From contig NC_045145.1 of the NCBI RefSeq assembly GCF_008831285.2, positions 17,004,040 to 17,068,039 of the forward strand: 64,000 nt of DNA. The letters run 5' to 3'. A program made the translations under genes and the position numbers. Positions 1-64,000 of the stretch are shown here, one piece after another. Positions within the stretch are counted from its first letter, which is position 1, and every line of letters starts with the position of its first letter. The notes under the pieces are model-generated. The model was not told where the DNA came from and made no database searches. It saw only the letters and a program-made list of their open reading frames with translations. This DNA comes from Nymphaea colorata. Its lineage: Eukaryota; Streptophyta; Magnoliopsida; Nymphaeales; Nymphaeaceae.

Positions 1-3000
1 CATCACCACCCAAATGAAATAGCTCAAATGGAAAAATTTTCCTCATATCTGAAGAAAAAAAAAAAACAACTTTCTCAGGGGCAACATCTTAAGGCCAAAA
101 CATAACCACAAAAAAGGCAAGATGATGAAAAGATTAATACATGATACATGGATATGATGTAGCAATATTAAGTACATTCTCTACTGCTTAGCTTTTCTTA
201 CTGAAAGCAGCCACCAATGAGCTCAAACTTCAAATATCAAAAGAAAAGGCTGCCACAAAAATTATGTAGGAAATGTAATGTTCAGTTACTAGATCAATGC
301 TGGTTGTAAGTTGTAACATAGAAGTAAACCTAGTGGATAAGTAATCCTATATCAATTAGAATACAGGAGAGTTTCATAAGCAGTTTCAACCATTTTTGAA
401 GTTCATTGCTATAAGTCGAGAGAATTGGACATGGACTAATAAAAGTGTCCTGGTAACTTGTGACTTTAAAATTCTGATTGAGTGAATTTGAGACTAACAT
501 AAAAATATGATATTTTTCAGTGTCATATGTAAGACATCTATAGAGAGAAAAAAAAAAAAGAAAAATGGAGAGGGAACGCCTCAAATATGCCAGAAGAGAG
601 TGATAAAAGAACCTGCTTGAATACAAATGTAACACATACCAAGAATAATTTAAAGTCAGAAAAACTCTAAAATCTAAATTAACTGCAGCTTGTCCACACT
701 TGAGAAGCACATCAAGCTTCAAAAGCCAGACAAAGTGCATCTATATTTCACTTACATCTGCTTCCATGTGCATTAGCTTGGCCATCTAAATACTGTGAAG
801 TGTGAATACTCACAATATGTACGAAAAACAAACACAAACAGATTACATGCTCCGAGGATGCTTTTCCAGAATGTAATCAAAGTGTTGAGAGTAACCCTTC
901 AATAATTCAGAAAATAAATAGAAAATGAGAGCACTCATACAGTACAGTAAGTAGCTATGGATAATTTTCTGCATTTCATGCATCGCTACTTTCATCTGAA
1001 TAGCATGTGATACATTATTGATAGGGATTGCATAAGATGGATCAGCCCAACAATCCTGAACATTTCTAGAGAAGGACTTGCTAAATATCTTACAGATTAA
1101 GCAACTGTTTCATTGGCCACAGATCCACCAGCTTGGTAACAACCGTGATCTCATGAAGGAAGCAAGGAGACATGAGAATGTAAGGAGAGCTTTATCCAAT
1201 TAAGTGAGACATGCATGTGTTTGCTTAATCTATAGCAGGACATTTTTTGCAGCTCAGAAAATGCACGTAGGGAGAAATAATTGACTAGTAAGCGATCTTT
1301 TACCTGACAATATTCCAGAAATAACATCAAATGTGAAATTTTTGCTGACATCAAGTGGCTCCTTGCAAGTTTTTGAAGGCCAAAGTTTTGGATAACCAAC
1401 TCCCCTTCAAAACAATAGCACTTAGTACCTTAGATATGAGAGAGAGAGAGAGAGAGAAAGAGAGAAAGTGACATATATATATATATAAAGAGAGAGAGAA
1501 AGAGATTGTACCATGATTCTGCATGGCCAGGTACATCTACTTCTGCCATGACATTGATACCTGCAAAATAATATGTGAAGAAATCATAGAATATTATGGT
1601 CAACAAATGCCTCAAAACCTATAACAAAAATATAATGGAGAATGATGATACTCAGTGATGCACATCAGGCTGAGTATTTACATAAGGTGGCCTCTTCTTG
1701 GGCTGGCAGAGAAGCATGAAGCCCATCCAAAAGCTTCGGCTAACACATGCCAAATGATAAAATGGGCCAGATTGAGTTAGGAATCCTATATCATTGGGGC
1801 CTGCCCAGCCCAACTCCTCCAAAACTGAGGTTTAAAAGCCTGACCAACAAATACAAACGTAGCACAAAATTTGCTCGGACTTTGACCAACTCCAACTGAC
1901 AAGAGCCGTAAGGCATGGTTGAGCCTATCAGGCTGAGTGTGTAACAAGCAACATCATTGAACTACTAAATATATTCAGCATGATATATATTGTGGATAAA
2001 GTAAACAGCTGGAATCAAATAGATGAACCGCCAATATTTACAAACTGATCTTACCTCTGCTTCTAGCAAACCTTTGATATCCAGTAGTACATGGAAGAAG
2101 AAAACACACATAATTAGATGTCCGTGAATGATCAAATGCAAAACAGAAGGTAAAAGCAGTTCTATTATTAACAATATGGAAAGGCATACAGAAGAACATA
2201 TCAGTAGATCTCATTTAGCAAATATAGGGAATCCCCATGTCATGATATTTTCACATTTAGATCTACAAAAGCTAAATCATGATGCTTTTCCAGATTTGAT
2301 TCCATTAGCAACATCTTACAGAGTCTACAAGATCAAGAACTTGTGCTAAGTCAGGGGTGTGTGCACAAAGGTCAAAAGATAATGACATTTCGAGTTTTTG
2401 GTCTAAATCCTACAAAATATCAGCATGTAGTATGTGGTTTTCCTTTTCACAAATTCCTATTGGATCATTCAATGACTTGAGCTGCACTGTAGTGACATGC
2501 ACAAAAAGTCAATGGAAAACCAGTACCACAATGAACAACCACCAGACCATGTTGCTAAAAGTGGAGAACACGTTAGCTTATTAAAAACAAGAAAGCCATT
2601 AATATCATAACTAAGTTTTAAGAAAAAACAACAAAAATGTAACAGGGATTATGTACCAAAAAGAAAGGTTCATTTGGTATTGAAAAACCATATTTAAAAT
2701 TCCATTCCAAGCAGCAATAATCAGTTTACAGATTGGAGACCTACTCCACAATTTCAGATGCATCATCAGTCGTATAGCGCTCCCACTTTGTGTATGCTCC
2801 ATTCCATAATTTAGGAAATGAAGGGACCTCCAAAGGAAATGACTGTTCATCTATGATATGCCAATGGAGAATATTCTGGCAAAAATTTTCGAAAACAAAT
2901 TGATCACACAAAGGTATTAAAAGAAAAACATGATAAATACAGTAACACACCTACAAGAATAACATACTATGCTAATTAAAAAATAAAGAAGGGGACGAGC

Positions 3001-4999
3001 AATGCGGAATAAAAGTATGAAAGTTGAAAAAAAAAAAAAAAAGCTTCTAAGATCAGAAGACATCACACATATCCAAGCCAATGGTAAAGGGAATAATGGG
3101 TGGATAATTGTCCTCGGAGGCAGAATTTATAACTTACAAGTTTAGCATATGACATAGACTCGATTACCCCTTTGATTACTGTCATTGGCAAAAAGTGCCG
3201 TGATGTATCTGCATATGTAACCCAAAAAACTCGAGTTAAAAAAACATTCTTTCAGGATTTTATTTTCTGTAAATAAAAGACAAATACAAGAGGAGCGTGT
3301 ATCTCACCAAGAAGAAGTCCACGATATGGAAACCTAGGCTCATCCTGAATATGCCATGGTGCTTTGTATATTTCCACATCTTTCGTCAAGAAATTAAAAG
3401 TACACAATTGACTAAAGGTCTGCAAATCAGAATTCATATAGTCAGTTACCTGATACAGTGACAATAAGCCAGCATCACAAGAGAGAAAGCGAATATCATA
3501 ATGCCAGGTGCGTGCACGTGCGGTTGTTCATTCCGCACATATTCATACCCATGAACATTAACAGAACAATTACAGTGTTTAGTTCATACCTCTAGCCCGC
3601 GTAAAGCCCCATAGACAGTATTTGCCTGAAACGAAATAAATAATCAAACGTTGGTATCGCAAAACGGCAAACTGGTGTAGTTTTATTGAACATAAAATGG
3701 TCAACTCATGTTCATTAATGAGAATAAGAAAACCTGATGTCTGATAAAGAACATCTAGAAGCTTTGGGCAAATCTACGTCATGCTTGGTTGGGAAAAAAA
3801 TTTGATATACATGATACATCTATAGACTTTGTCTTCCTCAGTAGCACATCACATCCATAGTCCATAGAATCAGACAGCGCCCAAAATACTCAGTCCTCCC
3901 ATTTTGTCAAACATGTATTCCATATAACAATGTGCATTAATTTGATGAACAAAAAATGCAAATATGTCAGTGAGGACCCTACCTCAAGAGTAGCTCCTTG
4001 CAGAATGGATTGTCCATCTCCTTTCGACACGTAAAGTGCATAGCTCTCGTCAGTGCCAAGTTTTAGCTGAAAACAAGTTCAACGACGCAGACCCTTATGC
4101 TTAACATAATGAATGTGGTGATTGCAGGTTGAGGAACACAAATTTAAGAACAGATAAGGTTTTGAAGTATTTCATGGAAGAACTTGTTATGCCCTAGTCT
4201 TCTAATTCAATGAAAGTTTCAAATAGGTAAGAAAATGCCAACGAAAATTCCTCTCGAAAAAATGATCCTTAATCCAAGCGAAGTTTCAAATAGATAAGAA
4301 AATACATAACGAAAATTCCTCTCGAAAGCTTGACTTTTAATACAAATTCGTTCTATTCATTGTAACTCCTACAATTCGGGAAAGAGTCAACGTAGTTCGA
4401 CCTAAATTTTTAAAAGGTAGCTACAAAAAATTCAAACTTGCGTGTTGTATCCACTTGTGAAGAACGAAAGCAAATATGGAAACAAAAATTGAAATTTCCA
4501 CAAAATCCAAAAAAAAAAAATTGCTCTAAATTAAACAGCTTTCCACTCAGACGCGGCCAAAAATCCACAATGCACCTCAGCCCCGGAACTAAAACCAGTC
4601 CCTTACGTTCTGATCTCCGGAATTCACGACTACCGTCAGCTTCGAGACGTCGTAACGGAACTTCCTCGCCGATCTCGGGCCCGAGTACTTTCCGTGGTGC
4701 TTGAACACGTAAGACTTGTACCTGCGGAACGCGGACTCGATCAAGGACGAGTTCCCGCCCCCTCCGCTAGCTTCGAGGGAGAGGCCCGGGTCAACGGTGA
4801 GCGTCTCGTTACCGTACAGGAATTCCTTGGGGATCGGCCACAGGAAGACGCCTGACTTATCGGCGTGACCCGATGAGCTTCCACCGCCAGAATGAGCGGC
4901 TGCCTTAAAGGTCGGGATCCTCCCGTCCGTAAGGGCGAGCGTGAGGAAGGCGGTGACCAAAAACATCTGGAGAAAGGCCACGAGAAATGCCATCGGCAA
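1..4999 (-). CDS. HEXO1: Beta-N-acetylhexosaminidase, HEXO1-like (glycoside hydrolase 20), 3' part outside the window
   Basis: The enzyme would remove terminal GlcNAc/GalNAc from N-glycans in the vacuole or secretory path; that role is family knowledge. Exons read on the minus strand are 4999-4607, 4066-3983, 3625-3590, 3419-3308, 3208-3138, 2875-2745, 2071-2055, 1560-1512, 1404-1304 and 48-1 (continuing off the left edge). All have canonical GT/AG borders and phases that join without a break, giving about 347 residues. The N-terminus has a hydrophobic signal segment (about residues 3-23), then LWPIPKEF, typical of the GH20 N-terminal domain. Later come APWHIQDEPRFPYRGLL, LHWHIIDEQSFPLE, the GINVMAEVDVPGHAESW segment and, at the edge, FELFHLGGD, the start of the catalytic D-E pair. 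A second ATG two codons downstream (4993) could also start. Arabidopsis HEXO1 matches in motif order throughout from memory. Exon 7 is only 17 nt. Confidence 0.93.
1439..1505. repeat. GA-rich and TA microsatellite in a HEXO1-like intron
   Basis: A run of GA dinucleotides is followed by a short TA run and more GA, inside the intron between exons 8 and 9 of the hexosaminidase gene. Confidence 0.85.
4214..4347. repeat. Tandem duplication of about 67 bp in HEXO1-like intron 1
   Basis: The segment from aagtttcaaatag to cctctcgaaa occurs twice in a row (4214-4280 and 4281-4347) with a few mismatches. It lies between exons 1 and 2 of the hexosaminidase gene and touches no splice site. Confidence 0.75.
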
Positions 5000-7900
5000 T
5001 CTTCCGATGAATCACCCGACCGGAAACTTTGGAGGAGTGGACGGGAGACTTGCCGGGCTCTGTAATACGCTCTCTGCCCAAAGCTCCTCTCAATTACCCC
5101 TACTATATCGAATATTTACGTTACGCCCATGATTTGATACCTTTCTCGAGGCGAGCGGTTGTCGTTTTTCTCACTAATTATGCGTGGATAAACGCCACGT
5201 CTCATGTGGGTTCAGTCAGGGGCATGCGCGGGTAATTTATCGGTTCACGGGGACCTTTTTTGGCTTCTCCCGTCAATGGGTCGGATAGTTGGACTAATTA
5301 AGGTCACTTACAGTCCAAGTAAGAGATAAATGCGGCTTTGTATTTTAGTTACCGCGGTAAGATTCCATCTACATTTCGTCGGCAGTTGGTTTTCTTGAAT
5401 AGTTAGGTTCTGTTCGGACTATTAAAAGATAACAAGAAACTTTTATTACGCCGTTATATGATTTTCAAAATTTGTGAAGTGGGCCAATTTAAAATTAAAA
5501 TAATAAATTGCCAATTTTAATTTTTCAAAAACTAAAAGGGACCCATCCCTAGTGCGGTTTATATAAGTTTTTTATCAAAAAAAATAGCACATATAGTGTC
5601 GTTATGGCATTTAATTTTTTCAAGTGTCATTGTGGATGCAATTTTACTTGAGTGTATTTAAAAACAAATCATTCTTTGAGCTTGAAGGGCAGCCAACTAC
5701 ATTTAAAACCATGCTAACTAAAGATAGGCAACGGACCGAGTACCCAATATATACTTGGTCTATAATGGGATGAGCTTAAGCTGGTTATTTGACATTTGGG
5801 TCGATCCAATAAAAACAGATAGAGCTAGCTCGAGTTGGGTATTGGAGACTCGGCTCGACCAACCTTTATGGGTCTTGTAGTTGCGCAACTTTAATGTTAG
5901 GAGAAGTTCATCCCTTGTGCCATTTCCGTGAAAGCTGCTCAAATCAGGTTTAGTTTTCAAACTTCTTAGAAAGATTTGTCCTTTTTTCTTTTCTAACTTC
6001 ATTTTCTTCCGGGATCCAATCATAGGTGAAGACAAATGAGAAAGATTTGTCCTTTTCTAACAAATCAAATGTTTTTCACTAAGATCTCAAATAGTTGTCC
6101 AGAATTCAAGAATCGCTTCTCTTTCAGAGAAATAAGATCAAACAACTTTCAACTATGGATACATAAAAAAAAACTCCAGATATCTTTATCTTTGAACTAC
6201 GTCTCAATTGCAGCAACTATTGTTATGTGGATAAAAAAATATTTTAAGAATATAACTGTTTTGTTGTTCTTGGATCTTTGATAGATGAGGTATAATGGTA
6301 GTCAGATCAGTCCAAATTTCCATGTTTCCTTTAAGATTAATTTTTCTTTTGAGCTTTCTCTAATTATTGCGTCGTATCCTTCTTCTTCCTTTAATTTCCT
6401 TTCTTTTATCTTACTGTCCCAGCTTTCTTTCTGATAAACTTTTGGGAAATTCCGGACCGATGCTCTAAATTTTACTCGTAATCCATCATGTTTTGTATCT
6501 TTCCTAATAAAGACCCATATTCTTCATCGAAAATGTCAAATAAGGACCTGAGGTACTTTTCTAATGAGAAAAACATTAGATAAAACTATGAGAACGTAAT
6601 TTATTGCATGAGGATAATGCCGAAACAAAAGTTGTAGCTACGGTTTTCCAGTTATTAGGTTCACAGAGTTTCAGTTTACGCCTTTGTTTGACCGCTAATA
6701 ATAATATGTTGGTTGTTTGATGATCTTATTATTTTTCAGATCTTTCTCTCGTCTATAAATAGATGAAATATCATTGCTTCACTATAATCAAACTGCAATC
6801 AAACAATCTGGATTTAAGGAATGAGCTTAAGCTTTCGCCTTTAATTAATTTATTCTTTTCATTCGAGTTTCTACCAAGAAGTGAAATAATCGTAATATAT
6901 CAGTTGAGTAATAACCACAAGAGCTTCATCGACAGAAGATTGGATTTAAGATCTTTAAAGAAAGAAGAACAAGAGTGTTCAATAACTATGATTTTTGTTG
7001 GCAAATATGGTATGGTAGCATCTGCCTATCTCATATTGTCTATGAAAAAACTTTTACATTTTTTTCCCCTTAACTGGAAGACGATGGTAAATAACCAAAA
7101 TTTAACAATTGCACGAAAATTGACATAATTCCACCCTTTGTATGTTACGCCATAAGACGGAAATCGCCTTCCGCGCTTGTTGAGAAAACTAAGAAGATGA
7201 GAAGACCCTTTTTGGTATTAGGAATAAGAATTTGGATGTCCAATGAAGTCTCTCCTCTCTCTCTCTCTCTCTCTGTCTTGGTATGGCCGGAGAACGACGA
7301 CATGGTCGGGAACCGGCCGGAACGTTCCGAAATATCGGAAATTTGGTATGATCCTTACGCCACGTTCCCCGACGGTTGAGGCTCCCAAAGAGACGCCACG
7401 CAAGGCCTCCACGATTGCCTTGGGGAGATTGGAATGGCTTTTTCTTTTTCTCTTCCTGGAATTTTACCTTTCTTTTTTTCTCATTTTTTCCGAATAGCCT
7501 TTTCATTTCGAGTGATTCGACTGCTTTCCTTGACAACCATTCTTTTTCTCTTTTTGCTTCTTTGCTCTTGTTACCTCCCCTTCTTTCTACATTTTTTATA
7601 AAGTACCCCTTTGATTACCTTTGCCTTCTTTAGTTGCCTTCTTAATTTGAGAATAAACCGTCTACTTTATAGGAGATGTGTATATGAAGACATCTGCAAG
7701 TATGGCTCGTAGACCAGCATGTGTGGTTCTGCAGATGCCAGATGGCATTGTAAATGTAAACCAATTTCTTGGTGGTTGTGTATTTGGAGTCCAATTTTGT
7801 CTCTGTGTTTCTATTCAGCTTATTCTGCTAATTGCTGATCAGTTCGTCCATCGAGTGGTTTATGGATTCTTATAGTGATCACCATTACATGGCTGCTGAA

Positions 7901-8734
7901 GGCTTGCCTTTTTAATCGGTAAGACTCGTAAGGATCTCCTCTTTTCGTCATTGTTATGCTTGCAGTTCTGTAGCCTCGGCCGCTCTACTTGCGGTCACTA
8001 CATTTGTCCTCAAGCTTTAAGCTATCATATTCTTGGTTGTTCGGGTTACGTTGTTTCTGTTATTATTATCGTCTTTTGGTACTGCTCTTGTTTGTTTGGC
8101 TTCTTGATCGTGGACTTAAGTTGGCTCAAAGTCTATGTAAATCAAAGTTTGATGGTTAGAACCGATGCTTGTTTTCTGAAGATCAAAGAGAAAACACAGT
8201 TTTTAACCGCTTACCAGAAAAGAAAAACGCGACTACAGCAAAATTCTGCGGCAAGATGGTAAAGGTTAATCTTCGCTTACTTCTATTGAACTATTACAAC
8301 AGAAAAATTTGGCCTCATCAGTTTATATAATTGTTAGAACTGTCTGCCAGACCCAACTTCTTGAAGGGTCTATTAGTTTACTGGCTGGAGTTGCAGCAAT
8401 CTAGAAAATCTATTCCCAGAGAATAAGAACTGTCAAACAAAGAACATGTATCTCTGGCCTGTAAACTGTTTCCATGTTTGTCTTAATGTGATCCACTACA
8501 TGATTTCACATGGCATAGCTAATGGCCTAACCTATCATAGCAAAGGTTTGTGCAAGAAAGTGATGATTCTGCAAACTGATTCATATTTAAATTTGTTATT
8601 AGACTCTGTTTCTTCTAGCATCTTTGAGGGGAAGAAAATGTATAAAAGCTGTTGAAACGAATACTTAAATCTTCCTGCACTCCATTCACATACTTGTTTC
8701 CTGTTTTTCGCTTCAGGTACCCCCATTCTAATGC
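5000..8734. other. Intergenic region between divergent HEXO1-like and MTP11-like genes
   Basis: This holds the promoter side of the minus-strand hexosaminidase gene (about 5000-5250) and the upstream region of the plus-strand MTP gene. The middle (5400-7140) is AT-rich with no convincing coding sequence. A 7253-7275 CT microsatellite and pyrimidine-rich sequence at 7430-7600 resemble a plant 5' leader. The N-terminal exon expected for MTP11 was looked for at 7640-8730 and not found. Confidence 0.6.
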
Positions 8735-11275
8735 ATGACTGAAATGTTGGAGAGCTTTACGGAAATGGATCCTTTGGCAGAGAACGGTTTGCTTTCGGGA
8801 ATGTCGAAGGTGTTATTCTTTCTGTCTTGTGCTTCCCAAAAATTTCGGACTTCTTCCAGTAATTGCTGCAATTCACCTTGACAATTTACATTGCTTTTTG
8901 TCGATTGTGATCTCAGGAAGTACTCGAAAGGAACGCTAAAAGTGAGACAACTGCCATCAGGATATCAAATATTGCAAATATGGTCCTTCTAGCTGCAAAA
9001 GTTTATGCATCAGTAAAAAGCGGATCGCTAGTCATAATAGCCTCTACTTTAGATTCTCTGCTAGATCTTTTGTCAGGTTTCATTCTGTGGTATACTGCGT
9101 TTTCGATGCAAAAACCAAATCCTTATCAATATCCTATTGGAAAGACGAGGATGCAGCCAGTGGTCAGTATTTTCTTAGCCATTAATGTAATAGACATTAT
9201 ATGAGCATGATTTATAATGAATTAATGACCAAACTTAAGATCCTCTGTTTGAGAAATCTTTCATCTGAGCTTCATCTTTTCTGTTTCAAAAGTTTATTCA
9301 CTAATGAATTTATATCCTTTTTCAGAATTGTATTTACTGGTTTTTGAATAATTTGCAGAATAGGTCTTCTTCTTGATACTGAATTTAATACTTCTTGAAT
9401 TATTTGCAGGGTATCTTAGTCTTCGCTTCAGTGATGGCAACTTTGAGTTTGCAAATAATTTTGGAGTCAGTTCGTTCCCTCCTATCACATGTAAATGTAA
9501 CCTCTTACTCTCTCTTGGAAGTCGTACTTTCCGGTTTCCTTCTGATCTGATCCATTGTCAGAACTAGTTGGATTTTCGTGTATAATTTTGTTTTCCTTAG
9601 CTAATTCCATTACATATATGATACAATGGATTCAAATGGCTTAGGAAGAACTTTTACGTGCACAGGCACACGTATGTGCATATGCCTACCCCTGAATTCT
9701 TTACGTTTCACGTAATTTGAATTGAAGTTCTTTCTGTTGGTCATCTTTCTTATATGCAGAAACTCTATATCCATGATCATGTTTCGTATATGCAGAAATT
9801 TTGCATTCAGCGTTGGCTCATAATTATTGATTGCAGGAGAAAGTGTTTGCGATGACTAAGGAGCAGGAAGAATGGATAATTGGCATCATGATCTCCGTGA
9901 CCATAGTGAGGTTTTTTCTCGTTGTGTACTGCCGTTCGTTCCATAATGAGATCATTAAGGCTTATGCAAAGGATCATTTGTTTGATGTCGTCTCGAGTAT
10001 GGTTGGTCTCGTTGCTGCCCTTCTGGCTAATTCCATAAACCACTGGATTGATCCGGTCGGTGCTATTCTGGTAGGTGCGAAACTTATGATATATAACTTC
10101 TTCAAGCTTATATATATATTATGGTTTGAGAAAAAAATTATACTCTGTTTATTGTTATTATCTTGATATCTGATGTTATAACATAAAATTGATACTTTTG
10201 ATCTTTGGTAATTATAACAACCCAGCTAGCCTGTCTTCTACTTTCAATTGTTTGCAAGTTTGGTGACAATCTTGGAAGTGTATCCTGCAAGCTCTTTCCT
10301 ATATACGGATGCGACCATTGTGTGAAAACTAATTCCTCCATATTAAGCATCCTGTGGATTCCTTCCAGCCACAAGCAATCGTATAGTCGCCGCCACTAAC
10401 CTGCAGATTTAAAGAATCAACAGCTTCCTTTTTTGCTGCATGGACCCCTCTTCCGAATATCGCTTTAAGCCTGCCACCACCATCATTAATCCTCTGGTTC
10501 ACATGCAGGAGAATTTCTTTCTGTTGCATCCGCCATCGCTGTTGCCCCTATTTCTTTTTTCTGCATGCGCCTTCCTCTGGTTAATCCTACCTTATTGTTT
10601 CGAATTTATTCCACATTTTTGTACTAGATTATGGGCTTTATTTTCACGGCTCTGTTGAGGTAAGTTCTTCTGGTTGTCCAATAAGCGCCTCACTACATGA
10701 CCAAACAGAACTCCGTGGATGACGGCCTCCCCATAATTCAAACGCCTCTATAAATTGTGCATTACTTTACTGTCCTAAATGTTCAAGTACTATGGGAATT
10801 GTCATCACCACTGGGTCTAAAAACTATTGGCTGATTATTTCTCCAGTTACTTTACCAGCTTCATAAATCTTTAACCAAACTTTCGACTTTTAGTTTTTCT
10901 TTCTGTAAACTCTTCTATATGCAGCTAGCGCTGTACACGATCCGGACATGGTCCGTCACTGTGTTCGAGAACGTCAACTCCTTGGTGGGCCGTTCAGCTG
11001 AACCAGAGTATCTGCAGAAGCTCACTTACCTGTGCTGGAATCATCACAAAGCCATCAAGCACATCGACACCGTCCGCGCCTACACATTCGGCTCCAGCTA
11101 CTTTGTGGAGGTGGACATAGTTCTGCCTGCGGACATGCTTCTGCGGGAGGCCCATGACATAGGCGAGGAGCTGCAGGAGAAGCTTGAGCAGCTCCCTGAC
11201 ATCGAGAGAGCCTTTGTGCACCTCGACTACGAGTACACACACAAGCCTGAACATGCTAAAGCCCTTAACGTGTGA
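8735..11275 (+). CDS. MTP11: Mn-type cation diffusion facilitator, MTP11-like metal tolerance protein, short N-terminus
   Basis: Family members move Mn2+ (as a proton antiport) into Golgi/prevacuolar compartments. Exons: 8735-8809, 8917-9162, 9410-9490, 9837-10070 and 10925-11275. All junctions are phase 0 with GT/AG borders; the product is 328 aa. Both signature motifs of the Mn-CDF clade are present: DSLLD (D71/D75) in transmembrane segment 2 and DHLFD (D180/D184) in segment 5. The cytosolic C-terminal domain is complete (THIR-like [34 protein letters not shown]). The wording tracks Arabidopsis MTP11 more closely than MTP9/10. The ATG at 8735 follows directly after an in-frame TAA and an acceptor AG at 8716, so the usual 60-70 residue N-terminal tail, with the conserved YY motif before MLExF, is missing. 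Either a distant first exon was not recognised or this copy is N-terminally reduced. Confidence 0.9.
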
Positions 11276-13426
11276 GCGAAGAGCACGCCCAGCTAGTGAC
11301 TGTGGGCAAGGCAAGAGCGTGTTTCGGTGTTTGTTTAGTTAACTTCAGCAACTCAATCATGGTGTATCTTGAATGTGTTGCATACATTGAAGGCTTCAAG
11401 TCTTTAATAAAATGGCGTCTCCAGGTTTCGAATGTGAAATCAGTTGATGTCCAGGATGGTGGAACGTGTTTTGTGAATAGCCCACGATCATGTGGCTTCT
11501 GTAAGTCGTCTTTAGTGTGTTAAAGAGGCTGTAGCATTCAGTGTGGCTCTAAGCTTTGAGTCCGTAAACTCTAAACAGGATGATGTACTAACAGACAACA
11601 ACTCATGAAATGGATTTGAACTTTGTGAGGTTTAAGAGAAGTTTCTGAAGGTATTGAGGTGAAGATTCTGAACCGAATTGAACATGATGATACCACTTTG
11701 CAAACTTCTGATGGTGTTGTTGTCATTATCCATGGTAGTGCAGGCTCACATCGGGTTTACGTTCAGAGACTGAGTAGTTCAATTGGTCCCAACCAAAATT
11801 ACACTCTATCATTCTCACCATTCACTCTTTTATATGAAATGTAATAGGGAGAGTTTATTTTTCACGAAAGAAAAGTGAATAGCAGTTACTTTAGATCATC
11901 ATTTTGGTGGGTATCATTCTGTTTTGTGGTTGTGTAAAGAAAAAACAGAGAAGAAGAAGAGGAAGAGAGACAAAATATGTGAGAGGTTACATATGGGGAG
12001 AGCTTCTCAAATCTTAATACCATTTTGTTGGTGTATGCAGGAGATTCGCTCATTGAAAAAGGAGCACTTGCAGTGAGAGCAAACCTGTTCTCTCGATTCA
12101 CCCTTTCTTTGCATTCTGGTGAAGAGTCAAACTTATTGAAAGAAATAATTTTACCTTCTTTCAAGTGCAGAAGGTGAATATCTACTATTTATCCACCTTA
12201 TCTGATTGCTTCTCAAAGCTTCATCGTGAAGCGACTCAGGTTGAGGACACAGGAAGACAAATGGGTCCGAGTCAGGATGGGCTTTAAGGTAAATCTAGAT
12301 CCAAATCAAATTCATTTAAGCCACTCGTTCACACCAACCAGATCTGACAGACACTGCTGCAGCAGGCACCAAACTCGAGGCATTTGCGTCATAAACAAAT
12401 GAAATATCGTGACAAAAAGCTGAGATATCTGTTGTAAAGAAGGAATCTTGTTCTCTAACTTAGAAAACCAACCACCAGTAGTGATATAATTTTGGGCGGC
12501 TAGGATTTGTCCGGTTGCTTAGTATCCGATTCCGATTCCTGGCCTGATTTGAGCAGAGTAAAGGCTCCACAAAACTTATCGGAAGAGCCATCTTTCTTAA
12601 TAATGGAGAATTCATTGTGCAGATGAAGATCAGATACTTGTACCTATAAATCATTCACTAATCACTTAGCTTGCATTTGCTTCCCCTTGTATCGTCACTG
12701 GTGTCAAACGAAACTCAAGAGATCTTAAATAATCTTGGATAAATTTATTTTGAATTCATCATTTGCATTGTGAGGCTCCTAAAGCCAAGAACTTTTTTAG
12801 ACAAGGAAAAACTTTTATCAAGCAAATTCCCCATGTTTCGTTCCCTGGCTACTCACATTGGGATTCAAGAGATCTTTAACAAATATCTAGATATGCTTCA
12901 TGTCTTGGCTTGAGAGTGTGGTAGTATGGCATACATTGAAGTCAATTCACGACGTGATTTTAAGTCATTTGATGCCAAACACAACATGATCTCACAATGG
13001 TATACCGGATGAAGCGATTTTTATAAGAAAGAGAAAGGCAGTGTCACAAAATCATTCAATCATTATAAATCTTTATGATATTGTTTTTGTGCACCTTTCT
13101 AGTAAGATTTTATGGTAAAAAGACGATGAACATGGCTCAAAAGGCCCCAGTCAGTACGGGTCGGGTCCTCTGAATCCATCCGGATCCATATTAACTGAGC
13201 CAAATGTGAAAAGGCCATCCCACCCAATTGACTGCCCTAGTTTCCCCATCCTCTAATCTGAACCGTCCACCGAGCTCTAATCGTATGACGGTAACGCTTT
13301 CAGGGGTTCTGAGTTAAGACCAAAAGGCTCTTAGCTTCTTCTTCGACTTCGTCTCTAAGCCACCGTCTTCTTCCTCGTCTTAGGGAGAGAGTGAGAGAGA
13401 GAGAGAGAGAGAGAAAGAGAGTCATC
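11276..13426. other. Intergenic: MTP11-like 3' flank and EIF5A promoter/leader
   Basis: The first few hundred bases are probably 3' UTR of the MTP gene. The middle shows only short open frames (for example 11659-11844) with no recognisable motif. From about 13280 the sequence becomes pyrimidine-rich and ends in a GA microsatellite (13390-13420) immediately before the EIF5A start codon, which is probably its 5' leader. Confidence 0.55.
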
Positions 13427-16400
13427 ATGTCGGACGAGGAGCACCACTTCGAGTCGAAGGGCGACGCCGGGGCGTCGAAGACGTACCCTCAGCAGGCTGG
13501 TACGATTCGCAAGAACGGATACATCGTCATCAAGAATCGCCCTTGCAAGGTCTTCTTTTTCATTTCTCTCTTATTGTTTTACCATTCTGAGCCACTTGAT
13601 ACATCTCCATATCCTTTCGATTTGATGGGTTCTCTCTTTATGCTTAAATTTCCTCATCTTCCCCCAATTTCAGTTCGGACAGTAGATCGCCCATGATTGT
13701 GAAATGGGGGACTAGAAAAGCGACTTTTTTTAGTATATTTATTGTTGTTTTCCCTGGTTTTCTTTTGTTCGCGGTTCCTGTAGTTTGAAGAACAGATTCT
13801 TTTGCTCTCTATTTTAGTATTTTTCTTTTTTTCACTATATATGAGTTTGTTTTAACATTTTTTTTTGTTTTAAGATTTTGCTGATGCTTATACGCATCGG
13901 ACGTCGTTGTTAGGCATAGTGATGATGCTTTACATGCACAAAGAAATTGTTAAGCTGTTCCATACATGTATTTTATAAATGGTTTGTTTAGGATGAAATT
14001 GGTTTTCGCACCTGAGTTTAAAATGTGTCAGAAGGGACTTGTTCGTTCCGAAGGGACCTGGATAACTAAACCTCTAGAATGTATTCCAAATTTGCAACCC
14101 AAGGAATCGTTGTTTGGTCTTGAAAAGCACGATCAAACGAGGTCAGATGGAAAGAGTGTTCGTGTTGGCCCATCAATGGGGTTGAACTTCTCGTGAACCT
14201 CTTAACCGTGTAGTAGTGTTCTAAAGTTTACGTTGCTTTGACCTGTTTCTGTAATCTCCATCTTGAAAGGATCCTGGCTTTCCTCGTTTTATGGAGGCCT
14301 TGGTCCCTTCAAACACAGTACCTACGTCCGTGAATTTCCCGAATTTTTTATGTCATGTCGACGTTATGAGACGATCTTTATTGGTCGGGGGTTCATGGGT
14401 GGTGATTATTGCGAGGCGTTAGCTATCTGTGAATTTTTTATTTTCATTTGTTTTCAGTGGTTCGTTTTCTATTGGCGAATCCAGTGGTAAAACCGGCGAA
14501 CATTTTTTTTTTTACTTTTCCTTTCGTGATTGATGTATTGGCAATTCTGGCTGCTAACAGTCTCCGTGGTTCATTGCTGTGTCGCTTTGATTGAATGTTG
14601 AGAAGGAAATATAACTTGTACTGATGTGGTGCCAATTTTCTGTGTGCTGTGGGTTTCTACGCCGCATTAGGTTTTGGATGTGATGATAATTTGCATATTC
14701 CTTCTGCTGTAGTGTCGCTCGAAGGATCCTTCTACCCTGTAGTTTTCTTATTATCCTTGTATATGTGTTGTCCGTCAAATTTAATTTTATAATTTTCTAA
14801 CGCACTGGGAATATTCATGGTTTTTACTGGTGGTTTACGTCAGATTACGAACGGGCTTTACGTGCCGAGTTTAACGCTCAAATCTTCTGGCTCGTTCTTC
14901 TTTAAGTTCAATTCACATTCTTCTGTTACTTGTCTTGGGCATGATACAGCTGGGAGCAAAAGCTTTTGAACTTCTCATTGCTGTCTGCTTTTCTTTGACT
15001 ATTTCTGGGCAAGTGTGACCATCATGTGTTTTCGGTTAATCTACATCTGAGATTGATAAATGGATTGCATTCCTGTATCCTGCAAACTTGCATATTAAGG
15101 CAATTTAGCTCGACAATTCACGTGCTATTCACTCGGTCACATTATGTTTTGGTTGTTTGGTATCTTTCCATGTTGTTCAATTGTTTTTTTATATTGTTAC
15201 TTGGGAATGTCCATTTCGTTGCTAGTTTACTTGATGACTTTTGAGCAGGTTGTGGAAGTTTCAACATCCAAAACTGGCAAGCACGGCCATGCCAAATGCC
15301 ACTTTGTAGGGATCGATATTTTCAATGGGAAAAAGCTTGAAGATATTGTCCCATCTTCCCACAACTGTGATGTAATGTTGTTTTCCTTCTATTATCGTTT
15401 TATTTTCCTTTTCACTTTTGCTTGCTTGTTTCCTATGTTTTAGCTTGTGACTTTGTTTTGGGCATTGGAATTGCATTAATTTTTTCACAGGTCCCTCATG
15501 TTAATCGTACTGATTATCAGTTGATTGACATCTCTGAAGATGGTTTTGTGAGTTATTCTTCTCCTCGTGATTATTCTGATTGATGCTCCATATGTTTATC
15601 TATGATGTGTGACAAGATGTTGCATCTATCAGGTGAGTCTTTTGACCGAGAATGGAGGCACCAAAGATGATCTTCGACTTCCAACTGATGAGAATCTGCT
15701 TTCTCAGGTGTGATTCAGTGTCATTTATGAATTCTTGTTGCTCACTGTTTTGATCCATTTCTAAGCCTTTGTATCTGCAGTCAATTTTGGTTTTCTGTTT
15801 TCAAATGGTCATTCCAGCAAGTTATTAGCGATGGTTGTTCCAAGAGTTTCCTGAATGGCTAAAAATAGTTCTACATAACATGTTTTCATGGCTAAATCTG
15901 GGGAAGTTTTTGCTTCTTTATTATTATTGTTTTAGTTCCAAAGAAACTTGGGAACTATTTCTGCGATGATGTTAGGCAGTAGGCAGCTTTCTTTGGGAGT
16001 GGCAATTTCACTGTAGCTTAGTAAAATAAAAATTATCTAAGAATATTTGCTTCTTGAAAAAGAAAAATATTTTCAAGACATTGAAAATCTTGATGTCATG
16101 CACAAGTGATGTTGAAAGTTTTGAGCATCTGGGTTGGGTGGATTGCAAGGCACTAAGTGAATATTACATTTAAGTACCTTTTTCCCTTTAACATGAACAT
16201 AAGTGGGCATTAGATAGGCTGGTCTGTAATCAGTTGCAGTCATGCAAAGCCTTCGGAATGGGATGTAAGTTACCAGGGCAATGTTGCACTGATTAGAGAA
16301 TGTTATGACAAATGGAAGTAACACGTGGACTGTTGAAGATGCTATTATGTCATCGTGGACCATCAGGCATTGGATATTTTATGCATGTCATCATTTAACA

Positions 16401-16954
16401 AAGCTGTCTTTTCTTGAATTTTAAGTCTATTATTAGTTTCTTTAAATTTAATTTGTAAGATCTGGTTTACACATGGCCGCAGCCGAGAAGTCGCGTGGCA
16501 ACTTTGGGCATCCAGTTGGATGGCCCAGATTTTTTTTAATAAAAAATTGAGAAAGGGGTCCGCCGGTTGCCGCCTTCCCTTTGAGGATGGTTTATAATTT
16601 CATGTATTTCTCTGGTTGCAAGTGCTTGAGGGGGGAGCTGCTGTCAGAAGAATTAAAAGCTTTTTCAGCAATTCACTTTAATGTCCAAAGATTTATAATT
16701 TCTTTCTACAATTTCATGCTCCTTCTGGACAACTTGGACATAATGGTATTTTTAGTAAGAAAGATAACGAACGCATTTTGCATGTTAAATTACTATATCA
16801 AATCCTATTTGGTTCAACTTGCTTCTTACCACCATCTTGTGCATTTCTACAGATCAAGGATGGGTTTGGTGAGGGGAAGGATCTGGTGGTCACTGTCATG
16901 TCTGCTATGGGGGAGGAACAGATTTGTGCTCTCAAGGACATTGGTCCTAAGTAG
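13427..16954 (+). CDS. EIF5A: Eukaryotic translation initiation factor 5A (eIF5A)
   Basis: eIF5A is the hypusine-containing factor that relieves ribosome stalling during elongation and termination. Five exons: 13427-13549, 15249-15371, 15491-15547, 15633-15707 and 16853-16954. All introns are phase 0 with GT/AG borders; the product is 159 aa, the normal plant length. The start [10 protein letters not shown] is typical. The hypusination loop [12 protein letters not shown] is at the start of exon 2, with K52 as the modified lysine. The S1/OB-like C-terminal domain runs from [14 protein letters not shown] to the end ALKDIGPK. The first intron is 1.7 kb, possibly holding regulatory sequence. No defect is seen. 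Confidence 0.98.
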
Positions 16955-19900
16955 GTGATCTGCTATCATCTGTCTTTAAAAAAATTTTCGCAAGGATTCT
17001 TTAGAGCTTTATATAATGGCAAGTATGAGACTGAGAAGAAATGAGTCAGTTATCGAATTGGGGTAAGTCGCAGGATGATGTGCTGTAGAATGGCAAGAAC
17101 AGTTGACCATCCCTCGTTAGAGGGTCACGGTACTTCGCCACATGGTCATTCATGTGCTTTACCAGAAAAATTCCGAATCTCTTCTTCCATTTTAATGAAA
17201 AAGACTGCTTGAAACTATCTAATTCATGTGGTATAATACTTTTCTTTCTAAAGGAACTACTCTTTTTGTCGGTTCTTATTTTATGTGGTGTGTTTTTCCT
17301 GATCTTAGACACGCTTATAAAATGGTAACAACTGCATCTGTGAGATTCTGCATGTAGGCAGGCGTGAGCTGGCTCCTATTTTTTGATGCTTCTCTCGGAT
17401 TATTGGTATGGGAACCTGCTCCTGTTTCATTGTTGGCTCTAGGCTTGTCAAAATCTATCTGGGGTAACTGGAATCTTAACCTGTAAAACGAAGTCGTCCG
17501 GTGTTAAGCCCTTGGTCTTCAGAAATGTAAAGCGTAAGCCCATTTATTAGTTAGAATGAGAGCCGTGCAAAAGCATACAGGACAAAGACACAAAAATGAG
17601 CGAAAACTTGTTTTGAGTTCACGGTCGGGATATGTATTTTGACAGAACGAAAAGCGGGTAATAACTTTCCGACTTTTAATTTACGCGTTACAGCGGATGA
17701 AACCTTCTTTGAGCACTCCTACCTTCGTAAGGTTTCTTTGCATCCGTACTCCCAAGCTCTGTCAGCAATGGCTAGAGAACCTTCGTCTCCATGCTCGTCT
17801 TACTTGAGCGCTTACACCAGCAGATCTATTTCCTGAAAGATTCTAATTTAGTGACTCCTTTCCTGGTGTTTATGAGGAGGAGCTCGCTTGAATGGCTCCT
17901 GGCGGTCACTTCACCTCTCGGTTCTTCCTTCTACCAGATTGGAAACGCCTGGACGAGTTCTTCCCACGGTTGCCGACCTCAATGATCAGATGAGAAGCCA
18001 AGTTTCACATAAGACGCGCAAGAGATTGTTGTCCTACCCATTAAACTTTTGTGCTTAGTCTTCTATATGCTTGATGCTCATAGAAGGAGGTCGGCAATCA
18101 GTTTCGTAATTTCTTTCTGTCACCTGCGATTAAAGGTCAACTTTCACTTGCTGAAATAAGGCCTATTATGAAACATACTCCATAGGCATCTATGATACTG
18201 TGAAGAGAGGGAGCCCATGGACTAGGTGTTCATTTCACATGAGATCTGATGGATGGAATCTTAAAAATGCAAAAAAGAAAGAAGAAATCTATGGGCATTT
18301 GCATTTGTAGTATGCTAAGTTACCCTTCGTCTGAGCAATGAGAAATAAATAAAGGGTACCTAGCATGCCATGAATTCAAATATTCATGATTCTTGGATTT
18401 CTCTTTTGCTGCTTTTGGATGGAGAAATCTACTGGCCTCTTACAGCACACCACTTGATGCATAGTCGGGCTGTGTATTTAGTCATGCCCGCCTGTCGGAG
18501 ATCCAACCTGATACAAATACGAGTTGGGCCTCAATGCTTCTCCAGTTGAACTTGGCTTGGCTTAGGAGCATGACCGAACTCTGTGAAGCTGACCCGAACA
18601 TGAATGCAATGCTTGTGCTCATGAGGTATTATGTTTTAGAAATCTGACCGACAAGCTAAAAGCAGATGATCCGGTGATTTGATGGAATGTTGAGGTCTTC
18701 TCTTGGATCTGCCCATGCATTAGTTGCTCTACATCATTATTCCAATCATTTCTCTCTCGCTGTCATAAAAACTTGGTCATGTAATCTTAATAAATAATTG
18801 GATCATAATGTAGCAAATGTGGACCTTGAGAAAAACACTGGACTGGCAAAGGGGAAAGAGGACTGTACGTTTCCTTTTCCTTCACGCTTTACCTTTTGCT
18901 TTTTGCTCATTTGGTCCCATCGGGTCCAAAATGATGGAAGAAGAATACCTATTATTCTTATCTTTTTGTTTCTACTAGTACGAACTTACATGTAAAAGTA
19001 GACATGTATATATCTATGTATATATGGATGCCCAGCTCAACGATTTTATTGCTTGTGCTGTAGCGTAAAACTTAATGGCTAGGAGGACCTATGCTTGCTT
19101 AAGCTTATTCAAAAAGTTGACGTCTAAAGGAATTGAACCAATGATTGGTCTTTTGCCAATTATTCGTCCAACTAGCTATGCTATACCTCTTGGCGTGACT
19201 CGACTGGTGGTTTCTCGGATCGTACATCACCTTGCTTTAGAAGAACAGGCAAGGCCTGGGCCTAGTACGTCCATGGAAGACTAAACTAGATCCCAGTGGT
19301 TTCCTCGAACGTTCATGGCAGCTGAAGCTGCTTCTTAGGACGACCTAGTCAATCACATATCCACAATTTTTCTGCAAAAGCTTGGACTTATGTCGCCACT
19401 CTGCTTAATTTTTCTTCTTGTCTTTTTCTTCAAAATTTTAATCAATATATGAGTTTTTCATAACTTTATGTACAAAACCGCTTGAGCTTAAATTTTTTTA
19501 CATAATACTGGATTTAGATATTTACATATTTAAAGGTTAATGCGTGTTTGTATGTGTGAGACCTAAACAACTGTGGAGGAAGTCATCTCTAACTAATAAT
19601 TGACGTTAAATCATTCAATAACTACTGTTTGCTCTTCTAATAAGATGACTCTTACTGCCCTTATGAAGAGGAAAAAGAAGGTATGAAATAGCATACAAAT
19701 AATTTTTGAGCAATATAAGCATAAGTTGGTTATGTAGCCCGTGCAAACTCGGCGTTGCGATCAAAATAGCAAGAGAACGAATCCATCTGAAAAGTACAAA
19801 TTAAAGTTAAAATTTGATTTAGCAATGAATGTATGCATATATAAGAACAAGTAACCGTTCATAAGTTTGTATATTCTGAAATATGAAGGTAAAGTTGGGG

Positions 19901-20857
19901 TTAATGTATTGCTCTTCAGTTGGCTGTTTTTGCGTTCATTGCTACTTCATCAATCTTGTTGGTCAGGGTACCCATTGCATTTGCTTCTCTCCCAATGGTT
20001 AATTGCTGAAGTAGCAAAAATGTTGTCATTTTATAACTAAAAAAAATTTTGACAGTTGATTACTAAACTTTTTTACAACATTTTAGTTACATGTGATTGC
20101 TCAAATATCGACCACCCCAATTCTTGGAAATCCAATTATACATATCAATGCCGATATCAAAACTATATATCGAGAAGAATCATAACAAATGACATATAGA
20201 TCTAGTTTTGTCATAATAATAAATAGGGGAAGTTTTCAAAACATATAACCGTACTCCTCTGCATTGTGCCAAAGCTTTGAAGTCTTTTCAAATTCCCTCC
20301 AGACAGTCGTTTGGGTTAAGCAAATGAGAATCTTCTGCTACACTTGTTTAAAGCGACACTTTTAATAAACCAGATAAGGAATGGCACGTCTATGTTCTTC
20401 AAATTCCTTAATTTTCCAATAAAAAATTTCTCTCTCTCATATTGCAAACTCTGGTTTACCTTCTTTTGATGAGCCGCAAACTAAAAAGGCAACCTTTAGA
20501 ATAGAACCCAGATGCAGATCCAATACGAACATACCCGATCTAATTTTATTTGAATCAATTCTTAATTTGATTTGGAGAAGAATGACGAAGTAACATTAGT
20601 GAAGTAAATTTCCAAAAGAAGTCAATTTTTCACAGGCTTTGCTTTAAAGTTGACTGCGGTTAAAAGGAAAACGTCAAAAGAGTGACTGTGGTTCTCCTAA
20701 ATTAGTGCAAAAGTGTAGGGGTCCGAAACAAAAGCTCCAAAACGCTGGTGCTTACGCATGATGGTGGTTCCTGCTGACTTTTCGCATTCTGTCGCTCGCT
20801 CTTCCCTCTTCCTCTTTTCTTTAGTGTGTGCTTTCTCTCCTCTCTCTCTCTCTTTCT
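16955..20857. other. Intergenic region of about 3.9 kb without a recognised gene
   Basis: It begins with the EIF5A 3' UTR. Open frames (for example 17046-17312 minus, 17639-17985 plus and 19075-19284 plus) are short and match no family I recognise. The stretch 17690-18000 has a codon-like texture spread over several frames and may be an eroded gene piece. A CT microsatellite at about 20836-20856 precedes the tandem repeat described next. Confidence 0.5.
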
Positions 20858-21208
20858 GCAGCAGTATAGAACAGAATGAATATCAAGGTATGGTTTATTT
20901 CCTTCTAATTCCAATCTGTTTATTTTTTCTGTAGATGGTGTTCCTTGTTCTTTTAGTTACGATGTCGTTTTCTAAATTTATCACTAAACGGAAGGGGGGA
21001 TAACTCTTCCTAGATCATCCGCCGGAAGTCCAGCAGCAGTACAGAACAGAAATAAGATCAGGGTATGCGCTATTTCCTTTTAATTCCAATCTATTTATTT
21101 GCTTTTAAGATAGTGTTCCTGGTTCTTTGAGTTATGCTGCCGTTTTTTATATTTATCACTAAATGGAAGGGGCGGCAACTCTTCCTAGATCATCGGCCGA
21201 AAGTCCAA
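20858..21208 (+). repeat. Two-copy tandem repeat of about 175 bp upstream of BMT5-like gene A
   Basis: Copy 1 runs 20858-21032 and copy 2 runs 21033 to about 21208. Both begin gcagcagta(t/c)agaacaga and both contain aattccaatct(g/a)tttattt, tttatcactaaa(c/t)ggaagggg and aactcttcctagatcatc. Copy 1 has a donor-like tcaag/gtatgg; copy 2 has aggg/tatgcg. The position, about 0.7-1.0 kb before gene A and after a CT tract, suits a duplicated 5' leader exon or promoter segment; that use is inference. Confidence 0.75.
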
Positions 21209-21846
21209 TAAAAGCTGACGAATGTAGTGCCGGAGAGTTCTTTCTTTCTTTTTTTGAAATAAACAATGTTAATTAGTCACTGAGTTTTTTTGCTCTTTTC
21301 TCTTGCGAAAAACGTGAACGACGATATTTAAACTATCCAAGGGGAGATTTGTTCTTTACCATTTCCAGCTTTTTTTCTCTCTTTCCTCTTCATTTTTGCT
21401 AGAAGAATGTGGTTCTTGTGTTAATCACAGATGGCATTCGTTTGATTTATTTCTTAAAGAAGTCAAAGGCAAATGAGAGAAAACCGAGTTCTTTATTTTC
21501 TTTTCAAAATTTTATTTTAAGTGCTGAAAGGGCCAAGTGATCTGGAACTTTTACGGGATTCCGTTTCAGATTGTAATTTTTCAAATATTAAGGTGCGCAG
21601 ATCTGCTGGAATCTCTGCAGCTTTCTTGGTTCTTACTTTAAATTTAGTGTGCAATTTTATAATTGCAACCGATATTTCAGAGGAACCTCATAATTATGGA
21701 ACACAATCAATATAAATAGATGGGCGTCTTGCATCTCATGCTAGTCGGATCAATTTCAGTTTTAAAGGTTATAGTCCAAATCTATGTCCAAATTTGAACC
21801 TTATTACTTTGAATCCAATGAGTGTATATATATACATATGGAAATA

Positions 21847-23143
21847 ATGTCTTCATGCTTAGGAGTTGGTATCTCTTTCTTTTCGGCGATGAATTTCAAG
21901 AATGAGCATGAGATCCTTCTGGTGGGAGAAGGGGACTTCTCTTTCTCGCACAGCGTGGCTAAAAAGCTTGGTTCTGCAAGGAAAATGACCGCTACATCGC
22001 TAGATAGTAGAGGTACCTTCTCTCTCTTACTCTCTCTCGTTTTACCTTCTAGAAGGAACATGAAAAATTACCTACAGTCAACGGAGTATTTTGCTCAACA
22101 AACAGTAAGAATTGAGAACTCATAATGTACAAGATCTCTTCCCCTTCAATCTTCTACAAGCTAGGGAAACTCCAACGTTTCCTGTGGTTTCCTAAAGTGT
22201 GAGTTCATGAGCTTGATCAATGTAGATGGTCTTAATTTCTCTGTGGTTTCCTAAAGGGTTAGAGTTCATGAACTTGATCAAAGTAAATGGTCTTAATTTC
22301 TCTTCGCGCCTAGTGCCGTGTGATGCTCGAAACTGCATCTGAGATTAATTCCACAGAGGCTTAATTCTGTAAACTTAATTATTCTCAGAGGAGTTGAAGA
22401 AAATGTATGGGGATGCACAGCAAAATCTAGAGCAGTTGGCGAGAATGGGGTGCCTCTTGCTGCATGGAATGGACGCGACGACCATGAGCTCCCGCGACGA
22501 ACTGAGGGACAAGAGGTTTGACAGGATCGTCTTCAACAATCCTCGGGTCAGGACAGTAGGGCTGGACCATGACAAAAAGCAAATCAAGTGAGTGAGAACC
22601 GTCATCACCGCATGCACCAAATCAACTTGATCTGTGGTGTCAATGATAAGGATCTTGTGTTTTAATTGACGCTTTAGCTTTTAGAAGAATCAATGAAAAC
22701 TTTTTGCTGGCTATCAAGAAACTCAATAGTTTGTGAGGCCATCTAAATGCACGCAAAGATCACGCCTCCACAAAGTGTGCAACTGAACCGATTAATAAAA
22801 CATGTGGGAGCTAAAGAGGTCTTATTATTCGTCGTTGGAAATTTATTTGATTATGTGCAGGGAAAACAGAAAGCTAATGAAGGAGTTCTTTGAGAATGCG
22901 AGCGGGCTGCTCCGGCAGGGTGGGGAGGTGTACGTATCGGTGAAGACATGCGCTCCTTACAATGAGTGGAAGGTGGTGAGGCAGGCGGCGAAGACGGGTC
23001 TCTTCTTAGCAGACAAATATGAGTTCAAAATATCGGAGTTCCCTGGCTACACCAACAGGAAGGGAAGAGGAAAATCCTGCAACAAGACCTTCCCCCTCGA
23101 TAGTTGCTGTACTTTCGTCTTCAGGCACCTCCCTTATCTCTGA
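21847..23143 (+). CDS. BMT5-like (DUF2431) Rossmann-fold methyltransferase, copy A
   Basis: The family includes yeast Bmt5, which makes m3U in 25S rRNA; plant members are largely uncharacterised. Exons: 21847-22012, 22389-22587 and 22861-23143 (phases 1 and 2), giving 215 aa. The SAM-binding motif ILLVGEGDFSFS is in exon 1, followed by TATSLDS. Exon 2 carries LLHGMDATTM and FDRIVFNNPR, where most relatives have FNFPH. Exon 3 carries GGEVYVSVKT, NEWKV, SEFPGYTNRKG, SCNKTFPL and CCTFVFRHL, the usual C-terminal blocks. An in-frame ATG at 21838 is an alternative start. It is nearly identical to copy D in exons 2 and 3, including intron sequence, so the duplication is recent. Intron 1 has its own 59-bp tandem duplication. 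Confidence 0.85.
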
Positions 23144-24792
23144 AAAACTAGACAGCGTTCTCTCTCTCCCCCTTCCTTCTCTCCAACGGACTTTTAAGAG
23201 ATGATTTGATTTCCTTAGATGTTACAGGGGGAAGGCCATGAAGTTAAAAAACATGGATGCCCTGTTCTGTTGTAATGGTATACAGGAATGACTCTGTATA
23301 CCATGTCAATCAAAGAACGTACGCTTACCCAACAAAGTGCTAAATTAGAAAAGGATTGTTCTTTACGTTTGGCTTTTATCAGAGTTTGCCATGGTGGTCA
23401 TACATCTTCCTGCAATAGCAGGCAACTCAAACTAAGCAGCTAATTGAAGCAGGAAAAATGCCATACGAGATGCAATGATCTGTTACATATGACTATTGCC
23501 ATTTTAACCATATATTAATTTCATTCTTGCTGCGAACTTGGACCTGATCTGCTTGAGTTGGAAATACGCAGATTTTGGCGTCAAATAAAATTGCGTAAGA
23601 AGATAGTACACTGAGTTTTTCTTGAATACTTTCAGATTCTGTTTGTCCTACCGGGTCCTCATGAGTGTGTTGTTCAGATTTAAAGTTGATCATATCCAAA
23701 ACAACCAGTGACATCCTAGATTGCCGTTGCGTGAACTAGTTATTTCGAATGAAACGATGTCCATCGTTCATTAATTATCTCAGCATCACAGAAACGGTTA
23801 CCAGAATCCAGGGAGGTTTTCCTTTTATGGGTTGTTCAGATGAACAATGTGGAAGTGTATATATATATATATATATATATATGAGCTAAAATCCTTTGGC
23901 TATCCGGATGTTCCGACACAGCCTTATGCAACGCCGGACCATCTTGATGTCCGAAGAAATCTAAACCCTTTATGCGCACCACATACAATTATTTTTTAAA
24001 TTCAGAAAAATGAGAAAATAGAGTGTTACATGCCAAGATGGTTCGTCCTTTTGGAGTTTGAGTTCATGCGTTTTACGATACCAAATCGCCCATTCCTGCC
24101 CGCTCTTCATGTTTCTTGTCAAAGGTTTATGATACTGTTGTAACGTTGGTTTCTTTCGTCTGTTACGTTCACACAAGGAAACTTGTGTTGCTCTCCACGG
24201 TGAACGAGGGAATATCTGTTCAGTCTTCCTTTCCATCTGATTTGTCCATCATAAGATGAAAATAAAGTTGATTCAAAGTCGTTGTGTCCTTATACGTTTC
24301 TCATGACATTGAAATCGATTTTATTGCGTCAAATGTTGTTCTTGCTTGCTGAAGAAATTATTAATTTTAATTTGGCACTGATTAAAAAGCTCCAACGCCA
24401 AGACCGACTTCAAAATATGCTTAAAACGAACTGTGTGCAACAGTAACTCGATCGTCAGAAAAATTGGTAGTCAATTTTGGTGACTTTTTGTTTAAAAGTA
24501 TCAAACACATAGATTGATAGTGGAGAAGGCTGATTATGCTACAAAACATCTTTCTAGTTAGGGCAAGCAGTTGACCCAACAAATCCATGGATTCCTGTCA
24601 TCTTCATGACTGGCCGCTGTTGTTGAAGCTTTCACTCGTTTTGTCAACAGCTATCTCTGCCCAACACTAGTATAAACTATAAAGATTACTCTGGCAGAGA
24701 ACCATATTCATCGTCATGTTGGTCTTTCGGTTTGTCCAAACATATCAGCAACTATTTTTCCTACTTCAGGCATCGTCTCGATCGGCTGAACC
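21872..24792 (+). repeat. Segmental duplication unit A (gene A body plus 3' flank)
   Basis: From tctctttcttttcggcgatg in exon 1 to catcgtctcgatcggctgaac the unit aligns by eye with 39523-42747. Shared landmarks are both introns, the flank with ctagattgccgttgcgtg, a TA microsatellite (23858-23882 here) and a distal stretch (about 24040-24440) resembling intron 1 of gene C. Homology stops sharply at both ends. Confidence 0.85.
22183..22302 (+). repeat. 59-bp tandem duplication in intron 1 of copy A
   Basis: The segment from tgtggtttcctaaag to tcttaatttctc is present twice in a row here (22183-22241, 22242-22302) but once in the matching intron of copy D (about 39850-39910). It arose after the A/D duplication or was lost from D. 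Confidence 0.75.
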
Positions 24793-26082
24793 AGCAACCT
24801 GACTAAAGAAAATTCTTGTTTTACGACCTCCCTCCCTTTCATTCACTTGCTTACCACCATTACTAGTAGCGGAGATTCTGCTTGGTTCCAGCCGGCTGGG
24901 AATGGCCGACAGTTGTGCCAAGATGCTTTCTCGCCAAAAAAAAAAAGCTGCTTTACTGCCACCTCCTTTTTTTTTTATAGTAAGGAGAGAGTCGCCATGG
25001 GGACCAACTTTTCTAAAACTACGTGTAGAGAAGAATCATAAAAATGATGCACATATAAACCGAGTTTTAAAAACATATATATCATGACTAGTGGTATCGA
25101 ACTTTTTTTTTTCCCTTTTAAAAATTTGACGTACCACGAAAAGACTAACGCATTAGTTGGTAGCTAGGACGTACAATACCTTTAGAGATTCTCTCTCTCT
25201 TTATATATAATGGCGTCGCCTTGTGGCACAAGTTACATCAGCCTATTTAAATGGTAGGGGCAAGTCTCCATGACAAGGTTCGTACCTGCAAACAACGGTA
25301 GAGGCGACTAGAAAAGTGGGCTCGCTCCACTTCTGGTCACTGCTCTCAATTATCTTCTGTAGGCCTTCAGCTAGCTCTTCCTTAGCCGCCCGACGTTGTC
25401 CAAAGACTCCAAACGGCGCATGTTGCTTGAAGTGCTTCGTTTTTCCTCGTTTCGTTCCTTTTTTACAAGTGAAGGCATTTTCTTAAAATAATAGTTCCAC
25501 GGTCGTCCGGCCAATAGCCGGAATGGTCTGGACTTGACCTCCCTGGCCTTTCTTTTCGTTTTCCTTAATGGCTGGCCATGCACCCCAAATGGCAGATTTA
25601 GCCGGCACTATTTTCCGGCTGGTAAGCCGCCGGAAAATAGTTGTTAGTACGTATTTTTTAGTTTAAACTCATCACTCATTCCTTTCAGTTAGGGTTCACG
25701 CGGTTTAAAAAGTTTTATGAATAAAAAGAAAGGGAGATACTCAGCTTTGATTGAGGCGCCTCAAGACGGCTGCTGCACATTGACATTAAATCATCATCTA
25801 TTCTGTGCATCCCGTTTCTAATTTGTTATACACTTTTTGTATGATTATTAATTTGTTTTTTAAACTTATTTATACTCCTTCATATGTAGTTCTATGTTTT
25901 CTATATAGTCTCCTGGAAAACTACACAGCCAGCTTTCTAGTGTGTTCCAAATCTTTTTGCATTCTTCTACTGCTACCTCACAAAAGCTACTGGCATCCTT
26001 GCAGAATTGTTCTGGATCTACTTCTGAAGCTGGGTATTTATATGGTCCTACAATATTATCTTTTCCTTTTAAAGGTACAAGA
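24793..26082. other. Intergenic region between unit A and relic B
   Basis: No gene is recognised. It contains a perfect 13-bp inverted repeat, actattttccggc at 25607-25619 and its complement at 25629-25641, separated by 9 nt. This could fold as a hairpin or be the end of a small inverted-repeat element. The minus frame at 25371-25583 is lysine/arginine-rich with no family motif. Confidence 0.45.
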
Positions 26083-26428
26083 GCTAAAGAGGTCTTAATT
26101 ATGTGTCGTTGAAAATTTATGTGCATGAAAAACAAAACGTAATCAAGGAGTTCTTCGAGAATGCGAGCGAACTACTGCGCCAAAGGTGGGGAGGTCTGCG
26201 TTATCGGTGAAGACAGGCACTGAACTCCTCACAATGAATGAGTGGAAGGTGATAAGGCAGGCAGCGAAGGCAGGTGGTCTTTTCTTAACAGATAAATGTG
26301 AGTTCAATATATCAGAGTTCCCTGTCTACACCAATAGCAACGGAAGAAGAAAATCCTGCAACAAGCCCTTCCGTCTGGCTCTCGCTAGTTGCTGCACCTT
26401 CGTCTTCAGGCACTTCCCCTGTCTCTGA
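26083..26428 (+). pseudogene. Relic of BMT5-like gene (copy B), last exon only
   Basis: The segment aligns with the end of intron 2 and exon 3 of copies A and D (gagctaaagaggtctta, then the ENASELL-like and NEWKV blocks, CEFNISEFP, SCNKPF, CCTFVFRH). No exon 1 or 2 equivalent precedes it. The acceptor tgcag of A/D reads tgcat here, the reading frame shifts in the first 100 bases of the exon, and two to three extra codons lie around the CNK..SCC block. Glycine of the conserved PGYTN block is replaced by valine (PVYTN). It is therefore a non-functional duplicate, older than the A/D pair. Confidence 0.85.
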
Positions 26429-27173
26429 AAAACTAGACAGCCTCCACCCCGCCAGTGGAGTTTTAAGAGGTGATTTGATTTCTTGGGTGTTACAGGGCAA
26501 AGGCCATGAAGTTAAAAAAACATGGATGCCCTGTTTGTGAAGGTTTACAGGAATTGCTCTGCATGCCAGGTCAATTAAAGAAGCTGAGTTTACTGCGCAA
26601 AGAGCTAAATAAAAAAAAAACTGCCATTTACCTTGGGCTTTTATCAGAATTTTTCGGTTATACATCCCTTCATGCAACAGTAAAAGGCAACTCAAAGCAG
26701 CTTTAGTAGGAAAAAGTGCCATACAGAGATGCAATGCTGTGTTATATATGATTGTTACCATTTTAACCACATTTTTTTATCGACGCGAACTTGGACCTGA
26801 TCAGATTTTGCAAAATTCAGTTGGAAATACGCAGATTTAGCCGTCAATCTGATTCCGTAATAAGATTCTGCACTGAGTTCTTTCTTTCTTTCTACTTATT
26901 CTGTTTTTCCTACCGGGCGCGTATGAGCGTATTGTTCAGATTTAAAGTTGATCATATCCAAAACAACCACTCACATCCCCAGATTGCCGTTAGGTGAAAT
27001 AGTTATCTCCAATGAAATGATGTCCACCGTTCATTAATAATCTCAGCAAGACAGGAACAGTTACCGGAATCCGATGAGGTTTTACTTTACGGGTTGTTAA
27101 GATGACGATGTGGAAGTAAAAGATACACGATATATATATGCTGGAGTGATTGAGATTTTGCAAAATATTGAAT

Positions 27174-27220
<47 letters not shown>

Positions 27221-27345
27221 TGCGGAGATTCTCTGGCGATTCGGATGCTCCGCCCTATGCGAGGCCGGAGCATTTGGCCGAAGAAATCTAAGCCCATTAT
27301 ATACACACGCACGTACAATTATTTTTTAAATTCAGAAAAATGCAG
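26083..27345 (+). repeat. Partial duplication unit B (3' half of the A/D unit)
   Basis: After the exon-3 relic the sequence continues to match the 3' flanks of A (about 23150-24010) and D: gttacagggcaaaggccatgaag, the agttgatcatatccaaaac stretch, a long TA microsatellite (27177-27218) and the final tttttaaattcagaaaaatg. The match is more diverged than A versus D. It ends where the sequence leading to gene C begins. Confidence 0.8.
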
Positions 27346-27732
27346 ACGAAATTAAAGCAGTCCCATTAAAAATTTCTGGATTGACAGTGGAATTTCTTTT
27401 GGAATACAGCCTCCAACCAGAGATCATATTGTGGAAGATCAGACGATTCAATGGAAAGGTGAAAATTTGTTTTTCTATTTATAATACCTTGAGAATATGC
27501 GCGTCCTCTACAATTTACTGTTCTGAAGCTTGGAAGAAGGGATGCTTGCTGCAGAAGGCAAGCATGCAGGGGTCTCTTAGTCATTTTACTAATATGTACG
27601 TTATGCCTTTTCTTCCAAGAGGTTGGCGTGGAGGGAAACGACGGCGACGCCAGCGCTCCTTCGCCCTCTTCTCTCCCGCTCTCTGTCTCCCTGAGGCGTG
27701 AAGAAGGCCAAAGAAAGGACGAAAACGTGGAC

Positions 27733-30700
27733 ATGGACTCACCAGAGAGAAGAGTCGGCCATTACTACGATACCCATCAGATTCTTGTTGTGGGTGATGG
27801 AGATTTTTCCTTCTCTCTTAGCCTCGCCGAGGGTTTTGGTGGCGCCACCAGCATGGTTTGCACTTCGCTTGACGATACGGGTATCTTGATATTTTCTTCT
27901 TTTGTCTTCTCCTGTTGCTTTGGTTTGTCCTTTCGCAGTTTGAGTTCATGCGCTGTACGATACCAAACCTTCCATTGATGCTTGCTTGTCACTTCTGTTA
28001 AAGTTTTTTTATACTGTTTTCTGAAAAAATGATAAAGTGATACTGTTTTTCCCTGGATTAACACTGCAGCAAATTTCTTCTTGCGGTTTCTCTTTGATAT
28101 ATAATTATAGTTTGCTTTCTTCCTCACTGTTCAAACAACTTCTGAGGAGAATTTGTTCGTTATGTCAGCAATATTCTGTCCCAAGGATCTCTGGTCAATC
28201 TTTTTCATTTTGTTCTCTCTTCGACTAGTGAACAATTGTTGTTTCCTTAATGGCAAAAGTGTACTTATTGATATGCTGGCTTTTTCTTTATTTAGTGATT
28301 ATATATATACTTCCCTTATTTAGTAGGGAAAGTATACTCTGTTCTTTCAAATGCTTACTTCAATAGAGTTGAAAGTTCTAATATTGTTTTTCGTTTCTCT
28401 TAAAAAAAATCTTTGCAGGGTTCGTATACCTATATAGTGAAGGATCAACCACTTATATTCTTGACTTATATTATCTAGGAAATACTTTGAAGGTTAGAAA
28501 CATAAGGTCAGTCGGCAATTTTGTTGTAACTCACCTTTTCATATGATCGATGAGCCTTTCGGCTGTTTGAGAACTTTAGTAGCACCGTAGCAGATGTTTG
28601 CGTCAACAGAGAAATTCAGTTTTAAATGGTTGTCATCATTTACCTCGATACATAGATTCGTAGATATTATTTTTATAATTAAAAAAATTGAACTGGGAGT
28701 GAGTTTGTGCATGTTCCACACTATTTTATACGAGATTAAGTAGTTTGGCGTTCTAATGGTCTCAAGAGTTCTGAAATTACAAGAAACTCTGATGTTCTGT
28801 TTGACCTTCTGAGTATGTGCTATAATAAGCCTTAAATCCTGCACCGTTTCCATTTTAAGCTGTTGTCTTTCTTAATTTCTAATCTTATTTACTATTCCAT
28901 GACTTAGCTGTGGTAAATGTTGATGTGAAGTCCATATTTAGATGTACTAGCGTTTAGATTTTCTCAACTTTGTCGGAAATGGGCAGAATGGAGAAAGGTA
29001 TCTACAACAAAAAAAATTCAGCAATAAAAATAACAAACTTAGCAGAAATCATTTCCTGCTTCACCATGAAGTTTGAAAAAGGAGCGTATATCCATCTCAA
29101 TTAACACAAAATAAAAAATCTGGAAATCCTTAAAGAATGGGTTTGATCGTGCATAGGCTATTAAGTTTAATTTGCTAACAGCTGCCTCATTTGCATCTGT
29201 GAAATTTAGAAGCCAGGATAGTCAGCTTTGCTTTTAGCCAGGCATGGAATTATAATTTGAATTCACATCAATATGACGCGGGTTGCTGGTGACACAGGTT
29301 AAATGCATTTAAAGTGGTCTGTCATTTTCTGCTTGTCTATGATTCCATTTCCCTAAAATGGGTCACAAATGCAGATGAGCTGAAGTTGAAATACCGGAAT
29401 GCTATGTCAAATATCAAGAAGCTTCTGGACTTAGGGTGCACAGTAAGGCATAAGGTTGATGCAACAAAGATGAGGTTGCACCCACACTTGAGGATGAGAA
29501 AGTTTGACAGAATCATATTCAACTTCCCACATGCAGGGTTCCATGGAAAAGAAGATGATAAAAGGTTAATCAGGCAAGTTATTTCTGTTTCTGTATTTCA
29601 TGCATTGTTTAACGGTCTTTTTGTTTCTCCTGACAATCTTGAGTGGCTGCTTAAGTAAGTTCTAAGAGTTTTATTTGCTGTTGTTCATAGCAGCATCATA
29701 TGGAACAAGCGTTGCTTATATTAAGAAGCACCATTATAATGTTGAAGACCTAAAACAGTACATCTCTTCATGAAAACTCAACATTCCAGATTCTAGTTAG
29801 ATATCTAGCTAGATGACTTGGTAGCAGAATGGACCTGTCATTGTCCCTGTGGTTCGTATGGGGTTTGTCATACCACATCCTACCCAAAACTGGTTCTGAA
29901 CACTAGAACTGAGAATGAATGCATGGAAGCCTTCCAATTCTAATTTCTAAGCCAGTTTCATCTGGGTTTCAGCCTTTGTCCTTTGTCCATCTGAATCCAT
30001 GTCTAAGTTGGGTACAAATTCCAATCTTAATACATGTAACTCTTGGGCAATAAGCTAGTTGGATACAGATATTGCTTTAGCTTTTCATGTCTAGATCTGA
30101 CCAACCTGAATCGTTTGTTGGGGTCTCATTGCAACTGTATCTTGCTGATATCTGAACTGAATGCGACCTAGTTACCTGTATCACATGGTTGTTTCAAGTA
30201 GGTTGATCCAACTCAATTCAAGTTCACACCAGGTGCACTGTGGGCGTGACTCTTAATTGATGGTTATTATAATACCTTATGAGTTATGAGCTAATTGAAG
30301 TGCATATATTTCTTTCATACTTATCTATGACAAAGAATTCATAGGCTTAGAGTTGCTATAGTTTAGGGTTGCCTCTTCTTTAAATGGACGTTGGGAGTTT
30401 CCTTCAAGACTGAAGCACCACCATAATTTTATTCTCAAAAATGTAAATTTCATTTTTTTTTTGTGTTTTTACAGACAGCATAGGAAACTGGTGAGAAGTT
30501 TCTTCTCAAATGCAATTTTCCTTCTTCGCCCCTATGGGAAGTTCATGTTTCTCATAAAACTAGTGAACCATTTAACCAATGGAATCTTGAGGATCTTGCT
30601 GTAAGGTCAGGTTTTCTGTTAGTTGACTGCGTCAAATTCGAGAAGAGTGATTATCCTGGTTATAATCACAAGCGGGGATCTGGTACCCGTTCTGATGAGC

Positions 30701-31476
30701 CTTTCCCGTTAGGAGAGTGCAGAACCTTCAAGTTTCAAATAAGGAGCTTCTTGAAGGTTGGGGCACCAACAAGTGCTAGACGACCAGAGACAGAGAGCGG
30801 CGTTGTACATGGTGTCTACCTTCCTGAATTGCTGCAGGCCAGATATGAGTTCCCAAGACCTGATTCTCTTTGCCACAAGTTCTGTCAGACCAATTACGAG
30901 TACCCAAGGAGTATTATTGACAGAAGTTCTTGTTTAGCTGTTGGTTCTCCGAGACTCCCGGGTTCTGAAAGCATCAACCACCATCCGCTTATTCCAGGCT
31001 CTTATTTAGCTATTGGTTCTCAGAGACTCTCGGTTTCTGAAAGCATGACCTGCCGTCAGCTGATCCCAAGCTCTTATTTGCATGTTGGTTCTCTGAGACT
31101 CCCAGAATCTGGAAGCATCAACCGCCATCAGCTTATTCCAAGCTCTTATCCATCTGTTGGCTTTTTTACACGCCCGGAATCTGAAAGCATCAGACACCGT
31201 CAGATAATTCGTGATCATGGTCAAGAACTTGCTGATCCTTTCAGGGACACGTATAATGGATGTGGGGAACAATCAGAATGGTTCAGAGAGGCTTTTCATC
31301 ATTATTACAGTTACTATTCTGGATGCTTATCTGCAAAATCCCCCAAATCACTTTATGAGGCTGAAAGAGATCTCCAACTGCAACATAGATATCAAGAACT
31401 TTGTGGTAGAGATAGCAGGTCTGCTGAACTGCAACGGACCCTGCAAAATGGCCCTGTCAGTGGGTTCAGGTTTTGA
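27733..31476 (+). CDS. BMT5-like (DUF2431) gene C with one frameshift and a repeat-bearing C-terminal extension
   Basis: Exons: 27733-27880, 29375-29573 and 30475-31476. Exon 1 holds QILVVGDGDFSFSLSLAEGF (motif I) and CTSLDD. Exon 2 (199 nt) holds GCTVRHKVDATKMR and FDRIIFNFPHAGF and ends at a GC donor (ATCAG/GCAAGT). Exon 3 starts HRKLVRSFFSNA, in frame with exon 2. Near 30536-30540 one base is missing relative to E and F, so the block expected as GEVHVSHKT is out of frame while the DYPGYNHKRGSG, PFPLGECRTFKF and extension blocks continue open in another frame to 31476. The extension (about 245 residues) contains four 24-residue repeats. The open frame continues upstream of the chosen ATG to about 27620 (GC-rich, proline/serine/arginine-rich), so an earlier start or upstream exon is possible. 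A recent pseudogene or an assembly error would both fit. Confidence 0.75.
30928..31215 (+). repeat. Four tandem 72-bp (24-residue) repeats in the C-terminal extension of gene C
   Basis: Units 30928-30999, 31000-31071, 31072-31143 and 31144-31215 are all exactly 72 bp and begin tct(tgt/tat). At protein level each reads about S-(Y/C)-x-x-(V/I)-G-(S/F)-x-R-L-P-x-S-x-S-I-x-x-x-x-L-I-P-S. The exact codon-length period keeps the frame, suggesting expansion while the region was translated. Confidence 0.9.
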
Positions 31477-34400
31477 GAACTGCAACAAGCTGGCATCTGC
31501 GCCAAGGTGAATGGTGCTTTTCCTTGGTTGATCGCGACAGTGTTTGCGTCTCGTATCTACAGTTGTAGGTCTATAATTTAGTAGTGCACAATCACATGGC
31601 GTCTTTTTCTTTTCCAAGGCATATTTAACAGTATATATACTCGCGTGTGTTTCCAAGCGGTATAAAAAGTTGAATCATGCAGGCAATATGTCAATTCATT
31701 GAATTGGCTTATTCTACTACTGGGCTTAGTTCCAACTTGGTTGTAAATAGTTAAAAAATGCTATATATTTTTTAAGAAGATAAACGGTAAAACTAGTTAA
31801 AATAATAATAATAATAATAAGAGTGGATAATGTGTAACGTGATAGTTACCGATATATCGGGTGATGGATGAATTAATTCACCCAAAGCAAACTGAGGCTT
31901 GTACCGATGTATCATCAGAACTTTGCTCCCTGTTACCATATGAGAAAGCTCCTCTAATAGCATCCCCATGTTCGAGTTGTCCAATACCTTATTAGAACAA
32001 CCAAAGTACTTCTTGCATCTCAATTTGTCAATTATTCTGTCACATCTCAGTAGGCAACATTGGCGATATAGGTACGTGGGTAGGTTTGTGGGTATGACGA
32101 TATAGGTATGTGGGTATCGGTTGGGTACGGTTGTATTTTAAAACATTTAAAATTATGTTTTCAAGCTTAATTTTTTCTTTAATTTCTTTATTCTTTTTTT
32201 TTATATATCTCAGATTTTATATTTTACACACATTTTTTTTATGATAAGCAATGCTTTGTTTGTGTTTTATTTGAGAGTTTTTTTATAAGATGATAAGCGT
32301 GAAGTATTAATGTTTCTTTTTTAATTATTTTTGAGAATATAAAATTTGTCCCACTAGTGTTTAACCCATATTGTCGTACCCTAACCCATACTATCCCTGC
32401 ATTTGACACATGCATCCACGCAAAAGAGGATAAGTGGCTCTTGGAACCACCGTGTAGACTTTTTCTTGACTCGAATTGTGTTACCAAAAATTTGTGTAAT
32501 GCTTCAAAAATTTGTGTAAAATATCCACATATTCCATGCAACATATATACCGTATATTGAATATATATAATAAACAGGCAACGCAATGGAACAATTTGAA
32601 TGAAAAAATTGATAGCCCATTTTCTCATGAAAAAAATGGTTTGTCAATTTTCTTTGTTTGGACAATTTGAATGATTAAATCTTTTATCTGGAAATGAAAA
32701 GAATGGGTTAATAATAATGCACAATGACAGTTCTATTGAACAAAAAAAAAAAGTGGCAGAGATGTTGACAGCGTTGTAGTGATGACAGCATTATGTAAAA
32801 ACTATTATTAGGAAAGAAGTAAAGATTAACTCTTCTTTTCTCAGGAAAAGAAAAGGTGGGACAGTATACATTCATGGATGAGCCAGTGGAGATTATTTTT
32901 ATCATTATCTGCTGCCGCAAACTGAGATTATTTTTATCATTATCTGCTGCCGTAAACTATCATTTGATATTAAACCAGCACAATTTATTTGTTCGAGTGG
33001 TAATATCATTTGCATGGCCAGTAGAAGGAGAAAAATAATAAGAAAAACAGAAGAAAAAGAAGTATAACAAGCAAAAAAACGAAGCAACAGAGAGAGTTGA
33101 GACGCCTATAGCCAAATAATGCGGATGATTGAATCACCGATGCAAATAATTCAGAGTTTAGACAAAATTTTTTCTTTCTTATAACAAGGAAAAATGTGCA
33201 TCCTAAGCATAAGCATAAAATTGGTTAACGCTTAAAAATAAGAAAAATAGGTGGGACGCCTACAGCCATTTCAACATTACATGAAATAACATAACAAATA
33301 ACCAGCTCCGCCCACTTGCAACAAAACTTTTGCAACCTACAAAAGATTATCATAAGTGAGACTCAATGGCCCTATCAAATCGCAGTCAAAAGAACATAAC
33401 AAATAACCTGATATCTGCATTTTCAGCAAAACTTTTGCAGGCTGAAGAAAATTACTATAATATATTGAAAAGATAATAAATAAAAGATACAAAATATGAA
33501 TGTAATGGTTTGAAATAATGATCATGCCTTTTACCTAAGGCCCCATTCCAACAGCGTAAGAGAAATGAAAATTGAGCATCTTGCAGTATATGAAGCTTTC
33601 AATGGTTTTACACCTTACCTACATGATGAAATAGTGTCTTTCTTCATGTGTCTCGTTACCTGTGGTGAATCTTGCGTTAATGATACATGTACTCACGTGA
33701 AAACTGAATATGAATGAGCCAGAAAAGCTTCCTATGATCTGTGGTTGTTCTCTTGATGCGCCATCGTGCTTCTTGATATGAAGCTAATTCATTTAGGCTA
33801 GTTACAGAAACTTTTAAAAAAATCTTATTATTTCTGTTTGATGGATTGGGGTCCAATCTTACCATGAGGACTCCGCTCGTCTGGTTGTAGTGACTTGTAA
33901 AGAGTCGCTAGGGTGCAAGATGTTAATATGACAGGACTCTCCCTTACTTCATGGGGTGAAACCAGGATGACTTGGTTGCCGGTGGGGAAAGGCATGATCA
34001 TTTCCATACCATACCTTAAACAGGAACTAGGACAATTCCTTGAGTAATAAATGGGCAGTACTTCTAGTGCTGGGAGATGGCTGAGCAGCTCTTGGTTCAC
34101 TTTGCTTCAACTCAGAAGTATGAACTCGGACTCAGCTCGTCTTGTGTGTTTGCAAACAATATATGAACATTTTTTTGTGCTCACTGAACCGGCTTGATCT
34201 TACCTGCATGTTCGTAGGCTGATCTCCGCCTTAAGGATGAGCTTGAAACCAATTCCAATTTCGGACTTAATTGATCTTGCTACTACGCATGCAGTTCCGA
34301 CCTTAATCCGACCCCCATTTACTTCCCCAACTGAAAGGAAGTTTTGGGACTACGTTCAATCCCAAAATGCTTCCTTGCACGCATATGTTGGTGAGAGGTG

Positions 34401-35449
34401 AAGCCCGTGAAGTGGACTCATTTATGCAAGTGAAAGAGAAGCACCAGAGCTCAAAAAGAGCCCATTTCGATTTTAGTGGAAGATTTGAAGGGTTGGAAAC
34501 GGTGTTGTCAGAATAGCCAAAATTGATCCATTGCAATGCCCATATTATTCGGTGACCTATTTAAAAGTGCTACATTTCAGCTTTTAAATATTATTAAGTT
34601 TTTTTTTTAATTTCTAATTAGTTTTTAAATGTGAGTCAACTGACCGGCTGCTTTTGATTACACTGGTTGGGAAGTGCTTATGGTTTTAAATATAAAAAGT
34701 AATGCAAGGCTGAGTTTATTTATTGTCATTGGAAAAACACCAAATCCCGGTAAAAGGTAGGATCAGAACATCAAGACCCCGAGACAGGGGGAATGAGATA
34801 CCATTGGGGTGTTCTTTGAATTTTGAATGGTGGGTTGTTAACCTTTAGCTCTCTCTAGGTGACAAGGTCTCTGGTATCCAAAGTGGTTTCTATGTTATTG
34901 AACCAAAGTTCTGTTTTGAGAAGAAGAAATTACCCACCTAAGCGAGAGAGAAAAATAACATTAACACAAATCCAACAAAGTGTTGAACCTAGAAAAGACA
35001 TTACATTAGAGGCTCAAATCTTAATTCTTGTAAGAAGTTGAAGATAGTACCATTTGCTCACAAGTTATTAGAAATTAAGCATACATTATACAAAATCAAT
35101 GATACCATGCCCTAAACTAAGACAACCTTATTTCTATAAATAATATCATTTTGGAGTTCAAGTGATACACCAGAACCTAAATAACCAAATTCTCCAAATG
35201 GTAGGTCATTTCATTTTGTTTCTCATTCTAACTGGTCCATAGGTTTGGCTCCGAATCACATATATGTTTGTGACTTCAATAGAAGACACAGACCAAGTAA
35301 GTGCATAAATATATTGGAACACTCGACAAACCAATAACATGTAAGTGGTAGTTTCTTAGACACAATAATATATTGGGCACCTACTCACAAGGTAAAAACT
35401 AGACCTTTTAAGGTTATTTTGAATCGGATGCAGTCCAATAGAATAAGCC
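31477..35449. other. Intergenic region of about 4 kb, AT-rich
   Basis: No gene is recognised. At about 32080-32400 the ends look loosely inverted (ggtatcggttgggtacgg on the left; complement of cgtaccctaacccatac on the right) around AT-rich filler, which could be a small MITE. A 35-bp tandem duplication lies at 32889-32958 (gagattatttttatcattat twice). The minus frame at 33828-34100 is open for 90 codons but matches no family I know. Confidence 0.45.
32889..32958. repeat. 35-bp tandem duplication
   Basis: Units 32889-32923 and 32924-32958 differ at one base (gccgcaaact versus gccgtaaact). They lie in AT-rich intergenic DNA. Confidence 0.8.
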
Positions 35450-37300
35450 AAGCAAGAGTTTCAGGCCAAGGACAATTGGCAATTGCATGTGAAGGTAAGG
35501 AGAGCACCGATAAGATAAGAAGGCAGAGAGGAGAGAGCATGCTTGATCATGTAAATATTGTCAATGATCGACAGCCAAGAGTGTCTTGATTGCTTGAAGT
35601 TGAAGGGGACTCAAGTATTCAATAGAAAGATCAACAATTTGGCATTGAAAAATAAAAGAGGCAGCAAACTTTGTGTATGGATCAACATTTTGCCATCATT
35701 AATGTCAAGTCCAGATGTCATAGAGAATAATAAGCAATGTTACCATCAACTGTTGAGGAGTTACTTCAGGATCCGCATACTGAATAATGTTAGATGAGGG
35801 CCTATCCACATTGATCGGGTTGACCAACCCACTTGTGACTACTTTTTTAATTAAGATTGTTAAACATTCCACTGCTATGTTGAGCAAGGTAGGGGATAAA
35901 GGGCAGCCATGATAAACTCTTCGTTGTGGTATGAAGGAGGGCCCTTGACGTCCATTGACAATGAGAGATACCTCTGATATGGTAAACAATTCTTTGATCC
36001 AAAAGATATATCGTCTACCAAAATTATATATACTTCTCCAACAGTTGTAGCAAATAAGACCAGGATATGCAGTCTAATCCCTTCTTTACGTGGACATTGA
36101 ACAAGGAAAAAGGACGCTTTGACTTATTCATTGAGTGTATAGTCTGAGAGGGCATAATAAAAGCATAAATTGAGTGTATAGTCTGAGAGGGCATAATAAA
36201 AGCATAATGAATGTGCCATAATAAAAACACGTTGAATGTCTCTCCTCAGTATAAATGCAAATTGATCATGCAAAATTAATTGACAGAGAAGTGGTCTAGT
36301 TTTTTCATCAATTACCTTAGCAATAGTCCTTCTTAAAGCCTCTATTATGGAGATTAAACAATAGTTTGGTATATGGTTATCTGATCCATGCTTAGGAATA
36401 AGTAGTACTTGTGCATGTCTCAAAAAAGAGATGCATTTCAATGAAATTCTATAAAAATATTGCATGTGACTTTATTAAATATATCTCAGTACCATTTAAA
36501 GCAGTCAACAGAAAACCGTTTGGCCTTAGCACATTGAACTTGGACATGACACTGATAGCTAAACAAATTTCTATGGAAGCAAATGGAATTCACAAGGCTT
36601 GAGCTTGAGAAGAAGGTAGTGTATAAAAGTTGGAAAGACCAAGAATGCACATCTTTGAATCATGTCGTGCATACAATAGCATAAAAAAATTGGTTGCAGC
36701 TCCCATTAGCTCATGTCCTTGATAAGTTATTGTTGTAATGTGAAGAGAAGTAATTCTAGAAACACTACATCGTGTAGAGGCTGATGAAAGAAAGAATGGT
36801 TGCCGTCGCTGCTCAATGCCAACGAAGCAACAGACGATTTTTGCTTCTATCAAACCTCATCACAATATCTCCATTTTGCAATTAAGTTGGTAAGCTCATC
36901 TATTTTATTTCTAATATCTGATTGCTCACTTGAAGATGCTAGAAATGTAACATTGGACATATGCAACAGTTTATGCTCCCAAAACTTGATGTTATTAAAT
37001 TTAGCCGCTTGGTATTCAAACAACCACAACATAATATTGATGTAAATTTGTGACTTTCCTACAAATATTAATGACAATTTTTTCATGCAAGAATGAACTG
37101 AAGGAAGGACCCTTTGCCAACTATTATCTTTGAAGTGGGGCATGGTGTTCCACCAACACCAACACTCATAACTGAAGTGTCTCACTTCGAAAACTAGACC
37201 CCCAAGAAAGGACGATGGCTCCATGGTTTGAAATAGAACAAACATGAGAAGACACTCAATGTTGAGGAGGAGCTCCAAAATATCTAAGCTGACGAAAACT
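35450..37300 (-). mobile_element. Degraded L1-type LINE (non-LTR retrotransposon) fragment
   Basis: Read on the minus strand, pieces of an L1-like ORF2 appear in the right order across several frames. A linker block at 36853-36590 has FFLSSASTR, and NFF and LP further on. The reverse transcriptase follows: AQVLLIPK and NYCLISI at 36430-36330, HDQFAFI, VKKGLDCISWSYLL near 36080, then HGCPLSPTLLNIAVECL and IQYADPE at 35930-35770, where active elements have QGCPLSP and YADD. The frame is broken many times and the catalytic YADD is altered, so it is long dead. A 39-bp tandem duplication (about 36131-36208) lies within it. GC-rich minus-strand sequence at 38000-38770 may be its detached 5' part. 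Confidence 0.7.
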
Positions 37301-37842
37301 CAATCAAGTATTCTCAAACAAGGCAGCAACCTTTTGTGAGCCCATGTGTATACCTCACTAGAATTTCTAGAGTGCGCAGAGGTCATGCTGTTGCACAAAG
37401 TGCTAGAACAAAAGAATATAAGAGTTTATGTTGACTGGTTGGCTTGCTGGCTAGTATGAATGAGGCAATTAAAGTTTCTTCAAGGACGTGGGGAAGTTTT
37501 GAGGATGCCAAGATGCACGATAGGTCAGCTCATAAAGTGTCCATTAGTTGATGTTGCTGACCCACATCACAAGAAGGAGAAAACCACACATATCAAGAGG
37601 ATAAACAATATTGATGTTAAATTATTGAGCTTTCAACAGTCATCAATGGAGCACAACTAAGGACCTAATATCGAATACCACCACTAAGATGGCCCTACAC
37701 CATAGAATTAGAATTCTTCATGCGACTCCAATAGTTGGGTTGAAAGGTAAAATTGCCTGCCCTTCAAATGGAATGCACAATAGACAAAGTAACACATTCC
37801 ATTTTTGTTTTTTGAACTGCAACAAACTGTGTTTGAGCTGTC

Positions 37843-38003
37843 GACTATAATTTGCCAAAACCAATTTTTTTCTTTTTTTTATAGAAATTGAGTCCCAAAA
37901 TATTTCAAATCAAACAATTTGCCGACTATAATTTGCCAAAAACAATTTTTTTTGTTTTTTTAATAAGAGTTGAATCCTGGAATATTTCAAATCAAACAAT
38001 TCA
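37843..38003. repeat. 81-bp tandem duplication
   Basis: The segment from gactataatttgccaaaa to atttcaaatcaaacaatt is repeated head to tail (37843-37923 and 37924-38003) with scattered differences and poly-T length changes. Confidence 0.8.
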
Positions 38004-38831
38004 TTGAAATGTTAATTTGAGGTTGCCTAACAGTTTTCCTGAAGCCTTGTCCGCAGACTCCAAAAAAGCACTGGGATTCTGGAAAGGAAATAAGCAACAA
38101 AGACTTGAAGGCAAGGCAATTAATGGCATCCAAGAGAGGGCGACCGAGATTCCCTGTGCGGAAATCGGGAGATATAGAAATGTCCGCTGGATTCGATCGG
38201 GCACCAGAGTCTTCTGGAACAAATTCGGTTGAATCATGAGAACAAGGGTGGGATGATAACTGCACAACTGGCGATGGCGTCTTGAGAAAAGGTGTGGAAG
38301 AAGAGAAGATAATGAAAACGTGTCAGAAATCAGCAGCCAAAACTAAAACGTCTCAGATCAAACTGCACGCACGCCTGGGTTAGTGTTGTTCTCTCATTAT
38401 TAGAAGACAGCGTGCAAATCCTCGTAGCGCGTGAAGGAGGTGCATTCACCGCCATGCTGAAAAGAACGTCGAAGAGAAAAACTAGGGGACTCACCATGAA
38501 AAAATTGAGGCGACGTGCATGACAGCACGACCATCGACCGACTGACTTGGAGTGAGGGGCTATAATTGCCCAGCGCACGCACCATCCCAAAGAAACCCGA
38601 TCTTGATGCTTCGAGCATGAGGCAGCTGGGCGAACGATGGGACGAGACAATCGCGGTGCCGTCGCAAGCAACTAACTATGATGGGAGACAACCTACCTGT
38701 ATTGCCGACGTATAATCATCGACCAAACAGACGGGGGACGGGCTGGAAGAGCAGCTGATGGGGACCCAAATGTCTCCAAAGGCCGGTTTCTTCTTCTTAT
38801 TCTTCTGCTTTCATAACAGGGTGTTAAGAAC
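38004..38831. other. GC-richer intergenic stretch before the gene D upstream block
   Basis: Minus-strand open frames here (for example 37987-38267 and 38330-38671) have no motif I can name. The higher GC content and the minus orientation would suit the 5' part of the neighbouring LINE, but this is only inference. Confidence 0.35.
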
Positions 38832-39526
38832 GAAGAACATCGAATAGGACGAAGAGTGGATGCATGCCGACCACATTAAAGCAATTTAATCTCTTGTCAA
38901 AGTTCCGCACATGCCGAGCACCACCAATCTCCACCCAAGCGAGAGGAAACAGAGGATCCATCTGTGAAAAATCTTGATCAAATCAATCATTTTGGAAGCA
39001 AAAACTTTTAGATGAAGGCCTTCAAAATCTCCTCAGAAAAGCAAGTTCGCCTTCGGTGGGCATTACGAGCTTAAACGGTACTAGAAGTCTAGAAACCGAA
39101 ATCCAGTAGAGATAATGAAGAAGCAGAGGAGGGGAGAGATCGGGACTCCCATATCGACATTATCTGAATTTCCCCATGTCAGATAACACGAAATTGGTCG
39201 CTAAGTTTTTCCCAACATTTTTCTTAAGATGGAAGTTGCCGTAGAAAAAACGCTTTCGGTTCACATGTACAACCCCATTAACCAAAAGATCACCTTTCCC
39301 ACTGAAGCATGAAAGATCCAACAATCTCATTAAATCGACAATCTTGTTTCGAATTCGAAGGGATATTGAAAAGAAAAGCAGCATAGTATTTCCTTGGAAA
39401 CAACTAAAAGCTAATAATAAACAAGATGCGGCGTATAGATAAGACGACTAGATGCCGCGTATATATCAGACGACTAATCTCCTTCACCCATACAACATTT
39501 CCCATGATGGTGAGCAGAATAGTCTC
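38832..39526 (+). repeat. Upstream block of gene D, paralogous to the upstream block of gene E
   Basis: From gaagaacatcgaataggac to the first codons (atggtgagcagaa) this block matches 42800-43095 joined to 48131-48475. Shared landmarks are gagaggaaacagaggatcc, gatgaaggccttcaaaat, tggtcgctaagtttttccca and gtacaaccccattaaccaaa. It carries no retrotransposon, so it serves as the empty site for the element in the E block. It ends just where homology with unit A begins (39523). Confidence 0.85.
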
Positions 39527-40737
39527 TTTCTTTTCGGCGATGAGTTTCAAGAGTGTGCATGAGATCCTTCTGGTGGGAGAAGGGGACTTCTCTTTCTCAC
39601 TCAGCGTGGCTAAAAAGCTTGGTACTGCAAAGAAAATGACCGCTACATCGCTAGATAGTAGAGGTACCCTCTCTCTCTACCTCTCTTGCATTTTCCTTCT
39701 AGAAAGGACATGAAAAATTACCTGGCATTCGTGAGAATACAGTCAACGGAGTATTTTGTTCAACAAACAGTAAGAACTAAGAACTCATAATGTACCAAGG
39801 CCTCTTCCCCTTCAATCTTCTACAAGCTAGGTAGACTTCAACATTTCCTGTGGTTTCCTAATGGGTTAGAGTTCATGAACTTGATCAAAGTAGATGCTCT
39901 TAATTTCTCTTCTTGCCAAGTACCGTGTGTTGCTGGAAACTGCTTTTGAGATTAATTCCGCAGAGGCTTAATTCTGTAAACTTAATTATTCTCAGAGGAG
40001 TTGAAGAAAATGTATGGGGATGCACAGCAAAATCTAGAGCAGTTGGCGAGAATGGGGTGCCTCCTGCTGCATGGAATGGACGCGACCACCATGAGCGCCC
40101 GCGAGGAACTGAGGGACAGGAGGTTTGACAGGATCGTCTTCAACAATCCTCGGGTCAGGACAGTAGGGCTGGACCATGACAAAAAGCAAATCAAGTGAGT
40201 GAGAACCGTCATCACCGCATGCACCAAATCAACTTGATCTGTGGTGTCAATGATAAGGATCTTGTGTTTTAATTGACGCTTTAGCTTTTAGAAGAATCAA
40301 TGAAAACTTTTTGCTGGCTATCAATAAACTCAATAGTTTGTGGGCCATGTAAATGCGAGCAAAAACCACGCCTCCACAAAATGTGCAACTGAACCGATTA
40401 AATAAAACATGTGAGAGCTAAGGAGGTCTTATCATTTTATTTGATTATGTGCAGGGAAAACAGCAAGCTAATGGAGGAGTTCTTTGAGAATGCGAGCGGG
40501 CTGCTGAGCCCGGGTGGGGAGGTCTACGTATCGATGAAGACATGCGCTCCTTACAATGAGTGGAAGGTGGTGAGGCAAGCGGCAAAGTCGGGTCTCTTCT
40601 TAGCAGACAAATGTGAGTTCAAGATATCGGAGTTCCCTGGCTACACCAACAGGAAAGGAAGAGGAAAATCCTGCAACAAGACCTTCCCCCTCGATAGTTG
40701 CTGCACCTTCGTCTTCAAGCACCTCCTTTATCTCTGA
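39504..40737 (+). CDS. BMT5-like (DUF2431) methyltransferase, copy D (chimeric 5' end)
   Basis: Exons: 39504-39663, 39996-40194 and 40455-40737 (phases 1 and 2), giving 213 aa. Exon lengths 2 and 3 (199 and 283 nt) equal those of copy A. Motif I is ILLVGEGDFSFSLSVAKKLG. Exon 2 has FDRIVFNNPR, with the same departure from FNFPH as A. Exon 3 has GGEVYVSMKT, SEFPGYTNRKG and CCTFVFKHL. The first codons (MMVSRIV) match the MVSRKV start of copy E, while everything from SFFSAMSF on matches copy A. The gene looks intact. Expression is likely driven by an E-type promoter, by inference from the upstream paralogy. Confidence 0.87.
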
Positions 40738-41457
40738 AAAGCTAGACATCCTTCTCTCTCTCCCCTCCTCCCTCCCTCTCTCCAACGGACTTTTAAGAGG
40801 TGATTTGATGTCCTTAGATGTTACAAGGCGAAGGCCATGAACTTAAAAAACATGGATGCACTGTTGTAATGGTTTACAGGAATGACTCTGTATACCATGT
40901 CAATCTTCAAAGAAGCCAAGTTTACTAAGCAAAGTGCTAAATTTAAAAAGCTGCCATTTATGTTTGGCTTTTATCAGAATTTTCCATGGCGGTCATACAT
41001 CTTCATGCAATAGTAGCGGGCAACTCAAACTAAGCAGCTAATTGAAGCAGGAAAAATGCCATACGAGATGTAATGATCTGTTATATACGACTGTTACCAT
41101 TTTAACCATATATTAATTTTATTCTTGAAGCGAACTTGGAGCTTATCTGATTTTGCAGAATTGAGTTAGAAATACGCAGATTTGGGCGTCAAATAAGATT
41201 GCGTAAGAAGGTCGTACACAGAGTTTTTCTTGAATACTTTCAGATTCTGTTTTTCCTACCGGGTCCGCATGAGTGTGGTGTTCAGATTTAAAGTTGATCA
41301 TATTCAAAACAATCACTGACATCCTAGATTGCCGTTGCGTGAACTAGTTATTTCAAATGAAACGATATCCACCGTTCATTAATTATCTCAGCATCACAGA
41401 AACGGTTACCAGAATCCAAGGAGGTTTGCCTTTATGGGTTGTCAAGATGAACAATGT

Positions 41458-41493
<36 letters not shown>

Positions 41494-42747
41494 GAGCTAA
41501 AATCCTTTGGCTATGAGGATGTTCCGACACAGCCCTATGCAACGCCGGAACATCTAGATGGCCGAAAATCTAAACCCTTTACGCACACACATACATTTTT
41601 TTTTTTTTAAATTCAGAAAAAAGAGAAAATAGAGTGTTACATGCGAAGATGGTTCGTCCTTTTGGAGTTTGAGTTCATGCGTTTTACGGTACCAAATCGC
41701 CCATTCCTGCCCGCTCTTCATGCTTCTTGTCAAAGCTTTATGATACTGTTTTAACGTTGGTTTCTTTCCTCTCTGTTACGTTCACACAGGGAAACTTGTG
41801 CTGCATTTCTTCACTGTGAACGAGGGAATATCTGTTATTAGTTCAGTCTTCCATTCCATCTGATTTATCCATCGTAAGATGAAAGTAAAGATGATTTAAA
41901 GTCGTTGTGTCGTTATACGATTCTCACGAAGTTGAAATCCATTTTATTGCTTCAAGTGTTATTGTTGCTTTCTTCGAGACTTTTGGCTCTTCTAGTTTCA
42001 TGGTAGTTACCGTTACATTTGTAAGAGAACAATGGCATGGTTGGTCTTTTCATTAAACGCAGGTTTTGCTAATATTTTTAGGCATTGGTTCCTTGCATAT
42101 TAATTAGAACCTTATAATCCTGTGAAAGCTTCCCCTGGCATGCTTCTGAAAAAATGATCAATTAATATTGTTTTTCCTTGGATTAACACTGCAGCAGGTA
42201 TCTTTTTGGAGTTTCTCTTTCATATATAATTATGGTTTGGCACTTATTAGAAAGCTCCGACGCCAAGACCAACTTCAAAAATATGCTTAAAACTAGCTGT
42301 GTGCAGCAAGAACTCGATCGTGAGAAAAATTGGTAGTCAATTTTGGTGACTTTTTGTTTAAATGCATCCAGCACATAAATTGGTAGTGGACAAGGCTGAT
42401 TATGCTACAAAACATCTTTCAACCTAGGGCAAGCAGTGGACCCAACAAGTCAATGGATTCCTCTCATCTTCATGACTCGCCGCTGTTGTTGAATCTTTCT
42501 CTCGATTTATCAGCAGCTATTTCTGCCCAACACTAGTATAAAGATTACTCTGGCAGAGAACCATACTCATCGATCCATTGGTGGGTCGGCAGAGTGGAGA
42601 GCGACAGGAAGGGTGATGGGAGAGACAGGGAGCGAGTGGGGAGAAAAGGGAAAGAGCTTTTGTATTCATCATATTGGTCTTCTGGTTTGTCCAAACATAT
42701 CAACAACTATTTTTCCTACTGCAGGCATCGTCTCGATCGGCTGAACC
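39523..42747 (+). repeat. Segmental duplication unit D (copy of unit A)
   Basis: This matches 21872-24792 through the gene body, introns and 3' flank, including a TA microsatellite (41460-41491). About 41650-42235 it also matches parts of gene C intron 1 (ttcatgcg..tacg.taccaaa, ttggattaacactgcagca, tttctctttcatatataattat) although no C-type exon lies nearby. D holds about 400 bp inside this relic (about 41740-42130) that intron 1 of C lacks. Confidence 0.82.
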
Positions 42748-42799
42748 CCCAAGCTGGGGGAATGATGGAATGAGACAGGGCAGGTGCCGTCGCTTTGAA

Positions 42800-43095
42800 G
42801 AAGAACATCGAATAGGACGAAGAGAAGAGAGGATGCAATGCCGACCACAATGAAAGCAATTTAGAGTTTAAGGTGACGCACGCCGAGCACAACTAATCTC
42901 CACCCAAGCGAGAGGAAACAGAGGATCCATCTGTGAAAAATTTTGATCAAATCAATCATTTTGGAAGCAAAAGCTTTTAGATGAAGGCCTTCAAAATCTC
43001 CTCAGAAAAGCAAGTTCGCCCTCGGCGTGCATGACGAGCTTAAACGGTACTAGAAACCGAAGTCCAGTAGAGATAACAAAGAAGCAGGAAGGAAG
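42800..43095 (+). repeat. Upstream block of gene E, distal part
   Basis: This matches 38832 to about 39135 upstream of gene D and is interrupted at 43095 by the copia element. The block resumes at 48131. It is the distal part of the gene E upstream region. Confidence 0.82.
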
Positions 43096-43432
43096 TGTAA
43101 AGAAGAGACAGCAAGAAGAGAGCTCAAATATTGAGGGAACACTAAAAGAATTGTGTCTCGCATTCATTGAATTGAACCTCCAAAAAGAATATATACAACA
43201 TGGTTACACAGGAGCAAAGGGAGAAATTAGTTACAAAACTGTTACAAGGATGCGGTGAAGGATATTTCAGCAACCACTTGAAAGAGAAGTCTCTACAGAT
43301 ATTTACAACGGAATTTAGAAAGGGGAATCATCAATTGTGCAGAATTGATGACTAGTACTTTTACAACTTCATAATTCATTAGTGCTGTCGATTATTGTTC
43401 CTTTTCTTTAGTAAGGGTAACTGTCTTTAACA
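43096..43432 (-). repeat. 3' LTR of the copia element
   Basis: It pairs with 47808-48130. It holds one block of about 30 bp absent from the other LTR, and is bordered inside by a purine-rich tract (read on the minus strand). Confidence 0.92.
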
Positions 43433-46400
43433 CCCCATCCTCAAACTGGGCATATGGATCACAAAGGCCAAGTTTGCCTTTCAAGAAGAGGAACTGATCC
43501 AAGCTAATGGATTTGGTGAACATGTCAGCAACTTGATACTGGGATGATACAAATCTGGTCTCGATCGTTCTGTGCCTCACTAGATCTCTCACTACATGGC
43601 AATCTAGTTCCACATGCTTGGTTCGTTCATGCTTCACTGGATTGGCAGCCATCTGCAAGGCTGACTTGCTGTCACTGAAAACCAGGACTGAGTCTAAGTG
43701 TTGCACTGTGAGATCTACTAGTATGTACTTCAGCCACAAGATTTCACAGCAAACATTAGCCATGGCACGATACTCTGCTTCGGCGGATGATCGTGACACA
43801 GTAGGCTGTTTTTTTGATTTCCATGAAATCAAACTACCACCGAAGAAGACGCAGTAACCTGAAACTGAGCGTCTAGTATCCCTGCAGGCTGCCCAGTCGG
43901 CATCACAATACGCTTTCAACTCATAGTTACAGTTTTGAGAAAACAATAAGCCTTGCCCAGGATTTTTCTTCAGATATCGTAACACCTTCATGGCTGAGTC
44001 TAGATGTGTTGTAGTTGGTTGCTGCATGTGTCTACTAAGGACATGGACAGAAAACATAATGTCTGGACGAGTTATTGTGAGGTAAATCAGCTTACCAACC
44101 AACCGGCGATAAGTGGTTGCATTCTTCAATGGCTGCCCATCAGTTGCTGACAGGTTGAGTCGATATTCTATTGGGGTTTCCATGGGCTTTGCGCCTAGCA
44201 GTCCGACTTCATCTAACAAGTCACATGTATACTTGCGCTGAGTGAGGAGAATGCCCTGTTTTGTACGAGTGAGTTCAAGACCTAAAAAATACTTCAAATC
44301 TCCTAGATCCTTCATCTTGAAGCAATTTCTCAAGTAATCTTTGAAGTTTTGAATACCCTCCAGGTTGTTGCCACAGATGATCAAGTCGTCCACATACGCC
44401 AGCATAGCTATGAACACATTTCCAGATGTGAGATCAGCTCTGGACTGGTTGAAACCATAGGACACAATTGCATCAGAAAGTTTCACAAACCAACAACGAG
44501 GTGACTGCTTCAGTCCATAGATGGACTTATTTAATTTGCAGACCATCTTGTTATCACATTCTTCATAGCCAGGTGGGAGTGCCATATAAATCTCTTCCTC
44601 CATACTTCCATTTAAGAACGCGTTGTAAACATTCATTTGATGAATGAACCAGTTCTTCTTGGCTGCGACTGCAATCATACATCGGACTGTGACGAGCTTT
44701 GCGACTGGTGCATAGGTTTCTTGTTAATCCAGTCCCTCAGTTTGTGCAAATCCCTTAGCCACTAGTCTGGCCTTAAACCTCTCAACTTCGCCACTGGCTT
44801 TATACTTGATGCGGTAAATCCATCTGCAGGGTATAGGCTTCACATTGGGCGGAGGAGCAACAAGCATCCAGGTTTTGTTTGCTTCCAACGCATCGATTTC
44901 TAACTGCATTGCCTTCCTCCAGTTTGGATCCTGCTCGGCTTCACTAAATGAAGTAGGCTCAGTGTGTTTTGAGATATTCAGCAAGAAGGCTTTATGAGGT
45001 TGGGAAAAGGAGTTGAAAGAGAGAGCTTGAGAAAGGGGATACCTGGTGACCTCTTTCATTCTCAACAGCGACGGGTCTGATGATCCTTGAGTGGCCATGT
45101 TACAGTAAAAGTCCTTCAACAGTACTGAGGGTTGGCTTTTGCGAGTTGATCTTCTCAAGTGAGGAGGAGGAACCTGTGGCATCGGTTCAATCGGTGGGTC
45201 AAGTTCAATAACAGTTGTTTGTTGTGTTACAGGGTTTGGCAGATTTGTGGCATCAATTCTTTCACTAACAGTTGGCTCATTGAGTTGGGAAGGTGTGCGC
45301 TCTGCTTCTTCATGAACAGGACTGTCAAGGGGAGTTAATGAAGGACTATTTTCTGAAACGTTATATTCATCAAACATGAAGGGCAACACAAACGGAGATG
45401 ATTCATGACTCAGCAGTTTGAAGGGAAACAACTTTTCATTGAAGATTACATCACGGCTTGTGAATATTCTCTGGTTTTTAAGGCTGTAGAGTTTGTAGGC
45501 TTTTTGTCCAAAGGGATACCCCAGAAATACGCATCTTTCAACTCTTTGGTCAAATTTGTGTTTGGGTTTTAGGTTGGTAGCAAAGCAAAGACAACCGAAG
45601 ACGCGTAGGTGAGCAAGAGACGGTTTTTTGCCAAACATCATTTCATATGGAGTTCTATTTTGTAGGCTTACTGAAGGCGTCCTGTTTATCAGGTAAGTGG
45701 CAGTGAGGACACATTCATCCCAAAACGTTATTGACAGTCCAGATTGAATTTTCAAGGCTCTCGCCACATTTAGTATGTGCCAATGCTTTCTCTCTACAAC
45801 GACGTTTTGCTGAGGAGTGTAGGTGCAGGTGTGTTGATGGTCAATTCCATGCTCCAACAGAAGTTTTTTCATTTCGTCAGAGAAGAACTCTGCACCATTG
45901 TCGGTTCTCACCTTAATGACATTGTGATGGTATTGTCTTTCAGCTAGAGCAATGAAAATTTTCAAGTGCAGGTAAGTTTCGCTTTTGAACTTCATTAGGT
46001 AGATCCAAACAGACCTGGTGTAGTCGTTGACGATGGATAAGAAGTAATGGGCACCTGAGAATGAAGCTTTCGAATAAGGTCCCCAAATGTCGCAGTGAAG
46101 AAGTTCAAGAGGAGCAACAGAATGCACTTTACTGGATTCAAACGAGAGTCTAGATTGTTTAGACAACTTGCAGACATCACAAAAACTGTTTGATTGTTTG
46201 ATGTTTATATCATATTCAGAAAACAAGATATTTTTGGTTGGTGAAGGATGTCCTAATCTAATATGCCACAGATCTGTCGGGTCATGGTTACAGTTCAGGA
46301 TTGAGGCTGTTGGTTGTGTCGATGAGAACTTGTAGATGTAAAGGCCACCTCGCAGTTCAGCCAGACCAGTCGTTGTCTTGAAGGTCGGGTCCTGCAAGTA

Positions 46401-47807
46401 GCAACAAGTAGAAATGAAACAGAGATGGTAATCAGTTTGGTTCAACAACTTACTGACAAAAATAAGGTTGAAGTGAAAATCAGGTATGTAGTAGACATTT
46501 TTGAGAACTAGATCAGATGACAGAACTACTTGTCCAACGTGCGACGCTTGGACGATTCGATTATCAGGGAGTTTAATAGGGAAAGGAATTGAAAGACATG
46601 TAACTTCAAACATGTTGAACAAGGAAGATGACAAGTGGTGACTTGCACCACTATCGATAATCCATGCACAGGGAGATAAAGATGACAGACCTGCGAACGA
46701 GGTAAGTGGTGTTGATCGGTCCTTGAGTATTTGCTTCAACTGTAAAAACTCTTCAGCAGTGAAAGCAAGAGCAGGTTCCTTACCGGAGTCATTTGATTGG
46801 GCATTGGAAGTTGCAGCGATGAAGGCAGTTTTGCTTTGGTCACCACTGTTTGGCTTTGACACTTTATCTCCTTTGATCCTGCCTTCTCTAAAGTTTGGGG
46901 GGTATCCATTCAGTTTGAAGCAGCGCTCTCTGGAATGACCTGTAATATTGCAGTGGTTGCAAAAGTATGTTGGCTTCTTTCCACTTCGATTTCTGAAGTT
47001 GCGATTGTCATAACTAACAGAGAGGTTGATGTGATCGTTTGAGGGAGGTTGCATTCTTGCCTCCCTTTGCTTTTCTTCCTGAAGAATCAACGAGTAGACT
47101 TTGGTGACTGAGGGCAAGGGATCCAATAGCAGTATCTGACCTCTCACAGTATTGAAGGTGTCGTTCAGGCCCATCAGGAATTGGATGACCTGGACTTCAT
47201 GTTGTTTCTCCAAAATTTCCTTTAGGACACCACATGAACAGGTAGGCAGAGCATCGTATGAGGAGAGCTCGTCCCAATAAGATTTCAGTTGGGTATAGTA
47301 GGCTGCAACAGAAAGCGTGTTTTGGGACAGACGACCAATGGCACATTTTATCTGATACTTCCTTGGTGTAGAGCTCTGGGTGAATCGTTCCTTCAGATCA
47401 TTCCAGACTTCAGCAGCAGTGGTGGCATAAATGACGCTTTGCACAAGTTCCTTCGAGATTGAGTTTAGGATCCAAGAGAGGATCATATCGTTGCATCTCT
47501 TCCAAGCAAAAAATTCAGGGGATGAGGTATCAGGTTGAACCAACGTACCGTCAATGAAGGCAACTTTGTTCTTAGCAGACAGTGCCATCGTCATAGCTCT
47601 GCTCCAGGTTGAGTAGTTGTCACCGTTCAGCGCTTGTGACACCAGAATGGAGCCAGGGTTGTCTGAGTGATGGAGGAAATATGGATTTGCTAGATCAGCG
47701 GCAGATGCATCAAATGCTGAGTTGAGACCAGCAACAGCAGAAGGCTTGCCTTGCGTAAATGCCTGATGCCTATTTTGAGGAGAAGTTTCCATCGCTCTGA
47801 TACCAAA

Positions 47808-48130
47808 TGTAAAGAAGAGACAGCAAAAAGGCAACAGAACAGAAACAGAGCTCAAATATTCAGGGAACACTAAAAGAATTGTGTCTCGCATTCAATGAAT
47901 TGAACCTCCAAAAAGAATATATACAACATGGTTACAGAGGAGCAAAGGGAGAAATTAGTTACAAAATTGTTACAAGGATGCGGTGAAAGATATTTCAGCA
48001 ACCACTTGAAAGAGACAAAGGGGAATCATCAATTGTGCAGAATTGATGACTAGTACTTTTACAACTTCATAATTCATTAGTGCTGTAGATTATTGTTCCT
48101 TTTCTTTAGTAAGGGTAACTGTCTTTAACA
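47808..48130 (-). repeat. 5' LTR of the copia element
   Basis: It pairs with 43096-43432. The primer-binding site lies immediately inside it, confirming that the element reads on the minus strand. Confidence 0.92.
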
Positions 48131-48475
48131 GGGAGAGATGGTGAGAATTTCCCCACGAAGCAGATAACACAAACTTGGTCGCTAAGTTTTTCCCATCATT
48201 TTTCTTAAGATGGAAGTTGCCGTAGAAATGACGCTTTCGGTTCAAATGTACAACCCCATTAACCAAAAGATACCTTTCCCACAGAAGCAAGAAAGTTCCA
48301 ACAATCTCATTAAATCCACAATCCCCTTTCGAATAAATGTTCCATTCGAAGGGTGAAAAGAAAAGCAGTACAGTATTTCCTTGGAAACAGCTAAAAAGTT
48401 AAGACGACTAGATGCCCTGACGGCCAGTCTTCTTCGTCCATACAAAATTTCCCACGATGGTGAGCAGAAAAGTCT
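48131..48475 (+). repeat. Upstream block of gene E, proximal part
   Basis: This matches about 39136-39526 upstream of gene D, up to and including the start codon region. About 326 bp separate the copia LTR from the E start codon, so the core promoter is probably kept while distal elements have been moved 5 kb away. Confidence 0.82.
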
Positions 48476-50048
48476 GCAGAAAACTAGAATCAGCAGACGC
48501 TCTGCTCGAACGGATAGAATTTCTCGGCTGCGATGAGGTCTCCAGGATCTACTTTCCGGATGAAGATCCCTTGAATCGAGTGGTAACGAAGGGACTCAAG
48601 AAGGGATATATCGTGAACTACAGCGAGTGGGAGGAGATTCTGCTGGTGGGTGAGGGAGATTTCTCCTTTTCTCTGGGTTTGGCTAGAGCCCTCGGAGATG
48701 GAACAAACATGATCGCTACATCTTTGGATAGACCAGGTACCAACCTCAGTCTTCTTCTTTCTCTTCTCTCTATCCCACTCTGGCAGATGAACACCTCTGC
48801 TTGGCTTCCGCAATAGCACTGGAGCTTGGAAAACCTTTCACACTTAATAGAGTTGCAAATCTCCATAAAAATGCTCATATATTCTTTACATGCGAGCAAG
48901 CAATGTGCCAATTCGCCTGGTTCTGCTGCGAGAGTTGCGATACGCTAGCAGAGCACATTTTCGAAGGTTGGCACAAGCCAATTTTGTCATGATCAAGCCA
49001 ACGTTCCATTTTATATGGGAAATGGTTGAACTACTGTAATTTGTTCTGGTAACCAGCAAAACGCAGTTATGTTTTTGAGGAAAATGTTCTTGAGAGGGAA
49101 GAAGGGAGAGAGAAAGATGACAGCAGGTAAATCTGCTTTCTATTTAAAACAGAATAACAATGAAATTCCTTAGTACAATGACCTTTTTATTTCAAACTCT
49201 TAAAAATGGACAGCTTTTAATTTGTTGTTTAATACTCTTGCTTGTTTTATAGTGAGAACTTTGGTAAATCACTCTATATAATTCTCATATTTACTCATTT
49301 CAGGTTAAACAGTCTTTACAGTACATGCACGTCTTCTAACTTTTGGAATAAATGTTATTGTGATGTATTTTCTCAACTGTTGCGCAGACAATCTCCACAG
49401 AAAGTACAGTAATGGTATAGAGAACGTAAGAGAACTAAGGGCACTAGGATGCAGAGTGCTGCATGGCATCGCTGTGAGATGGATGAGCAGGCATGCCTTC
49501 CTCCAATCCAAAAAATTTCATAAGATTGTCTTCAATTTTCCATACGCAAACCTTCGATTTCCGGATGAATGCGAGAAGCAGATCAGGCAAGCGGTTTCAT
49601 AATTTCCTACTGTCTCTCTCTCATTCATATATATATATAGATATATATATTTCATTTCATGGCATGAAATATACGTGGCAGGCTACACCGGGACTTGATG
49701 AAAGGCTTCTTCTCCAATGCAAGAGCGCTGCTAGCTGAGGGTGGTGAAGTTCATGTTTCGCACAAGCTGACGTACCCATATGATGAATGGCATGTGGAAG
49801 AGATAGCAGAACATAATGGGTTACAATTGATTAAATGTGTTCCGTTTCGGATCAGTGACTACCCAGGTTACAGCAACAAGAGGGGATACGGAAATGATGG
49901 ATTGTCTGATACATCTTTTCCTTTAGGAGCGAGCGGCACCTTCAAGTTCACAGCAGCTGATCAGAACTCTGTCCGTCCGCGACCTACGCCGACGTGCTTC
50001 CCTGTCATCTGCCGTCGCCGGAAAATATCGAAGAGAGAGGTTGTATGA
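48457..50048 (+). CDS. BMT5-like (DUF2431) methyltransferase, copy E
   Basis: Exons: 48457-48736, 49388-49586 and 49682-50048 (phases 1 and 2), giving 281 aa. Before motif I (ILLVGEGDFSFSLGLARALG) it has about 60 residues unlike the other copies (FPDEDPLNRVVTKGLKKGY). Exon 2, again 199 nt, has GCRVLHGIAVRWM and FHKIVFNFPYANL and ends at a GC donor (ATCAG/GCAAGC). Exon 3 has GGEVHVSHKLTYPYDEW, SDYPGYSNKRGYG, DTSFPLGASGTFKF and then a basic tail of about 29 residues (RPRPTP, CRRRKISKREVV) that could act in nuclear or nucleolar targeting; this is inference. All frames are open. A copia element sits in its upstream region. Confidence 0.87.
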
Positions 50049-52033
50049 GAATTGGTTGAATGTGCATTGTCTTGGATAGAGGAAATAGGATTCCAACAAG
50101 AAGAGGATCATACAGGAAAAAATGGATCGATTGGTGCAACTTTCTTATGATGAGTGAGTTAGATCTTCAAATTAGTCATAAGAAGTTGATCATCACCTTC
50201 AATTGGTAATCAGTTGCTGTCTTCGGTGCCGACACCAATGGCGGCATCAAATTGCTGCAATGGCCATACAGGGGAAGAAGTGACTCTAGTTGAGTTTCTG
50301 AATCAATTGGTTTCCTTGGCAAAAACTCTGGTTGTCATTTTCTGTAAAGGGCTTTAACATGTCCATATATGAATTGCAAATTTAAGTGGTGTGCCATCCA
50401 TTTCGATTTTTTTGATGCCAGTGATTTTATCATGCACATCAATTACAAAGAGGTTTCGATTAATTCTAACAAAAATATATATCCGCATCCTACTTTCCAT
50501 AGTGTGGTGCACGAATCTAATCAAATGCGCACTCTGTGTCAAAGATCACCACTTAAAGAATTAAATACCTACAGTTTAAAGAATTATATATATCGAGGAT
50601 ATAACAGTGATTCGCTTTAAGTTTGGAGCTTTTCAGGATTCCCATATTTTCCATTTGCTTTTATTTTTTTCCTTCTTTAACTTGTACTAGATTTAGCCTC
50701 AAGGATTGTAGCGCAGCCTGACAACAAGATGGCTCAGCCTCACATTGAAGAAGCAAGTCCTTCAATATCCTGAAGCCAGAAACTTGGACACCACAAGCCA
50801 ATTAGTTTTTATTCTTTGAAGCAATTTTTTTGAATGATATGTTTCACATCGCAAATGTGTGGTATCATGCTCACATTTATCTATAAGATTTTAAAACTTT
50901 TCTTATATTACTTGTATGCAAATTTTCACTGCTTTTCGTTTCTTCAATCTTCATATGAACTCTAACTCGGAAGAAGTTTCACTGACGGGAATCCATTCCA
51001 CGTTAGTTCCCCTGCACGGACATTCAGTCAAAAACATCAATAAAGATGAATGTTTACTGACGACTTTTCCACGCTTTTTTTTTTTTGTAAAGGATAAATT
51101 TCAAATTGGAACGTATGAATATGCATTATGGTTGAATATATTGCGGGTTCAAAATGCATTGCTTCGTCGGTAAGGCTTACTGAATCAGAACGTGAATCCA
51201 GTCGGATGTGATTTTTCCAGTTATGAATCGTACCCGATTATGAAATGCTATAAAAGCAAGACCCTGAGGTTGATGATAGGCCGGCCAGCCTTTTTCAATG
51301 TCTACGTCACAGAGTCCGCTTTTTTCTATTTGACATGCTTCTTACTTAGGAGCTAAGGAGTCTCCTGGTTTTGTGGTCCTCAAATATGAGACTTTCTGCT
51401 TTTGCAGAAGCAAATGAGTCGGATGTTGGCCTTTGCTCATTAAGCAAATTGGTATTAGCTTATTGATATGGATCTCGATTCAAATCTGAAAATGAAAAAG
51501 GAGGAAAAATCAATCATCGAATTAGTTTAAGAGAATAGTTCACAGTCGTATTTGAACATGTAAAGTCATGTCAATTTCATTGTATTGCAAAAAAATTAAG
51601 ATAAATAGTATGAAAGACTTCATATTTAAGAAAGATATGGGTAGTTTCTGGATAAGATCAAACATTAGACTCGGATCGTATGTTCAGTGGGGGTTTCCAC
51701 CGACTAGGTGCGAAGTCTTCAGGAACCTTTTTTTTTTTTTTTCACAAAAGAGGAAAAGAAAGTTTGGTGCCTATATTAATTACTACTAAAAGTCTGTCGA
51801 TCATTTGAAAATTTGCTTGCCGCAATAGAGCGCCTCCTTCCTCTTGCGCGCCTGTTCGGTCCCGGTTTCAATCGACGTACAACTCTCTCTCTCACTCACT
51901 CACTCTCTGTTTTGAATGATCGCTCCGATATTCTTGGTTTGTTTGATTCTATGCTGAGAAGCCTGTTCTCTCTTTGATCAGGGGAGCAGAGGGGAGGAAG
52001 GGAGGGGTTTGGGTTCTCCGACGGCGGGAGGAG
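50049..52033. other. Intergenic region between genes E and F
   Basis: AT-rich with no recognised gene or mobile element. A CT/CA-rich leader-like stretch at about 51880-51960 precedes the first exon of gene F. Confidence 0.5.
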
Positions 52034-54694
52034 ATGGGTCAGAAGGAGCGAAAGAGGAAAGCAGCCTTCCCGCATGCTGCGGTGGTGGGCTTCCCGTCGC
52101 AGAATTCCGGTCCCTTGGCCGCGGTACCGCCGGGTTTCCTGACTCCCGGTTTGCCGTCGGCGTTCTCTGCCCTTTCTCTGTCCAATCTTCCCGAGATATG
52201 TGAGCACTCGGTTTCTTTTTGTAAAGTTCTTGTGTTTTTGTTCATGCAAGTATTACACATCTCCGGCTTGGCTCCTTCTTCTTTCTCTCCTCTCTTTCCC
52301 TCTCCCTCCTTTTACTCGCCTCTGTTGGCATATTCTGTCTGTTCGGAGATTTTCCTTTTTCTTTCGAGTCTCATTTTGCCTCTTGTATATTCTACTTTGG
52401 GGTTTTTCTTTTTCTTTTTAGTATTAGTTAGCTTCTTTTAGCTGTTTAGATTTTCTTTTCCACCATTTATACGCCAAGAGGCCAGCTGATGGACTTGAAT
52501 GTTATGCGATACAACATGGGTTCAAAGAGAAAACAAAGGCCCTGAAGTTAAAAGAAGAAAATCGTGTAGAAGATTTTAGGACTCAAAGATTAAGAATTTA
52601 AGATACCAATAATTACCTTGTTCACAAGTCTTTTTTTTCTTTTGTTCGGGTTACTGTCGCAGGAACTCAAGGCGAAGAATCTGTTTTGATTTAAAACCCA
52701 TTTTGTGTTATACTCACTCAAAATAATCTGGTAAGCAGCTTCGGAGTTGTCTTGATCTTGTTCCTCTGCTTTTCCTTCTTCTCTTGGTTGGGGTTTGTTT
52801 TTTAGAGTGAGGTGATTCTAAAGTTGCATACATCCATGAAATGGGAATCATTTAACTAAAATCCTTTGATTTTGTTGTAATGCAGATGCGGTTTTCTTTG
52901 AATTTTGTATTCTGATGTCATGTTGCTGTATGCCTTTACTTCCACTTCTCCATCTTTTGGCCTTTTCGTTGTTTCAATAGGTTATTGTTGCTTGGTCATG
53001 TTTGTAGTCTAGGTGTTTTATAAATTCTAGTGCTAATTGAAGATCAGTCTTTCCGTCCATGACAGGTTATCCGAACTTAGGACTTCATACTGGGTATACA
53101 CGTATTGGGCACTACTCTAGCTGCCACAGTATTCTCCTAGTTGGTGAAGGGGATTTCTCATTTTCTCTAAGCTTAGCAAAGGCTTTTGGTCATGCAAGTC
53201 ATATGGTTGCTACTTCTCTTGATACTCCAGGTAATCTCTCTCTCTCTCTCTCTCTCTCTCGCTCTCTCTCAAGAAAGTAAGATCTTAAATGTAAAGTATG
53301 ACATTGGGTTCCGTATAAATGACGTTGGTCATCCTAGAAATCTTCACTGCGATGTACTTTAGAACTAAAACAGCTAGTGTAGCGTGTAATGGCTATCCTT
53401 AAGTCTTAATATATTTTATGTAAATTCTTACTGCCTTGCAGAGACCCTAAACGATAAGTACCGATTTGCGATGGAGAATGTAAGGGAGCTGAGAGCATTG
53501 GGTTGCCGTGTGGGGCATGGGATTGATGTGAAAACTATGACCAGCAACGTCTTATTGTGCCTGTGTTATCTAAAGTTCGACAGGATTGTATTCAACTTTC
53601 CTCATGCAGGCTTTGAGTACCCTGAAGAAGACGTCAGGCAGATCAAGTGAGTTATGAACGCTTCATAGTGTGCTCTGTTTACTCTTGGGGCTTTAAGTAT
53701 GTCACCTTCATAAATTATGATGTACGTCCTCGTAGTTTTCTAGTTTAAACAATGAGGTAGCCGCTCTTATAAAAATACAAGACTCACCCAAGTTGTCTCA
53801 ACAAGGTTTCAGCTTACATGTGGAAATATGTTTTCATGAGAATGGGCATTTATTTTCATTTTTCACATGACACAGTCGATATTGTCAAGACTTGGAGAAA
53901 AAGTAATTCTCATGAATCTTTCTGTTTAAATTTTTGAAACTAAATTTTTATGAGAAATCCTTAACTGTGCACTGATCCTCAGCATAACTTCAAGTAAAGC
54001 AGACCTAGGATTTGGTGGCCGATCTGTTAAGGCTTGAAATGGGGTACATGAAAGTCATTTGACAAACTCTGTATGAAATGAAGGAAATGACACCAACCAC
54101 GGTCCTCAAGAGCATATACAGATGAGAAAAAGCTAAATCAAAGATCAACCATTCGCTGAATTTATGTTTAAACTTGGCCTTTAACTTTGGTATGACTTAG
54201 TTAACGGCAGTAGGGGAGCTACATGGTGGCTAGTGTGGGCAGTTGCCCACATCAGCCTCACAAACTTTGCTTGTTTTTATGTTAATAATTTCATATATTT
54301 GGTTGTTTACATTAGAGGTGCCCCTTAACATTAAGGTTATTGAACTAGTGCCCCATCAGCCAAAATTTTGTCTCCACTAATGGTTAACCGGTGAAATGTG
54401 TCTATTGGTCATTGTAGGATGCACAGGAGATTGTTGAAGGGTTTCTTTCTGAATGCAAAGGAGATGCTGCTCGAAGATGGTGAAATTCATGTGACCCACA
54501 AGACCTCGTCTCCTTTTAAGGAGTGGAATCTGCAGCAGAAAGCAGAAAGAAGGGGACTGGTTTTAGTAGAACGTGCTCCCTTTAATATCTGCGATTATCC
54601 TGGCTACTTCAACAAGAGAGGTTACGGTGTGGTTAGTGACACCTCGTTTCCCATAGGACGCTGCTGCACCTTTAAGTTCAAGCTGAAAAAATGA
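52034..54694 (+). CDS. BMT5-like (DUF2431) methyltransferase, copy F
   Basis: Exons: 52034-52199, 53066-53230, 53442-53646 and 54418-54694 (phases 1, 1 and 2), giving 270 aa. Exon 1 (MGQKERKRKAAFPHAA, then a proline/serine/leucine-rich stretch) joins exon 2 in phase (NLPEIC/YPNLGLHTGY), but it has no family homology, so its coding status is less sure than the rest. Exon 2 carries ILLVGEGDFSFSLSLAKAFG. Exon 3 (205 nt, two codons longer than in the other copies) has GCRVGHGIDVKTM and FDRIVFNFPHAGFEYPEEDVRQIK with a normal GT donor. Exon 4 has GEIHVTHKTSSPFKEW, CDYPGYFNKRGYG, DTSFPIGRCCTFKFKLKK. It keeps the family consensus best and is a good candidate for the conserved member. A long CT microsatellite follows exon 2. 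Confidence 0.87.
53231..53272 (+). repeat. CT microsatellite directly after the exon 2 donor of gene F
   Basis: The donor gtaatctc runs straight into about 16 CT/TC dinucleotides with a single G interruption. Confidence 0.85.
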
Positions 54695-56351
54695 CACCCC
54701 AATCTGGGTTTTCTTCCTTTTGAACCTTAAATGTACAAGATGAATATAGGTGATATGCTTGTAAATTAATTTGAACCTAAAGCTTTGTATATGGGAACTT
54801 GGTCTCGCTGAAACTTATCTTTTTTGCTTCTGCATTCGTGTATGTTCTGATTGTATATGACGGGAAGTCAGAACCTGTCCATGTTTTTTTATTGCTGATA
54901 CTAATGCAAAATTTTAGTTTACTGCTAGCGGGCGAGATTTCAATATTGGGCATTTGAGTGAGGTTCTAGGTCGAGAGCATAGCTTTACATAATTCAGAAA
55001 AAAAAAAAAATCTTTATTTATCGACTTTGTGGTTCTTTTCATTGTGACATATAATATATCATACCAACTTTCCTGTTTCCTTTTATATCGGCAGTCTAAG
55101 CTTTGGCTGACCCACTCAAGTAATCGCATAAAGCTTTTCCTTTTTATTTTGAAAGTTTCGGTGCTTCTTCACTTTGTTAGCAATCATTCGGTCCTTGTGT
55201 ATATTTCAGGCAGCTGATTGTGAAGTATTTAAATATGAGCATGTTTTTGTCATTTCTGCAACAGGAAAGTGCTTGCCTCTGTAAAAGATTTGTATGTATT
55301 TGTTTAATTAGGTGAAGTTTTAAATTAAGAAAAGTGTGTTTGGGGTCCCAAAATTTTGCGCTTGCGCAAATTCCAGAAACAAACATAGTATTTTAATTTC
55401 TTCGAGGACCCATACTTTTAATTTATGATAAACAGTTGCCAGACAAGTGCATTGTGTGGATAAAGCTGGAGTTATGCTTTTCCTGTTTCAGGAAATGTAA
55501 AATGCAACGCATGTTGCATGAAGTGGGGGCTAAAAAGTTTACTCAGTAGAAAAAATTGTCATTTGCGACCAAGTAATGTTTCCTGAACTTCATGCTACCA
55601 AGTAATATCCTTGATAACGTAGTCTAAGACTCAAGATCAAGGTTTGAAGAATTGAATTCATTAGTGTATGTACGTTTATCTATTTTTTTTTTGTTTGTTT
55701 CTCATTAGCCCTCGGGTCGAATCCAGCCCTTAATGGGGACCCTGATTGGATCCTGTTTTTAAAAATGAATTGGTCCAATATTTATATATAAACACGAAAG
55801 ATTTTTATTTATTCTCAGTTGGATATTGGAGTTGGATCCAAATTCAGTTATGAAACTAAACACTGTTTCTGAACCCGATTAGTAACCATATCCAAATTTC
55901 TTCACCAAAAAAAAGCTAAATGAATACGAAATGGGAATAGTAATCAGATATACCTGGTCCATTTAGACCTCCCCTCCCAGGTAAGTGAAAACCAAGAATT
56001 TACTATTGTTTGTCAAAGCTATCAATCCTAGTTATATATTTAAAATTTTATAAATATGCATAAGTGTAGTTTCCACGCCATGACTCACAGTGTCAAGCTT
56101 CTAGTTAGATTGATCCTGTTATGAGGTCAAGTGACACCGAATCTCTTTGTGATCTTATAATATTGAAACTCATAATCAAACAAAACTGTAACTTGGTATG
56201 AGTTGAACAGTCAGGTTCACAGATCTTTGGCAGTACAACATGAGGACCATATTTTGTTTCTATTATGAAAACATTCTACATAAAAGAACATTTTGCTAGT
56301 AAAATGAGAGTTTGTGTACATATAACGTGTGAAATTAAATCGTCTCATACC

Positions 56352-56537
56352 ATCCCTTCACGGCGTGAACATAACTGAGTGGCAAGACAGCTCACTCTCA
56401 AGGGGTCCAAGGTTCGAATCCTATAATCGCTGTCACATTCTGGTCTATTATTCTTTTAGGCTACAAGTAGTGACAAGCATGACACCGAGCTGATGTAAGT
56501 TCATTTAGGCTCTGAAGCAAAAACAAAAAATTGGAAA
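56352..56537 (+). mobile_element. tRNA-derived SINE-like element
   Basis: A pol III box A-like taactgagtgg (56372-56382; 10 of 11 positions of the consensus) is followed 39 nt later by a perfect box B ggttcgaatcc (56411-56421). The surrounding sequence does not fold as an intact tRNA by eye, and about 110 bp downstream an A-rich end (aaaaacaaaaaa) is reached. This layout fits a plant tRNA-derived SINE; element ends are approximate and target duplications were not found. Confidence 0.5.
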
Positions 56538-59500
56538 CAGGAGGGTATGCCCTTGTGGCTTTTGCATTGAAGGTGGTTTTCCCTAAGAAAATATTAAAAG
56601 AAAACAATAGAGATTACATCTATACGATATAGTTTCAATGTAAAAGGTTTTCAAAGCTATCTCTTAAACCATACCTGCAATTGTGACATGTCACCCAACC
56701 GATCCTTGTTCTTGTGAGGGTTGACGGACTAAAAATTGTGACTTTCAATTAGGTTCTCTCCTTCAAGATTAAGGATATAGTGAGGTTCTGCAGTCCCTCT
56801 TATCTATTTATTGATAAAAGAAGACTGTGCAAATGGACAAATTTAGAGTGTTACACTCTGAGAGGATCACCTAAGTTGGTAAATGAGCTGCATTTCGGGA
56901 AACCAATTGGAGTTATTCAAGTGCTTTATGAACCTCGTGTGGGTTTCTTCTGGTTTAACCACAGCCGGAATTACTTTTGACGACATTAAGTAGTTGACAA
57001 GTCTGTTTTAAGCAACAACTAATCTATTATGAATATCATCGACTCTAGTTTGGTCGGCACAACAGGTTGCAGCAGATATTGACATGCATATTACATATTC
57101 GTATATACTTAAGTTATTCTGACATTTTCTATTACTGACCTTGTATAATAATAATGACAAACAACCAAAGGAATATTAATAATAGTGTTCGGCAACAGGT
57201 GCATATAACTGACGTATGCTTCCTGAAATCACGTGAATGATTGTGATGCAATTGGCCGGATGAAATGACATATTTCCCATATGGCAGTCTGTTGCTGTCA
57301 AAATTATAGGTTTGAATTGTCCATTCAGATATAGATTTCTGGAAGTGCCACCGTTGCTTCCATGAAAGTTCAAGACCAGTTTCCCAAAGAAATTTCAAGG
57401 CGGCCGACAAGATCTTGACTTGATTAATAACGAGGATTGTGCAATTTTATTAAGTACAAAGTAGCAATTTCTTATGCAAGTCAAGTCAAGCCCTAGGTCC
57501 AGACTGATACTGTTAGTGCTAGCCCGGCAGTGGATTTTTTGTTATTAATTTATTATATTTGATTGTTTATATATATATATATATATATGTATGGTCACCA
57601 ACTGGAATATATGGCCAAAAAATGCCTTTGATCATTTACGTATGGTCTTCTTCGTGACTTACTGGCTGGCATTGATTGGTCTCGGCTCATTTATGGATCT
57701 CCGCTACTTCTTCTTAGAACTGAGCGGTGAACTGAACACAAGCTAGTTCATCTGAAAGAGAAAGTGGTTTTTTTGTGATTGGGAAATGCATAGCTAACAT
57801 TCAGCACAAATTTCGCGAACATGATCAGCATGCCATGAACATATACTTGACAGAACTTGATGTTATTTGATTATTGGATTCTGCTAACCGATTTGTTTTC
57901 ATTGTTTAGTGGATTCTTGCAACGTTGTAAAAGTGGGATATAGAATCAAATTGATTTGCCAACTAAAGCGATTCGTTTCAAATCAGAATCAGCCTATTCA
58001 TTCCGATTTCTGCAATGGCATTGAAAGATTGAGAATTCCAGTGACCGAAATCATCCTCCAAAAGACTAATTTGGAGCTCTCAAGCAAAAGGCAAAGATAG
58101 ACATGTCAATTGCAATCACTGTTGACGACTAAAGTTAAAGATGAATTAGACATAAGAGAGAGAGAGAGAGAGAAAAGAAAGAAGAACGCATTTGCACAGC
58201 ACATGCAGCGTCACTCTTATTACTGAAATATTTTACCTCAAAGTGAAGATATGAGAGAATCTGCAGTTGAGTTGGTACTTATTAAGAAGGTGGCCCACTC
58301 TGAAGTGAAGCCTCAAAGGCGTTACCCACGAAAGTCCCCTCTTGCTTTCATGCGTTCACACTTTATCCAAGTGGAACAATGAAAAACCAATGTTTTTCTT
58401 TTAGTTGGTTAAGAAGAAGGACATGATATATTTGTTGCATTATTATATGTGATGCCGTTTTTACAAAACTACTTACTTTACTCTAATGGGGAGGACACAA
58501 ATGTTGTTTGAATGAATCGGCTTTCATTGGCCGATTCATTAATTGAATTCGTGGCAAACCGATTCGATTCAGTGTGAGTCTCTTTCAGTTTGACCGCCGT
58601 AAGCCTAAACTCACAGAAGCTGGTGTCTGGGGACATGAGATTTAGCTTCGGGAAAGTGTCGCTAATTTCCAGTCGCCACAAAGCCGTTAGCTTTTAATAA
58701 GTGATGTAGCCCTGGAGACAAGCTTTCATGATGCTTAACAAGCAACAATAGGAGCTTTCTGAGAAATTTACGAGAATAAAGTGAAGTGCTTGTCATGAAC
58801 AGTGCCATGGCCAGGGCTTGACGCCAAACAGGTCACGTATCAATGTCGCTATTTATGCATGCGGCACGATGAGGAGGCAACATCTGTCAAAATTTAAGGG
58901 CGCGTTTGAATGACACGTATTTTTTTTTAATAAAGAATGAATTGGTAGTAGCATCGAAAACATAATGTTCTTCTTATCAAACAAACAAGTTCTAAGATAA
59001 TATCAAACAGGTTAGTTCTAAGATAATTTAGAAACTCCCTAGAGAATGAAAGAAACTTTGGCAAATGTGAAGGGATGTAGAGTGTAGCACCCACCTTCGT
59101 TGGATTTATGGTAACGATTAAGTTGTAGAAGTTACATGGCGTAGCCGCTTTCTGACTTTTTCTTGTTTTTTTTTTTTTTTCCAGAGGAGTTGTTGAAATT
59201 AGTTGGCGAAAGAAAGAAAAAGGGAGTCTGATCCGAATCAAAACGGTTTACACCCAAAGCCACGGGTCTCGTTCTTACGCTCTGCTCCAGCTCGGAGCCG
59301 AGGACGTTGTCAGATTAATAAGGGATGGGGACATCCGAAACGACGACCCAACACCGGTGCCGTCGCGGAAAATCCGGGTGGATTCTCTCTCTCTCTCTCT
59401 CTCGTGTGCAAGTAAACAATCCTTACACATCTCTCGCTGTTAGTTTTCTTTCTACCAACTAACAGTGAGAATTGCTTCTTATAGTAGAGATTCTCACGAG

Positions 59501-59867
59501 AATCACCGAGCCCTTCATCGGCACCAATCAGATACACGATTAAATTTCCAATCAGATTAAAGTAAGATGCGCGATTAATCGGATTTATTCAGCAGCGTGA
59601 AGTTAGCTTGCTTCAATGTTCGGTGATAGTGGAAGGAGACTTGAGTTTCGGGTGCTGTGATGGTCAACAAGCCGTTGCTCATAACTGAGAAAACATACGC
59701 ATCCGGATACCGTTTCCGCTCTGAGGATGCCGCCCATTGCTTATCTTTCCATTTGATTTTAGTCTTGTTGAAATGTCGTCGTCCATATCCGCCCTTAACC
59801 TCCCCCGCAGTGTAGATTATTTTTAATGTATCTTTCAGTACGAAATTCAGCAGCTTGGTGGAGAAGC

Positions 59868-59912
59868 TACCTCTTAATTGGCGTATAAAGCTACCTCTTA
59901 ATTGGCGAATGG
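59868..59912. repeat. Short tandem duplication upstream of the RGLG-like gene
   Basis: The sequence agctacctcttaattggcg occurs twice, about 22 bp apart, just upstream of the probable transcription start region. Confidence 0.75.
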
Positions 59913-60015
59913 TGCATGCAGGTTGTATCTAGTTTTGTTGTGATTACCGGCGGGAGCGGGACGAGGTCTGAGGAGCGAGGAATAACCTTCGCCCCTTCTC
60001 TCTTTTTTCTTCCTT

Positions 60016-60024
60016 AAACCCTAG
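60016..60024 (+). promoter_or_regulatory. Telo-box-like motif in the RGLG-like 5' region
   Basis: AAACCCTAG lies in a pyrimidine-rich tract just before a perfect 5' splice donor (GTAAGT at 60114). AAACCCTA motifs near plant transcription starts are commonly linked to expression in dividing cells; the role here is inferred. Confidence 0.45.
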
Positions 60025-60730
60025 TTTCCCTCTCCGCTGCTCCTTTGGATTTTTAATCCGAGCAATTCGCCGATCTCCTCTTCCTGTCCGACTCCGGAGC
60101 CGTCTCCTTTTTTGTAAGTGTAACTTGTTGTTTTTCCGCTTTCCTTTTCATCGAAATTCAGTTCTCGATTATCGTCGTCGGGAAGAGGCTCCGCGGTTCT
60201 CAAGATTTTTTTTTTTTCCTTTTTTTGTTTTCCCGTTCCGATTCTGTCTCTGCTTGTTTCTTTTCCCTCGACTATGTTCTTGAGAATGATCATTGATGAC
60301 GAACGGGTGTTTACTTTAGTTTACAGAACGATAGAACAGATTGATGATTACATGCTGAGTCGTAGTCGAATATTAGTGCGAGGTTTGGTTGTTATTTATG
60401 ATTGTGTAAGAACCAATTCTCAGTCGATTATAGGTTAATGCGGTTAAAATGTCGATTTTGTGTTAAAATTTATGTTTAGTGATCAATTGCCTTGAATCTG
60501 TATGGAAGATATATGTCTTTAGATTATTATAAGTTACGCATTTATTTGGTGGTTCGGGATTCTGTTGTTATGGCGTGATGATTTGCATGTAATTTCAATT
60601 TGCTGTTTTTCTGTCTATATCCCCCGATGATGATGATAAATCAACCGAGTTTATTTTCATGAACGTCTCGGCCATGGTGACTTGGTCAAATTTTATGTCA
60701 AAGTTTAATTTTCTTGTACAATCCTTTTCA

Positions 60731-60731
<1 letters not shown>

Positions 60732-60816
<85 letters not shown>

Positions 60817-60830
60817 TTATATATATATAT
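60732..60830. repeat. Compound CT/TA microsatellite in the 5' UTR intron
   Basis: About 14 CT dinucleotides run into about 24 TA dinucleotides and then shorter TA/GTAT runs. It lies within the probable 5' UTR intron (60114-61257) of the RGLG-like gene and should be highly length-variable. Confidence 0.9.
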
Positions 60831-60938
60831 GTATGTATGTATGCATGGGGGCTGTGTGTATAATTTCGCCGGCAGGTGTCATGCTCTTTGCTTGAGATGA
60901 ACTACAACTCATTTGGAGAATCTAAACGATGGTCTTTT

Positions 60939-61080
60939 GGTCATTATCAACTGCTTTTCTTGCAACACGAAGTCTTGCAGCATGACTAGTTTGTATTTTG
61001 TTACTCATTTCCTTTGTGGTCATTATCAACTGTTTTTGTTGCAATACTAAGTCTTGCAGCATCACCAGTGACTAGTCTAA
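60939..61080. repeat. 79-bp tandem duplication in the 5' UTR intron
   Basis: The segment ggtcattatcaactg..tttt..ttgcaa.ac.aagtcttgcagcat begins at 60939 and again at 61018, with several mismatches. Confidence 0.75.
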
Positions 61081-61355
61081 AATTTTCTTCAATGACTATT
61101 TTACATTTTGTTGATGATGTCTAATGTTTTCTTCAAACTCTTTCCAGGAAGTAAGAGTGGTGCACTTGTTAACTTTTTTAAGGTTTTTGCATTTTAAAGT
61201 TGGTCAATCATGTAAACGTTCTCTATGCATAGTTGTGGGCTATTTTTCATATTACAGAGTACAGCTTCTTATTTAGATCTTTCTCTTTTTCTTTTGGATC
61301 TAGTCAACTCAAACAGAAACAGAAATACGCTAGTGAAGTGTCCTAAGTCCAAGTC

Positions 61356-61574
61356 ATGGGAGGCAAGCATTCAAAGAGGAAATCTCGTGACTATCCTCCC
61401 TCCTATAATTACAATTCTTATAATTATGGTCCTCCTCCTTCTTATCATCCTTCTTCATCCTGGAATGCTCCATCTCATGCTCCTCCATCAGAAACTTATA
61501 TGCAACCTGAAATGAAGCATAAATTGCAGAGAAGGTATTCTCGAATAGCAGACAATTATAATTCTCTTGATCAG
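61356..61574 (+). CDS. RGLG-like E3 ubiquitin ligase, first coding exon only
   Basis: RGLG proteins are plant RING ligases with a copine/VWA domain that act at the plasma membrane in hormone and stress signalling. Only 73 residues lie in the window. The protein starts MGGKHSKRKS, with Gly2 and a nearby Ser/Lys cluster as in myristoylated RGLG1/2. A low-complexity Tyr/Pro/Ser stretch follows (PPSYNYNSYNYGPPPSYHPS), then KLQRRYSRIADNYNSLDQ, matching the RxYSxIxDxYxSLxQ block that precedes the VWA domain. The donor CAG/GTAAAG is phase 0, where the next expected exon would begin with a VTEAL-like block. That exon was not found before the right edge; the intron contains an hAT transposon. A 5' UTR intron (60114-61257, GTAAGT..TTACAG) is likely. 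Confidence 0.8.
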
Positions 61575-62394
61575 GTAAAGTGCATTTCCTTTTCCTTTTC
61601 ACTGAATAGTGTTTCCCATATGCTGTATTTTTGTCATATTGAATGTTACCAATATTAATGTCATATAACAAAAGCTTGGCTTCTTAAAACCTAAGCCTTG
61701 TGCAATCTTTTGTTCTGGGTCATGGTACCACTTTTTTTAGAGACCAAAATCATGGTTTACTGAAATTTTGAAATTGCTTAACACAATACAGTTGATGAAG
61801 CACTAGGAATACACGTCTAACTGCACTTTTTGATGTGATCCTCAAACATCTAGATCCCTGATAGGATTGTAATATGAAAGGTTAACTGTAGTTAATCGTC
61901 GAACAGAATGGGATGCATATGCAACAATATTGCAACTTTGATTCCTCTGAAGTAGCTATTGCATGTGTATCTTTGTGAGTATGTATGCATTTGTGTTTTT
62001 CTTATTTTATTGTCCTATGCTTTGGGATCATTTTCATCTTTTCATGTCTTTCTTCTGCTCTGTCAATGTATAGACGTGTATAAGAGTCTTCTGGGTACTT
62101 GCTTGGAGTTTTCCCCTTGCTCTTATTTTTAGTTTGGAAGGGTCTTTGCAGGAAAACCAAGATTTTCATTGTCAAAATTCTATCAGTTTCTAGAAGGTTC
62201 TTGGCAACATGTTATCAGTGTCCAGATTACCACATTGTCTTTGTGGTTTTGGGTCCTGGTCATCCTTCAGAGATCTAGTCACGTTTTATAGCTTATGCTT
62301 CATGACGAGGTCATCACATTCATGAGATGGGCATGATCACAGTCATTCTGAAGAAGGAAGGCATCATGCTGTTCCTAAAGATGATGAGATAATA

Positions 62395-64000
62395 CCAATG
62401 TTATCACTGTCGTATCGTATCGTGTATCGGTCGGGCCGACCTATACGCCGTATCGTAACGTATCGTAAATGTATCGTAACGTATCGTAAAATTAATTTTT
62501 TAATTTGTAAAAAATATTAAAAATTTATAAAAAATAGAAAAAAAATCAGAAAAATTCTAAAAAAATCCGAAAAAACTAGTAAAAATCAGAAAAATTCAAT
62601 AAAAATGTATTTAAAGGAACATTCATCATTCATGTATATGAAGTATGACCTGTGAGCTATGCATATGAACAAGACATTCCGAAATAAGAAATCAAACATT
62701 CAAAAAACAAAATAACATACTAAACAACCTAAGAGTATTCAATTACATCACAATTCATAAGTTCAGAAGTCAAAACTCAGAACATATTGACATAGTTTTC
62801 AAAACTCAAAACAAAAAGCATCGTCAATCGTCATTTGCATCATCATCTTCATTCTTCATCATCATCTTCACTTCCTTCATTAACTTCTTCTTCTATCCCC
62901 TCTGTTGCAAATGGAATGTCACCAACATTCCATTGCTCCCCCCCAGCCTCTCCTTCTTCAACAATCTCTGCTGCTCCTTCAACATTCAAAAAATCAAGAT
63001 CGTCCTCATCAAGTATTGCAGCTGGTTCTTCTTCAACCCAAGAATCTAATATATCAAAATGGTCAATGAAGATAGGATCATATTGATTGTGATGCTTCCT
63101 CGTAGATGTTGTTTCTAGTTGCCTAACAAGAGAAAAAATTAACAAATTGTTAGAGATTAAAATATATATTAGAATTTGATATTCTTGTATAACAAAACAA
63201 ATGTTTACCTTTGTCTCAACTTCATATTATAACGAACATAAACAAGGTCATTCAACCTTTTATGTTCCAGCCTATTCCTCTTCTTACTATGGATGTGCTG
63301 AAATACACTCCAATTTCTTTCACATCCAGTTGCACTACATGTTTGACTGAGGATTCTAATTGCAAGCTTCCTTAATTCTGGGCAATCAGGCCCAAACCTT
63401 TCCCACCACAAATCTAATAACAGATGGAAAGTAAAAATTTTGTCAGAAATAAATATATGAGAAGGTAGAATAAGTGCTAAAGAACAAAAAGTATAAAGTT
63501 TCTTTTTCTAATACCTGGACGCATAGTTGTCCTGCATCGAACTGCTGTGTCTCTCGCCATGGTACCAGAAGCCGTATCATATTTGTTGATCGACATATGG
63601 ATAGCGTCTTGTTCTTTACTATCACTTACTAATACATCAATGCAATCCAACATGCCATACTCGACCTCTCTGTCCTTCTTAAAAGTGGGAAGATATCTAA
63701 TGGCAGGATTTAGGTAGTAGGCTGCTGCATGAAGTGGGCGATGAAGTTGTCCAGACCACCTTTCATCTATAATCTTCCATATAGGCATGTACAACTTCTT
63801 TTTTCCCTTCATATTATCTCTAATGGCCTCCTTGGCTCTATCCATAGACTCGTATAAATATCCAATAGAAGGTCTATCTTCACTATCAACTAATCTGAGG
63901 ACTTTCACTAGAGGTACACAAATCTTCAATAAGTGCACACATGATTCCCAAAAGTCAACATCGAAGATGGTATCCACAACTGTCGTAGCCTTTCTTTTAT
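62395..64000 (-). mobile_element. hAT-superfamily DNA transposon, 3' part (transposase C-terminal exons and terminus)
   Basis: The minus-strand transposase exons are >63977-63515, 63413-63209 and 63122-62849, joined by GT/AG introns with matching phases. The first exon has DERWSGQLHRPLHAAAYYLNP, a block typical of plant DUF659-type hAT transposases. The second is the hATC dimerisation domain (LSQTCSATGCERNWSVFQ, then KKRNRLEHKRLNDLVYVRYN). The last is an acidic tail rich in Glu/Asp ending in EDDDEE and a stop. Beyond it, near 62400-62495, the motif cgtatcgta is repeated about six times, as expected for hAT subterminal transposase-binding repeats, so the element's 3' end is near 62395. No stop or frameshift is seen in the part present. 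It sits in antisense orientation within the RGLG-like intron and continues off the right edge. Confidence 0.85.
62408..62495. repeat. Subterminal cgtatcgta repeats of the hAT element
   Basis: Short direct copies of cgtatcgta(a/t) with a central gggccgacc-type inverted stretch (tcggtcgggccgaccta) cluster at the element's end. Their density is far above background. Confidence 0.75.

Follow-up and report, generated by a model that had tools for sequence, protein, structure and literature searches.

Six loci resembling BMT5-like (DUF2431) methyltransferase genes stand one behind the other in the genome of Nymphaea colorata, and the question they raise is whether such an array records a recent burst of diversification, a set of plain rRNA enzymes kept for dosage, a few working genes among decaying ones, or an old cluster that has since been reshaped. 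The family in question, PF10354, consists of class I, SAM-dependent methyltransferases and takes its name from yeast Bmt5 (YIL096C), the N3-methyltransferase of U2634 in 25S rRNA. We analyzed a stretch of 64 kb (C8:17004040-17068039, hereafter the window) and searched the genome (407.8 Mb, 783 contigs) with the PF10354 profile and with the protein of gene A; both genome searches were first-look, and their counts are lower bounds. Most of the array is an old tandem cluster; its family is known and its type unremarkable, A and D being the odd pair. The exon models of A, C, D, E and F were built by hand, without transcripts, and the loci, together with a sister locus on another contig, are as follows.

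21838..23143, plus strand: gene A, exons 21838-22012, 22389-22587 and 22861-23143, 218 aa; alternative in-frame ATG starts at 21847 and further in
26081..26428, plus strand: relic B, the end of an A-type intron 2 plus exon 3
27733..31476, plus strand: gene C, exons 27733-27880, 29375-29573 (GC donor) and 30475-31476
39504..40737, plus strand: gene D, exons 39504-39663, 39996-40194 and 40455-40737, 213 aa, intact
48457..50048, plus strand: gene E, exons 48457-48736, 49388-49586 (GC donor) and 49682-50048, 281 aa, intact
52034..54694, plus strand: gene F, exons 52034-52199, 53066-53230, 53442-53646 and 54418-54694, 270 aa, intact
Contig C3: gene G3, three-exon model, 330 aa

In the profile search PF10354 (curated cut-off, 24.7 bits) was matched by A, C, D, E and F, all on the plus strand. 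The model was covered nearly end to end by A (174.4 bits, E-value 3.1e-51), D (175.1 bits, 2e-51), E (173.8 bits, 5e-51) and F (180.9 bits, 3.2e-53), and C matched in two pieces, before a frameshift (135.1 bits, 3.8e-39) and after it (40.7 bits, 4e-10); E-values of this size indicate that the matches are not due to chance. The genome search with the PF10354 profile did not pick up B, which was detected through its similarity to A. The preliminary description, which had placed six plus-strand loci of the BMT5-like (DUF2431) family close to these positions, was right in both respects, the six being five PF10354 genes and one relic. Genome-wide, the profile matched at least 18 times (15 matches in the window, 2 at G3 and 1 in a fragment on contig C2), and the search with the A protein also brought out relic B and, at C8:14.07 Mb, a relic of 28 residues. 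A bigger hidden family was considered and not seen, the profile search having matched just the array, G3 and the C2 fragment. An A-type exon 3 fragment with a stop codon lies at C2:25599925-25600122 (L021:1-128). Scans for tRNA and Rfam families across the 64-kb window returned none.

The spliced frames of A, D, E and F are intact in the hand-built models, F having four exons and A, C, D and E three. Not every feature that had been ascribed to all six loci is general. Motif I (VGxGDFSF, presumably SAM-binding) is present in A, C, D, E and F, with the form VVGDGDFSFS in C, and A, C, D and E have an exon 2 of exactly 199 nt; in F its counterpart is the third exon, of 205 nt, and in B neither the motif nor the exon was found. 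The terminal PGYxNxxG and CxTFxF blocks also vary, E ending in GASGTFKF, without the block's Cys, and C carrying PGYNHKRG. N-termini and tails diverge strongly among the copies in the protein alignment. The 199-nt exon is followed by a GC donor (ATCAG/GCAAG) in C (29574) and E (49587), and the same intron has a GT donor in A, D, F and G3; the donor common to C and E could reflect either descent from one source or parallel change.

The age of the array was approached through the divergence of its copies. A and D are 91.9% identical in the core and 88.7% over the whole protein, and the other 14 pairs of A, C, D, E, F and G3 share 42.6-56.9% and 40.6-54.6%, respectively. Among themselves, the lineages of the array (A/D, C, E and F) cover that same core range, and they are 42.6-55.8% identical to G3; F shares 56.9% with E, 55.8% with G3 and 54.1% with C, and C is closer to F (54.1%) than to G3 (50.0%). 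In the 14 pairs other than A-D, pS is 0.66-0.90, at or near saturation, so that C, E, F and G3 can be ranked by age only loosely. Taken together, the core identities and near-saturated synonymous sites point to A, D and B as the only recent copies, and these three alone are closer to one another than to relatives off the array. When A, C, D, E, F and G3 are placed in a tree rooted at its midpoint, A+D stand firmly apart on a long branch and G3 falls among C, E and F; E+F are joined with support of 86/88, and the program starred one of the three inner branches. With the row of a bacterial relative added, two of the four forks are open.

That the whole array arose in a recent burst specific to this lineage, with diversifying selection at work, is close to what had been proposed at the outset and is consistent with the recent A, D and B copies, with the long A/D branch and with the grouping of E and F, the E-F identity being slightly above that of F-G3. 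Nevertheless, the array lineages are about as similar to G3 as to one another, and dN/dS between A and D is below 1. The identities, the place of G3 in the tree and the pS values point, within the one genome compared, to separately diverged lineages, a pattern which the preliminary description had itself named as counting against its proposal. We consider such a burst quite improbable and set it aside on the core identities and pS; the idea fits A, B and D only. Even for A and D the term near-identical was generous, their exons being 93.6-97.5% identical. They differ at 12 of 124.2 synonymous and 15 of 457.8 nonsynonymous sites (dS 0.103, dN 0.034, dN/dS 0.32), indicating purifying selection (Fisher P 0.0062, on rounded counts). 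This ratio and the intact frames of E and F indicate that the copies are not all evolving neutrally. Between A and D, K2P amounts to 0.040 in one intron and 0.099 in the other, and to 0.087-0.096 in the 3' flank. Intron 2 (22588-22860 versus 40195-40454) is 96.1% identical, intron 1 90.8% and the 3' flanks 91-92%; the higher identity of intron 2 hints at gene conversion.

The surroundings of G3 bear on the older part of this history. To the left of the array, at a distance of 8.7-17 kb, are genes for a cation-efflux protein (PF01545, PF16916) and for eIF5A (PF21485, PF01287), and relatives of both are found on the same side of G3 and in the same order, the entire block being on the opposite strand. 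The flank genes duplicated with G3 have a pooled dS of 1.30 (nine pieces, 567 codons; 0.57-3.2 per piece) and a pooled pS of 0.617, below the 0.66-0.90 of the array pairs, with two of the nine pieces reaching 0.74. To the right, comparison of 114 kb of C8 with 120 kb of C3 gave two weak matches only, and one short match, oppositely oriented, falls within the array (35185-35334). The same pair of neighbours, two flank genes on one side, indicates that the array and G3 probably derive from one duplicated segment. Most likely both go back to an old duplication, either segmental or of the genome, after which several copies were retained in the array and one at G3.

Traces of later turnover are found between the genes.

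24039..24139, plus strand: C-type intron 1 relic in the 3' flank of A, 78.2% identical over 101 nt to 27921-28018
41650-41752, plus strand: C-type intron 1 relic in the 3' flank of D, 78.6% identical to 27921-28020
42144-42239, plus strand: second C-type intron 1 relic in the 3' flank of D, 86.5% identical to 28019-28114
38624..39525, plus strand: D upstream region with the first codons, several pieces of which are homologous to the E upstream region
42752..43087, plus strand: distal E upstream region, 86.4% identical, with gaps, to 38832-39126, and 42 nt 78.6% identical to 38624-38665
43096..48130, minus strand: Copia-type LTR element with gag, integrase and RVT_2 domains, splitting the E upstream region
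48145..48475, plus strand: proximal E upstream region and first codons, homologous to those of D

From B to C the order is relic B, TA repeat, gene C. Behind both A and D, pieces of C intron 1 come after a common 3' flank and TA repeat, and no C exons were found there. Relic B also includes A-type 3' flank, 80.6% identical to that of A and 82.2% to that of D; when aligned with A it shows six insertions, of which four have lengths that are not multiples of three, and its exons 1 and 2 were not found. From this block order and the C-intron remnants we infer that the copied unit paired an A-type with a C-type gene, and that the copies lost opposite members. Diverged A-, C-, E- and F-type copies stand side by side, with the relative G3 at the probable duplicated sister segment. 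In the array the two-gene unit would have been copied; one copy would have kept C while its A-type gene decayed into B, and the other would have kept its A-type gene, lost C and then been copied again to yield A and D. The order of these events is likewise a reconstruction.

Outside the array, a relic at L023:5118-5514 (C8:14.07 Mb) is 88.8% identical to B over 321 nt and also holds an 86-nt piece matching 25793-25876; the two pieces adjoin there, and their counterparts lie about 420 nt apart in the window. The match indicates that a copy of B, or of the parent of B, reached a place 3 Mb away. A hAT transposase C-terminal domain (PF05699) lies at 63208-63507 on the minus strand of the window, and a relative of it lies near the C8:14.07 Mb relic.

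The 5' regions tell a separate story. Homology between A and D begins at 21872/39523, 19 nt inside the D frame, and the D/E-type upstream region is absent from A, having been lost or never present; A and D thus combine alike proteins with unlike 5' regions. The two long pieces of the D and E upstream regions are 89.7% and 88.2% identical, gaps aside (K2P 0.112 and 0.129); D thus has an upstream region and first codons of the E type, and A lacks both. In the Copia element, one in-frame stop separates two long frames, and 9 of the 310 sites aligned between the LTRs differ (K2P 0.030; 84.6% identity if gaps count). Since this divergence is below that of the D/E upstream pieces, the insertion was probably the later event. 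Within the D/E upstream region, a piece of about 100 nt (38832-38933) has counterparts of 78-82% identity on C9 and C2 and elsewhere on C8, indicating that the region holds a dispersed repeat.

In the last exon of C, a 1-nt deletion relative to its relatives shifts the frame near 30536-30543, and the two resulting pieces match the two parts of the PF10354 domain. Beyond the shift C is open as far as 31476, with a C-terminal tail of about 245 residues that holds a 72-nt repeat in 3.7 copies (30924-31192) and for which the genome search returned no relatives beyond itself. This long open tail suggests a recent frameshift or an assembly error, and the latter could be the explanation. Rescue through another splice site was rejected by eye, the frames around the shift being different phases of one exon with no natural junction between them. 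The C frameshift, relic B, the lack of a D/E-type upstream region in A and the many changes of A and D at conserved sites would all fit a reading in which A, C and D are decaying pseudogenes and only E, F and G3 are functional. The 218 codons of A and 213 of D are, however, intact, both genes have GT-AG splice sites, and the A-D dN/dS of 0.32 (P 0.006) indicates constraint; we regard this reading as rather unlikely. With most copies old and diverged, one sub-group recent and C apparently broken, what is seen is mainly ordinary gene-cluster turnover.

The changes in A and D fall at notable positions. The active-site-like loop, which in its NFP[HYF] form we take to be motif IV, reads NFPH in C, F and G3, NFPY in E and NNPR in A and D; HV(S/T)HK is kept in C, E, F and G3 and reads YVS(V/M)K in A and D, where both histidines are replaced. 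In a balanced count, in which one A/D row was kept and each lineage judged against four rows, core columns changed where the four other lineages agree number 18 for A or 17 for D, 7 for C, 6 for E, 3 for F and 2-3 for G3; with both A/D rows kept, they number 16 for A/D, 8 for C (one a masked codon), 6 for E, 3 for F and 2 for G3. The many changes at conserved sites, together with the A-D dN/dS, suggest a lineage that changed fast and was then held. We take A and D to be altered yet conserved proteins, perhaps non-catalytic ones, in which the catalytic step may have been changed or lost and SAM binding retained. E, F and G3 are predicted to be active SAM-dependent RNA methyltransferases. On this evidence we favour, with fair assurance, the reading of an old tandem PF10354 cluster reshaped by unequal recombination, in which A and D would have been selected for a changed or lost activity.

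Relatives outside plants are few. To our knowledge the family is mainly eukaryotic, and the one relative confirmed among 137 pattern-matching stretches on prokaryote contigs, a protein of a Chlamydiae MAG (L035:1441-2060; PF10354 E-value 1.6e-28), was unexpected and may reflect contamination or transfer. Like C, E, F and G3 it keeps the NFP of the active-site loop; unlike the plant copies it is bacterial, with 26-29% core identity to all six. At the 16 columns changed in A/D, it has the plant majority residue at 6 and the A/D residue at 2. None of 39 pattern-matching viral stretches was confirmed as a relative, and a sequence search with F alone found no relative of solved structure (best E-value 0.65, chance-like).

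Among described systems, the nearest is yeast Bmt5, whose family model A, D, E and F match over nearly its full length; compared through that family model, the plant copies differ from it in their N- and C-terminal parts and in being multi-copy, and A and D in their altered motif. The array shares the DUF2431 family with At1g55790 and with At4g26485, presumably also an Arabidopsis DUF2431 gene, a likeness of annotation, and its DUF2431 label with wheat TraesCS5B01G254900, a likeness of description. A table on cotton fibre gives At1g55790 the entry 'Unknown function (DUF2431)' (PMC3904472), and the wheat gene, in the Ph1 region, is a DUF2431 protein gene without known function that was expressed in meiotic RNA-seq (PMC6288783). 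Plant DUF2431/BMT5-like genes look little described in the literature searched: no functional study of a plant member was found there, passages of PMC10416466 and PMC6459958 included, most subscription journals being outside its scope, and nothing was found in it on proteins called BMT5-like or on a uridine-N3-methyltransferase in Arabidopsis.

As for the target RNA, we take tobacco numbering to run +3 from that of yeast, human m5C4447 to be tobacco m5C2873, and tobacco m3U2956 to be the equivalent of human m3U4530 and not of the Bmt5 site. For the tobacco 80S ribosome, four base modifications are described in the 25S rRNA, and the sole m3U of the main text is m3U2956, at the tunnel wall (PMC10281867). 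Papers of 2020 and 2022 give the enzyme for human m3U4530 as unknown (PMC7379855 and PMC9240639), a review places a human m3U at 4513 instead (PMC9695239), and m3U was among the RNA modifications measured in Arabidopsis (PMC10433931). That every member is simply a housekeeping enzyme making m3U in rRNA, retained for dosage, would agree with the five PF10354 matches and with what is reported for yeast, namely AdoMet binding by YIL096C (PMC3153492) and U2634 methylation attributed to BMT5 (PMC7694415). We nonetheless judge it unlikely, given that A and D replace the NFPH loop and both histidines of HV(S/T)HK, that N-termini and tails differ strongly, and that the only m3U of the tobacco main text is, by the numbering assumed above, not at the Bmt5 site. 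It is only a guess that plant PF10354 proteins are candidates for the m3U2956 writer, and the different site on which yeast Bmt5 works speaks against it. A bolder version, to which we give very little credence, would have plant PF10354 proteins make m3U2956 instead of the Bmt5 mark, with A and D as a conserved pseudo-methyltransferase pair that has taken on a novel and perhaps regulatory role, D being driven by an E-type promoter and A by another.

A two-gene unit whose copies lost opposite members, and an upstream region that D and E have in common and A lacks, are clear examples of tandem-array turnover and not a new type of system. For the family, the cluster offers a set of natural paralogues, canonical and altered, in which to ask which of them writes the m3U of plant 25S rRNA and whether any of the others have moved away from rRNA.
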